64,000 nucleotides of DNA from assembly GCA_947034885.2 (NCBI GenBank), contig OX344751.2, positions 47,025,082 through 47,089,081 of the forward strand. Direction: 5' to 3'. The stretch comes from Thuidium tamariscinum. Lineage: Eukaryota > Streptophyta > Bryopsida > Hypnales > Thuidiaceae. This document shows, one piece after another, positions 1-64,000 of this stretch; the stretch's first letter is position 1, and each line of letters begins with the position of its first letter. Both the position numbers and the translations under genes were made by a program. The notes under the pieces were generated by a model, which was given only the letters and a program-made list of their open reading frames with translations, was not told where the DNA came from and did not search any database.

Positions 1-2
1 AC

Positions 3-1166
3 CAAACGCTTTCAGCACACATCAACAACAAGGAGAAGCGTGTTATGCATAATTTTGATGCAGGTCATAAAATGTTGGATGGTATTTGTACAATTTGCCA
101 ATACGGTTTTGGACCTGAAGGAGCCATAACCTTGGGCCATTGTGGCCACACTTTTCACGTGGGGTGCATCATTCAAGCATCAATGTTTAGCTCGGTTTGT
201 GCCGAATGTCGTTCTCCTTTGAGTCCTAGGTTTTATGAATTGTTTGGACTCTTGGATGTTATGCCCCCCGGCCAGGAATACAACAGGTGGACCCTTCCAT
301 TGGACCAAGGGCCATACGAATTTGTGAATTATAAGCATTGGGGAAAACCTCTACAATGGAACCCAACAGAATGGAGGCATGCATTGTACGATGACGTCCG
401 TGGTCCAGTGGATGCTTTCAATTGGATGACCCAAACGAACGAGGTGGAAATACGTGCCCGTTCAATTGACGATGATGAGGGTCGTGAATTGTTTTGTCGC
501 AACATGGGGGGGCATTGGAGTGTGCAACGTAAAAAGTTCTTCCGGTTTCCAGAGAAGCACGTGGAGAAAACGGAAGATGGAGAATGGGTTGCCGTGGAGG
601 ATTCAGAAGAATTCAAGGAACAATATGCAGCATACGACCACGGTTTGATAGGTCGGGCCTTGTTGTTGTCAAAGCTGGAAGAAGCTGCCGAATATCGTGC
701 TTCCGTGGACATAGATACGGAATGGAACACAAGCGAACCAATGGTGGAGGTGGTGGAGGCGTTTGACCGGCGGGTTGGGGAAATCATAAAGCAGTGGAGG
801 ACACTTCTATTCGAAGGATGTACGACCGAAAAGTCATTGAATGAATTCTCATTTGAAGTGGCCAACAAAGTGGTAGAGGAGGTCTTACTTCGATTGCAGT
901 CTACTTTGTCAGCCTTGAAGTTGAGGTCTGTGGATTTGACTCCCAAAAGAGAGAAGAAACGGAAGTTGGAAGATGATGATGATTATATAGTGGACACAGC
1001 AGAAGCATTCAAAATAGTTGAGCGGACTAACAAATCCGCACGGCTAGCTGGCCCTGAAAGCCCTGAGGCCCAAGCTCGTCGAGAAAGTCTAAGAAGTGCA
1101 GCTCGACGCACTAAAGATGAATCGTCTCGTGCTTCGGGAGAGGGTAGTAGTAGTAAAACAAAGTAG
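3..1166 (+). CDS. RING-H2 domain cargo protein, 5' end outside window
   Basis: The frame is open from the window edge, so the Met at 45 is probably internal and the gene is 5'-truncated here. Counting from that Met, a C3H2C3 RING finger is visible: C15/C18, C33/H35, H38/C41, C52/C55, in the context CTIC...HCGHTFHVGC...CAEC. RING fingers of this type bind two zinc ions and usually act in E3 ubiquitin ligases. The block after the RING (FYELFGLLDVMPP, then EGRELFCRNMGGHW) matches the region after the RING of the protein at 22176-24637, so the two are paralogs. The C-terminus is Lys/Arg-rich (KREKKRKLEDDDD), suggesting a nuclear protein. It lies just upstream of a GC-rich repeat cluster and a hAT transposase, as the paralog does in the element at 21.5-51.4 kb, so it is most likely transposon cargo. 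The substrate is unknown. Confidence 0.75.
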   Translation, partial: QTLSAHINNKEKRVMHNFDAGHKMLDGICTICQYGFGPEGAITLGHCGHTFHVGCIIQASMFSSVCAECRSPLSPRFYELFGLLDVMPPGQEYNRWTLPLDQGPYEFVNYKHWGKPLQWNPTEWRHALYDDVRGPVDAFNWMTQTNEVEIRARSIDDDEGRELFCRNMGGHWSVQRKKFFRFPEKHVEKTEDGEWVAVEDSEEFKEQYAAYDHGLIGRALLLSKLEEAAEYRASVDIDTEWNTSEPMVEVVEAFDRRVGEIIKQWRTLLFEGCTTEKSLNEFSFEVANKVVEEVLLRLQSTLSALKLRSVDLTPKREKKRKLEDDDDYIVDTAEAFKIVERTNKSARLAGPESPEAQARRESLRSAARRTKDESSRASGEGSSSKTK

Positions 1167-2155
1167 ACATGGACCTATACGTCTTATAAGAGTTTTTGAT
1201 TGAACCATCGTATTGTATGGACTATGGATGGTTAGATGGTGATGTGTATTTTAGAAGGATAGAGCAATACTAGGTAAACGTGCACGGAGTATGCTTTGAG
1301 TTATTATCAGTTTTCAATATGAACATATATATGGAATTATTTATCTATCTATTCATTTATCTATCTATTTATGTATGTATTAATTAGTCAATGTACGTAT
1401 TCACTATGCACAATACTTTTTGATGTGGAATGTATGGTATTAGAGGCATGGTATTGGATGTAAGAAATTATGATTGCCTATTATAATCTTTGAATTCTTA
1501 ATTGATTTTGATTTGTTTTGTTCTTGTATATGATCTCTAATATGCCTAGTTTCAATTGGCACGGTTACCATGCAAAAAAAGAAATATAGAACTTATAAAA
1601 ATGTTTGTTGTTTGTTAAATTTGAACAAATTCGTCGAAGCTCAAAATAGGCCTTGGATATTTATGGGTAAACACTAAAGGTGTTTTCAATAAAATATTAT
1701 TTTCAGTAAACATGTATAGTTGTGAAATAATTTCTAAGAACTACTTCCGTTGGTAGATTTGAAGTTGCTTTCTATGAACAAATCCTTAGAACTTGAAATT
1801 TGGCATACATATTATCAACATAGAGATGATCTCATGCCAAGAATTTCATGGCCAAATTTTAATTTCTCAATCTTTGCTTCTTTGGGAGGGTGTCAAAGTT
1901 GGTAGCATTGGAATTTTAGTCACAACCACACATGTACGATTGTACGTAGATTTTGAAATATCTTTTTCTAGGCAAATCTTTTGGCCTTGAATTTTGACGC
2001 ATGTGTTATTAACATAGAGACGATCTTGTGCAGAAAATTAAATGTAAAAATAATAATTTTTGAGCCCTAGGGAGGGCATCAAAGATGGCAGCAGCAGGGG
2101 ATTTTTTTTTCCATGTGACAACAAGAATTCATAAATGAAGTAGACCTTCCTGTAT
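1167..2155. other. AT-rich intergenic DNA with a diverged direct repeat
   Basis: No credible gene. Two diverged copies of a stretch starting near 1797 and 1985 share phrases such as AACATAGAGA(T/C)GATCT and GGGAGGG(T/C)(G/A)TCAAAG. The text around 1620-1680 (GCTCAAAATAGGCC) recurs near 28700 and, inverted, near 29680, so it is part of a dispersed repeat. Confidence 0.5.
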
Positions 2156-2395
2156 ATGTTTATGCACGGTCAGTCCGCCTGGACCGAAGTCGCCGTCCGC
2201 CCCGACCGACTAGGCCGTCCGCCCCGACCGAAGTCACCGTCCGCCCCCGACCGAAGTTGCCGTCCGCCCCCGACTGAACTGGCCGTCCGCCCCCGACCGA
2301 ACTGGCCGTCCGCCCCGACCGAATTGGGCGTCCGCTTCGATTCAGCGACTATTGCAACGGGTATTTGACTGTCCGCCCTAACGGTCAACTGCGCT
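2156..2395. repeat. GC-rich tandem cluster (CCGTCCGCCCCGACCGAA units)
   Basis: About six imperfect units of 30-36 bp built on CCGTCCGCCCCGACCGAA, ending 240 bp before the hAT transposase frame at 2638. It stands out sharply from the AT-rich surroundings and is CpG-dense. Its position matches the GC-rich clusters upstream of the hAT transposase and cargo genes at 21-51 kb, but the unit sequence differs. A role as transposase binding sites or as a promoter/CpG island is inferred only from position. Confidence 0.75.
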
Positions 2396-2637
2396 CAGTT
2401 TACAATAAGTAGACTGAGAGAAGTCATTTGTAAGCACTCCTGATGAACTAAACACTAAGATTTCCAAGGGCTAGGCGCTGCAAATTTATTTGTGTCCCTT
2501 GCTTGGTAATGCATAGTTTGGTGGAAGGGGGGGCTTTCATTTTGAAGGCTTTTTGCACTGAGTGCTTATTTGATTGTGGACTTTTACAACACAGTGCTAA
2601 CGTTACCAATTACAATTGAAGGGAAAAAGAACTCAAT

Positions 2638-4345
2638 ATGAGCAAAGACTTCACCACTTGGTACACGATTCCGGAAACGAACAAAATACAATGCAAGGCT
2701 TGCAAGTGTGTGTTTGCCCGAAAAACTAGCCGTATGTTGAGCCACTTGGGATATGAAGGCCCTATGGGACAACGTGATAGGGGCGTCGGCTTGTGCTCGC
2801 AGTTGACATCCAGAACAAAATCCTTATTTGTTAATTGCAATGGGTTGTTTCCAAAAAGACCTGTTGCGGACGGAACAGATGGCAACGACATGCCCATGTC
2901 CACAAGCAATGTTTTAAATGATAGGGGCACGCCGTGTTCTACGCAAGAAGATTCATGCACCGCACTGGAAGAAGTGGTCGTTGTGGCTTCGCAAATAACT
3001 CCGAATACGGAATCAACTGGTCATCGGCATACTTCGAGGGCATCAAGCAGTAGGCCTGCAACGCAGAGTAGGCTAGTGGATGGATTTGATGAAGTCAACA
3101 GACACAAATTACATGCAACGTGGGCCCATTTTTTTTATTCGGCGAATATACCATTTTCAGTAGCTTGGAATCCAGCCTTCCGGGAAGCGGTGAAGTTGAC
3201 GGCTGAGTTTAGAAAGTCCTACACTCCTCCATCGTACAATGATCTACGACATAAATTGCTTGAGCAAGCAAAGTCAGATATTCAAACGAAGTTGCTTTTG
3301 AGGACTGAAGACAGTGTGAGGAAGTTCGGAGCAACACTGTCTTTTGATGGATGGAGCTCGGTGACGAACCGTCCATTAATAAATGCAATGCTCATATCTT
3401 CAGCAGGTGAACAATTCCTTGGATCAGTGGATACGAGTGGACAAAAGAAGACAGCACCGTATGTGGCTTCTATCTTGGAAGAATTCATAGAGCAAGTGGG
3501 CCCCAAGAATGTAGTGCAAGTGACTGCAGATAATACCAATACAAACCCCGCAGCATGGAATTTGGTGTCCCATAAATATCCACACATATATTTTCAAGGA
3601 TGTGTGGTGCATGCCTTGAACTTGTTGCTTAAGGATTGGGCGAAGCAGCCATGGATCAAAGATTACGTGAAGGCTGCCGAGGTCGTTGTCAAATTCTTCA
3701 GGAAGAGGCACATGCCACTTGCCATATTTCGGAAGTACGAGACGAGGTTCAGTTTGTTGAAGCCGTTGGAAACAAGGTTTGCTTCTTATTTCATCATGAT
3801 TGACCGCTTGTTGGAAGTGAAGGATGCGTTGAAGCAGAGTGTGGTGGATCCACAGTGGGTGGCGTATGTGAACACCTTGGATGATAGAGACAAAGGCAAA
3901 TCATGATCGCAGTCAAGGAACGTGTACAATATAGTTATAGATGAGCATTTTTGGGACCGGTTGACCAATGTGCGGGAACTGACAGCCCCAGTTGTATTTG
4001 GTCTACGTGATTTGGATGCAAAGACGCCGTGCATGGGGAAGGTATTGCATATTATGCGGAATTTAGAAAAACATGTGTTTGGTCTACGAAGAGCACCTTT
4101 TTGTTTGGACCTTGACCGAGCAATACCACTGGAGGAGTCCTTTGTAAAACAACGGAAGATGGGGGAGACAGACCTGCATTATGTAGGCGCTCTTTTGAAC
4201 CTGTATCTTCTCCACGACAAAAAACTAGCCGACGATCAAAATGCAACTGAGAGATGCAAGGAGGTTCTAACGAAGATATGTTCTACTGAAGATGTGGCAA
4301 CCTAGAATTCACCTAAGCAGGTTCTTAAGCAAAATACGGGAAGAG
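2638..4345 (+). pseudogene. hAT-family transposase, N-terminal and central part (interrupted)
   Basis: Encodes the DNA-binding and catalytic core of a hAT transposase. A BED-like zinc finger lies near residues 20-60 (CKACKCVF...MLSHLGY...GLC). A DUF659-like catalytic start follows (SFDGWSSVTNRPLINAML), then the TADN aspartate block and the GCVVHALNLLLKDW Cys/His block. One in-frame TGA (3904-3906) and one TAG (4303-4305) interrupt an otherwise continuous frame. The frame is then cut by foreign sequence at about 4345, and the C-terminal dimerisation part resumes at 8182. The start at 2638 is the first Met ahead of the zinc finger, downstream of the GC-rich cluster. The protein is clearly homologous to the transposase at 45687-49040. 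The gene is dead as read here. Confidence 0.85.
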
Positions 4346-7300
4346 GGATCTATTTAATCTCCATTTTTTTTGTCGTTTTCCTAGTTTTTACGCATAATTA
4401 GGACCAAGACCGGAAACCGGAAAACCCCAGACTGTAAACCAGAAACTACGTTAAGGGACAGCGTATGAAATCCCGGATTCCGCCCACCTAGCGACCGAGA
4501 CCGGATAGGCAATGAGTGGCTACCGAGTCTAGAGATCGTCGGGATCTCTCCCACGTGACCAGACTGGTTTAAACCTAACGGTCAGTAATTAATGCCGGGG
4601 AAAAAAGTATAAGACCAGGGAAGCAGGGCCAGGTCGTGCCACTTTCTTGCACGTAGTTCGAGAAAGGGTTTCCGGCCGGAGATAGAGTATTCGGTCTACA
4701 GACAGAGAGAAGGGATAGATAATCTGTCAATCCGGTCTGGTACATAGTTGAGCGATTAGCACTACGCTAGCTGGCAGGTTCTTGAGTGCGGGAGGTTCAG
4801 TTAAGTTGGACCGCGCCTAGATTGTGTAGGCGTCAAGTGAGAGATGGCAGAAGAGGTGCACGAAGGAAGGATTCTAGCCTTCCGGAATGTGAATCCGGTC
4901 GTGCCAACTGACGCACAAGACAAGCGGGAGCTGGAGGAAGACCTCAGGCAGATGGGCTGCGAGGGGTTCATGGCTCACCCCTGGAACCTGAAGGATGAGG
5001 CGATGGTGGAGGAGCTACTGGCCGGCCAGTCCAACGAGTGGAAAGGGACGGTCCGGGCGCTGCCAAAGGAGTGGAGTGCGGCGATGTGGCGCAAGGTGTA
5101 CGCCTTCGAGCAAGGAGGAGATGCGACGGGCACCCGAACGGACAAATTCCACCAAGGGAAGTTCCGCAGGCCCACCAACCCGAAGGACGGCTTTACGGTA
5201 GCAGAGTGTGTGTCTGCTAGACACAAGAGGCTACTGCGGTTCATGATGGCGATCTTGAATCTAGATAGACCTAGTAGGATTACGGTCACCGTAGCCAACA
5301 CCGTCTTTGGTGCACTGTCGGGAGACAGGAAGATAGATTGGGGGTTAGTTATGAGGGACCGGATGGACCGAATGGTGAAAGGAATTGGGAAATCTAAACC
5401 CTCTCCCATTTCACCATTCCTGTTTCATCTGTATCATTCGTTAGATCTCTTGAGAGAGAAGGAGATGGAAGCTTACGAGGTAGGGGCTGCATTGATAGAG
5501 TTTGAGATTGCAGACCCGGAAGCTGAAAATGACCAGGATGAGGAGGACTCCGAGGATGAGAGTCAGGAGGGGCATCAAGGAGGCACATAGGAGGTAGATG
5601 AGGTTCCAGAGGTAGGAAGGGAGGATCCACCTCTAGAAACCCCTGTAGTAGCCGGGGAAGCCCAGAGGTTAGATCCGGTTTGGGAACAGGATCCCTTGCT
5701 AAGGATCCTGCGAGACCTGGAGGATTTCAGAAAGCACCACCTGGAGGAGAGAGGGTTATTACAGGGCATAAGCCAAGCCCTAGGCTCTATTCCCCCCTCC
5801 AAAATCATGGAGGTGTTGGGAGAATTGATTCAGGAGGCTTATGATAGTCGGGACAGAGAGGAGGTGCTCCGGCTGACGAATCAGGTCTCAGCCCTGAGGA
5901 GGGAGCTCCATCACACTCAGGAGGAGCTGGATGAAGAGAGACGCCTCACCACGCAGGCCCGGAACACACTCGGAGAAATCCGAGAGTTCATCACGCATCC
6001 AGGCGAAGTCGTCAACAAAGCCATGCTTTTCGACAGGAAGGTCTTGGAAACAGGCAAGATGGTGGGTCCCCAGATGCTTACAGCTCTGGTGGCCTACAAC
6101 AAGAAAATGGAGGCACCGCTGGAGAAGTGGCGGTCAGTAGTCACGGAGGTCCAAGCTAGTTCTGCTCCGGTCTCAGGACCGGAAGAGCCAAAGATGGAGG
6201 AGGAGCAACCGAAGGATCAACCACCGCCAGCAGCTATCGAGGTAGAAGCTGGCACATCCGAACCAGCGAAGGAAGAGGGAACCAGGACCGACGCAGTGGC
6301 GGAGGAACCTGTCCCACCGACCCGGATTGAAGAGCCCAGGGTTTCTCAACCCGAGAAGACCAAGGAGCTGGAACCCGAGCCGATTGTGTTGAGGGAGATA
6401 ATCCGGGGAACGACACCACCAAGGGAGAAGACCAAGTTCATCACCTTGCTGGACGATTCTCCAAGCAAGTCGTCACCCACGGTCTTCACACAACCAAAGA
6501 CCGGAGGGGAAGCGAAGGCAACGGTGCAGGTCCGCTCTATACTGAAGACTGGATCTGGATCCGGGTCACCAAGCAAGGGACCAGCCCGGACTGCCGAGAA
6601 AGTGGGAGAGCAGACCCCGCAAAGCAAGATAGTGCACCACCCGCCCATCACCGGATTCAAGAAGAAGACCGCGGAGACATCCAAGGTGAAGTGGAAGGCC
6701 CGGGATGAAGAGGAAGAGGAGTCAGATGAGGAAGATGAGGACTCGAAGGAAGAGACCGACTCCGGTGATGAGTCGGAACAGTACTCAAATGCGGACCAGG
6801 CATTGGCGGAGACCACGAAGACCAGGGCCAAGGCGCGGGGTAAGACCAAACCAAAACCCAAGCCCATCAAGATGTACCGGTCTCCGAAGAAGTAGCCAGC
6901 CCGGAAAGGTGCGTCGCCTGTCAAGAAGGCGAGGAAATAGGGGGCATTAATTACAGGTAGATAGGAAGGCGGCTAAACCAAGTTATATTTAGGTTAGGAA
7001 CTTTTGAACTTAGACCGGATCCAGATATGTAGGATCTGTGATCCTATTTTGTTGGTATTTTTGTAGTTTTGTGGAAGTCAACCTGCCCAAGTTGTAGAGG
7101 AATGTTATGTGGCAATCTTGGCGGCTGGTGTTGATTCCATTTGCACTTTTAGGTTTTCTTGTAGTTTAGTATTTAAACCCGGTTCGTCATTGAATCCGGG
7201 CGCGCATTATGTTATCTTACTTTCACAAGTTTTTGTGTTGCAAATACAAGTCAGAACCTTTCTGATTCACTCTGAAGTGGACTGTGTGCATGGGACCTTG

Positions 7301-8160
7301 TCAAAGTCTTATGGTGATGGTTAGGATTGCAACCTTGTGTGGATAAGTGTGTGCCCGGATGTTCAGTTTATCCGGTCTCTGGACTTAAAGTGAATTCGGT
7401 TTTGATAGGGAATTTGTGTAGGATCCTACAGTGTTTTCTGGAACAGGTCTAGGGAGTATTCGATAGAGATAGACACTTGTAGAGTCTGGGTTTGAGATCG
7501 GGAGCGTCCAGCCAAATGCCAACTGAATGGTGATCCGGTCTCTGTAGAAGAAAGAAGGACTAAGTGAGGAAATTCAGCTCTCTTGCATAAGCTACCGCCC
7601 TTATTCTACCAGGGATTAGACTAACTGGGTACTCCGTCGTTGTAGTCTTTGTTAGGATTAGGCAGGAGTGCTTGCGTGACCTGCTGGGTCGGATTAGTCC
7701 TGGTCCAGTTGTGAGGTATTCCGGTCTGTTTGTAGTAGTAGTTTCTTTTTACTTATAAGTGGAACTTCTGACACTTTAAAACTTGAAGGATAGGAGTAAG
7801 CTTCCTTCCTAAACGCCCAAACAAGCAGATCCCTCTTGTTATCGAGGTAAAACTTACACTTGGTTACTATACTAGGGACTGGACCAGCTACTAGTATCCG
7901 GTCTTTAGTCCCATATCTAGTGAGCGTAAGCATCAAGGTGGTAAACATACTGGTATAAATAGATAGACTTAGTTTTATAAAGGATTGATCTGGTAATCAG
8001 GTCTAAGGAAATCTTAGGAACTTTGGAGACCCAGACCGGATCAGTCTTTTGCTTGGGTTTTGTTGTGATAACCACTAACGTATTCCGGTCTTTCGTCAGC
8101 TTTCGACCAAATCCTTTGGGAACGATACACGAGTCACTTTAAGGCTAATTTAGTACATTC
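4346..8160. mobile_element. insertion inside the hAT transposase, carries a plant gag/transposon-like protein
   Basis: The segment separates two halves of one hAT transposase frame, so it is an insertion. It is rich in CCGGTC/GACCGG words absent from its flanks and encodes the protein at 4844-6895. About 1.2 kb of non-coding sequence follows that gene (6900-8160), with no reverse transcriptase, integrase or other convincing ORF. I could not find long terminal repeats or a clean target-site duplication, so the exact ends (within roughly 30 bp) and the element class are unresolved. A non-autonomous LTR-type element is the most likely reading. Confidence 0.6.
4844..6895 (+). pseudogene. plant gag-like / putative plant transposon protein, one internal stop
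   Basis: A single frame of about 680 codons broken once by TAG at 5588-5590. The N-terminal 220 residues (WNLKDEAMVEELLAG, KVYAFEQGG, ANTVFGALSGDRKIDWGLVM, SPISPFLFHLYHSL) resemble the conserved region of plant 'putative transposon protein' families often found in retroelements; this is pattern recall, not a search. An acidic hinge (DQDEEDSEDESQEG) precedes the stop. The remainder has a coiled coil (RLTNQVSALRRELHHTQEELDEERRL) and a long low-complexity Pro/Glu/Lys tail ending in basic residues (KTKPKPKPIKMYRSPKK). That layout suits a structural or nucleic-acid-binding protein of a retroelement. The stop is a possible CAG-to-TAG change. No enzyme motif is visible. Confidence 0.6.
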
Positions 8161-8181
8161 TAACGCCTTAGAGAAGGAATT

Positions 8182-9813
8182 GTGCTTTCCTGTGCTACGA
8201 CAGAAGAGTACGCAAAGGTGGTGAAGGAATTTGTAGCCTTCCGCCATAGGGACCCTCCATTCGACACCATGTTGGAGCCACAAGAACAAATGTTGTCGGC
8301 CCATGCTTGGTGGGATTTTGAAGGTGCATGTGGGAAGCTAATTGCTCCCATTGCCAAGAGGATTTTGGCCCAACCGGTGTCATCATCTGCATGCGAACGA
8401 AATTGGAGTAGTTACTCTTATGTTCACAACAAATCTCGGAACAAATTGGCAACAACCTGGGCAGCGGACTTGGTGTATGTGTACACCAATTCAAAAGTTG
8501 TGGGTGCGTCGAAGAACAAGGATGAGAAGAAATGGTACACAGACAATGTGGACTATGAGTCCTCCGATGCGAGAAGCGATGCGGAAGACATTGATGATGG
8601 ACCTCATCCACTTGACCAACGGGATGAAGGTGACGAGGACAATGACATGGACAATTTGTATGATGAAACGTACCACAGTCCTAATCCAATGAATGGTGGG
8701 TGGAGAGGCAATAATACAAGCATCTATGACTTTCACTCCGATGAGGAGAATGATGGGTACGGTGAAGATGAACCTCGTATAGCAAGATACGTGGATGGAT
8801 CCGGGTTTTTGAATAGCGAATCCATTCTATCGCAGAAGGAGGACGCTTTCGTAGAGATAGTGGAGGCGGATGGAACAACACTTCCCGATGGTGAGGATGG
8901 TGGCACGGATGAAGGCATTCGTATTTGTCAATCTCCATCCACAGGAGGGGTTCAAGAAAAGAATAATGATGAAGAAAATGATGGAGAAAGGGGTTGTACG
9001 GACAATGAAGAGGTCCCGATCAATACAATTGCAGTAAACGAAAATGGTACTGAACGTGTAGAAGAGGCCGAGAGTCCAAGCTTTGGCAATACACTCAAAC
9101 GTAGGGAAGAGCTCGTGCAAGATTCCCCAAAACCACCTCGGAGCGGTGCACCGGGTGCCATATTTGGAACTAGTAGCCAAAATCCGGACGGTTCAAGGAG
9201 CTTAGGGCTTGGACATTAGCTTGTTAATGTTGGCAAGGCAAAGTAGCCTTGCATCGAATTTACTGCCACTGTATTATCATCCACCGATGATGATGGAGAT
9301 CTGACATTGGCACAGATGAAACGTAATTTAGCTTTGCACATCGCACCGCCACGATGCAATCTGAAATCAGCAGGCTCTCCACCACAATCTTCGAGGGCCA
9401 CAAACATAATCGTTCATGGATGTCCCCAGGCTGTGAAATTAGAGATCAAAGTAGGCAATGAAGGTAATAAAAAAAGACCTATGCAACCTTTTGCGGTTTC
9501 ACCAGTGAAGAAATTGAATGCAGGTAGAACCCCCCTTCATGCATGCCTACCTGTTGCGAAGAGGAAAATGAAACCGGTCGCGTGTCTGAATTCTAGGGAA
9601 GAAATGAGCAAAGCCATATTGATAGTAAAAGAGGAATACAAGAAGCCAATCAAGCGAAGGAAAGCAAAGAGAAGTAAGCAAGTAGAAGGTGCAGGATCTT
9701 CATCAGATGGTATGGAGAACACATCGAGCGATGAAGACATAGGATATAGACGAGGATGCGAGAGTAGTGGGGCAGAGGTGAAAGGAGATGATGATTATTG
9801 TCCTTCTAATTGA
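8182..9813 (+). pseudogene. hAT-family transposase, C-terminal dimerisation part and acidic tail
   Basis: Continuation of the transposase begun at 2638. The hAT C-terminal dimerisation signature is clear: WWDFEGACGKLIAPIAKRILAQ, then SSSACERNWSSYSYVHNKSRNKL. It matches the block of the 45-49 kb transposase (IAKRILGLTCSASSCERNWSMYSF). A long acidic, low-complexity tail follows. The frame carries TAG at 9217-9219 and 9244-9246 and then stays open to 9813, where the tail becomes Lys/Arg-rich (KKPIKRRKAKRSKQ). Both stops could be CAG-to-TAG changes. If the first is original, the protein ends at 9219 instead. Confidence 0.8.
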
Positions 9814-9839
9814 AGGGATGTAAGCTTAGGGCTTTAGAT

Positions 9840-10500
9840 GCTCACATACACCAGGAGTAGGTGATTGCCATCTGTTGTTGAGGAAGACTTTAATAAACAA
9901 GGTTTGTTTTTGACTTCCATGAATGGTACAACATCTTTGCTAAATCGGAGTATTGGACATCAAATGCAATATGAATGTTTAAATGTGCGCCTAAGGGATT
10001 GTAGGTTGGAATGGGAATCGAAGAAACCCTCAACCCCTAAAGTTCCATGACTATGTATTCTCCAAAAACGCTCGAAAACTACCATTTCTAGTGCAACTAC
10101 CCATTTCCTTGATAAAAACATTTTTTGATACATGTAACCATAGGATCTTGTAGTATAATGTCTACAAAACATGTGGTAAAAATTTCAGAAAATTCCACCA
10201 TGTGGATCAAAAGATATAAGCATTCAAATTCCCCTAAACCATTTTTTCAGTCCTACAAAGAATTGGGCAGCTACACTTCACAAGCTCACTTCTCAAGGAA
10301 AAAATGTTGAAAATGGTGGTGCCTCTTTAAAATCAGTTTCCTAAACAAGATGGAGATATGCTCAAAAAATTTCATGTCATTTGGAATTGTACAACACATA
10401 GGAAAAAAATAGTAAGTAAAAAGAAATTGAGAATGATTCATAATACTAAATTGTTAAGAATTTAATAATAGAATTAGAAAATGACAATCCCAATGGTTTT
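9840..10500. other. AT-rich DNA without a gene
   Basis: No supported gene. Phrases such as GGAATTGTACA(A/T)(C/T)A(C/T)ATAGGAAAAA at about 10383 recur near 50490 in the 3' non-coding part of the hAT element, pointing to a shared dispersed repeat. Confidence 0.4.
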
Positions 10501-10519
10501 AATGTTGTAATTATCAATC

Positions 10520-11570
10520 TACATCCTAGGGTTTTATTTTTGTACAAAAATATTGAAATTTGAGTGAAATAAACAACTTCAAAGTTTCTTTGGTAGTGGA
10601 GAATCCATTACTGCCCGCAAACAAAAAAACCTCATAACTTTTGACGCTTTGATTGAAATGGAATGATTCAAAGCTTTCCACTTATATATAAATGTAGAAA
10701 ACCAGTTTAAAATTTTCATTTTTTAAAAAAGTGATTTTTTCTGATGTGCCCGAAGTCCCGAAGACCCAAACTACCCACTTACCAAAAAAAGCAACATATT
10801 AGGCCATAAGTTTTGAGTCATATTTCCAAATGTCATGAAATTTGATACACATGAAGATATTCCTCGCCCCCACCTTCTATTAAAATTTCAGCCCAAAATA
10901 TTCAAATTTCTAATCACATGTACCTGCCCAAAATTTCTATACAGCCCCTAAACACATGTTGGTCCTTTAGGGGTTAAAATGTATAAATATTTGCCTAAAA
11001 CCTAAGGGGTTGTAGGTTCACAAATCCTAATTCAATATCAATATTGAAATGTTTAAATGTGTGGTTAAGGGGTTGTAGGTTCATGAATGGGAACCTAAAG
11101 AAACATAGAAATGTTTAACCCCTGAACGCCCAAACTGCGTTTTTTAGCAGCATAGCAATTTTGGGCAGCTCACTACGAATGGAGTTTTATTTTTTTCCTT
11201 TGAAATTCTCATACAACGTGTGTTCAGGGAGTAGCTTTAAGGCCCAACAATTTTCATAACTTTTGACAACATGAATAAAAAGTTATTGCATGATATGTGA
11301 TTTCTTTTGCTCGGCGGGCAACCCGGGCAGCTGAAAACTTCTTCAAAAATCACTTTTTCTAAAATTTGAAATTTGAAATTCATTCTTTAGATTTTTATCT
11401 ACTTGGAAAGCTTTTAATTATTTCATTTTGATTTGTGAAATGAAAGTTATGGGAGTTTTAGTTTGAAGGTAGTTTGTGGGAAGTTATGGAATCTCTACTC
11501 CAAAATAAACTTTGAAGTCCATTATTTTACTCAATTTTTAATATTTTACTCAATTTTTAATATTTTTGAA
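10520..11570. repeat. foldback element with roughly 230-bp inverted arms
   Basis: The stretch 10540-10770 (TTCAAAGTTTCTTTGG, CCTCATAACTTTTGAC, GGAATGATTCAAAGCTTTCCA) reappears as an imperfect reverse complement at 11330-11565 (TGGAAAGCTTTTAATTATTTC, GAAAGTTATGGGAG, AAACTTTGAAG). A related single copy lies at about 49800-50030. This is the structure of a MITE or foldback transposon. No coding capacity is visible, and ends and target-site duplication were not resolved. Confidence 0.65.
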
Positions 11571-11700
11571 AGAGTCAAGCTCTGTCTGTATCTAGAATTA
11601 GCGTAAAAGAAAAGACACTGGACATCCAGTGTTATCCAACTCTAACCCTTTCCACTTGTGTTTGTGCCCAACTCTAGTATAAAAGACAGAGCTTGACTCT
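11571..11700. promoter_or_regulatory. 17-bp perfect inverted repeat enclosing a TATA box
   Basis: AGAGTCAAGCTCTGTCT at 11571-11587 is the exact reverse complement of 11684-11700. A TATAAAAG box lies at about 11678-11685. The arrangement resembles the promoter of an LTR, followed within 450 bp by the small reading frame at 12144. No second LTR copy was found. Confidence 0.45.
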
Positions 11701-11847
11701 TGTACTTTCAACTAGTAGTCGTAGCCGGGATGTTCCATCCTTGGTTTTGTTAGCTTAGAAGGCGACGTGAACCGAATAGCCAAGTTCAGAGCATAGAGCC
11801 GAAGATCAGTGCACCGATGAATCCAAGTCGACCAATTAGATTAGGAT

Positions 11848-12066
11848 TTGATCGACCTACCCTGAACCTGTACGCTGAGATATAGGGACGTAGGATGGCG
11901 ACACTATTACATTAGGACTATCAAAATTCGACCTAACCTGAACCTGCGCGATAGACAGATGTAGGGATGGAGGATGGCGAGCTCCATGATTAGTCTTTGG
12001 AAGAGAAATTCGACCTACCCTGAACCTGTGCGCGAAGATGCAGGGACGTAGGATGGCGAGCTCCAC
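11848..12066. repeat. three-copy tandem repeat, about 78-80 bp
   Basis: Three successive units begin with TCGACCTA(C/A)CCTGAACCTG and contain AGGGA(C/T)G(T/G)AGGATGGCGA near their ends. They lie in the leader between the TATA box near 11680 and the frame at 12144. No coding function is evident. Confidence 0.7.
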
Positions 12067-12143
12067 TCATTCCACCAAATGCTTTAGGAGTAGATTAGAT
12101 TAGTTTAATGGGCAAAAAAATGCCCACTTAATTTCTTAGTTCA

Positions 12144-12788
12144 ATGACAGAGAACCTGGAGGAGCCGAGAGTGGAGACCATGGCAGAGCGAGAGTCCGAG
12201 CCCCTGGAGAGCCCAGCAGAGCCAGTATAGCCCCCGGAAGAATCCATATCAACGCCCACGGATGAATCCAGATCGGAAGAACCACGACCAACACCGTTTT
12301 CATCACCAGTAGCAGTAGGAACCAACACTATCAACTCACCACCGTTACGAGTCACGGAAGAGCTTATGCAAGAACCCATGGACAACCCAACTTTACAAGA
12401 AATGTTACAGACACCAAACGATTCAATGCAGCTATCTGAGTTACCAAACACTCGAAGACGACCGCGGGATGAGGAAATGCAACTCGGCCGTGAGCGACCG
12501 TTCGAGAGAATCCCTTCAGTACAGGAGGATTTAGGCCCCTGGCCGCCAAGAGCCAGATCACTATTGATCTATTTGGAGAATTACGAGATCTTACAGCCGG
12601 GCAACGACATCATGTTGGAGGGCCAGTTTGCAAATCTCGCCGAAGTTATCAACATCACCCGGAGGACGGTGGAGGGCGGACACGAATTCACAATCCGTGG
12701 CCCTCTTCGCATTCTTCCTCGTCACCGTTGGCCTGCCTACATTTTAGAAGTGATGGGGCAGCTCACTTCTTTTCTTGGGATAGGTTAG
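12144..12788 (+). pseudogene. short reading frame with one internal TAG, unrecognised
   Basis: A frame of 214 codons opens at ATG 12144 and is broken once by TAG at 12228-12230; the Met at 12366 gives the longest unbroken piece. The N-terminal 75 residues are acidic and Pro/Ser-rich; the rest (WPPRARSLLIYLENYEILQPG, TVEGGHEFTIRGPLRILPRHRWPAYILEVMG) could fold but matches no family I recognise. It follows an LTR-like promoter and tandem repeats, so it may be a gag-like remnant of a retroelement. The stop could be a CAG-to-TAG change. Confidence 0.4.
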
Positions 12789-12814
12789 CGGAGCGTTTCG
12801 TGCAGGTACAGTGA

Positions 12815-13070
12815 TCACCGCGTAGCGGCAAAAGGGTATTTATACCGCCCCGGCGAGACAACGGATGTCTCCGAGCCGTCGGAGGCCGATGGCTTGTGTG
12901 GCGTTAGCCGTAATAATTTCAAACCGGCGACGAGGGTTCGATCTTTGGGCCGTCGCCGGGGCGCCACCCGCCCCTGAGCTAGTGACAAGATGCAGGAAGT
13001 CATGCAAGAGACTGCCGACGGCCGGAGACACTTTTCAAAGTGTGCTCCAGAAGCATTGAAGGCGTAACAC
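12815..13070. other. GC-rich segment with tRNA-like A and B boxes
   Basis: A 250-bp GC-rich island. TGGCTTGTGTGG at 12890-12901 and GGTTCGATC at 12935-12943 resemble the pol III A and B boxes, at tRNA-like spacing (33 nt). The segment does not fold into an evident cloverleaf with a tRNA acceptor stem, so it is at most a SINE-like promoter remnant. Confidence 0.3.
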
Positions 13071-15170
13071 CTACTCCAACTTTTTCTTTTCTCTCCCACT
13101 CAGTTTAGGAAGAATTTTCCAATTGTCCAAGTTGGATTTATCCAAGGCGGACAATGGAATCTTTGCTTCCAAAACAATTTCAAGTCAACTCCGTTTGAGT
13201 TGGAATATAACAAGAAAATTATTGAAGATAAATTCATAAACCCGCTGAGAATCAAAGATTTAGGTTTGGATCTTTTAGGTCTACACTAGAAATCTTTACA
13301 GGAATTTGGGTCCTTAGATTTTCTTAAACCCATATGGGCCTGCAATTGTGACTTTAATAAAAGTTATATTGGCCTTCTGAGTAATGATGCCTGAAAAATG
13401 TACAAGTGACATTTCCATCTTACTTGACTCACTCCAAATCGTACTTTATGAGGTCCAGTTTTTGAGTACCACTTGGAGGTTACGTACATTCACATGTGAA
13501 AAGCCACTTGATTGAATCCCGATTCAATCAAGACCATGGGTGAATTGACCGTGTTTGCCCAGGATAAAGCATTAGCAAGGTCTGGGTTCTCATGATTTCC
13601 AATCATACCGCAGATGGCCGCCATATGTGAGCCCTCGAGATGGCACTCAGGACTCTGGGTCCATTTTTCGCGATTAAATGGCGAAAATTAGTCAAAATAT
13701 TCAAGAAAAAGACATAAAAAGAATGTTAAGGGAGTTTTGGTGTCAGTCTATGCCAAAATGGTGGAAAACCAACTTAGATGGTGGAAAATTCCTAATACTA
13801 GAAATTGGAATCATTCTAAGTCTCCAAAGCAAGTATATGTGAAGAATTAGTAATTCCGAGAGAAATAAGGATTAGAGAGTTAGTTAGTCCTAGCAAATGT
13901 CTGTGAAAAGTCAACCTTTTAAGGATGCATAAGACATACTGACTAAGCTAGAAGAGTCTACTACGAGCATGGGAGAGTTACCAAGGCTTAAGTCCAATTT
14001 TGGAATAAATTGGATTTAAAGGTAAAACCACTACAATGAATTTGGAGAATTTGAATTTCACGAGGCAAAAGATGGAGGATTGGAGATTGAAGACTACAGA
14101 GAGGTGTTCCAAGGGTAGGAGCATGCCAGGAGCGAACGAGAATCAAACAATTGTCCAAGATTCCCGGGCATCGGGAATTAAATTGTCCAATTGGGCAAAG
14201 TAATTCCAAATTACTAAAATTAGAAAGGTGCAAGGTTGCGTGGGACTTACACCAAGAATCTAGGAGTGCCCTAGATGTTACCCAATTTATTTCGGATTTT
14301 TCCGAAATTCCACGTTGACTCCATGGGAAGTCAACCGCACATAGAAATGTTCGTAAAATCATAGAAATTACGTATGATGCGGTAAAATCTCACTAAAAAT
14401 TAGGATAGGTTTTTGTGTGCTTAATAAGCGCCCGGTCAAGTTTGAAGACATTCCGACATTCCCAACTACCAAAACCGGCATCGACATCGAAATTCACTAG
14501 AAGTTACAAGTTGGCGGCAGGTTGACCGGCGTATCAGGAGCGAATGATGTCCGATTGTCGCAAATAAGGAGTCATTCCTTACTCTCACGGACATTCCTAA
14601 CGACCCTGGCTTGACAGATTCATCAAATTGCGCAAATCCTAAAAGTTAGATTTTTGACTTTTAATTGGAGTTACCGTAATTCCAATTTGGGCGCGCAAAT
14701 GGCCTAGGAGTGAGGGGTAAGGGGTCCCTTAGGCTAATTGGGGTCTTCTGAAGACAATGGCGCAGACGGTTTTTCGTTTCGAGTTGTTCCCTAAAAGATA
14801 GAGAGGGTCAGCTCTTAGTTTGACTTTTTAATCATTAATTGCGGTTAATTAGAAGTGATTTTGGAAATATCTCTTGGAAAATCAAAGATTGGATTTGGTC
14901 AAGATCTCTTTCTTGCGTAAAAAGCCATCTTTGGGCTAAAGAAAGACAATTTTCGAAATGACTTTGGATTAATTCGCAAAATATCTAGGTAGATTAGGGT
15001 TAATTCCAAAATATTTTGGGTTAAGATCTTGGATTTGATTTGGCCAAGATTTCTTTGACAAAATGGGGATGTTTTTAGAAATTTCCACCATTCAACAACT
15101 AATATTTTGGAATTACATTAGGGTAGTTTAGGGTAGGAAGTAACAAAGTGTTTTCACTGGCAATTACTAA
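13071..15170. other. long stretch without recognisable genes
   Basis: I see no credible coding frame, RNA gene or repeat array here. It directly precedes the LTR-like promoter at 15.18 kb and could be the upstream part of a decayed retroelement. Confidence 0.4.
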
Positions 15171-15174
15171 GAGG

Positions 15175-15260
15175 GGCCCGGCCACGGGTATATAAGGGCC
15201 CCCCTCGAGGTTGCCAGTACCCTTATTTCTCGCACCGACACTTTGTTATTCTTCCGTGCT
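15175..15260 (+). promoter_or_regulatory. LTR-like TATA promoter
   Basis: GGGTATATAAGGGCCC at about 15186 lies between GC-rich flanks and is followed about 45-50 bp later by CACCGACACTTTG. This is a compact TATA-type promoter, as found in LTR retrotransposons. The downstream region (15260-15440) has no supported gene. Confidence 0.45.
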
Positions 15261-15439
15261 ACCGGCGTGGTCGGAGCACCGCTTGGACCAAAGATTTTGG
15301 CCAACTCTTGTTTTGTGTTTAGTTTTTTTTCAATATTTGAAGGCTTAGGGCCCCTTCATTTGTCATTTCTTTCTCACATACTCTCTGGAGGTAAAGCCTC
15401 AACACTTCTTTTGCCACTCATTCACAGAAATTTTCAGCA

Positions 15440-15600
15440 TTGAGCGCCAAAGTTTGGTTTAAACATTGTCATGTGTACCTCCTTTGGTTGCAAAATCCCA
15501 AAATACTAGGAAATTTTAAGAGTTTAAAGTGAAAGTTTGGTTTAAACACTGTCATGTGTACCTCCTTTTGCGAATAAAACTCTCAAAATACTAAAATTCT
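15440..15600. repeat. two-copy direct repeat
   Basis: AAAGTTTGGTTTAAACA(T/C)TGTC followed by ATGTGTACCTCCTTT occurs twice, at about 15449 and 15531, about 82 bp apart. It continues from the LTR-like region and has no coding content. Confidence 0.6.
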
Positions 15601-16640
15601 TAAGACACGGCGGAGCTTTGCACCCATAACATTTACTGAAACCTTGGGAGAATTTCACTCTCAACAGTTAGAAACCACGCAAGCCTTGGAATGAAATTAA
15701 TTAGAACCAAACTTCTCGGTTTCCATTATTAAACCATTCCAAAGTAAAAAACCCAAATTATTAGTTTTAAACTTGGAGAGGATTCTCAAATTCCACATAG
15801 TGGAGAATCCCAAAATTCCCAAATTATAAACATAAAAAGGGTGGACCAGTACACCAGACCACCCCAAGGGCGGACCAGACCACCCAGGCGGACAGCCCCA
15901 GGCGGCAGCCACCCAAGCAGCCGGGTACAGAGGCCGGGCCGGGTATCAGAGGCGGGCCGGTGGGGGGAGTCGGGCGCTGGGAGGGGAGTCCAGGTCGCTG
16001 GGAGGGGAGTCAGGCGCTGGAGGGGAGTCCAGGGAGTCTAGGGACTCACTTTGGGAGTCTAGGAGCTCAAGTTACACAACTAAGACTAGAACTCAAAAGG
16101 AAACCACAACTCACGCTTTACAAGTAAGTTCAACTATTACAAAATATCTTTTGACGTTGCAAACATTGAAATTTTTGACCAAAGTAAAAGGATTTGGAAA
16201 GGAAATTCCCCACATCTCCCTTCAATTTTCCATCAAAAAACTCAAAATTTGCAAAATCTCAAGAGGGTCTTCAATCATTAACAACTCTACCGCCATAGCC
16301 ATCCTCTAACTCTCAAAATTGCAACAACTCTTGCAAAACAAGAATGAGAAAGGAAGAGAACTAGGGGGGAGATTAAGGTGAGGAGATTCCTAACCGTGAC
16401 AAATTAGATTAAAAAACTAATATCTTTGGAATAACACTATAGATTGGGATTCTTTATTCTTGGGGGTTGACCTTTGGGAATAAAAAATCCATTTATTTGG
16501 AATAACACTATTGAAATTGTTCTCGGTCTTTTGGAATGTTCTACATTCTTTGGCTATTAGATTCTTAGAAGGTTTGGATTTTGCTAGTTTTGTTTTATTA
16601 GGCCTAATAAGCCAAAAGGAAAACAACAAATTGACAACCA
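15600..16640. other. no gene; GC-rich purine tract at 15.84-16.06 kb
   Basis: A G-rich repetitive tract (GGGGAGTC(A/C)GG(C/T)GCTGG variants) occupies 15955-16040. The rest is AT-rich without a supported gene. Confidence 0.4.
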
Positions 16641-16880
16641 ATTTCTTTAAGAATTTTAAGGAAATTAAAATTAATTGAATTATAAAAGATTTGGTTGCAA
16701 TTCTTTATTCAAATTAATCCTAATAAGCCAAATTAAAAAAGACAAATTGACAACCAATTTCTTAAGGATTTAAAATAAATTAAAATTAATTAGATTATAA
16801 AAGATTTGGTTGCAATTCTTCATTTCAATTAATTCTAAAAAGCCAAACTAATTGACAACCAATTTCGTTAGGAATTACCA
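16630..16880. repeat. two-plus-copy AT-rich tandem repeat
   Basis: TTGACAACCAATTTC at about 16630, 16747 and 16853 marks successive units of roughly 105-117 bp, each containing AAAGATTTGGTTGCAATTCTT in the intact copies. It is pre-existing flanking DNA immediately left of the outer transposon. Confidence 0.65.
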
Positions 16881-16893
16881 AGAAATTGAATTA

Positions 16894-16903
16894 GTTGGGA
16901 TTG
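16894..16903. repeat. 10-bp target-site duplication, left copy (MULE)
   Basis: GTTGGGATTG directly precedes the left end of the outer element and is repeated exactly at 62006-62015 after its right end. A length of 9-11 bp is typical of Mutator-like elements. Confidence 0.85.
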
Positions 16904-17100
16904 CAGGGTTGCTAGCGTGTGAGCCTGGGAGCGTGAGCCTGGGAGCGTGAGCCTGTGAGCTTGTGAGCTTGTGAGTAGGAACTTTTTTTTTCCAAAAAAG
17001 TGGATTTTTTTTCCAAAAAAGTGGATGAGGATCTGTAACCGTGGATTTACCTATGACCGTGGTTTTGAAAAATCTATACTGTTTTTGGATTGTTAGGGTT
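16904..17100 (+). repeat. left terminal inverted repeat with GTGAGCCTGGGAGC subrepeats
   Basis: Begins CAGGGTTGCTAGCGTGTGAG, followed by three or more 14-bp units of the type GAGCCTGGGAGCGT. An A/T-rich part (CCAAAAAAGTGGATT twice) and CCGTGG(A/T)TT words follow. The short direct repeats are candidate transposase binding sites. Confidence 0.75.
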
Positions 17101-17284
17101 TAGGGTTAGAAATCTTATCTAAAAATTTGGGGTTCATCAAAATAGCTTGTATTTCCAAATTTTGGATGAAAAAAATTGAGTAGCATGAGGATCATACGTT
17201 TGTTTCCATTCTTCACCATTTATTTCTTAGAAGTATATTGTATTTCGAGAAACATGAAATATTGTATGCACTCACCGATTATTG

Positions 17285-17830
17285 AAGACGGAGACCTTGT
17301 AAGAAGTGAATATTTATTTCATTCCCCATTTTTTTGGTCAGAGACATTGTAGGAAGTCAATATTGATTTCAGTCCCCATCTCATTTGGTAGAGACATTCT
17401 AGAAGGTGAATATTTTTTTCTTTCCCCATTTTTTTTGACGAAGATTTTCTACGAGGTGAATGTCTATTTGAATGCCCATTTTTTGGGATGGAAGCATGGA
17501 AGGAGGTAAATATATATTTCACTCCCAATTTGTTTTTCATGAAGACAATGTAGGAGGTTTATATTTATTTCACTCCCCATTTTTTTTAAAGATATTCCAA
17601 GAGGTGAATATTTCTTTGAGTTCACCTTTTTTTGGATGCAGATGTAGTACGAGGTTCTAGGGATTTGACTCCCCATTTTTTTTAATAAAGACAATGTACG
17701 AGGTGATTAGTTATTTCACTCCCCATTAATTGCATAGAGACTTTAAAGAAGGTTAATATTTATTTAAATCCCCATTTTGTTGGATGCTAACTTTGAAGGA
17801 TATGAATATTATTTTTTTGATGCTAACTTT
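17285..17830. repeat. 50-bp minisatellite, about ten degenerate copies
   Basis: Units of close to 50 bp follow the pattern GAGACATT(G/C)TA(G/C)(A/G)AGGTGAATATTTATTTCA-TCCCCATTTTTTT. The first three are almost exactly 50 bp apart. It lies between the left transposon end and the 3' end of the methyltransferase-like gene. Confidence 0.8.
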
Positions 17831-17938
17831 GAAGGATATGAAAATCACTCAACATATAGCCATAAAGCACACAAATCCAATCATAATGAAAATCCAAACA
17901 TACTAATTTGACTTATGAAATACGTCAATCTCATGAGT

Positions 17939-20900
17939 CTAATATGCAGTAGACTCTGCTGCAGAGTCCCTATCACTAGAAGAGTCTGAAGTCTCTCTAC
18001 CTTCCGATGCTGATCCATCTATGAATTCTAAGACATTTAGAGCGTACGAAGGTTTACGGGATTTGGGTTTGGAAGTGCCAAACTCCGCAAACGCTGATGC
18101 TAGCTGCTCTGCATAGACTGGAAGATCGAATGGCTTCTCTGGGCTCAAAATGAGTCTTCGTCTCTTCTTTACTTGGTCCTGTGCGATCACTCCCTCGCTG
18201 CTGTAAATTCAATGGAAACAGGGTTAGATGTATGAAACATAATCCAAATCAAGAATTCGAGAAAATTGAATTTAGGAAAAACTTACTTACTAGGTTTAGG
18301 GCGCCGAACAAATTTTCGAGGTACTATCACCATGGCCTCTTGGTCTTGTGATAACACAACTGTAGGCTCCTCCACACTTGGATCTGCGGTCACTGGAGAA
18401 GCAGACTTCTTCATTGGCAAGAGGACATGCTGGAAAATCCTCTTATCTTCCTCCAACACTACAATATGCCTCCCGGTAGCACGACAAGCAGTAATGGATG
18501 CACCTGCCAAAAACCATAATTTACATCATCTGCATAATGATCTTCTATAAAAATAATATCATTGTGCAAAAGTTGTAGAACAAGAATTCACCTGTAGAGG
18601 CTGTGCAGTCTACCACAATGTCCCCTTCATCCGTGGCGCCCTCAATGATGAATTGAATGAAGCGCGGGTCCTTCTCTCGAGCTCCTTGCCAGGCCATTCG
18701 ATCCATGTCATTCACCAACATTGTGTCCTCCGTGGTGTAGTTCATGAGCAAGTCATCACGCCGAAGGCATACCTTTGCCTTCAGCATGGTTTGAGAGCGC
18801 CTGAATTCAAAGTTCGATTTCCCCTTGGCTCCCAGATGTTTGACGAAAAGGGTGATGCCAAACTTCAATGTCTGCAGGCATAATCAAAACTCACATGAGA
18901 TTAGAAAACAATAAAAAGCAACAAATTCAAATATATTAAATTATTATAATGAAATGATAGAGTCTTACCGTTTGGTCGGGGTGAATTGCCGATGTAAGGT
19001 GCATCCGATTCATGCCCATCCAGTCCTTCTTCTTCTTGATGTTTGGATACTCCTGAAGAAGTCCTGCAATGGTTTCCAAGGAGTCCTGGCCCCAAGAATG
19101 AAACACTACAAGGCACCCATCGTCCTGCAAATGTTTGTGTGCAAAGTTGAAAGCCTGGAAAATTGTAAAGTAGTCCTTATCTGCGTTCCAATAAGGAATG
19201 TGCTTCGACCCCCCTATCTCTGGCACTGGCAAGTTCTCCTGGCAGTCAAAGATCATGAGATCAAATCCTAGTTGTCGATTGACGACCCCATCATACACCC
19301 TGGCCTTACCTACGACCATCTGCAAGAACATTTCTTCAATACATGAGTATTTCCAAGAACAAGTTCAAAAAATAAGCGCTTGTTAATCAAATAACAATCT
19401 CCATTGCTAAGAGGAAGAAGAATATTACCTTTCGTAGAAAATCCATGACCTCTGTATAAGGGTTTGGTCCCCGGACTCCTTCGTTGTCCACCACCTCTGA
19501 AATTGAGACATCAAGAAGCAATTCCTCTGAGGTGACATCATCGTCATCTCTAAGAGCAATGACTTGTGTACCTTGTGTTATAACCTCCTCCGAGAAGTCT
19601 GGAAGTACAGCCTTCCTCTTCAACCCACCTTGTGATGCACCCTGCATTTGGGAGCCCTCATCCACTGCAGACGACGTTGGAATGCCACTTCCTTCTTCCT
19701 TCTTCTTTCCTTTACCTTTCTCCTTCTCCTTGTCCTTCTCCTCCTTCTCCTTCTCCTCCTTCTCCTTCTCCTTCTCCGCCAATTTGGCCAAATGCTCCGC
19801 CTCCTTCTTCTCCTTGTGCTCCAAAGCCAGTTGAATCCGTGCTGCCTTCCTCCTGTCCATGGTCTCCCTCTTTGCAATAGCCCTCTTCCTCTCATTCCCA
19901 CTAAGTCCTGGAAACTCGTCAACGTCCGTGTTGATGGTGCCTTGTCCTTCCAAAGAAGCCCGCAATTCTACCTCTGACGGATGCGTGTAGGAGATGGGGC
20001 AGTCAATGTACCATCCACCACCACTGAGATGTGAGGTAGTGAAGGTCTTGAGCTGAGTTGGAGTATACATGCAGTCTTTGGAGTTGCGGTCCAGAAAATT
20101 CTTCAAGAAGGTAGGTAGGTCCTTAGTCTTGATTGCTTCTTTACCTTCGAGCTCATATTTGAAGTACCTGCAGTTCCAAGAGGATTCAATAAATACAAAT
20201 GATAAAATTCAATCTCAACTACCAAATGATTTGAAAACCTCTTTCAAAGGATACCAACTACCAAGTATTTTTTCTAAATTCTCAATTTGAGATGGAAAAT
20301 TTTTACTTCAAAGTCTGCAAGAGACAAGAACTAGGGGGGTCCTTGAGCAAGGTCCTTGAGGTAGCTCGGATCCGAGCTAAGTCTTGAAGGTAGGTGAAGG
20401 ACCCCCCCAGTTTTTGATATCCTACATGATTTTTTGATTTCCACAAAAAAAAATTTTGGTAATCACATGCAAGAATGGACTTTTCATTTTCATAATTCAC
20501 TCTAAAATCACAGTTTCAGATGAAAAAAAATTAAACTTTGAGACTTGAAGTTTTGCAAGGGGCAAGAACTAGGGGGGTCCCTCATCATCCTCCTCAACAT
20601 AGCTCGGATCCGAGCTATGTTGAGGAGGATGCTCAAGGACCCCCCTACTTTTTCATTTCCTACTTCAATTCAAGATTTTTTTGAAATTTTTTTTTTGGGC
20701 CCCAATGCAAAGATTGACTTATAGGACATTCAATAACAATAATGTCAAACATGAGCTATGATTTTTAGAGACTCACCGGAAAAGAACCCTTCTTACTGCC
20801 TGCTTTGATCCCTCAAAGGTGTTGAAGTTATCGCTTTTCTTGAAGTAGTTAGCTCCACGAAGATGAGCTAGAAATCCTTGATCCCAGATCTTAGTTCTCC

Positions 20901-21450
20901 AACCTTCCAAATAGTCAAGGAGAGTCTCTGGTTTCTGTGGAACGTTCATATCTATAGGTATGTTGTCATGCCTCACAACACCCTCAAAAATATCCACCAC
21001 TGCATCCTCAATCTGGATCAAAGAAAAAAGAATTACAATTTACATGATTCAAAGTACTATGCCTCATGAATAGAAAATTCAAATTATTATAAATATCAAA
21101 TGCAAAAATTGTTAAACTTGAAAACAAACTTCAAGTAAGTTACTTACCCCAACATACCAAACACAACGGTTTAGAAATGGTCCAAGTAGTAGCTCAGACA
21201 CTGGCCTAGGTGGGAAACGCCTTGCATCACGTGAGGGAATAGAAGAGTTCCACCACTGCAAGAATTTGATCTTGTGAGCTGCCGTTGTATTGCACGTTGC
21301 AACCATTTGGAGTTTCTCGAGAGTCATCTCGGGAACCTCATTTGTAGTCCAGTGTTTCTCAACCTGAAAAAAATGATGTGAGATTCACACTTCTAATTTT
21401 CAAGGTATAAACCATTTGCTTAATTTTTTGAAGTATGCAAAGTAGTTACC
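17939..21450 (-). CDS. ParB/DNA methyltransferase-like protein, C-terminal exons (gene split by hAT insertion)
   Basis: Eight exon pieces read leftwards with GT-AG introns and compatible phases: 21465-21450 (rest of the split exon), 21363-21148, 21012-20777, 20167-19429, 19319-18969, 18871-18592, 18503-18287, 18200-17939. The product has a helical region, a Lys/Glu-rich linker (19.7-19.85 kb) and a beta-class N6-adenine/N4-cytosine methyltransferase-like domain. Motif IV reads FDLMIFDCQ at 19228-19265, where active enzymes have DPPY or SPPY. It is followed by a helix and a DDGCLVVF strand. The SAM-binding motif VVDCTASTG spans the 18592/18503 junction, followed by GRHIVVLEED and F. The motif order (IV before I) is that of the beta class. 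The changed DPPY suggests loss or change of catalysis. All exons are open. Confidence 0.75.
20334..20408. repeat. GGGGTCC/CTCGGATCCGAG hairpin, copy 1
   Basis: Arms GGGGGGTCCTT...AAGGACCCCCC with the 16-bp palindrome AGCTCGGATCCGAGCT at 20363-20378. It lies in the 609-bp intron of the methyltransferase-like gene. Confidence 0.85.
20572..20645. repeat. GGGGTCC/CTCGGATCCGAG hairpin, copy 2
   Basis: Contains a perfect 46-bp palindrome at 20586-20631 centred on CTCGGATCCGAG, between GGGGGGTCC and GGACCCCCC arms, and has TA on both sides. It shares an intron with copy 1. Confidence 0.9.
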
Positions 21451-21465
21451 TCTTTCAAAAAGTCG

Positions 21466-21473
21466 GGCTCATT
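21466..21473. repeat. 8-bp target-site duplication, left copy (hAT)
   Basis: GGCTCATT immediately before the left terminus, repeated exactly at 51360-51367. Eight bases is the standard hAT duplication length. Both copies lie in exon sequence of the methyltransferase-like gene. Confidence 0.92.
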
Positions 21474-21639
21474 CAGGGTTGTTCTGCCGGACATTGCGAC
21501 ATCGCGACATTGCGACGTCACGAAACGTCCAGTAGACCCTCCGCGACGTCCATAAAAGTCAAATTTACCTTTGAATTTTTAAAAATTACCACGTGGAAAA
21601 TAATGCCACCTGGATGCCCGCGTGGCAAAAATTACGGCG

Positions 21640-22020
21640 CATGCGGGTAGGGCGACCGCGGGTAGGGGCGACCGCGGGTAGGGCGACTGCGGATAGGGCG
21701 AACGCGGGTCGGGGCGACTGCGGCTAGGGCGACCGTGGGTAGCGGTTTAGCGTGGGGGCGACCGCGCTAGGGGCGACTGCAGGATTAGGCGACCGCGGCT
21801 CACCCGAAGTCGCCCCATGCGCAGCCGCGGTCGCCCTTCAAGGACCCGCAGTCGCCCCCCCACATCCACGGTCACCCCATCCGCACCCGAGGTCGCCTTC
21901 TTCCAATACGCGGTCGCCCTAAGCCACAGTCGCCTCTAGCCGCAGTCGCCCTGGCGCCACCCGTGGTCGCCTCTGATTCGCACGTGCCCTGGATTTTACC
22001 CGTACTCGCGCCTATAAAGC
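21640..22020. repeat. GC-rich GGGCGACCGCGGGT cluster 1 (left end, before RING gene)
   Basis: More than 15 variants of GGGCGACCGCGGGT run in direct orientation to about 21800, then in inverted orientation (CCGC(G/A)GTCGCCC). TATAAAG at 22013-22019 ends the cluster, about 160 bp before the RING gene ATG. A double role as subterminal transposase-binding array and promoter is inferred from position. Confidence 0.85.
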
Positions 22021-22175
22021 CGTGCTCGCACAAGGCATTGGTACCTTAATTCTCCATCGAGGCTCTTCGTCTTGCATCCTTCATTGGCTGCATGCATTAA
22101 CTTCGGGTTGAATAATTACTTCTTTCTTCATCCATCCACGTTTCCTTATTGGTGTTTTGAACACCAACTTATCTC

Positions 22176-24637
22176 ATGGCTACAGAGCAGACCCCGGAGG
22201 TGCCCCCCGTTGTTCCACGCAATACACGAATCACTTATGCTGCGAGGAAGTCTATACTAGACAAAAATCGGAAACGCAGAGGCAATACTCATCGCAAGCG
22301 ATTACACGTGCTGAACAATCCTGATCACCCCGCATTTAAAGGCTGGAGCGAGGAGGAGGAGCCTTGGTCAATTCAAATGTGCGAAGACTACATTGAATGG
22401 TGTCACATTGGGAAATTGTTTCCGGCATGGCGCCATCATCACAATCGGCACACAAACAAGGCGAACTTGAAATATTGTGAAAATCCAGCTTTTGTTCAAA
22501 GGTGCATCGAAATTTGGCAAGTCCTCTACAACACTCCTTTTGTAGAAAGGAATGAAGTCACGCTTTCCATTGCTCGAGGAGCGTATGCTGAGGTGGTTCT
22601 AAAAAAAGAAGTGGATTGGTCCACCATCAAGGAAAGTATGTATGTTTCACCTCCAGAAATTGGATCAATACCAAGAGGAGTCTTGAAGTTTCCGGAGGGT
22701 GGACTTGGACCAATTCGAAAAGATCCTTTCGATAAGAGTGTCATTGAAGTTATCACATCGGAATCTGAAGAAGATAGCGATTCCGATGGCACACATGCTC
22801 CAAGGCCAATACGGATTGCTCCACAAATTGCCCCTGTACCAGTAATTCAAGATCCAGCTGTCAGAGGAGCTTCATCATCACGAGGACGGAAACCTAGACG
22901 CCCCTCTAAGGTTCCACGCTCGCCGAATCAAATCGGACTTGGATCGACCTCAGCAATAGTTCGCAGTCCATCATTACCACTGCAAAATGCGACCGATGTC
23001 TTCGACTTCGAACCAAATGATGAAATGCCTGTGGATGCGAGCGTTCCTGTTCTTTTAGCTCAAGGGGATTCAACCACGGCTCTCAATAAGGCTCTTGACC
23101 TCTTGAAGACCAAAGACACGACAATTGCTTCACTCCAATCTGATGTGAAGAAATTGCAATCAAATTTGGACCAGAAGAATGCTCTCATTTTAGAACAAGC
23201 CAAAGAACTTCAATGCCTTCGACAAAAACAACATGAGACGATTACTTTGTCAGATATGGACGAAGGTTTCATTGAACATGATCCTCATCATTTGGAGAGG
23301 GTCGTGGAAGACCTCACTAGCGGTCTCATTGAGTGTACTCCTCCTGGCAAGCGTGTCAAACGTTCTTCAGTATTGCCAGCTACGATTTTGCCTACCGTCA
23401 CGGAAGATGCTATCGTGGGGGCAGATGGTGTTCACGAGACTCAAGATTCACTTTCATTTCCATCACTTCCACTCCCAGTACCGGTACCATCTCCGAAGAA
23501 ACTAGGCCTTCGAGAGGAAAACAAGATGCTTCGTGCACGATTGAATGAGTTGGCAGCAACATACTATCACTGGAAGGTTGCGTGCATTCTCTCCGTGGAC
23601 AGATCACAGCAAGTTGCAAAGGAGTTGGACAAAATTTCAAAGAACTTCGTCGCAAATGCCCCTAAACGTGAGAATGGACTCACATCGTGGGCATTTATGG
23701 AGGACATGTTTCCTGAGAATATGCCTATGTTGAACACCCCTGGAAATGAAGGAATCAATTGGACACAGCTTGGTTGGGACCACAAAAACCAGATGTCGTG
23801 CCACGTAGATGAGAAACAACGACAACTTTTGTGGCCAAAGCCAGCAACTTTTGTTTTGGACCATACAAAATGTCCTATATGTCAAGAATCCTTCGGCCCT
23901 GAAGGAGGATGGACACTTGGATCATGCGTGCACGTATACCATCCTCAATGTCTAATTACACAATGCCTCATACGGAGACGTTGTGTTATTTGTTCAGCCC
24001 CATTCCATGATCGTTTATACGCCTTGTTCAACTTGATGACATATATGCCGCCCTCTTGGGAACACACAGGTGACACAACTCCGGAGACCAGATTATGGGG
24101 CCGAGACCTGATTTGGAGTTGGCGACAAGGCCAACATGATCAAGAAAAGGGCACAGATAGTTCTCAATTGAATTGGGAAACTGACCCAGAAGAGATCGTG
24201 CAAGTTGCATCCAAGCTCATGGGAAACGGTCCACAAAACGAGGGACGAAGGGCATTTTTTTTCCAATGCCTTGGTGGATTTTTCGATAAACAATCACAAA
24301 GCTTCATGTGGGGACGTCATCCAGAATGTCACTGTTGGGATTTTGAAGGAAAAAGAGTGTGCGACCAGACTGCAAATGCCTCTGAAGAAGATCTTACTAG
24401 TATGGCATTGCTTGACTCTACATATGGGCCCTACTACACGAGTCAAACAGTTGACTATTTATTGGAGAAACACTGAGGACCCTCCAAGCCTTGAAGGATT
24501 CCAACGTCTTAGAATCCATTCTAAATGCGAATGGACCAGCTTCACGCACTCGCGCCAAGCGCAAACTTGTGGTTGGAGAATCATCCAACCACGAGCGTGG
24601 TGAATCAAGCAATGCACATGAAGACCCAAATGTTTAG
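22176..24637 (+). CDS. cargo protein: N-terminal Cys/His domain, coiled coil, C-terminal RING finger
   Basis: The N-terminus has a basic stretch (KNRKRRGNTHRKR). A domain of about 110 residues follows, with conserved EWCHIGKLFPAWRH, NKANLKYC and FVQRCIEIW, ending AEVVLKKEVDWSTIK. Proteins at 26525-28021 and 39513-40910 share this domain. A Ser/Pro-rich middle precedes a coiled coil (ALDLLKTKDTTIASLQSDVKKLQSNL). The C3H2C3 RING finger starts at residue 566 (CPIC...CVHVYHPQC...CVIC) and resembles the RING at the window start, suggesting ubiquitin-ligase activity. The frame stops at TGA 24474-24476. A one-base deletion there is likely, because the -1 frame continues as a basic tail (RTRAKRKL) to TAG 24635-24637, and the HWRTL join matches QWRTL in the paralog. 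The start is the only Met ahead of the basic stretch, after a TATA box. Confidence 0.8.
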
Positions 24638-24639
24638 GG

Positions 24640-26520
24640 TTTAAGATGCTAACTATGGTTCTATAGCTAGCCTCGTAATCATCTAGGTCACTTGTGACTT
24701 TTCGTCATACTATATATATAAAAGAAGGCTCTTAGAGTCTTCTTATACGATAATACGATGGAACTTCATCACTATTTGCATTGTGAAGTATTAGCCTATG
24801 TGTTATTGTTATAGTTTTATTTGATGGATTCTAATAGGTTTTCTTCATTAATTGTTATTTCATAACAATTTTGTGTTTATCTCTTTTTAATATATACTTT
24901 TTTTTCGGCTTTACCTTACTGTATAGAAATTCTATTGTTTGCACTTGTCTAAATAGTGAATGGCTTCATTTCTATAAATACGAATTGAATCTTTGTATTA
25001 AGGAAATTGATTTGTTTTTTATTCTTGTTTTATAACAAAGTACTCTTTCATGTTGGATCATGGAAAGAAGTAGCCTACGTCGGTTTTATTTTTGAATGAA
25101 AGAAAGGTACTTCGATCATTAAATCCCATACAAGAAGACCGCATTTTTTTATTCTAATAATTTATATGATAAATATCAAAAAATGAACAATGAGAGAAGT
25201 TGAAGGTTCAAATTTTTTTTTACATACATACTTTTATGGAATAATATAGACAAAATATGTCTCATGAATTTTGTTTTTCCATAATTCATTGTTCATTGAC
25301 ATATTAGAGGAAAATTTATTTTCCTAATTTTATGTTCTTTGAAAACCATAGGCAAATGTATTTGTAAACCTAGGATTGTACAAATATAGATTCATTTTTC
25401 AAAAAATCACGTATTATTTGAATTCTCTACAAAGTCTAGAATCCATGTTATAATTAGAAATCATATAATTTGAAACCAAATCAACACACTTCGGACATCC
25501 ATTAGGTATAATAAATGAATTTTTGAAGGAAATTTCTAAACCAAAAAAAGGGTTGAATTGAAGTTCAATTAAATGTCCAAGAATTGATTTGACATTTGGA
25601 TCTTTATTTCAAAATTTATGGATAAAAAGGAGAAATAATGTTGAAGTTTTTGGTAATTTTTTGGCCTTTGAAGCCTTCTATGATTTTTGCACATTACTTT
25701 TGATCAGAAGCTTGAAATCTCAATTCTCAAACGGATCTTTGGAAAAAATAAGTGAACTTTGTCACACAATTTTTTTTAGAAAGTTCTCTTTTTATCAATG
25801 ACTGTTAATTTACTATGCCAAAAAGATTATCAAAGTTTGCTAAAAAATATCATAATTTTTTTATTATTACCACAACTGGAAATTGGAAATGTATCTAATC
25901 TATTTTTCTTAAAACTCCACTTTCATTCCACCATAAAAACATGAAGTATTTCTTCTAGCAAATGAATGTAATTAGTATTTTGTATTCTCCATTTATAGGC
26001 ATTGCATCTCGGAAAACTTTATTTCGAACTTTCGATGGCCATATCTTTCAATCTGTCCGGTCAAACTTCCTAAACATTTCACCACATGATCTTAGGCAAG
26101 CAAAGTACAAGATCCTACGGTTGGATATTATGGAAAAAAAAGTCTTCTTTTGGATGAATGCAACAGAAATGGCACCACAAAGTAATTTTTCGAAAAATTT
26201 GACATTCTTCCTTTAGAAGTTAATCATTATTGGTTCTTTTTTATAGATAAACATTTGTCATTACAATGTCCTAACTCCTAAACAACAGAAAATAATTGAT
26301 TTTATATTGATTTGGGTAGGGTTTTCAATTGGTGGAACAATTATTCAAGTGGTTATGTCCTAAACTATCATAATACTATTTCACATCTTCAATAAAATAT
26401 CCTCACGACTTGCACATTTTTTCCGAAAATTGCTTTTTACATTAATTACCAAAAAATTACATCCTAAAATTAGACACATTTGTCCAAAACGCAAAATCAA
26501 AGCACAACCCTATAATACTT
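24640..26520. other. AT-rich intergenic DNA inside the hAT element
   Basis: Separates the converging 3' ends of the RING gene and the minus-strand coiled-coil gene. No supported gene or array; homopolymer A/T runs are frequent. Confidence 0.5.
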
Positions 26521-26524
26521 CACT

Positions 26525-28021
26525 TCAACGTGTGGTATTACAAAAATCTTCTTCTTTGGGTTCTGGACCTATCTCTTCAAGGTCTTTACGAGTAACACCT
26601 CGAGCTGTAGTACGCACTTTCCACTTCATCCAAGCGTGCTCAAATTTAATTTGTGAATCCAATTGTCCCACCTCTTTCACTGATTCCACAAATTTCTTCT
26701 CATGTAGCTTTACAAGCTTCCGCAATACTGATACTTCTTCTTCTGTGGTACCGTATTGAGGAGCCATAGCGAGAAAATCTAGCTCTGAGGCACATTGTAG
26801 AGCAGCAACGTAGTTGGTCTTTTCTTCCTCATCTATTTGCCGATTGAGGACTCTTACGTCATTGTGCACCCGCCAACGTTCGCGTTCAAGAATTCTCAAT
26901 TTTTGTTGAAGTATGGCATACACGTCCATTGGGTGTCCACGCTTCTCTTGTTTCTTCTTGTAATAAAGATCTCTACTTTTTTTCATAGAAGCTAGGCGCT
27001 CGTCATTTTCAGAGATGGCCCTATGTATGGCCTTCATCTCTTCCTTCAACATAGGGATGGTGTGTGCAGTTGTGCCAGCACTAAGTTCCAATGCTCTTAT
27101 TTGGCGCAATTCTAACACATGTCTTTTCACCAAATCCAAGGCCTCAATTGCTGAATCTAATTGAGCTTGGATAATGTCCACACTCTCTTCTCCATCACCT
27201 ACTCTCCCATCTTGGAGGCCTTCAACAATTTTTTGGCCTACTTCCATATGCTCATGACCCTCCCTGACTTGTTTTGGGATGTTTGATGGAGTCCCTCGGT
27301 CCTCCACCTTTCTTTTGCCTTTCTTGGCAAGTTCCAACTCCAAGGCCTTTTTTTGGTCGCCCAAACCAACATCCTCATCGTCGCTCTGGAAATTATACCC
27401 ATTGTATTCATGGGTGTATTCATTCGAGCTAGAATTAGGTGACCATACTACGTCTTCATCCAAAACAGCTAACTTCCCAGGCTTCACTCGTGCCAATGAC
27501 TTCTTCACATCAATTGTTTCACCTTCTGCCACAATAGATGCTTCTTCCACATGGTCTCCAACTAGAAGCTCCTTCAATGTTGACCAGTCCACTTTTTTCT
27601 TCAATATGTTTTCAGCATACACCATTTGGACCAGGAAGAAACAGAAATTGTCGTTTCTATATGGCTTGGTCTCCCCATACAACCTCATCCATACTTCCAA
27701 GCATCTGAGTGTGAAGTCTTCATCTTTGCAATATGCAAGATTGGCCTTGTTTTGCCCCAAATGAATCTTGTGGCGCCAATGTGGAAACAACTTGTTGATG
27801 TGGCACCAATCAACATATTTGTTGACTGTTTTGTAAGTCCAAGGCTCAGGTTCAGTCCTCCAACCCAAAAAAGCCTTGATTTTTGGATGTTGAAGGAGAG
27901 GCACTCGCTTCTTGTGACATTTCCCCTTCCTTTTATGGTCCTTGTCTCGAGCTGCCCTCTTCTGTGGTGAAGTCAATGGTTTGCCTGTACTAGGCTGGGC
28001 TGCTCCAGTCTCATCCTCCAT
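26525..28021 (-). CDS. cargo coiled-coil protein with shared N-terminal Cys/His domain
   Basis: A 498-residue open frame without stops. It begins with a basic stretch (KDHKRKGKCHKKR) and continues with the shared domain: YVDWCHINKLFPHWRH, NKANLAYC, FTLRCLEVW, AENILKKKVDWSTLKE. An acidic Ser-rich section and a Lys-rich patch (LAKKGKRKVEDR) follow. Most of the second half is predicted coiled coil (AQLDSAIEALDLVKRHVLELRQ; LQQKLRILERERWRVHNDVRVLNRQ; VLRKLVKLHEKKF). No enzyme motif is visible; it may be a chromatin-, DNA- or partner-binding protein. The promoter side carries a GC-rich cluster at 28.33-28.5 kb, and a 17-bp block identical to one before the kinase gene lies about 330 bp upstream. 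Function unknown. Confidence 0.75.
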   Translation of the reverse strand: MEDETGAAQPSTGKPLTSPQKRAARDKDHKRKGKCHKKRVPLLQHPKIKAFLGWRTEPEPWTYKTVNKYVDWCHINKLFPHWRHKIHLGQNKANLAYCKDEDFTLRCLEVWMRLYGETKPYRNDNFCFFLVQMVYAENILKKKVDWSTLKELLVGDHVEEASIVAEGETIDVKKSLARVKPGKLAVLDEDVVWSPNSSSNEYTHEYNGYNFQSDDEDVGLGDQKKALELELAKKGKRKVEDRGTPSNIPKQVREGHEHMEVGQKIVEGLQDGRVGDGEESVDIIQAQLDSAIEALDLVKRHVLELRQIRALELSAGTTAHTIPMLKEEMKAIHRAISENDERLASMKKSRDLYYKKKQEKRGHPMDVYAILQQKLRILERERWRVHNDVRVLNRQIDEEEKTNYVAALQCASELDFLAMAPQYGTTEEEVSVLRKLVKLHEKKFVESVKEVGQLDSQIKFEHAWMKWKVRTTARGVTRKDLEEIGPEPKEEDFCNTTR

Positions 28022-28325
28022 AACTATTGCTACCTGAGTACTATGCTACTCTATGGTTAACTTAACTAATTGTTCTACGACTAAAATGTTCTTTTCTAAA
28101 AACCTAAATCCCTAGAACAAGCAAACTACACATTTACAAACCTATATGCATTTACAAAATGTTTTTTTTATAAAAAAAAAAGGCACATACTCATACATAA
28201 CAGTATGCCAAGCATGTGCAGAGCTCGAGCGCAAAAATGGCAAATCCCGACGTGAAGTATGGAATCCCTTGCTCACGGGCACGCAATCAGCCACATCTAA
28301 GTGGGTGAAGGTCAATGCGCAAAGC

Positions 28326-28510
28326 AAGGGAGGTGGACTACGGGTCGGGGCGACTGCTTAAGTACCCGCAGTCGCCTAGGGCACATGCGGAAGGGCGACT
28401 GCGCATTCAAGGCGACCGCGAGTCCAGGAAGGTGCGCGTTCGTGGGGTGCGACCGCGGGTGCGCGACCACGGGTGCGCGTTTGCGGGATGGGCGACCGCG
28501 CCTTCGGGTT
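28326..28510. repeat. GC-rich cluster 2, upstream of the minus-strand coiled-coil gene
   Basis: Variants of GGGCGACTGCG, GGCGACCGCG and GCGACCGCGGGTGCG. The segment 28275-28368 (including GACTGCTTAAGTACCCG at 28352-28368) is closely similar to 34698-34796 before the kinase gene. Confidence 0.8.
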
Positions 28511-28519
28511 TGGGGCTTC

Positions 28520-31500
28520 TAGTTCTTTTGTTGTTTTAACACCTTCATTATCAAATATTATAGTCTTTCACTCTATAAGTGATATATTTTTTTTCCTATG
28601 CAACCTTTGATGATAATGTTTGTCATTTCTAATCAAGAGTGAAATAATAAAAACTTATGAAAATGTTTACATTCCGTTTTAATGAAAGCAAATTCGAAGG
28701 AGCTCAAAATAGGCCCTGGCCATTTACTGGTTAATGATTAGTTCAGTGACTTCTACGAAGTTAGCATCCCCTAAAGTCGTGAAGTCCCAAATTTGTAAGA
28801 ATTTTGTATGGTTGAAATCGAAAAATCCTTTGTGTTGTAACTTTCTATAATCTTTGAAGATAATAGTTCACCAAAAAAAAGATATCTATTTTCAATAATT
28901 TATTTCTGAGGAACCTCTCATGTATCTAGAAATGGTTTCGCAAGTAGTTAAAAAATAGTAGTCTTCTTCTATATTTACGAAAAAAACAAATTTGATACTG
29001 TATTAAAAGGTTTTAAAACTATTCAAATTATATATGATAAGGGAAATAAATTGTAAATAGGCAAAGGTAGAAAATTATTGTACATGCCAAAATGGCAAAA
29101 AAGTGTTGATGGAATAACATAATTGACCATCCCTATGGTTTAAATGATTTCTAAACAACATAGTTCAGTACTATCTATCATTTTCTTCCTTCTTTGAAAA
29201 TATTGCAAACAAAACAAAATAAAGGAATTCAATCTATAATAGTATATAAGATAAAGAAGTTAAATATACCATGAATAAATGAATTCACATCCATTCTTCC
29301 AAAATGTAATAAACAAATTATTGTAAAGCATGATGACAAACTCCATTTCCTCATCCAAATATCCAATATGTCAGTAAGCCAATCTAAAATCATTAAAGAA
29401 AATAAAAAAATATAGTGCCTTTCAATATTTTCTTGGTTTCTCCCATTACAAATTTATAACTTCATTTTGACATTCAAACTTAACCAATTAGCTATTCATA
29501 AAAGGTAACAAAACCGAATATTTGGAATTAAATTTCGTTTCCATTCAAAATTTCTAAATTGAAATCTTGTACTTTATTCAAGATCTATAGCAAAACTATC
29601 AAACATGGAATGGCACAAGAAACTTCTCCACACGTAAAGCCATTAACTCCTTAATAACAAGGCGCCAAGGCCTATTTTGAGCTTCTTGGAATTTGTTGTA
29701 AATTGAAAAAATTGTCTACATTTTGACAAGTTCGACAACTTTCTTTTAATTAAAATTGTTCAAATTCTAATTCAAGTATTCAACATGTTAGATCTTTCAA
29801 AGAATTTTATGTTGTAGACCATTTATCGTAAGTTCAAGAAAGACTAGGGTGGCCCGTGCCGTTGCCACGGTCTAAAAGAAAAGAAAAAAATATTTTTATA
29901 AATGTATAAAAACTTCAAAATTCAATAACTTTCATTTCGTAGGTTGGAACACCGTGAATCAAAGCCCGTGCACCCCTCCTCGCCGAGGGCTTTCCGACGG
30001 TACCAAACAGGCACCCGGGGGACTCACGGTCCGGGAGATCTCAACGTAACATATAGAAACTTCAAAATTCAATAACTTTCATGCCATAGGTCAGAACACC
30101 ATGAATCAAAGCCCGTGCACCCCTCCTCGCCGAGGGCTTTCCAATGGTACCAAACACGCACTCGGGGGACTCACGGTCCGGGAGATCTCAACGTAACAAA
30201 CATCCAAACAAACAAACAGCCTATCTTCATAGGAGGGTTGACCGGTTTTGGTACACTTTGGCCATAGTACTCTTGATTTTCCGGGAGTACTTTCAAAATA
30301 CAAAAACAATTTTAAAAAAATATAAAAAATATAGAGAATGTATATTTCTTCTAGAAGAAGATATCCGATGAAGGAAAAGTGTAGAAAAGGTTTCTAAGTA
30401 GGTGAAGTGGTGAACTAGAAAAATACAAATGGCTCATGGAAATAGGCACTTTTATTTTTCAATTTGTAAAAAATAGGGAAATTGGCCAAATTGGATCTTA
30501 ACATTTTTATAAAAACTATATATGTGTAAATTTTCAAATTTTATAAATCTTTTATTATCATTCCATAAATAGAAACATCTTCCCAGAAAATTGGAATCAT
30601 TCTAATTATTTGGTATTTTCTATCATACATTCACACTATAATTCTAGAACTCTAGGTTTAGGGTAATATTTTTCAGATTTATAATAAATAAAATTTGAAA
30701 ATAAAATTAAAGTTTTCTTTGTGTATTAAGAATGAAGACTTAAATTAGTTTTGCCCTATCGGGAATTTGTCATTGAAAATTTCGAGTAAGTACATTATGT
30801 CCCCCTTTGCCCTTCAAGGATTAAGTATTGAATATTAGTTTCTTTTAAGCTTTCTTCATAAATTCATATTTCATAATGATCGGAAATTTTTAATAGAAAA
30901 TTCAAATTCTGAATACATGCACTAGTCAATCATGTCAATTCATCTCTAATTCATCTCTAATCTAAAAAATCACCTAAAAATCTTTGCACGTAAGGATTGA
31001 GGAGCAAAGAAATGGAGGATACAATTATCAAGGACTTTTTAGTTTCACTATACGGATAAAGGCTCATCATATTTTATTTAATTACTACCAACTTGAACTC
31101 TTGAAGTGAATGAAGTCTCAAATGTTTGGGTCCTTTGTTGCTTGAAGTCCCATATCTCTTAAGTCTATTTTAAATCTTTAAGGATGTAAATTACTAGAGG
31201 AAAAAAATCCCTTATACTATAGAGTACTATGGACAAAAAAAACCTATAACATTTTGGAAATTGTAATTTTACTCAATATTGTCTATTATTGGGAAAAAAA
31301 ATTGCACACTAAAGGGCCAACAAACATGTCAATGTCATTGACTTCAAGCAATCAAGTGACTATTTAAAAATATGACAAAATATTTTTAAAAAAAATAAAA
31401 ATAAAAAATGACAAAATTATGAAAATCCTTTAACACAATTTAACAAGTAATTTGAACACGTTCACTTTCAACGACACTAGTATGAGAGCTTGCAACAAAG

Positions 31501-31560
31501 AGCTTGTGAGCTAAGAGCCATGACTCCATGAGGCATGAGCATGAAATTTGTGAGCATATT
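28520..31560. other. AT-rich DNA with a tandemly duplicated GC-rich block
   Basis: No gene seen. The block at about 29918-30055 (AAAACTTCAAAATTCAATAA, then AATCAAAGCCCGTGCACCCC ... GGTCCGGGAGATCTCAACG) is repeated at about 30056-30195 with few changes, so it is a recent tandem duplication of roughly 138 bp. GGGTGGCCCGTGCCGTTGCC lies just before it at 29849. Confidence 0.6.
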
Positions 31561-31562
31561 AA

Positions 31563-32653
31563 GGGTGAATGCACGAAACACTTGTACTATTTGTTGCGTT
31601 TTTTTGGCTTGACCGCTTTAAGATGGCTCTAACTTTTGAATAAAAAACTAAGTGTCCAAAATAAAAAAACACTTCCTCGATATCTTGACTCAAATTATTA
31701 TTCTTATTTCTTACAAATTAAAAAAAAACATTTGATATTTAAAATTCAATTTTGTTAATTTGTCACACTTTGACATTGTGGGGTTTTTAGTACTATTTAG
31801 AACCCAGAAAACCGAATTTTGAGTTGAATATTTGAGTGGATATTCTATTAGTAGACTTGTAGCTTATCTCCAAAGGAATTATAAAAATAGTCATTTTTTG
31901 GATGTATAGAAGTCCACAAAGAGACCTTCTTTCTACTTGCTTTTTGAAACATATTAAACATTTTTTTGGTGATTTTCTTGGTCAAGCCTTATCACCAAAA
32001 AGTCTTCTCAAATGGCCAATTTTTAGATTTCATTAAATTTGTTTTTTCTATTTTTTACAAATTAAAATGTTGAAGTTGTATTTTTCTTCACTAGGATTTT
32101 GGACATAGAACACATAGAATTCCGGTGAAGAAAATACATACTTCAATGTTCTAATTAATAAAAAATAAAAAACATTTTTGAAAATAAAAATAAAAATTGG
32201 CCATTTGAGAAGATTTTTTGGTGATAAGGCTTGACCAAGAAAATCACCAAAAAAATGTTTAATATGTTTCAAAAAGCAAGTAGAAAGAAGGTCTCTTTGT
32301 GGACTTCTATACATCCAAAAAATGACTATTTTTATAATTCCTTTGGAGGTAAGCTACAATTCTACTAAAAAAACATTCTCTCAAAATTTCAGCTCAAAAT
32401 TCTTTTTTTTGGGTTCTAAATAGTACTAAAAACCCCTAAACTGGAATATGTGACAAAAAATTGGGGGCTATTTAAAAATAGTAAAATATTTTTTTTAAAT
32501 CTTCAAAAATTCTAAATGATGTATAATAGTTATGAGTACCCATTTTTAAAAATTTGAATCATTTGGAGCTAAAAAACATAAGTTATGGCTAAAAAACTAG
32601 TCACCACAAAACATGATGCAACACAGCAGTACAAGTGTTTCATGCAATCACCC
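31563..32653. mobile_element. 1.1-kb foldback (MITE-like) element
   Basis: Starts GGGTGAATGCACGAAACACT and ends with its near reverse complement. Most of the element is one long inverted repeat: about 130 bp at 31905-32035 is almost identical to the reverse complement of 32190-32335. It encodes nothing recognisable, though one arm gives a spurious minus-strand frame. A clear target-site duplication was not resolved (flanks TTAA and ATAA). Confidence 0.8.
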
Positions 32654-32948
32654 ATAAAGCCTGCGTAATATATTATTTCCCCATACTCCCCAAAAAGGTG
32701 ATCTTATGGACTTGATACAAACATGTCATATGACATTTCAACTCACAGTGAAGACAAATTTGACTCCAAGATAAATTATATTTTAACTTTTAAAATACAA
32801 TGCATGGAAGGCAATGGTATGTACACTTTGTTTTGCCAAAGAAAAATTTATATATTCGTGTATAGTAATACAAAATGATAGGCTCACATTGTTGCCAACA
32901 ATTTCTTCTAATAGCTCAACAATTTGCCTTCAACTAATGCATTCATCA

Positions 32949-34604
32949 CTACAGGGGGGAATCGCGCAATACAAATGTTGGAGGCTTCATATACCATGGA
33001 GGCCCCAGGACCAAATTCACCACCTCTGTACATGTTGGTCTCTCCTTCAGATCTTCATTTTTGAGTTGGCCCACCTTCATAGCAAAATACCTACATGCAT
33101 CCATCGTTGTGAATGTCTCTTTGTCAAAAGGATACATATCCCCAATCTTCATAGCTTCCACCAGCTTTCCAATAGAATACGAGTCTGACTGCTTTGTATA
33201 TTTATGCCTCGATTGCATAATTGGTATGCTTGTATCCGAATTAGGTGGTCCAAATGTATAAAACAACTCTGGAGCCACCCACCATCGTCCCTCTTGTTGC
33301 TTCCATGTCTCTTCCTTGGTAGGATATCCATAATGCGATGGGGCTTTTTCGTTTACACGGCTTGTAATTCCGAAATCACAAATCCCAATGTTGATTATTT
33401 CATTTGAATAATCAGGATAGTGCAACAATACATTTCTCGGAGATAAATCGTTGTGTAGCACTGATGATTGGTGCATGAGGTGAGTCACATACACCAAGGT
33501 CCATGCCAACTTTGCCTTATGCCTTCGAAAAAGGCTAACTTCCTTTTGTTTCTCTGTAGGAAGTTGTCTAATTCGATGCACTTCGTGTCATTCAGTACTT
33601 GGTGACACCAGCTTATCCACATTCAGTAAGTCACCCAAATGACCTCCATTCCACCACAATGTATACGCTTCCATGGTAATTGAGTTTAAGGCAAAAAACT
33701 TAATTAAGCCTGCATGATTTAAAGGGCATGCCAAGGCCTCTACGGACCGCTCCACCCATTGATCACGCAAGTCCTTCGTTTTTGGCATTTTCCCCGCAAG
33801 AGCAATATTTGGTGGAATGGTATCTAGACCTGTTATTCGAACCTTTCGCACCTTTCCGTGGCCACCTTCACGAGAAAAACCACCGAGGGCCTCAACTTTT
33901 GCCGTGGGTGGAATCCATATGATACTCACTCCACCATCTCTTGCAAATGCAGCCTTCACAGCGTCATTTTTCCACTTGAAACCCCTCGATCCAAACTTTG
34001 ACAATCTCTTGGACGCAGTATGCCACCACTCCATCTTCGCACGAAATTCCTTTGCCTCTTCATCTTCCACTCGTCCTGTGGTTGGTGCACAGAACTCTAT
34101 CATCAATTTCTTGGTATTAAAAGTTACTGCCTGAATAGTATCAGTCATCCAATCACAAAATCTGGAATTGTACGTTAAGTCCACATCTTTGAAGTCCTCT
34201 GATTCATAACACTTGCTTAAGATTCGGGCCTCCAAATCCCCCGTCAGCTTCTCCGTGCCTGTTCCAGCATCCCTCAAATAGTTTGCCTCCAAAAATTGTA
34301 CACTTTTGCCAGCGTACCATTGAAGGCACACCTCGTATGCATACTTCGTATAACTTGAAGGAGGATATGTTGGATCCTTATCATGAGCAGACCTGGACTT
34401 CTTTTTCTTCAATCGAGCTTCATTCCCTGTTGTTTCGCTTGTAAATATAGGCTCTAGAAAGTGTTGTGGATCATCCAAATCCCAAAGGGATTTTCGCCTC
34501 AAGGTACTGGTACCTTGTGTGGGATTAGGCATTTCTGAGAATATTGGATGAGTATCCAAAACACCTTTGTGCCTCACGTCGCCATCTTCTATTGGGTTGG
34601 ACAT
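32949..34604 (-). pseudogene. cargo protein kinase with one in-frame stop
   Basis: One frame of about 550 codons interrupted only by TGA at 33588-33590. The first 200 residues are unfamiliar (YEVCLQWYAGKSVQFLEANYL; EWWHTASKRLSKFG). The kinase core begins with a glycine loop (GGFSREGGHGKVRKVRI) and the ATP-site lysine in IALAGKMPK. After the stop come the catalytic loop HNDLSPRNVLL (HND in place of HRD, with catalytic Asp and Asn kept), CDFGITSR (DFG), WVAPELFY (APE), the DSYSIGKLVEA helix and ERPTCTEVV. Ser/Thr kinase activity is therefore likely for the unbroken form. The stop lies between the N-lobe and the catalytic loop, so the product as read would be inactive. It could derive from CGA by one transition. 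A GC-rich cluster lies upstream (34.74-34.98 kb). Confidence 0.8.
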
Positions 34605-34739
34605 TGCGTGTAATCGAAAGCTTCACCGTAGCTTTGAGGAATTTTATAGATCAAAATGACAAAAAAATCCACCCAAAATCGAATAAAGGACCCCGGCCCA
34701 CGGGCATGCATTCAGCCACTCCAAGGCGGGTGAAAGACA

Positions 34740-34980
34740 ATGCGCAAGGCCGAGGCAAGATGGCGAATGCGGTCCCGGAGACTGCTTAAGTACCCGAAGT
34801 CGCCCCAGGCGCGTGCGGATCCAAACGCGACCGCGGGTAGGCGACCTCGGGTGCGTAGGGCGACCGCGGGTAGGGCGACCGCGACTGGGGGCGACCGCGA
34901 CTGGAGGGCGACCGCGGCTGGGGGTGAACGCGGCTGGGGGGCGACAACGGCTGGGGGGCGACCGCGTTTGAGGAGCTCCC
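34740..34980. repeat. GC-rich cluster 3, upstream of the kinase gene
   Basis: Direct variants of GGGCGACCGCG(A/G)CTGGGGG. It contains GACTGCTTAAGTACCCG at 34780-34796, identical to the copy at 28352-28368. Confidence 0.85.
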
Positions 34981-34984
34981 TTAC

Positions 34985-35307
34985 TCTGAAGAAAGAGCTT
35001 CCTCCACGCAAGGGTGGGAAGGAGGTGTTTATATCGCAAGGCAATATCAAGGGAGTTGAGAATGAGAATTTTGCTCGGGAAGGCAATTGTGCTGTGCACT
35101 GCCAAGTGTCGAGATAATCCCGTGTCGTCGGAGCTGCAAGTGAAAAGTGCTCATCATGTTTTCAATCGAGTTTATGATGTCTACAACAAAAAACTTCTGA
35201 AGATGGATAAAATCGAGAAATGTCTCGTTGAAACTCGAACTTCAACCCTGCTGATAGAGCATTGCGGGACACTAGATGAAACCTATTTAGTAAATAGAAT
35301 ATTCTCT
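34985..35307. other. interval between two GC-rich clusters, no supported gene
   Basis: A plus-strand frame of 98 codons exists (35014-35310) but shows no family resemblance or conserved feature. Whether the cluster at 34.74-34.98 kb is bidirectional cannot be judged. Confidence 0.35.
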
Positions 35308-35520
35308 TAAGGGGCGACCGAGCCTGGAATGGTAGTGTGTTCTGACGCAACTTGTGGCACTGGCGATCGCCCTTGAGGCGCGGTCGCCCCTTACCCGCGG
35401 TCGCCTTACTTTCAGGGTTTGCAAATTTTGTTAAGCTTCTTCATGCAGAGGGCTTGCCCCTTTGGTTCAAAATAAATAAATAAATTGTGAAGCGTGGTCG
35501 CTCTAAAGGCGGTCGCTTTA
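35308..35520. repeat. GC-rich cluster 3b, not linked to a present gene
   Basis: GGGGCGACCGAGCC, GGCGATCGCCC, GGCGCGGTCGCCCC, ACCCGCGGTCGCC and later GCGGTCGC words. No coding unit follows on either side, so it may mark a lost gene. Confidence 0.65.
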
Positions 35521-35569
35521 CATGACAACTAAAAATTTGTCATTAGGGAATAGTTTAATGTATTGTATC

Positions 35570-37130
35570 CTAGTTTTTTAGTAAATGGAAAATCTCATTG
35601 TACTAAAATCTAACATTTAATAGAACAAAGCATTTGAGCCAAATGGAGTGAAGAATTAGAAGAGGTTATACCTTTGCCAAACTAATGCAAATCTTTGAAT
35701 GCAATTCAATGAACATTCTCCAACTATGAATTTTAAACCTCTAAGTGATTTGAATTTTGTTTTATCCATAATTGCTCTTTTGAATACAAGTAGTAGATTT
35801 TGAGGAAAAAAATGAATTGAGGCACATATAGTTGTAGTATCCTATATTATGCTAGTTTGAAAAGTGGTGGAGGAAATTTCAAATTTTTCTACCATGAGAA
35901 TTACCTTGCTATTAACATTTGAATTGGTTGAAATTCTTTTGAGGGCCGTGACATGTAAGAAAATCTGGAAGTTGCCCTTCATACAATCACATTTATATAA
36001 AACAATTGCCGTAAATGGTGGTGCTTATTTATACCAATGTTTAGAGGCAATTGATAATATACTTGAGAACTTTTTAACCATTTGGAAGTGTATAACATTT
36101 TGGGAAAACCATTAGAAAAGAATTGAACCCAAAAAGAGGCCTTGAGTTTTCTTACCAATTTTAGCACTAATTGGATGTAATTGCATGTAATTGCATGAAT
36201 ATGAGAGCAATCATATGTGGCATTACACCCACCACTTGGCATGTGCTCCATCCTTCATGAAAAAACCATCATGAGACAACCACCACTTGGCATGTATTCC
36301 ATCCTTCATGACGAAATCATCATGAGATTTATGATATCTTGAAGTTATATTGGGTAATGATGGTGAATTTTTGAATTCATAGTGCAATTCTTGGCCAATT
36401 AGTGAATTTAGAAGGCTCTTCCCACCCACTAATTTATGAGATCATGGAGATGGATTGAGTAATGATGACTAATTTTTGAATTCATCGTAGAATTCTTGAC
36501 CTAATTAGTAAGTTGTGAAGGCTCTTTCCACTCAAATTTTTGCATTACAAAGCGGCCTCTTTTTGGGTTCAAGTATTTTCTAATGATAGCAAGTAGATAG
36601 GAATATTGAATGATTTCAAAGACTAAGTTGTTAGTAGTTCAATTCTAGAATTGAAAATGCTAATTTCAATGGTTCAAATTTCAAAGAATTATCCTACACA
36701 TTATATTTTAATTATTGTAATAAATTTTGAATATTGAATTAAATGAAGAACTTTACAAACCATTGTACTATTTTTTATTTTTTATTTTTTGAACAAATGG
36801 GAGATCTATTGCATCCCAAATCCCTCTTAAAACTCGTGACGGATGCTACTATATGAGCCTAAGAATGTGAGTCCCTAAGACTAGAAGACGATTCACTTAT
36901 AATATACGTGTCTGGATCATAGAAAAGAGATTTCTAGTACACTTATGTTATACACACTTATATTATAGGGTATATGTTATAAACACGTTGAAATATTCTA
37001 TAGTTGTGGCATACCTATTTATACTCTCTTGATCCATAATTCCATAAGTGATAATATTATATTTTCTTTACCTTGATAATCTCTGCATTTACCTAGTTAG
37101 AACTTGTACGCTTATAATTTTAAGGAATTG
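35570..37130. repeat. large inverted repeat, left copy
   Basis: Diverged reverse-complement partner of about 41370-42700. Anchors include GCTACTATATGAGCCTAA at 36844 versus its complement near 41890, and GTAAATGG...TTGAGCC at 35581-35640 versus GGCTCAAATG...CCATTTAC at 42628-42700. AT-rich, non-coding. Confidence 0.7.
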
Positions 37131-37820
37131 TTAAAGTGTATAAGAACTTGTCCTATCTCAAAAAACTAAAGAGGATTGATATTAATTTGTAAAGGATAAA
37201 GGCAAGGATTAGAATAGAAGAAAACTCAAAATAATCCTTGATATTTTAATAAGATTATAACATATTGTTGGACAATAATACCATATACAATACCTACGTT
37301 TTAGAATATTTAGATCCTAAAATTTTTCCACTTTGAATTTAGATTTTGTAATATTTTATTTTTGAAATGAATTTGCAAAAAATTAAATTAAATATGTATT
37401 TGAAAAAATGGAAGAACTATTGCATTAAGATGAATCCAATATACAAAGCGGCCAAGCTTGAAAAGGGCCGAAAGGCTAGATAGAAAAGGAAATTGAGCAC
37501 TAAAATCCCCCCCCTTCATGTTCCAAATGATGATATCATCAATCCTGTGACCAATAACTAAGGAATCTTTCAATATTTGATCTACGATTTCACCCTAAAG
37601 AAAATAATGTTTTGTTCTCTCTAAATAGTTATTTAAGTAGAGGTTGATTTAAAGTTGACCCCTAACCTCAACTACTAATAGCTTAAAAATTTAATTTTTT
37701 TCCGAGAATTCCAAAGGTGAGGTTATATCACTTAACATCTTTTGAATGAGTATTCCAAATAAGGCATCACAGAATTTAATGCATATGAGTTTATGCACAA
37801 TAAGAACCAAATTTTTTATA
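37131..37820. other. AT-rich DNA, no gene
   Basis: Nothing recognisable beyond AT-rich sequence. Confidence 0.4.
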
Positions 37821-37829
37821 AAATAAAAC

Positions 37830-38290
37830 AAATTATTGGATTGAATGAGGTTCCCAATGCAAACCTCTTTTGAAAAAGAGGGAAATTGTTTTTTTTTATG
37901 AAATGAGGTTTGCAATGTAAACCACGCCAAAAAAAGAGGGAATTGTGTTTTTGAAATAAATGAGGTTTCCAATGGGAACCACATCCAAAAAAATGTGTTT
38001 TTGAGTGCAATGAAGTTCTCAGTGGGAACCCTTTAAAAAAAAGGGGTTCAAGATAAATATGTTTTTGAATTAAATAAGGTTCCTAATGAAAACCCTTACT
38101 AAATAATTAAGATATTAGTTTTATAATTAAATGAGGTTTCTGATGTGAACCTCTTAAAAGAAAATGCACTTTTGAATTTAATGAAGTTATGATGGGAAAC
38201 TTTCTAAAAAAATAAAAAAATATGTCTTAGAATTAAATGAGGTTCCCAATAGAAACCTCCCACAAAAACAAGGCTAATGTGCTTTTGGAT
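37830..38290. repeat. degenerate tandem repeat, AAATGAGGTTCCCAATG-type units
   Basis: About eight units of 50-70 bp carrying AAATGAGGTT(T/C)CCAATG(G/C)(A/G)AACC(T/A)C, several followed by an A-rich hairpin (TTTGAAAAAGAGGG type). Strongly decayed. Confidence 0.7.
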
Positions 38291-39115
38291 TTAGGGTCTT
38301 TCACACCATAATCATCATATTCTAAAACCCAAAAAAGAAATTCATGTTTTATTATGCTCTTGGATGTTGATTGGGGGTCGTAAGGAAAACAAAGAAATGA
38401 TGTGATTTTGTATTTATAATGGCTCTTAAATGTCACCTTCAACTTAAATAAAAAAACAATAAAGAATAGACATGCTTCTATATTTTTTTATGTAAGCAAT
38501 ATGGATCCAAAAAAGAAGGTTGAATAATACTTAGTAGTCCACTTGGTAGTTATTTTTATATAGAATACTTTTGCAACAATTTCTTTAGTTAGATATTTTT
38601 CCCACCAAATTAGATGGTGTACAACTTTGGACATCATTATTAATCTATATAAAATGAATCTCAGCTTCCTATGCTCAAAAATTACACACCAAATATTGGT
38701 GGAAATGTATACCATTGCATTTTAACTTATATAGGCATTCAATTACATTATTGAGCATTTAGCTTTGACATACTTCAGGTCATTACTGCACTATTGTAGT
38801 TGAATTCATGATTTTTTTTATTGATACTGAGATTTTTCTTTTCATTCCTACAATGCATTTTTCTTTCAAGCCTTTCATTGATTGTGTTATTTTTATATTT
38901 ATTTTCTCATGGAATTTTCTCCAAATGAGCATTCTTTAGTTAATATGATTTCCCTTTTTATTTTTATAAACTTTTATTTTTTGAAAAAATGGGCATTTCC
39001 TTGTTCTTTTACACACCATTTCTTCCCATGAATCCTTTTTTTAGTTCACATCGGCTTCCTTTTCATTTCTACAACTATTTTTCAGAGGGCGAAATCCAAA
39101 ATTCAGATTTCCTTG
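38291..39115. other. AT-rich DNA, no gene
   Basis: No supported frame or array. It runs into the GC-rich cluster before the second coiled-coil gene. Confidence 0.4.
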
Positions 39116-39345
39116 GTGAACAACCTGTGGTCGCCCAAGTCAGAAGGCGGGAAATTCAGAAATAAATGACCTCGTAAAAGGACCCGCGGTCGCCCAGCCG
39201 CGGTCGCCACTGCTGTGAAGGACCCGCGGTCGCCTTTCCCGTGGTCGCCCTTCGCGCACTCGCCCCACCCGCAGTCGCCCTCGCACGGAACGCACGCGCC
39301 CCAGGCGACATCAGGTTTATAAGTGGTCGCCCCATCCGCATTCGC
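39116..39345. repeat. GC-rich cluster 4 with TATA box, upstream of second coiled-coil gene
   Basis: At least eight variants of ACCCGCGGTCGCCC, in the opposite orientation to cluster 3. TTTATAAG at 39316-39323 lies about 190 bp before the chosen start codon. Confidence 0.85.
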
Positions 39346-39512
39346 CCACTTGCAATTCCAACGCTGCACACTGCTCTGTCACCCGCTTCTCGTGGCTGAC
39401 TGCGTGTCCAGTACTTGGTTTCTTTTTACTGTGATTGTGTGGTTCGTGCATCTATTGGGGCAGCTATTGTCGCATTTTGGTATTTCTTAATACCTCCATC
39501 TACTTCAATCCA

Positions 39513-40910
39513 ATGGACGCCACCCGGAGGAACCGTAAAGCCAAAGGCAAGATGCAAAAAAGACAACGACACGTCCTTGTGGACTCTAATGTCGTGGCTC
39601 ATGGAGGTTGGGAGAGGATCGAAGGCTTTTGGACCGCGACCACTTGTAGGGCATTTGTACAATGGTGCCACATCGATAAGCTTTCCCCCTATCATCGACA
39701 CAAAATCCACTTGAAGTCAAACATGGCAAATCTTCATACTTGCACTCACGATGGATTTGTACAAAGATGTATCGAAGTATATCGATACTTGTACAAGACA
39801 CGAAGTGTGCCTCGGAATGAAATTCCCTTGTTTCTGTGTGAGATGGTGTACGCGGAAGTTATTCTTCGACGAAGGGTGGATTGGAGCACCATTAAGGGAG
39901 CAAAGCTTGTCCAAAAACCGTCAACCAAGGACATTCCTAGGGCGGGTCCCTCCCAAAACCCACGTGAAGGTTTAGGGAAAAAGATTTTCATCAAGAATGA
40001 AGTTCCGAACAATGAGTTCGTGTGGTCGGATCACAAAAGTAGTGAAGATGAGTTGATGGATGTTGGACTGCCACATGTGGGTGAGACATTGGCTAATTTG
40101 GAGCCTTTGGAGGAGGGGGAAGTGGAGGCGGGCCCCACGTTGACATTGCCTTCATTGGAAGGGATGCCAAGAATTGAAGGATCTGTTGAAGCTGCAAGTG
40201 TGGAGGCCAACGAAGATATTCCATTGAACGACTTTTATAAAGTTCAATTGAAGAGTGTGCTTGAAGAGTTGGATAGAGCAAATGAAGAGAAAAGGACTTT
40301 GGAGGAAGGGGCAGTGACTGATACTTCTGATGATGTTCCAACCCTTCAAGCCCTCATTGAATTGGGACGAATTCAGTTGTCCAAGCAACATGAGCAAATC
40401 TTGAACTTGGAAGCATTCTATCTGAACTTCTCCGTTTCAGGGGGTGAAGGTTCTAGTTCTTCAACTAATAAATTTGTAGAAGAACGATTGGCTAAACTCA
40501 AGGAAGATTGTCACATCGAAGCTGACTGCTTGGAAAATGAAAAAAGATCTCTTGAAGGTGCACAATCAAAATTACGTGACCTTCAGAAAATGAAGGACAA
40601 AGCCCCTCTTGATCGTATTGTTGATATACAAGATTCTGAAGATCATGAGAGGCAACATGAGACATTGAAGTTGGAAGCAGAGGACCTAAAGAAGAAGTTA
40701 GCCCATGCTCTCGCATTGGAAAGTGATGTGGCCGGGGAAGTGGAGAAGAAGAAGATGAATTTGCTCAATGCACTGAATTTGAAGAAAGAATACATGAAAA
40801 ATAAATGGCGGGATTTTCCTCTTCAATCCAATTTGGATAGTGCCTACAAGGAGGCGAAGAAAGACTTGGAAGCTAAGAAAAGGCTAAAGACAGATGAACA
40901 AAGCAAGTAG
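39513..40910 (+). CDS. cargo coiled-coil protein 2 with shared N-terminal Cys/His domain
   Basis: An open frame of 465 codons from the Met at 39513. An in-frame Met at 39435 exists, but the intervening residues look like a translated leader, and the 39513 Met directly precedes the conserved basic start (TRRNRKAKGKMQKRQRH). The shared domain follows: FVQWCHIDKLSPYHRH, NMANLHTC, FVQRCIEVY, AEVILRRRVDWSTIKG. After an acidic linker, the C-terminal half is coiled coil (SVLEELDRANEEKRTLEEG; ENEKRSLEGAQSKLRDLQKM; KLEAEDLKKKLAHALALE) and ends in a Lys-rich stretch. The domain layout matches the protein at 26525-28021, so the two are probably duplicates. No catalytic motif. Function unknown. Confidence 0.75.
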   Translation: MDATRRNRKAKGKMQKRQRHVLVDSNVVAHGGWERIEGFWTATTCRAFVQWCHIDKLSPYHRHKIHLKSNMANLHTCTHDGFVQRCIEVYRYLYKTRSVPRNEIPLFLCEMVYAEVILRRRVDWSTIKGAKLVQKPSTKDIPRAGPSQNPREGLGKKIFIKNEVPNNEFVWSDHKSSEDELMDVGLPHVGETLANLEPLEEGEVEAGPTLTLPSLEGMPRIEGSVEAASVEANEDIPLNDFYKVQLKSVLEELDRANEEKRTLEEGAVTDTSDDVPTLQALIELGRIQLSKQHEQILNLEAFYLNFSVSGGEGSSSSTNKFVEERLAKLKEDCHIEADCLENEKRSLEGAQSKLRDLQKMKDKAPLDRIVDIQDSEDHERQHETLKLEAEDLKKKLAHALALESDVAGEVEKKKMNLLNALNLKKEYMKNKWRDFPLQSNLDSAYKEAKKDLEAKKRLKTDEQSK

Positions 40911-40919
40911 AATGTTGTA

Positions 40920-41365
40920 TGATCTTTTGGGGGGCTAGCAATGCTAGCATTTTTTGGAGGACTTATGACTTTTGTAAACATCTATATATAAAAAGGCTAC
41001 TATTATTTTTTAGTATTATTTTGCATACTTGGGGTGTTTCATTTCTATCATTGATGTGTATGGATGCAAAAGAATTCATATTCCTTTGTTTGCATGTTGA
41101 TGGGTTTTTTTTAAACATCCAAAATGCTCATTCAATCTTTCAAAAAGCATCTCCATAAAATGCTCAATATGTAATATGTAGACATTTCAAATTTTTATGA
41201 AGAAAGTGTCCATATCTAAATTTCATAAAATAGATGTTTCTTTCAATTAATACATTTTTGTACATGCAACTTTCATATTCCTTTTTAGTTTTTAGGAATA
41301 GGATAATATTTCATATGCTTCATCAATTTTCTTTAAATTATAAGCATACAAATTTAAACTGTGCA
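40920..41365. other. 3' flank of second coiled-coil gene
   Basis: AT-rich, without a supported gene. Confidence 0.4.
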
Positions 41366-41369
41366 TATT

Positions 41370-42700
41370 AGAGGTTATGAAGGTAAAGAAAATAGAATAT
41401 TATCACTTATGGATGACAGATTATAATGTTTGATCACGACTTCACGAGTGTGTTAAATTTACAAAACACATGCACAATCTTACAATCCTCTTTTCATATG
41501 TTCAATTTAAAAAATTTGGTCACCGAAAAAATGAGATACAAACATTGGAGATGCATACATTGGAGACGCATAACCCCAATAAGTTTTGGGCTTTGAAATA
41601 AGTGCTCTACAAATTTTCAAAATAAATTTAAAATGTGAATTTCTTAATTTGATTTTGTTACTAAAATGCTAGCATGAGAAGATAGAAATGCAAGTATGTA
41701 AGCCTTGATTATAGATATAAGTAGGTATCCCACAACTATTGAATATTTCAATGTGTTTATAACATATGCACCAATAATATAAGTGTGTATAGTATAATCA
41801 CACTAGAAATCTCTAATTATAAAAAGTTTCTATGATTTAAACACCTATACTATAGGTGAATAGTCTTGGGGATTCACATTTTTAGACTCATATAGTAGCA
41901 TCTGTCATGATCGTTAAGAGGTATTTTGATTAAGGGTTGTTAGGGATTTCCTAGTTTTCTAATCAACAAATGCACAATAAATTCTGTAAAGTTCTTCATT
42001 TAATTCAATATTCGAAATCTATAACAAAAATTGAAATATTAGATGCAGGATAATAATTACCATTGGAATTGGCATTTTCAATTCTATATAATTCAACTCT
42101 TAACAACTTACTATTTGAAATCATTCTATATTCCTATGTACTGACATATATTTTCCAAAAATGTTATACACTTGTAGTTTGCCTAAAAAAAATTTCAAGC
42201 ATCTTATGAATTGCCTTTGAACATTGGTAATTTGGTATAGAAAAGAAACACCATTACGACAATTATTTTATACAAATGTGATTGTATGAAGTGCAACTTC
42301 CTAGGTTTTCATACATCACAAGGCCCTCAAAAGAATTACAATCAATTCAAATGTTAATATCTTGGCAATTTTCATAGTAGAAAATTGGTTAACTTTCCTC
42401 CACATCTTCTCAAACTAGTGTAATATAGGATCTTACAATTATATGTGCCTAAATTCATATTTTTTCCTAAAATCTATTACTTGAATTAAAAATAGCAATT
42501 GTCAAAACTACCTGATTCAAATCACCTAAAGGCTTAAAATTCATTTTTGGAGTGTGTCCATTGAATTGCATTCAAATATTTGTATTAGTTTCACTATAGT
42601 ATAACTTATTTTTATTGTTCACCCCTTCTGGCTCAAATGTTTTTGGTCTAAATGTTCATTTCTAATACAATGGTGTTTGCCATTTACTAAAAGATATATG
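41370..42700. repeat. large inverted repeat, right copy
   Basis: Reverse-complement partner of 35570-37130; see that entry for anchors. The two copies flank the second coiled-coil gene and its promoter, with about 4.2 kb between them. Confidence 0.7.
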
Positions 42701-43720
42701 TATAACTTCAATTTTTAATTTTTAATTTTGCAACATTGAAGTAGCATTCTGCTCAAGTGTCTATTAACTACAAATTTTTTATGCAATAGTAATATTGCAT
42801 TCCTTTAATCCCTACAAGATTAAAACGGTTTTGACAATGGAGGATTTCAATCAATTCTATCCTTCCATATTTTTGGGCACATAGGTGTTATCATTTTTTA
42901 AAATTTTAACTGTACAAAAGTAAAAATTATTATATCTAGCATGTATGGAATTAATTGTAGAACATTTCAATGGTTAGATCTTTACATTATAGCAATTCTT
43001 GATGATCAACATCATGGGCCACAAACGTAGTTTTGGGAGAAACAAATTTATAAAAAGATGAATATAGATTTTTTAACCCCTTAGAAAAATTTATTTGGAG
43101 TCTAAAGATAATTTAGTATTACCATATTGAGATTTGCTTCACCCTTAATTATTCCTAAAGATCTTTTGTTGAACATTTTTTAGATCTTAAATTATATGTT
43201 CTTGGAGTATTATATTCAATAAAACCGAAATCCTTAATTATCCCTAAACTTCCATTGTCCCTCTACTTTGGAATGTTATTTATCTAGAAATATAATTGAT
43301 ATTTCAATTACAACTTTAGAATGGAAGTTATATAGCAAAAAAAAAACCATTTACCTAAACCCTTAAATCATGAGAAGCCTACACAAAGGCTTCAAATAAG
43401 GATTAAACACAAAATACTATGACATGAGATTGGATTCATTTTTATGGAAACCTCCTACTCATTTGACTTGGAGTAAAGTTCTTCTCAAATTGTACACAAC
43501 ATTGTTATCATTTGGTCAATGCAAGCATCTTTACAATAAATACTTGTCCTTAAGATGCATTCAACATAATCCATTATTGCAACTAAATCCACATAAATTT
43601 TGGAGGCTAAGATATCCTCTTTAGGATACTATCTAATTGCTTAGATCAATGTCATTAAGGTCCATGTTAGAGCTAAAAAGGTAACTTAAATTTCTAATAT
43701 TTTATTTGTAAATGTCCTTC
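42701..43720. other. AT-rich DNA, no gene
   Basis: One short frame at 43424-43624 has no supporting features. Confidence 0.4.
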
Positions 43721-43729
43721 TATTTCCAC

Positions 43730-44395
43730 ATTCTTGGATAAGTGCCATATTTTTTCAATTTTGTCTTCCCATTTTTCTTCAACTAATCTAAGTCTAATAT
43801 TGAAATCTCAAAAATATTACATTCCCTTCTTTTTTTTAAAGTACTAGGGGGGGGGGTATCCATTGAATTTTAATAGAAACTCTATCTCCATAATGTTTTG
43901 GTAGTACTTCAAGTATACATTTTGGGATAAGTATCATTTTTTAAAATTCTGTCTTCCCATTTTTTTTTCAACTGATCGAAGTCTAATTTTGAGATCTCAA
44001 AAATATTACATTTCCTTTTTTTTTTAAAGTACTAGGGGGGGATCCATTGAATTTTAATAGAAACTCTATCTCCATAATGTTTTGGTAGAAGTTCAAGTTT
44101 ACATTTTTGAATAACTGTCATTTTAAAAAATTTTGTCTTCCCATTTTTTTCCCCAATAATCTAAGTCTAATATTGAGATCTCAAAAATATTACATTTCCT
44201 TTTTTTTTAAAGTACTAGGGGGGGGGGGGGTTCCATTGAATTTTAATAGAAACTCTATCTCCATAATGTTTTGGTAGAAGTTCAAGTATACATTTTTGAA
44301 TAACTGTCATTTTTAAAAATTTTGTCTTCCCATTTTTTTTCCCACTAATCTAAGTCTAATACTGAGATCCCAAAAATATTACATTCCCTTTGTTT
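43730..44395. repeat. tandem repeat of about 185 bp with G homopolymers
   Basis: At least three full units, plus a partial, containing AAAGTACTAGGGGGG, TCCATTGAATTTTAATAGAA and ATCTCCATAATGTTTTGG. The marker (C/A)TC(T/C)AAGTCTAAT recurs at about 43786, 43971, 44153 and 44344. G-runs vary from 7 to 12. Confidence 0.85.
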
Positions 44396-44399
44396 CATA

Positions 44400-44845
44400 T
44401 TGAGATTTGCTTCACCCTTACAAGAAATTGCCATTGAAAACTTTGAAGATGACACATTGTATCTTCTTAGTCCTTTAGGGATTAAGCATTTGAAATATCA
44501 TGAAATTGAGGGTTGTCCTCCTCCATAATTGAGCTCTCATAGAACTCAACATTCCTAAGTAAAAGTATGATATTTTTTATTGAGGTTTGAAGGTTCATGA
44601 TTTCTTGGAGAAAGAGCCAATAGGGCTTGGTGGTGAAGGGGTTGGAAATACCTTTAAAAGCTTCTATGTGCATGAAATGGTAAATCACTTTGGAGTAACT
44701 ATTGCTACATAGTAATTTAGATGCTGCTTTTAATGAGAATGAAGTGGGATATAATGTGGAACTAGGAGGAATCTCCGAATCTCTCAAATAATACCTGTTA
44801 CAGCTAGGTTAATAACTGTCCACCTTGCTCAGGCCAGCTGGTCCT
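44400..44845. other. AT-rich DNA, no gene
   Basis: A minus-strand frame at 44482-44787 has no recognisable features. Runs into the large GC-rich cluster. Confidence 0.35.
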
Positions 44846-45460
44846 GTAAGGCGACCGCGTGTACAGCAACCGCGCTTTCCAAAAATTGAAAACCTGCAAA
44901 GGTGCGACCGGCCGACCGCGGGTCAGGGGCGACCTCGGGTGCCAGAACTGCCGCCCGCCACCTCCATGCGCGGTCGCCCGTCCGGGGAGTGCGACCGCGC
45001 TTGGGGCGACCGCGGGTCAGGGGCGACCGCGGGTCAGGGGCGACCTCGGGTGCCAGAACTGCCGCCCGACACCTCCAAGCACGGTCGCCCGTCCATGCAC
45101 GGTCGCCCGACTGGGGAGTGCGACCGCGCTTGGGGCGACCGCGGGTCAAGGGCGACCTCCGGTGCCAGAACCTAAACCGTCACCTCCATGCGTGGTCGCC
45201 CATCCATGCGTGGTCGCCCATCCATGCGCGGTCGCCCGTCCGGGGAGTGCGACCGCGCTTGGGGCGATCGCGGGTCATTTTTTGCAGTTCCTCACCCTGT
45301 CCCGCGGTCGCCCCACTACCCGCGGTCGCCCTCGTACGTGCGGTCGTCCTTGCAGGCGCCGTTGCCCCCATTACCCGCGGTCGCCCTGCACCCGCGGTCG
45401 CCCTGTTCACCCGAAGTCGCCCTGTACCCGCAGTCGCCCCTGTGGCGACAGAGTATAAAG
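44846..45460. repeat. GC-rich cluster 5 with TATA box, upstream of hAT transposase
   Basis: The largest cluster. It contains about three tandem units of roughly 105-110 bp (GGGGCGACCTCGGGTGCCAG ... GGGGAGTGCGACCGCGCTTG). After about 45300 the orientation inverts to ACCCGCGGTCGCCC. TATAAAG at 45454-45460 lies about 230 bp before the transposase start. Confidence 0.88.
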
Positions 45461-45686
45461 CTGCAGCTGAAACACTGAGGGATTACCTTGCTTCAGTGAT
45501 TAGACTCTAGCCTTGAACCTTCGAAAGAGGCTTCTTGCGGATGTTTTGGTTCATTAGAGGGCAAGAGCCTTGCTTTGAGGGGGTTTAAAAACCCTCTCAC
45601 AGTAGGTAGCATTGTCATAACTTTTTCCTCGTTATTGGATTCTTGGATCGATTTTTTGGGGGTGAAACTCATTGTGGATTCACACA

Positions 45687-48600
45687 ATGGTTGTCCCAGG
45701 TGGCGGTCAAGGTCGGAACGATACGCGTAGGGCTACAAAAGATTGGGACCCTTGGCTTGTACCGTGCGTTCCAAATGATAATTCATCCTATGCTCGGAAA
45801 TGCGTGTTTTGCGGGTGGAGCAAAGTCTTTGTGCGGAAAAGGGCATTTAGTCACTTTGGATATGGTGGCTCGGCAACAGCAGACCGTTGTCCAAAAATCC
45901 CTAGAAGTGCACGTGAAAAGTTTATGACTTGCAATGGAAACGTTCCAAAAGCCATGAGCTTTGAAGAATTGTTTGAAACACCATTTGTGGGCAATGAGGC
46001 CATTGGTGCGGCACAATCCTTCATTCAAGAGGTAGAGGGTGGTGAGGTGGGTGGTTCTTCAAATCCAACGGGTCCAACCGGCCCGACAAACCTTACCCCA
46101 GATTCAGTGGATTCTACTCCAAGTACGGTTGACAGAACAGGAAGCCGCCCTGTGGTTTCTCGTCAAAGAAGTATGGATGAAGCATTACAAATAGGCTTGA
46201 GACAAAAGTTGGATGCGATGTGGGCTTCATTTTTTTATGAAGCCAATATTGCATTCAACGTCACGCGACACCCTGCATTTATAAATGCAGTGAAGGAAAC
46301 TGCAGCAGCTGGAATTTTATATCGTCCACCAGCATTCAACGCGTTGCGTACCAGGATGATTGATGTGAAGAAAGAAGTTGTCCAAAAAATGGTCAATGAC
46401 CGGACAAAGAACTCTATTGCGCAATATGGAGCAACTATTTGTTCAGATGGGTGGTCAGATACCAATAGGCGACCGTTGATGAATGTGATGCTCGTTTGTC
46501 CAGCAGGGGATGTGTTTTTGGGTCAGAGGACAGTACGGGAGCGAAGAAGGACATTGCCTACACGACAGCTTTAATGTCGAAGTACATAGACAAGGCCGGT
46601 CCTTCAAATATTGTGCAATTGTGTACAGACAATGCTTCAGTAATGATTGGAACTATGTCATGTTTGTTACTGAAATATCCCCACATGTACAAACAAGGGT
46701 GTGCGGCTCACATCTTGGATTTGCTTTTGGAAGATTGGGGAAAGTCTCAAACGATGAAGGATTTGGTAAGTGAGTGTAGGACAATGGTGAAGCATATCAG
46801 GAAATACCATTTCACTATGGCTTTGTTTCGGAAACATTCTCCAAACAAAATGCTTAGGCTGCCTACTTTGCCACGGTTTGCCACGGTTTGCCACCAATTT
46901 CCTTATGGTAGACCGCCTGCTCGATTGCAAACAAGCTTTGCAAACCGTGGTTGCAGATGACGCTTACATGACCTTCGAGTTCAGTTTGCAGAATCGGACT
47001 AATGGAGGTACCATTAGGCGCAAAGCAATGGATGTTCGGCTCAACATTCATTCTGAAAGGTTTTGGTCAAAATGCAAGAATTTCGTGTTTATGATAGAGC
47101 CAATACTCGTTGCTCTACGACACTTTGATGGCAAAAAACCAGCAATGCCAAAAGCTTGGTTGATAATGTTCGAGTTGAAGAAACACGTGTATACTCTCAG
47201 GGATCCTCCATTTCTTTTAGACCCTGTGGTTGCAACGCGTTACGAGAAGAAATTTGAAGCTCGTTGGAAGTTAATGCAAACGGACCTCCACTATGCAGGA
47301 GCACTCTTGAATCCGTTTTTGGCAGGAGTAGAAGAAATTCAAAACAATGGGGTGGCCAAAGCAGCTTTGAATCGAGTCATACGAAAACTAGCTCCATCAT
47401 TAGGAGTTTCAGTGGTCGTGGCAATGCAAGAGCTTGTCCAATTTTAGGAGAAGACAGGGCCATTTGATCCCCGAGAAGAGGTTCTCGACATCACACAGAC
47501 CAATTTAGAACCTCATCAATGGTGGAATCATGTAGGCGGCGATGCTCTTCCGAAGATTGCAAAGAGAATTCTAGGGTTGACTTGTTCAGCATCTTCATGT
47601 GAACGAAACTGGAGCATGTATTCATTCGTGCATAGTAAAACGCGAAATCGTTTGACCACAAAGAAGGCTCAAGATTTGGTGTACATTTATGCTAACTGCC
47701 ACTTGGAACGTCAAAAGCGTGGGTACAATGCTGCTCAATTTTATGAAAGGGTCCTCGTGGATGGAGACACTGATGAAGAGAGGGACGAGCCTATGCCTTC
47801 AGGATCGGAGGACGAGGGTTATTTTGATTTTATCGAAGATAATTTAGTCCGAAGAGAAGAAGAAGATCTCTTGCGCGATCACAATGAATGGGCAGATATG
47901 GTCCCACCTCCACCAAGTCCACCGCCATATCGATATGGAAACACATTTGCAAGTGGCAATGATGCGGAAGGTGTTGCTGAGGAAGAACTTTTTCGTTCTC
48001 CAAAGCGGAACCCTGATGATGCGTGGGTCGGAAATTGGGGCACAGTTTCACCACGAACTGCGGCAAGAACACCTTCTGACAACAACGAACAAGCAGATAA
48101 TCAAATGCCTGCCTCAGATGTTCAAGAAACATCTCCAGTACCAACACGTATTCCTTCAAGCAGAGCAATGAATATTGGAAACATTGCACCAATCAATGCG
48201 GGAATTGAAGCAGAAGAAGAGGTGGATCACATTGAAGAGGTTGTAGAAGAAGTAACTCCTATTTCGGTAGCAATGAATTCACCGACCATACAAACAACGG
48301 AGGCAGCTGAGTATGATTCAGATGCGCCACTGAATACCATCCTCAACCGTAGTCGGAATGTTTCCTTGACTCGAGGTGGACATACAGGGCAGACTACAGT
48401 CAGAAGGTCAGTCACAACTCCTTCTATAAGGGGCCGTGTGCCCAGAGGGGAAGATACAAGCCAAGGTAGAGTCAGAAGATCGGCCCCTAGTTCATCGACA
48501 AGGACGCCTTTAGATGGAGGTCCACTATCCAGCATCAATGAAGAAGTCCCTGAGTCCGCTCCACAAGCCACCCAACCAACTCCAGTGTCTAAGCCAAGAG

Positions 48601-49040
48601 AAATATCGTTGGAAGAACGACTACGCAACAGCAACAATAGAGACAGAAGTAAAAAAAGGCGCATTAGAAGAGTAGATGAAAGGACACACAGACATCCGAA
48701 GCGCGCAAATCAAATTGTGGAACCTTGTAGGCTTGGGGCAGGGTGCTCCACACAAGCGGTCCAACAATCAAGCCAATCAATAGCGGTTCAAGCAGGTCCT
48801 GAATCTGTAGTTGATGGAATTATTGATGCAACGCGTCCCACAAAACGACTAGTCCAGACTGCGATTCCTGGTGGTCAAGACATAGTTGTGCGGAATTTGA
48901 CCTCGAAGGTGGAAAGAGAAATACGACCAGAACCAATAACAAGAGAAGAGGACGAGAATGACAGCTCAAGCCACGATAGCGACACAGACGCTGGTTACGC
49001 ATCGCGTGAAGATACGGACCTTGATGCTGACGAAGTGTAG
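45687..49040 (+). pseudogene. hAT-family transposase of the 30-kb element (two frameshifts, one stop)
   Basis: From the N-terminus: a BED-like zinc finger (CVFCGWSKVFVRKRAFSHFGY...RC), a catalytic domain with ICSDGWSDTNRRPLMNVML, the LCTDNAS aspartate block and QGCAAHILDLLLEDW, and a C-terminal dimerisation domain with IAKRIL...SASSCERNWSMYSFVHSKTRN. A long acidic, Arg/Ser-rich tail follows. Three lesions are visible: a one-base deletion near 46523 (frame 0 to 2), a 10-bp tandem duplication CCACGGTTTG at 46871-46890 that returns to frame 0, and TAG at 47445-47447. Each side is conserved against the transposase at 2638-9813. The gene is therefore probably inactive and the element would need an outside transposase. 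The start at 45687 is the Met just before the zinc finger; an upstream in-frame Met exists at 45672. Confidence 0.88.
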
Positions 49041-50875
49041 AACGATTCAGATTTTTGTTTGTAACTAGATATTAGTCCAATTGTTTGGAAGGTAAATTAG
49101 TCCCACTGTATCTTCCAAAAATGTTTTTTTGAAAAGATTTCTAGCGGAAGTTTATAGCCTAGTAGTTTAGTACCTTACATATTGATATGTTGTAGCACCT
49201 TACTAGGCATTTTCATCGTATTTCGACATATTAACTTTGGGGTTATTTTATTATTTTCTAGCCTTTGGTTTAGTTGGTTAACCTCACAGATTTTTAACTA
49301 AGTATATTTCTACCCAAATTGCTCCAAAATTGCGTTTTGTAATACAAGTGCAATGTTTTTGAAATTTTTGTTGTCACATATGAAATGGTGAGATATTCTT
49401 GTGGGATGGTTTCAGAAGATGTGGAGAAAATCTTCACCATGTACATTGCAAGATATTAACATTTGTACTAGCAAAACCCCTTTTTTTCCGGCAATTGGCC
49501 AATTGCCCTTGACAAGGTGACATTAGTATAAAAAACACTCAAAATTGATGGTTATTCTTTAAACTCATATTAGAATCAAAGTGGTATGTATGCTCTACAT
49601 TCTACAAATTTGTAATCATTTGTAATTGTTCAACATATGGGAGAAAAAACATTAAGTTAGAAACCAACAAAAAAATAGAAAATGCTTGAAAATACTAAGT
49701 TGTCAACAAATTATTTATAAAAATGACAAATGCCAATTACTTTAGTTAAAGTATTGTAAGAAACAATCTTCATCCAATGTTTCACTTTTTTTTCAAAAAT
49801 ATAAAAAATTGAATGGAATAAAGAATTTCAAACTTTTTTGGTAGAGTAGAGATTCTATAAGTACCCATTGACTACCCCAAACTAAAATTCCTCATAACTT
49901 TTGACTCATGTATTGAAATGGAATGATTCGAAGGTTTACACATAGATAAAAATCTAATAAAGATATTTCAAATTTTTATTTCTTAATGTCACAATTTCTA
50001 AAGAAGTTTTTTTTTGGTGCCCGGGCTACGCACAATTTTAAAGGAAACAACACGTCATGTCCTAACTTTTTGATCGTGTAGTCAAAAGGGATTATATTGT
50101 TGGTCCTTTTCCCCTAAGTTGCGGGCACATGTTGTGTCAAAATTTCAAAGAAAAGAAAATTAAATTCAATAGGTAGTAAGATCCCTAGAAATGCAATTCG
50201 GGGCTTTACGGGTTAATGATTGTGTCAATTCAATTCAATACACCACAAACACAAAGGTCCTTTAGAGGCACACCCTCACACCCCTACAAGAAAAAAATTC
50301 AAAATGTATAATATATTGTTGTTATTTAAAATGAAAACTACAATGAAGTGTAGACCTGTAGTAATAATCAAGGATTGTAGTTTAAAAGGTCACAATGCTA
50401 TAAATAAACTTTGAAAATGGTAGTTATATTTTAAAACCATTCTATAAGGCAAGCTTGGTATACACTTCAAACAAAATTAAAGTCTATTGGAATTGTACAT
50501 TATATAGGAAAAAGATTGTAGAGTACATTTTGAGAAGCGATAAATTGACCGGGGTTATGCTTGTAAAGCCCTTTCATCCCGTTTTTTTTAATCATAAACT
50601 TTTTAGATTAGACTTGTAAACGGAGGGTTGAATGACTTCAAATCTCTTTGGCAATTTGGACACTATAGTGATTAAACATTATAATCTTTCAATCCATAAG
50701 TGATATATGTTTTGTTCTCCTAAATGATCTCTGACATGTCTAGTTTGAATTAGAATGGTTACATTTTAAATTTTCTTTCTTAAAGCTCATCATGAAGTAA
50801 TTTTTTTCTTTACTTTAGAAATTAGAACAAATTCCTAGAAACTCCCCCAAAGGCCTTGAGCATTTAGGGGTAAAA
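49041..50875. other. 3' non-coding region of the hAT element
   Basis: AT-rich. The part 49800-50030 resembles one arm of the foldback element at 10.5-11.6 kb. No gene supported. Confidence 0.5.
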
Positions 50876-51185
50876 AACACCCGCGGTCGCCATCAAAGAC
50901 AGAGGCGTGGTCGCCCTGCACCCGAGGTCGCTCCTAACCAGAAGTCGCCCTTCTCTTGTACCCGAGGTCACCCTATACCCGAAGTCGCCCTTCCATTGCA
51001 CCCGCGGTTGCAAAAGAGACGCAGTCGCGCTGGATTTTTAACCCGCGGTCGCACCTGAGCCCGGTACCCGCGGTCGCCTCTGCACCCGCTGTCGCCTACC
51101 CGCTGTTGCCCTGAAAATCGGATGCGCGGTCGCCCTTACCAGAGACGCGGTCGCCCCACCCGTAGTCGCCCTGCCTCGCTTTCCA
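50876..51185. repeat. GC-rich cluster 6, right subterminal
   Basis: About a dozen variants of ACCCGCGGTCGCCC in one orientation, ending about 175 bp from the right terminus. Together with cluster 1 it gives the element GC-rich arrays at both ends, consistent with hAT subterminal transposase-binding repeats. Confidence 0.85.
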
Positions 51186-51359
51186 CGTCAGCGTGGATAG
51201 CCTGCCACGTAGGCAAAAACTTCTTACTTCGCGGTAAAAAAATTTACCCTTGCGCGACGGGACGGGACGGGGTAGCGACAGGTTGTCTTATACGACACGC
51301 GACATCGGACGTCTAACACGACGCCGAAACCCAAAAATATGTCTAACAGAACAACCCTC

Positions 51360-51367
51360 GGCTCATT
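51360..51367. repeat. 8-bp target-site duplication, right copy (hAT)
   Basis: GGCTCATT, identical to 21466-21473, directly after the right terminus. Confidence 0.92.
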
Positions 51368-53312
51368 AGCCGGATTAGCAACGGCGGCCAATTTTGACAT
51401 CTTCACATTGAGTTTCCCAGTCCTCTCATGTGCTGCAGATCTCATAGCGTGAGCAAGTCCCTCCGCAGTTTTCTTTTCCTCTGGCGTGATCTCGTTGTAC
51501 TTTCGTACTGCAGCATCTGCGGCTTGAGAAATCTCTTGCTGCACATTTCCAAGGCCAATCAATGTGAACAAAAGCTTTAAGAACAAAACTGAATATACTA
51601 AAATACATTGTATTGAAAAGAAGAATTTTCACAATAATTTCATACCCGAAAAACGAAGGATGTGAAGACCTCCAGTGGCATAGAATACCACGTCTTCCTC
51701 AATTTCTGTGCAGAACAGCGTTTAAGCTCAGATGGCCTCAACATTTCGTTGAAGCGCTCTATGGGTAAAAGCCCATACTTCTGAACCCTATAAAGGGTAT
51801 GAACCAAATTGGTCTTGACGTGTGAGCCCTCTGTAGACCTGAAATTGAACAAGGCTTTATAAGTATATGCATTTCATATTATATAAGCGAAGATGAAATA
51901 GTTTCAAAATTTTCTAAAAACATAAAACAAAACTTCAAAGACCAAATTCAAGTAAACAACTTACTTGTTAATGTCATGCATGACATGCATAGCTACCTCG
52001 ATTTTGCCCTTTGTGTCCAACACAATTGAGTCCACTGCATAGTGCCAAGTTATGTTCTTGGAGTGCAGCCGAGAAATATGATTCATCCATGACAGCAAGC
52101 GGTGATTCCCGTCACACACAAAGAACTTCAAGTTCTTCAAGAAACTCAATTCGGGAACAGACTGGATGTGGGCTTCAAAGATCTCATTCTTCTCTCTCCA
52201 TAAAGGCCCCCATTTCTCTATCTCCTCCTCTGTGAATTTGGAGCTTTCTCCGGCTTCATTTGTGGTTGTGACATAGAAAACTGCTGCCCCGTCGAGGTAG
52301 CCCTTTGCAAATTCGTGTTCAAGCAATTCAAGATCGCAAGACAAAGTAGGTCTTACCATGGGCATCGCTACCATCCGGCACAAGGGAATTTGAAGCCGAA
52401 ACAGTTGATCAGGCTTCATCCTCAAGCCTGCAATGGTATTCACAGAGTCTACCTTGTGATATTGGCGGAGGTCATCCTCCAACAGGTCCTTGTCATCTTC
52501 ATCCATGAATTCCTCCACCACGTCTTCACTTGTGACTCCTTTCCTCGCTTCACCACGAATGGGGGGTTGACTTGTAACATCCATGTTTTGGGTTTCCATG
52601 ATAGTTTCTTCTTGGGAAAGAACTACTAGAGACACTTCCATCTGCAATAATAAAACACCCATAAATGTATGACCACAAGCCTACCTTTATAACACAAAAA
52701 TGCAAAGAAGAATTCAAGTTAAATTGAGAGATAAACTTTCAAAAGATAGAGTACATAAGTAAAACATTAATTTTGAAATATGTAAGGCTTTATAGTGCCA
52801 TTTGAATATAAAACTTTTTGGTGAAACAGATTCTAGTCAATCTCTACATCTTCCTCAGAATCTGAGCTGAGGTGAATGAAGACTGGAACCTGTGGACCTA
52901 TAGGACCACTGCAAGCACAAGTACATGTCTCTTGCAGTGGTGGACCATCAACAGTGATGGAGATCTGCGACTCAGAGCTATACTTAGTCTCTGAGCTCTC
53001 TGAAGACAAACACCTAAATCCCTTTCTTCTAGCAATCTCAGCAAGCCTCAAGGCATGCCTTCGCCTTCCTGCATTTGGGTCACTGACACGACTAAGCACG
53101 GAGCTCTGGAAAGCATCTACTGCACGCTCAGCGGCATCCATGACATCTCCAAAACTTACCAAGTCTTCCGCTATAGCTTGCTCCTCCGAGTGACTTGAAA
53201 TATGCTTTCCTGGACTCTCAAATCCAAGTGCTTCTGAAGGTCCTGCTTTGTGAACAACTTGAACGCTTGGAGGCACTGGTGAAGCTGAAGATGCACCCTC
53301 TCCACTTTGTCT
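51360..53312 (-). CDS. ParB/DNA methyltransferase-like protein, N-terminal exons (gene split by hAT insertion)
   Basis: Exons read leftwards: 53312 to about 52848, 52641-51965, 51838-51646, then 51574-51360, where the hAT element cuts the reading frame. The cut exon continues at 21465-21450 in frame (ANEP|DFLKE). The exon at 52641-51965 carries a ParB/sulfiredoxin-like domain: a proline-containing strand region (LQIPLCRMVAMPMVRP), a helix (DLELLEHEFAKGYLDG), AAVFYVTT, then KFFVCDGNHRLLSW at about 52092-52134, equivalent to the ParB nucleotide-binding box. ParB domains precede DNA methyltransferases in many phage and bacterial proteins. The upstream exon ends in VFIHLSSDSEED, a SUMO-interaction-like motif. 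Its donor is weak (GAT|GTAGAG or CAG|GTTCCA, both phase 0), so the 52848 boundary is uncertain. The ATG at 52641 could instead be the start. Confidence 0.65.
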
Positions 53313-53399
53313 CTATTGATTGAATAAAATATTCAAATTTCAAATAGTCAATATGCATTACAAGATTACATTAATAGCAATATAAGCACTTCCTTTCAA

Positions 53400-53525
53400 T
53401 TCTACACAAATCTACCAAAATCTTCCGAAATCTACCAAAATCTTCCAAAATCTACAGAAATCTACCAAAATCTACAGAAATCTACCAAAATCTCCCAAAA
53501 TCTACAAAAATCTTCCAAAATTTTA
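53400..53525. repeat. 12-bp microsatellite (AAATCTACCAAAATCTTCC)
   Basis: AAATCT(A/T)CC and AAATCTACAG alternate for about 125 bp inside the proposed large intron of the methyltransferase-like gene. Confidence 0.8.
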
Positions 53526-53615
53526 AAAATCTCCTCCGGATGGCTGTTGGTGTCATTATCTTTTCAAAAAACTGAGTTTGGATTTTCAAAATTTTTAATT
53601 ACTGTAAAGAACTTT

Positions 53616-53687
53616 GGGGGTCATCCCCGTTCCCGTCTGACGTGGCTCGGATCCGAGCCATGTCAGACCGGAATTGGGAGGACCCCC
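53616..53687. repeat. GGGGTCC/CTCGGATCCGAG hairpin, copy 3
   Basis: Arms GAACTTTGGGGGTC...GACCCCCGAAGTTC around GGCTCGGATCCGAGCC. In the proposed 53.3-56.4 kb intron. Confidence 0.85.
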
Positions 53688-53880
53688 GAAGTTCTTGACA
53701 CTGGTGTTTTTTTTCTTCCTCGATTTAATCCTGATCTAATCCGTAGGTCGAATTAGTCATCCCTTTACTAACGCAATCAACACAGAAATTGAAAACATTG
53801 AAGAATCAGAGGTCACTGATCTCAAATCTCGGAAGCAGACGTTGCACAAAAACGTAGAAAAAATTCAAATTCACAAAAAT

Positions 53881-53954
53881 GGGGGGGTCCTCTGGATTCA
53901 CGTCCGACATGCCTCGGATCCGAGCCACGTCGGATGTGAATCCAGAGGACCCCC
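53881..53954. repeat. GGGGTCC/CTCGGATCCGAG hairpin, copy 4
   Basis: Near-perfect palindrome: GGGGGTCCTCTGGATTCAC pairs with the right arm; core CCTCGGATCCGAGCC. Confidence 0.88.
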
Positions 53955-54066
53955 AAGTTTCTTACTAATTCGGATTGAATGAGTTCTTCATTAACAGGGT
54001 TTCAGCGCATATCTGAACAGGGTACGGAAAATCTTTTGAAAACTCCCCGAGGAGAGAAGAACTGTA

Positions 54067-54136
54067 GGGGTCCTGCCGCATCCACAAGATCCTAACTCGG
54101 ATCCGAGCTAACTCGGCCGACACCAACCGGGACCCC
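54067..54136. repeat. GGGGTCC/CTCGGATCCGAG hairpin, copy 5
   Basis: AGGGGTCC...GGGACCCCT with core ACTCGGATCCGAGCT. The right half (CTCGGCCGACACCAACCGGG) is shared with copies 6 and 7. Confidence 0.82.
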
Positions 54137-54225
54137 TATTCTTTTGATCTTTGATCATGAACCAAACCAGAATCTGAACAGGATTCGGAAATTTTTAAAA
54201 ATCTCCACGAAGAGAGAAAAACTGC

Positions 54226-54296
54226 GGGGGTCCAACTGGTCCTACCGAATCTTAGCTCGGATCCGAGCTTACTTGGCCGACACCAACCGGGACCCC
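54226..54296. repeat. GGGGTCC/CTCGGATCCGAG hairpin, copy 6
   Basis: GGGGGTCC...GGGACCCC with core AGCTCGGATCCGAGCT. Successor of copy 5 by local duplication of about 160 bp. Confidence 0.82.
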
Positions 54297-54376
54297 TCAA
54301 ATCCTGATCTTTCAACATGAAATCTCAACAGGGTACAGATTTTTTTTTTAAAAATCACAGAGAGAGGAGATCTGCA

Positions 54377-54446
54377 GGGGTCCTATCGAATCTACCGGAT
54401 GTGAGCTCGGATCCGAGCTAACTCGGCCGCCACCAACCGGGACCCC
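54377..54446. repeat. GGGGTCC/CTCGGATCCGAG hairpin, copy 7
   Basis: CAGGGGTCC...GGGACCCCTG with core AGCTCGGATCCGAGCT, about 151 bp after copy 6. Confidence 0.82.
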
Positions 54447-54479
54447 TGCTCTTTCTGATTTCAGATGGACTTGCAAGTT

Positions 54480-55440
54480 CGGAATGACGAACACCACCTG
54501 TCGCACTGAGTTCTAGCTCAATAACCACCTCGTGAATTCACACTCTCAAGCAACAGGATGTACGCTCATCGAATCTTGACAAGGCAAGTATCTAGATTCT
54601 CTCACGAAGACTCATGTGTGATGAGATTCACATGCCGCTCCAGGTGCTTTCTTCGAGGCTCGACCCAAGAAGAATCAGAATCTGCTCAAGTTCACACGTC
54701 TAGAATTTTCCTGACTAGAAGGCAGACACAAGAAAACGAGGAAGAACATGATTGTGCACCTGCTGTGTCATGCGAGGCTTGCTTCGAGGTGGAAGCGGAT
54801 CTGCTGTGTCCTCCCTTGCTCGATTCCTCGTCGACCTCCTCATCATGGAATCCTACTCGCACAACACAGCGTAGAATGAGACCTCGGAACAAAAAATAAG
54901 AATTGATGAGAAGAGCTCAGTGCCAGAAGAGCTCAGTGCCAGAAGAAGTCAGTGGCTTCAGAAATTTGCTGCGCCGCCACAACTTCCGGCTTTCTGAGGA
55001 ATTTCTAATTTGAGTTTGTTTTCCGATTTGTGTGCTTAGCCAAGCATTGAAATCCAGATACATTCACGATCAAAGTAACCCACCAGGTCATTCCACCCGC
55101 AGCTTGGGGGAAAGGTGGCACACAAAGAATTTTGCAGGTGCCTACTTTAGACGTCGATCCTGATTCGGTCGATCTTGATTCCAAATCAGGAATCAAATTC
55201 CCCTTAAATTAATCTGCGGCAGCTAGAAAGGCGCGTGATGCCGTGGCAAGCCAAGCTCAAAAAAGAATCCGGATTTTGCAAGATCTGAGTACTGACGAGG
55301 CGCTTTCCCGGCCACGGAATCATTCGCTCTGTGCTGGGCATCCGGGTGTGTTATGAACACCAACTGCAAATCATCGTAGCTTCTATGCATGCGGCAAAGA
55401 ATGACATGCAAACGACATGTATGGACACGTGGCTAGAAAT
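54480..55440. other. intronic/intergenic DNA without a supported exon
   Basis: Short frames on both strands (for example 54558-54899) lack conserved features and convincing splice context. Lies in the proposed 53.3-56.4 kb intron. Confidence 0.4.
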
Positions 55441-55454
55441 GATTTGATTTCACA

Positions 55455-55735
55455 CTTGAAATGTTGCGTGGCATTCCAGCCCTCAAGGCCGGCTCGGACA
55501 CGTGGCGGTCCAGGATTTGCCTACAAATCTTGGAATCTGACGTGGCGATTCTAGACCTGAATGCCTCCTCGGACACGTGGCGGAGATTGATTTGTCTTCC
55601 CACCTTGGAATCTCACGTGGCAACTCCAGACTTGAAAGCCTCTTTAGACACGTGGCAGAAAGATATTTGTCTTTAAATCCTAAAAGCTGATGTGGCAATT
55701 CCAGACTTCAATGCCTCTTTACACTTGTGGCTTTA
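55455..55735. repeat. 75-bp tandem repeat with ACACGTGGC (G-box) in each unit
   Basis: ACACGTGGC-type words recur at 55498, 55573 and 55648, and as ACACTTGTGGC at 55721, at exact 75-bp spacing. A second (C/G)ACGTGGC word lies about midway in each unit. GGACACGTGGC is a classic plant G-box/ABRE core. About 3.5 copies. Confidence 0.85.
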
Positions 55736-55739
55736 CTCT

Positions 55740-56370
55740 TTGAGAAAGTTTCAGTTACCAAATAGAATCCTTTTTTACTAAATTCTAATGAGATTCCCAC
55801 TGTAAATAGAGAATATTGTTAATTTGAAGTACAAGTTCATAAATGGAATGTAGTTCATAATATCATATTTCGCTTTCAATCCTATTTCGCCCTAAAAGTC
55901 ATTTTTTCACCAAATCCTAGTATTTACCATCTACTTGATGTAGAATTAAACATAGTGGCTACTTCTAATAGAAAGTGCCTACTTTTGATACTCTGTAATA
56001 TCAAGTGCTTCTTATATCACAGTGTTTGATCTCATCCTCTTGTTCTCAAAAATGGCATTTTGTCTATATAATAGGACTACAACTGGAAGGATCACATCTC
56101 ACTTGTTTATTGAAAGCTTTTCTATTGTAAACACTCAAGCATAACACTAATGTGCTTTCACTTTGTACGTTCTAAATACCCTTGGACATCTCTCTCAGTG
56201 CGTATACAGGTCATGGCCATGAGCATAACGGTTTTCAGTATTGTACTCCATTCTTAATACTTCAAATGCAAGAAGTACTCTAAGTACTTAAAAAATATCA
56301 AAAGCTCTACTGCCCTTTGATCAATAGTGTATACAGAGGACTCATGATAGTAAGAGGAGTATTTGAGAAA
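55740..56370. other. AT-rich DNA, no supported exon
   Basis: No gene seen; lies between the G-box array and the possible first exon. Confidence 0.4.
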
Positions 56371-56376
56371 TCTTAC

Positions 56377-56682
56377 ATTTTCAGAATTTGGTGCCCCTGC
56401 ATCTTGTTGTATACTCCTGTTGTCCACCACTATCTCCTCGACTCTGTCATTGCTATCGCTCGGAACATCGTCTTCCCCAACACTACTCCCTGCCTCAAAA
56501 CGCAAGGTTCGACGAAGATCTCTACCTCTTGGTTGAGTAGTCTTTGCTGCCCTTCTACTTCTCTTCGTCATTCTAGCCCTGTTTAAAGCCTTCCTAGATG
56601 AGAAATAGAGTAACCTACGGCGCTTCCGTGTTCTTCCTTGTTCCAAACTAAGGAAAGAAAGTCTCCTATCTTCTACAAGCAT
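56377..56682 (-). CDS. possible first coding exon of the methyltransferase-like gene
   Basis: Open frame from ATG 56682 to a good donor AAT|GTAAGA at 56377, phase 0, matching the phase of the next proposed exon (53312). The peptide is basic then acidic (GRTRKRRRLLYFSSRKALNR; RMTKRSRRAAK; NDRVEEIVVDN), consistent with a nuclear-localised N-terminus. An alternative acceptor (TTGTAG|AAGATAGG) lies just after the ATG, so the exon could begin further upstream. Assignment to the same gene rests on strand, phase and position inside the MULE; it may be a separate gene. Confidence 0.4.
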
Positions 56683-56689
56683 GAAGTGA

Positions 56690-57436
56690 GAAGGAAATAC
56701 GTGATAACTATCTGTCTCTTGCTTAAGAGGAAAACAGAACTACAAAACACATATGGAGAACCTTGTTGGTGCCTCCCTCTTATGGCTAAGTGGACAGTTC
56801 TAGTGAGAACGCCACGTTACCGTGAGTTTAATGGAGGAACGTGGGAGTGTGGTGGCACATGTGTGAAGGAACCTAGTTGTAGGGGCGCCGCCAAAATTCA
56901 ATTGGAAAATGAAGTACTGTCCGTCTTGTCCTTGTCAGTTTCTTTAAATTTCCGCGGCACTCGATTTCAAAAGAACTTTTGCGTCGGTTGTGGAGGCTCT
57001 GTCATGTCAGTTCTTAAAGGAATAATGGTGTAGGATTCCGCCGGCGCTATACAGTCCTACACATTTGAAAATACAAATTAATAATCCGATTATAGACGCC
57101 ATTTCTAGTGTACTGGTTTTCAATTAATTACAAGTGCATGTCCTTTTTTTTTGAATGTTTGATCTTACAAAAGTAATTATGTTAGGTAGGAACGCCTTCC
57201 TATTAGGACAGTAGATTTAATTATATATACTGTTTTGAGCTATAGCAAAAGATGGTAATAATTGAAGAATCTCTAGCAATTCGGCTGACATTATTATCTA
57301 AATTTTGAATTTATACAAGAGGGAGAAAACATGGTGAAGCTCAAATGACGTGATTGTCGTATTCCTTCTTACCTTGTGTGCTATGTAGGTTACTTTGTCT
57401 TCTCCTTCTCTTCCAATCCCTCAATAAGATTCAGCT
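56690..57436. promoter_or_regulatory. intergenic region between divergent MULE genes
   Basis: Separates the minus-strand methyltransferase-like gene from the plus-strand transposase. ATTATATATACTG near 57216 could be a TATA box for the transposase (ATG 57437). A short plus frame at 56638-57033 has no recognisable features. A shared bidirectional promoter is inferred. Confidence 0.4.
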
Positions 57437-60400
57437 ATGGCTTGCATTCGAGTAGATGGGCATGCTGTTCCTATTGTGTTTCCAGTAGTAGACGGTGGAT
57501 GTGCTAGGGTGGCCAGCCACCTTCTCCATGTCCGATTTAAGTTTGTAGAAAACTCTATATATGTTGAGGAAGAAAAAATGTTGGAATCAGGAGAAGTACA
57601 TCAGTCTGTCCCTGTTGACATGTCTATAGAAGATGGGAAGACATTGCTGGCACCTTCCTCCAGGAAACTATAGAGCATATGGGCTTCCATTGTCTGCACT
57701 GAGTGCATCTATTGAAATCCTCAGTCGCCAATCAGATAATTCCACCGTAGATATGCCTAGACCACCACATGCCGTTGCACTTATCCCACCTCTTTATGCT
57801 CTACCAATGAATGAGATGCATACAGTCCTTCGTAAGGTGAAAGTAGAGAGATTAGATACTATCATAGAGTTGTCTTCCGATTCCGAAGAAGAGCCTGTAG
57901 ATTGCAAGTCCAAGAAGCCTCATGCCTCTGTTCCCCTCGCATCATGCAAGATGGAAAGATTAGAATCATTTTCTGATATTCCATCTAGAAGTCCCTCAAC
58001 TTCGTCACTACTACTTCCTCTTGTAAACCCGTATGGAGCAGGGAGAGAAAGCATTATGGAATGTTTGAAGAGACTTGCTACAATGCGTCGGTCTCGCAAT
58101 GAATTGTCGACAATGGATCTAGATACCCTTAAGCACCTTCAAGTTCCATACCTTCCAGCAGTATATGACGGAGATGTCATCTTTGAACTGCCCCCGTGTC
58201 GCTCATCTTCTTCCTCGACAGGTGCCCGAAACTTGGAGGGAATGGACAAGCGGTATGACGGACATCCATGGTGCAAGCTCATGACCACGAACATCCACAA
58301 CTCTGACAACTTGAAATTCCGTAAGTCGTACTGTGTTGGACATCTCAGTTGTGAAAATCCAAATTGTGATTATTTGAAGAGAGCTTCTAAGAAAAATGAA
58401 ACAGAGTGGACTGGCTATACTGTGTTTCCTTTTAGTCCAGGAGAGTGCCCACCAGCAGATTCAACTCTAGTATGCAAAGTTTGCAGAACTTCACCTTCCT
58501 GTCTTAGTGAATGTAAAGCTAGGATATACTATGCATATGCTGATAACCCAGAACTCAGTAGGGCTGCAATTCACTTTGGAAAGCACAAACACCCTGTTTC
58601 TAAGGGGATGTATAGGGATTCCACGGAAAAAATTTGCGGACTCATAGCAGAGCAAGTGGAAAAGACACCCATGGCCACAAACTCTGCTATTGCTCTATTT
58701 GCTAGTAAAGAGTTCTTAACGAGCTACTTGTTCCACAATGGAGAGGGCGAGAAAAAGATGTTGAGGGAGGAAGAAATGGAGGAGGTTATGGATCGCTTTT
58801 AATACCTAAGTAGTCCAAGTATTCGCAATGTTATTTCTTCTTTCCGTTCTAACAATCGAGGAGGAGTGATCGACAACATTATGACTATGAAGGGAGAGTC
58901 CAAGTTCGAATTCATACACGACAGTGTCTTCCCTGGGCAAGGGAAGGAGAAAGTGTACATCTTCAAGATGCTTACTGAAGGCCCAGGGAGTAGGGTGGAC
59001 CTCGTAAAGCGCATGCAAGAAAAAGGTGATCTTCAGAATGCTTGGTTGATGTTTGACCACGTGAAGCGCGTCAAGGACTGGACCACAATGGCTTGCCACG
59101 TATATGATACTCAGTACAAAAAGGTGATGACCATTGGAATATGCGATATGCAATCCGAAGACACCGAGATTCAAGTACAGTTTTGGAGAAGCTTGAATAT
59201 GGTAATGCATCAACATGGAGTGACTCATCCAAACTTCAAGGGATTTATGGCGGATAGCGCCATGGCCAATTGGAATGCGGTACGCATTGTGTACGGAAGC
59301 GGTTCTGCCAATGTTGCCATAGAGAATCGAGAAAGAACATGTTTGCTGCATTGGAGTACCTCTCTCCATAAGCATACACAAAAGTACATCAAAGAAGCAT
59401 TCCATCAACAACACATTTCATTGTGCAAGCAGTACAAGGACTCAAAGAATATGGACCAAGCAGAGATACGGTACCTAGCCATACGGTCATGGTGGCTATC
59501 ATCTGGAGCTGCCAATGAAGATGCACTTCATCACTTGGACCATTGGCTAGCTTTTTGGCATTTTCGTTACCGGCAATGGGGAGGCTTCATGGACATGGTA
59601 TGTTTAGTCATTAATTGCAATTTGTATACCAATTTGAAGTTTGAATTTACATTCTCTAATACAAAGTTCACTTCAATGTAAAATCTGATTTCTGTTGAAG
59701 TGGAAGTGTAATTTTCTTTTCGATTTTTTTTGGGAAATTTTTTTTTAATTTTGTACTTCAAGATATGGAAAATAGGGGGTCCGAGTAATACTCAATCTAC
59801 ATGCCTCGGATCCGACGGTTCTCATCCGAGTATCAGCATGACCCCCTCAATTTTATTGCTAACCTCCAAAAATGAACATTAGTAGGTATGCAATTCAAAT
59901 ATATATGTCTATTTAGACTAGGCTTTTTTCGAATTAATCTGATTTTTAGTACTTCAATACGGATATATCTTTCTAAAATGAGAAGTCCTTGTAAGTCGTA
60001 ATGACTATTACAATGTGTATTGAATTTTGACCCTAATATTACAATCTTAAAGTCTGTTGTCTTTGGACTATACATTTCTAACTATTTTGGAAATTTTTGT
60101 TCATTTGTAGAAGTTGAACCTCGAAGAGATGTTGGACTTACCATCGTGCAATCTATCTGAAACGAAGCATAACAAGTGGCTGCAAATGTCTGGAAAGCGA
60201 GGGAACAACTTGTTTGATGCAACATGTGATGACAGTATCCGTGCTTGGATGCAAATGACAAACTATCGTGCCTATTTGAGAGGTCATGCATCAGGATCAG
60301 GGCCGTCTAAGGGCGAGTTGAAGCTCAGAGCTGCTAGAAGGAGCGGGGATCCAAAAAAAATTGCAGATGCTTTGAATGAATTGCCTGGTTCAGAAGGTGT

Positions 60401-61499
60401 TGGAACTAAAGTACCGCACTTAGAGGGAGAAGAAATATTTGGGAGTATGAAGAGGAAGTTGGATGTGCCCATTGGCGATGCAGGAGATTCACATAGACCG
60501 GACAAAGTGAACTTTTCTCAACTCCGTGTTCGAACAAGGTCGACAACAACTTCTTTACCTTCTTTGCAAGATAAGGGTAAAGAATTAGAAGATTCTATTG
60601 CAGGACATGTTACAATTGCATTTGAAAGCGACTGCGACATATCTAAGTGGCACATAGCAAGGATTAGCCACAAATCCAACGCAAGATGTCAAGCTCAACA
60701 ACAAAGATCCAACATAAAGTACACCTCCAAAATTGCAAGAGGAAAGAAGGGAACTCCAGCTCCTACCTATCGTGGACGAAAAGAGGATTATGGCAGTAAG
60801 CGAGAGGTTGTCGCAGATTTCTGGTTTTGTTGGGACGACATTGAGCGATGTGTGAAAGGTACAAAGCGGAAGTGGGTAATTGATTGGCCACAGGTCCCGG
60901 AGGTATGGCCTGTTTTGAGTGGAACCAATCTCAACCGTGAAGAGACTTTGCTCTTGTAGCATGCGGGATTCCACCTCCAAGTACGTCCAACATTATCACC
61001 ACGGCGATTGTTCAGCATGTCAAAGATTTTCACCACTGTTTTGTATGACGAACCTTCACCGAAGAACCCAGACACGTATCCTACAATCAGGAACAACCGA
61101 ACCATTCGAAGGACGGTAAATGCACCAACTACAGAACAACGGAATAAATGGGAAAGTGCAGGGAATGTCAGAGGACAAATTCTGGAGGTCACATTACTCC
61201 CTTTCCCTGGACTTGGTGCAATTGTGGTACTTGAGACAGGGTCAGATTCTAACAGGAATGCATATTGAGTTACAATAGGGATGTTCCCAATGTGCACATG
61301 TCCAGATTTTGTAAATATGGCTGTTTCAGCTATTGGTGGTCGTCAACAGTACGTGAATTGCAAGCACTTGTACTATTTGTATAGGTACTTGTGCAAGATG
61401 GATGTCCATGAAGACAAATTCATTCATGCACCAAGTTATAGCTTCAATGAGTTGAAGCTACTTCTACTCCGAGCGGGAATTATTGCAATTCCAGAATAG
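57437..61499 (+). pseudogene. MULE-type transposase with SWIM zinc finger (frameshift and three stops)
   Basis: Exon 1 runs from ATG 57437 and shifts frame between about 57633 and 57670. It then continues to the donor ATG|GTATGT near 59600; the acceptor TTGTAG|AAGTTG lies near 60111. Features in order: a SUMO-interaction-like IIELSSDSEEE; a WRKY/GCM-like zinc cluster (YCVGHLSCENPNCDYLKR); the DDE core with ICDMQSED, KGFMADSAMANWNAVRIVYG and ERTCLLHW; RSWWLSSGAANE; HWLAFWHFRYRQWGGFMD. After the intron come VVADFWFCWDDIERC and a C-terminal SWIM finger (CTCPDF...VNCKH). In-frame stops are TAA 58800, TAG 60957 and TGA 61266, with clear homology on both sides. The gene is inactive as read. It lies about 0.5 kb from the right end of the element. 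Confidence 0.82.
59775..59846. repeat. GGGGTCC/CTCGGATCCGAG hairpin, copy 8
   Basis: AGGGGGTCCGAGTAATACTC...GAGTATCAGCATGACCCCCT with CCTCGGATCCGA at the core. Lies in the transposase intron (about 59600-60110). Confidence 0.8.
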
Positions 61500-61804
61500 G
61501 CATGGCTAGATATCTTTATGTACTTCAATTGCATTTATAAATATATATTATGATTGCCATTTGGAGTGAATTCTCTCGTATTACAGAAGTATTCAAAACT
61601 ATTAATGCATTCACAAAGTGTCACAGAATGTTTTATCAAAAAAATTTGTTGAATTAAATTGAGATGCATGAATACAACATTTTTTCTTATAAATCCCTTG
61701 CTAGTTTTGTAGATAATGGATAAAGTACATGCTGAAAATTTTCCCCTAAACCTTGAAAAGCCTCACCCTTTAGTGAATAAAAATTCAACTCAAAAATATA
61801 ACAT

Positions 61805-62005
61805 TTCACCTAAACCACGGTTATAGGTGACTAGGTCATAGGTCATATTTTCACTATTTTCCGTAAAAAAATCAACTTTTCAACCAAAAAAATTGGAAAA
61901 AAAAAATTTTCAAAAAATTTTCAATTTTTTTGGTTTCCAGGCTCACAGGCTCTACGCTCGCAACTCATAGGCTCACCGCTCCAAGCTCGCACGCTAGCGT
62001 CGTTG
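61805..62005 (-). repeat. right terminal inverted repeat of the MULE
   Basis: Reverse complement begins CAACGACGCTAGCGTGCGAG, continues with GAGC(T/C)TGGAGCGGTGAGCC units, an A/T tract and CCGTGG near its inner end. It mirrors 16904-17100. Confidence 0.75.
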
Positions 62006-62015
62006 GTTGGGATTG
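62006..62015. repeat. 10-bp target-site duplication, right copy (MULE)
   Basis: GTTGGGATTG, identical to 16894-16903, directly after the right terminus. Confidence 0.85.
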
Positions 62016-62324
62016 GCAATGACATTTTAATTCTAAGAAAGAAGAACAACTCATTACGTCGAAATTAGGTGAAATTTAATTCTTAAAATTAGATAAATTT
62101 GTAATTCAATTAATCAAAGAATAATAATACTAACAATTAGATAGGATTTTCATTGATCATTCGAACTATTTAGTAGATTCAAAATATTGTGACATTTTTC
62201 AATTACCAATAAATTAGGAATTGAAGAGAAAATGTGCAATTAATTCGAACCTACATAACTTTCAGTGGCTTATTTTAATTAGGAGAAAATTTACCAACAA
62301 TTGTGGAAAATTACTATGGATTAG

Positions 62325-62420
62325 ATGGAGAACCGGGATGATTTCGATGGCGAGGTCGTAGGGGAATATTTACACATGATGATGTTTGACGACGGGACCA
62401 TGGGGATTTACGCAGAGGAG
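62325..62420 (+). CDS. possible small first exon of an unknown gene
   Basis: ATG at 62325 opens 32 codons (MENRDDFDGEVVGEYLHMMM ...) ending exactly at a good donor, GAG|GTAAAC, with an in-frame stop just upstream of the ATG. The peptide is acidic and unfamiliar. No following exon was identified before the repeat array at 62.83 kb. Confidence 0.3.
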
Positions 62421-62829
62421 GTAAACCGCTCACATTTGATTTTCATTCTCATTGTTTTACTGTTAAGTTTCTTTTCACCAAACACTTGGAATTAGATTTA
62501 GGCAAAACTATAGAATAGAGTAGGGTCACTTGGTTGCATTTTAGAATAGAATAGATAGAATTATAACCACGAAATTAGATTAGAAACACCCAAAACGCGT
62601 GACTAAAAGAGTTCATTGCTTGGAAGGCTTTCTTTTTCACCCAATTAGAAAGAAAACTCAATTAGACACAGGACCCGTGTGAAAAACTCTTAGCTCGAGG
62701 GTGGAGTTAGGAGTGCTCACAATCTGCAATTCGAATGTATTGATAAAAACACAAGCAATCAGGCCTAATCTGATAATACAATGTCAGATGTTTGTTTGAA
62801 TCTTATATTTCTAGATTATTTTTAACTCG

Positions 62830-63670
62830 ATCCGACTTGAATGGATGGAAGTGATATCCTATATAAGTTATTTTGAATTTTTATATTATCAATTCATGTC
62901 GTATCGACTTGAATGGGAGGGGAAGAATAGTATTGAACGCGAATGGAGTATGGGCTGGACTGGCTTGATCTGCGGGAGAGGAGATTACAGGCAGTTCATG
63001 TCGCCTCGACTTGAATCAGTTAGCAGGTTGGGTACCGGCGATTTGGATTTCATATTAAGAAATAGAGGTTCTAATGAATTCATGTCGTATTGACTTGAAT
63101 TAGTGGTGGATGATTCGAGGCTATTGGTCTAAAGCGGAGAGATTGCAGTGAAGGCTTTGGTATTTTTCATGGCGTCTTGACTGGACTTGCGAAAGGAAGT
63201 GAATTCAAGTCGTATCAACTTGAATGTTCTGAGGGAAGGGAATCTAAGTTGAATATGAAGAAGGACGGAATTCAAGTTGTTTCGACTTGAATGTTTTGAG
63301 GGGAGGGAATTTAAGTTGAATAAGAAGGGGGGAGGGAATTCAAGTCATTTTGACTTGAATAGAAAGGAGAGAGAGTATTGAACTTATGTTGAATTCTTTA
63401 AAATGGCGAGGGAATTCAAGTTGTATCGACTTGAATTGAATGAGGGGAGGGCATTGAACTTATATGGAATTCAGTGAAAATGGGGAGAGAATTCAAGTTG
63501 TATCGATTTGAATGGAACGAGGCTACTGTTTTCTTTGTTTTTTCTTGCGAGGCTGTATCAAAGCAACTTCATTTCTGAGGTACTCTTCTAGCAGATAGTG
63601 TTCATTTTGCCATCTTTGTAATTCTACGCTATGAGGGGTCGACTTGAATGGGATCGACTTGAATGGGAGA
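62830..63670. repeat. spaced array of short palindromes (GAATTCAAGTCGTATCGACTTGAAT)
   Basis: About ten variants of a 20-25-bp palindrome, ATTCA(A/T)GT(C/T)GTATCGACTTGAAT, recur with spacers of about 45-90 bp, for example at 62891, 62994, 63078, 63203, 63270, 63337, 63416 and 63491. Spacers share GGGGAGGG(A/C)ATT phrases, so the array is a decayed tandem repeat rather than independent sites. Confidence 0.75.
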
Positions 63671-64000
63671 CAACATGAATGGTATGACTTCCTGCCTTGG
63701 AGAAGTAAGAAACTTTGAAATCTTTTCCAATTCAAGTCCATAAGAACACTTTCTGAAACTAATGAATCTTTCCTCTGTATTTGGAAAACCCAACTTTTCT
63801 ATATCTTGCAACTTTGACCTTCAGTGACAATAAATTGGTTCTTCGGCAGGGAAAAAGGAATAGATATAAAGTAAGAATGCAAGAAAGAAGAAATACCTTG
63901 AACTAAACACAGAATTCGGACTACTAACTTGCAAAAACTTGCCTCAAGCAATCACTTGTACAGAGAGAATGGAATTTTTAGAATTACAAATCAATGAAAA
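63671..64000. other. flanking DNA, no gene seen
   Basis: Short frames on the minus strand (63523-63811) overlap the palindrome array and show no family features. Confidence 0.4.

Follow-up and report, generated by a model that had tools for sequence, protein, structure and literature searches.

The window, that is, the whole stretch of 64,000 nucleotides that was analysed (C3:47025082-47089081), contains, as one unit from position 21474 to position 51359, a hAT element that is 29,886 bp long and carries four genes besides its transposase gene, which encode a RING protein, a protein kinase and two coiled-coil proteins (1 and 2). Its features are collected in Table 1. Elements of the hAT superfamily usually measure a few kb. 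The 13-bp inverted ends of the window copy, CAGGGTTGTTCTG and GAGGGTTGTTCTG, match at 12 of 13 positions, and the element is flanked by two identical copies of the 8-bp sequence GGCTCATT; an earlier note on this DNA had placed the ends, the duplication and the length correctly to the base. The window and 20 Markov-shuffled controls were scanned for identical 8-mers, at least 60 bases apart, that flank inverted 13-bp ends. Seven such pairs with ends matching at 11 or more of 13 positions were detected in the window, two of them at 12 of 13 (this element and a fold-back at 31788-32428), whereas the total across the 20 controls was 13 pairs at 11/13, with no pair at 12/13. By itself, the end pattern (3 mismatches allowed) was not enriched in the window (17 occurrences versus 17.12 expected).

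Table 1. Features of the hAT element and its borders (window coordinates).
Feature	Position	Strand	Description
Left target-site duplication GGCTCATT	21466..21473	.	Exact, 8 bp
Left terminal inverted repeat CAGGGTTGTTCTG	21474..21486	+	Start identical in other copies
Array 1	21652..21970	.	14 sites, upstream of the RING gene; also near the left end
RING gene	22176..24476	+	766 aa; shared N-terminal domain, predicted coiled coil, RING finger
Coiled-coil protein 1 gene	26525..28021	-	498 aa; shared N-terminal domain
Array 2	28366..28501	.	5 sites, upstream of coiled-coil gene 1
Protein kinase gene	32949..34604	-	Pkinase over the Pfam cut-off
Array 3	34827..35404	.	9 sites, upstream of the kinase
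Array 4	39184..39278	.	5 sites, upstream of coiled-coil gene 2
Coiled-coil protein 2 gene	39513..40910	+	465 aa; shared N-terminal domain
Array 5	44851..45437	.	18 sites, upstream of the transposase
hAT transposase gene	45687..49040	+	DUF659 and hAT dimerisation domain; broken in the window copy
Array 6	50881..51154	.	8 sites, right subterminal
Right terminal inverted repeat GAGGGTTGTTCTG	51347..51359	-	Read on the minus strand, inward from 51359
Right target-site duplication GGCTCATT	51360..51367	.	Exact copy of the left one

The internal hAT transposase announced in the earlier note is real, since both of its domains score over their Pfam cut-offs (PF05699: 32.0 bits versus a cut-off of 21.4 in the window copy, and 31.3 bits in another copy). 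In the window the gene is interrupted by two frame changes and by an in-frame stop at 47445-47447. Among the six copies of the element that were read through, one has a transposase frame of at least 965 aa, which includes both DUF659 and the dimerisation domain and is open from an internal ATG, and the frame from the more upstream ATG is open in none. The transposase of another copy matched the Hermes transposase weakly (E 0.015), and a Pfam scan of two transposase pieces gave no BED finger at E≤0.1. Motifs that we take to be candidates for the DDE triad were picked out by eye, the identity of the residues being presumed.

All six copies read retain 99-100% of each of the five gene regions, with reading frames in different states of repair. 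The RING gene is open at 824 aa in three of the six; the RING match itself falls under the Pfam gathering score (22 versus 27 bits), and of the eight positions of the metal ligands, seven vary little or not at all across 12 aligned sequences. Coiled-coil protein 1 is open at 498 aa in three copies and coiled-coil protein 2 at 465 aa in four, and the kinase, which in the window has one in-frame stop (33588-33590), is open over 551 aa in one. Further insertions interrupt the RING gene in one copy (C8:16.53M) and the transposase in another (C1:18.0M). An N-terminal domain of about 150 residues is common to the RING protein and both coiled-coil proteins, with 43% identity between the RING protein and each coiled-coil protein and 38% between the two coiled-coil proteins, and it matches no Pfam family. 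We labelled it the WCHI domain, after a conserved string; it had gone unmentioned in the earlier note. The structural model of coiled-coil protein 1, which is weak (pLDDT 67), consists of helices and gave no Foldseek match at E≤0.001, the top rows being mostly long helical proteins, and no known DNA-binding fold was recognised in this search. The model of the RING protein (pLDDT 48) was too poor for a structure search.

The genome (363 Mb, 19 contigs), to judge by its sequence perhaps that of a bryophyte or of an alga akin to one, was then searched with the two ends of the element. A 250-bp left-end query gave 54 matches, of which 41 were kept as left ends and 13 were dropped (12 short matches to internal repeats, and one short match that was merged with the adjacent one), and the right-end search returned 40 matches. 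The copy numbers are lower bounds, because 40 of 449 left-end and 40 of 391 right-end candidates were scored. A correctly oriented right partner was found for 25 of the 41 left ends, 29.1-37.2 kb away, so that there are at least 25 copies; 22 of the pairs, the window included, came from paired end matches and three more from fetched sequence. The span is 29,057-30,034 bp in 21 copies and 33,217-37,199 bp in the other four. When 40 kb were fetched from five left ends, all five proved to be elements (29,926, 33,217, 33,321, 29,355 and 30,034 bp), all flanked by an exact 8-bp duplication of their own and bounded by terminal inverted repeats matching at 12-13 of 13 positions; the right ends of three of them lay outside the 40 scored right-end matches. 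At the junctions (60 bases) of the 19 other pairs an exact 8-bp duplication was present in 18, the pair at C5:29744326 having none, and the terminal inverted repeats matched at 13/13 in 15 pairs and at 12/13 in four. Together with the window, 24 of the 25 paired copies thus carry an exact duplication.

No misordered or misoriented pair within 60 kb was observed among the end matches scored. For 16 of the 41 left and 18 of the 40 right ends no partner was found among the scored matches; these may be fragments, or their partners may lie outside the scored matches. Six copies were read through and the other 19 pairs at their ends alone, and constancy of the cargo therefore applies to six copies. 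The genome-wide pairing rules out that the ends came together by chance or that unrelated elements are nested in one another. What has spread, as one piece, is a unit of roughly 30 kb bounded by hAT ends and duplications. The earlier note had described a giant class II element with a cargo of a RING protein, two coiled-coil proteins and a kinase, and this description holds for the window and for five more copies with the same four cargo genes; its worry that the two ends might occur with unrelated partners was not borne out, given their repeated mutual pairing, and an artefact of assembly at 21.47 or 51.36 kb is disfavoured because independent copies have their own duplications.

The history of individual insertions can be followed at their flanks. 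When the flanks of the copy at C8:5,630,340 were joined, minus one duplication, they gave a gapless alignment of 1000 columns with positions 3155-4154 of the window (96.2% identity), which provides an empty site; this copy is inserted in a relative of the window's other hAT transposase gene. For the copy at C1:18,004,497, the flanks align across the junction with another stretch (L025), at 75% identity and with 18 gap positions. The joined flanks of the window element itself, read by eye on the minus strand, give an open exon that leads to a GT, an intron-like stretch that ends in an AG and a further open exon. Since the joined flanks restore one open exon, the insertion of the window element apparently divided an exon of a host gene, the two exons of which have no match in Pfam. 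The apparent disruption is not part of the earlier account of this DNA.

Inside the element, a short motif recurs at defined places. With at most 1 mismatch, GCGACCGCGG has 60 sites in the window, 59 of them inside the element, against 0.40 expected from shuffles. These sites form six arrays: each of the five genes is closely preceded by one, and the sixth lies at the right end. All six arrays are found in each of the six copies read (51 to 71 sites per copy). Of the 59 sites, 51 lie no more than 1 kb upstream of one of the five gene starts, a count that was equalled in none of 20,000 random placements and reached by 38 of 2,989 circular shifts, all of them between -206 and +160 bp from the true place. 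The presence of at least three sites before all five genes was seen in 0.055% of the random placements and in 65 of the 2,989 circular shifts. The arrays also differ between copies, with 6.11 insertion/deletion events per aligned kb, about 10 times the rate of other non-coding DNA (0.62; coding DNA, 0.29) among the six copies, and with substitutions at 3.0% (other non-coding DNA, 0.57%; coding, 1.04%). Measured as columns in gaps the contrast is smaller than by events (arrays 0.189, other non-coding 0.044, coding 0.199), the coding fraction probably reflecting nested insertions. That an array stands upstream of every gene had escaped the earlier note.

Relatives of three of the cargo proteins occur in environmental sequence. 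At E≤0.001 there are at least 19 for the RING protein, 47 for the kinase and at least 11 for coiled-coil protein 1, the candidates with the most common words having been scored in the RING and coiled-coil searches; identities range from 28 to 87% overall and from 40 to 78% for coiled-coil protein 1, and many of the relatives span most of the query. The kinase positions that we take to be catalytic are invariant in 15 aligned sequences. A RING relative (P0004) and a coiled-coil relative (P0074) both come from contigs of 4,937 bp, and a kinase relative (P0022) and another coiled-coil relative (P0071) both come from contigs of 6,460 bp with different listed sources, which suggests that these are neighbouring genes, as in the window element; the equal size (2,045 bp) of the contigs of P0027 and P0068 must be due to chance, because they are too short for both proteins.

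One genomic relative was found, a contig of 4,906 bp (L001) with an open 801-aa RING homologue at 38% identity, which is filed under a cyanobacterial MAG and is probably a stray eukaryotic contig. It carries 15 sites of GTCCGCGCCCC (at most 2 mismatches), 11 upstream of the gene, three shortly before the right end and one in the gene, together with a single CAGGGTTGT (at most 1 mismatch) at 4821-4829, an outward hAT-like end about 0.5 kb past the RING gene. Neither a left end nor a second copy of the would-be duplication was found on this contig. At up to 1 mismatch there is no GCGACCGCGG site in L001 and no GTCCGCGCCCC site in the window element.

We consider it probable that the 29.9-kb hAT element of the window, one of at least 25 copies with both ends and the carrier of four extra genes, was moved by a hAT transposase of its own family and activates itself through the arrays that precede its genes. 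A transposase of this family would cut at the CAGGGTTGTTCTG ends and re-insert the element, leaving 8-bp duplications, and copies with a broken transposase, such as the window copy, would move in trans only, so that movement would by now occur mostly in trans. By analogy with VANC, the RING protein and the two coiled-coil proteins, which have the N-terminal domain in common, would bind the GCGACCGCGG-type arrays, and this binding would keep host silencing from closing the five promoters and the right end. The RING protein may be a ubiquitin ligase and the kinase a signalling enzyme, with targets among those factors of the host or the element that restrain expression or transposition. The cargo would then most likely be a regulatory kit owned by the element, working like the anti-silencing system of Arabidopsis VANDAL/VANC. 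This anti-silencing model is favoured because arrays stand before every gene, because they turn over fast, because L001 uses another motif and because three of the proteins form a family; that the structure search recognised no DNA-binding fold counts against it.

VANDAL elements are of the MULE type. In the accessible portions of the sources, an element-encoded protein, VANC, recognises a short motif that evolves in tandem non-coding arrays (PMC5735166; PMC10398659), and its target repeats are reported to change fast (PMC5735166). The likeness, as far as those portions go, lies in the short motif and in fast-changing tandem arrays in non-coding DNA that differ between related elements (PMC5735166), whereas the cargo proteins of the window element are likened to VANC by architecture, not by sequence comparison.

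Other readings of the same material have to be weighed against the anti-silencing model. The strongest of them, which we still regard as unlikely, holds that the arrays are subterminal repeats bound by the transposase and that the giant is a fusion of smaller hATs, each of which brought one gene and its array. Subterminal repeats of hATs sit near the element ends, and the array motifs are indeed found near both ends of the element too; likewise, the position of the RING gene of L001, about 0.5 kb from a hAT-like end, would suit a small element with one gene. Inside the giant, however, no other CAGGG-like end pair with an 8-bp duplication was found, and all 25 paired copies span at least 29 kb. 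A fusion of small hATs may thus account for the origin of the giant, not for its present state, and the placement of an array before each gene could also reflect the arrival of each gene as a module with its own array.

Improbable in our view is also that the cargo is passive, i.e., that host genes were captured by a hAT in the manner of Pack-type elements and have no role in transposition. The comparison of the six copies bears on this. All pairs are 98.95-99.27% identical, and the six copies, judged from their alignment, are a star-like burst. The gap-free columns hold 622 singleton changes; C-to-T and G-to-A changes make up 439 of these, including 175 at CpG, a pattern that fits the decay of methylated, silenced DNA. 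Pooled over the 15 pairs, pN/pS is 0.43 for the kinase and coiled-coil protein 2, 0.63-0.65 for coiled-coil protein 1 and the RING protein, and 0.80 for the transposase. These moderately low values indicate that selection on the cargo within the burst is weak or relaxed, as passive cargo would predict, and a stop or gap is present in at least one gene in all five copies that were compared with the most open one, which points the same way. What speaks for a function of the cargo is the conservation of its relatives, together with the architecture. Both argue against a passive cargo: its genes and arrays are the same in all six copies read, relatives of the RING protein, the kinase and coiled-coil protein 1 persist at 28-87% identity with many covering most of the query, a domain and a type of array are common to several of the cargo genes, and L001 has the same layout with another motif.

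We think it very improbable that the window element derives from a virus or is a composite, of the Teratorn or Maverick type, that has adopted hAT ends. The size, the several genes of no known kind and the relatives in environmental sequence would agree with such an origin, but no viral core gene was detected among the open reading frames scanned against Pfam, and pattern scans with the RING and kinase alignments found no relative in the 2.9 million viral contigs of IMG/VR; searches with part of the kinase against phage records and with the open 551-aa kinase against plasmid records gave no match. To a pairing of unrelated ends by chance, or a misassembly, we give practically no weight: the 12/13 ends of the window copy, the pair that lacks a duplication and the unpaired ends among the scored matches would be in its favour, and they are outweighed by exact duplications in 24 of 25 paired copies, by the complete lack of misordered pairs and by the existence of an empty site.

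The element shares with the hAT superfamily (Ac, Tol2, Hermes, hobo) the 8-bp duplications, the short CAGGG-type inverted ends and the hAT dimerisation domain, and differs from it by its size of about 30 kb, its four extra genes and its six repeat arrays. Starships are driven by a tyrosine recombinase and are not hATs. According to the available parts of the descriptions, these fungal elements are giant and carry cargo genes, as the window element does, which differs from them in its hAT-type ends, duplication and transposase; no captain gene for a tyrosine recombinase was present among the open reading frames scanned in it. The likeness to large cargo transposons of fungi drawn in the earlier note consequently stands in concept, not in kind. 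ToxhAT, another fungal transposon, of 14 kb and carrying ToxA, is closer in name, being, so far as the accessible description tells, a hAT-named element with extra genes; it is about half the size, and in contrast to it the window family has many near-identical copies in one genome and a cargo that looks regulatory. Among brown, green and red algae, giant KDZ, EnSpm and Sola-1 elements reach up to 31.7 kb (PMC12477816); the accessible text presents them as class II elements with maximum sizes of 15-32 kb that bear accessory genes and whose transposases are often broken, features that the window element shares, and in that text hATs make up 0.05% of the Ectocarpus genome and are not named among the giants (PMC12477816). 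None of the KDZ, EnSpm or Sola-1 transposases was found among the open reading frames scanned in the window element. Giant cargo-bearing class II elements were thus already known in other superfamilies, and we file the window element as a hAT variant of that kind; a hAT near 30 kb was not found in the literature searched, a sample in which subscription papers were mostly outside and which is no proof of absence.

The accessible part of a review states that the efficacy of DNA transposition drops above 6 kb of cargo (PMC6431247). The present family lies well past that size: a hAT of 30 kb and five genes has been able to multiply to at least 25 copies in one genome. A bolder proposal, which we put forward tentatively and at somewhat less than even chances, is that the element is a giant hAT regulon, in which a new element-encoded family of DNA-binding proteins would read a repeat code placed before the five genes and at the ends, the RING protein, as a ligase, and the kinase would disarm host silencing, and the codes would differ by lineage. 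If true, this regulon would be an independent anti-silencing system, of which none is described for the hAT superfamily in the literature searched. The near-identical copies, with the same cargo and with arrays on the promoter side, offer a system in which to study how a transposon keeps its genes expressed, and the family is suited to ask whether element proteins read element-specific repeats and whether such systems have arisen repeatedly.

Between-copy differences in the six copies of the giant hAT element that were read through (the copy in the window and five others) were more frequent in coding DNA (1.04%) than in the non-coding DNA outside the repeat arrays (0.57%), which is contrary to the usual expectation. 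A possible explanation for this higher coding divergence is that methylated CpG sites have decayed in the genes, which are richer in GC.

The repeats and the additional transposase gene that were detected in the window are collected in the table below.

Transposon-related and repeat features of the window
Feature	Position in window	Characteristics
Second hAT transposase gene	2620-9219	DUF659 and dimerisation domain
Palindromes	20326-20653, 53607-53963, 59775	centre CTCGGATCCGAG; ends GGGGGTC / GACCCCC
Fold-back	31759-32457	340-bp arms, 86% complementary; within giant element
Inverted arms	35627-37084 and 41370-42643	long, diverged; flank coiled-coil gene 2
Small insertion	36110-36585	476 bp; 32-nt inverted ends; inside giant element

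Both the fold-back and the inverted arms were also found in the five other copies of the element that were read. At the place of the 476-bp insertion none was present in any of the five other copies read, and a piece similar to it was observed elsewhere in the element in one of them; this insertion has the appearance of a small, non-autonomous element of recent origin. The palindromes listed with the CTCGGATCCGAG centre were all located outside the giant element.

The zf-BED score of the second hAT transposase was slightly under the cut-off, and the gene is split by unrelated reading frames (window 4841-6895). The frame at 4841 is probably a component of another mobile element, because a reading frame with a nearly identical start recurs in the extra DNA of C8:16.53M, one of the five other copies.

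Unusual family members were also observed elsewhere in the genome. At C7:2922192-2922614 a stretch of about 420 bases contains two left ends in head-to-tail order, which is perhaps a nested or aborted insertion. Of the 25 paired copies, only the one at C5:29744326 lacks a target duplication, and it is perhaps a recombinant of two copies.

Finally, two relatives of this eukaryote-type cargo are labelled with bacterial metagenome-assembled genomes (MAGs): contig L001, which bears a gene of the family, was catalogued under the cyanobacterial AVDCRST_MAG81, and the environmental kinase relative P0054 was named after a Bacilli MAG. Both assignments probably reflect MAG contamination.
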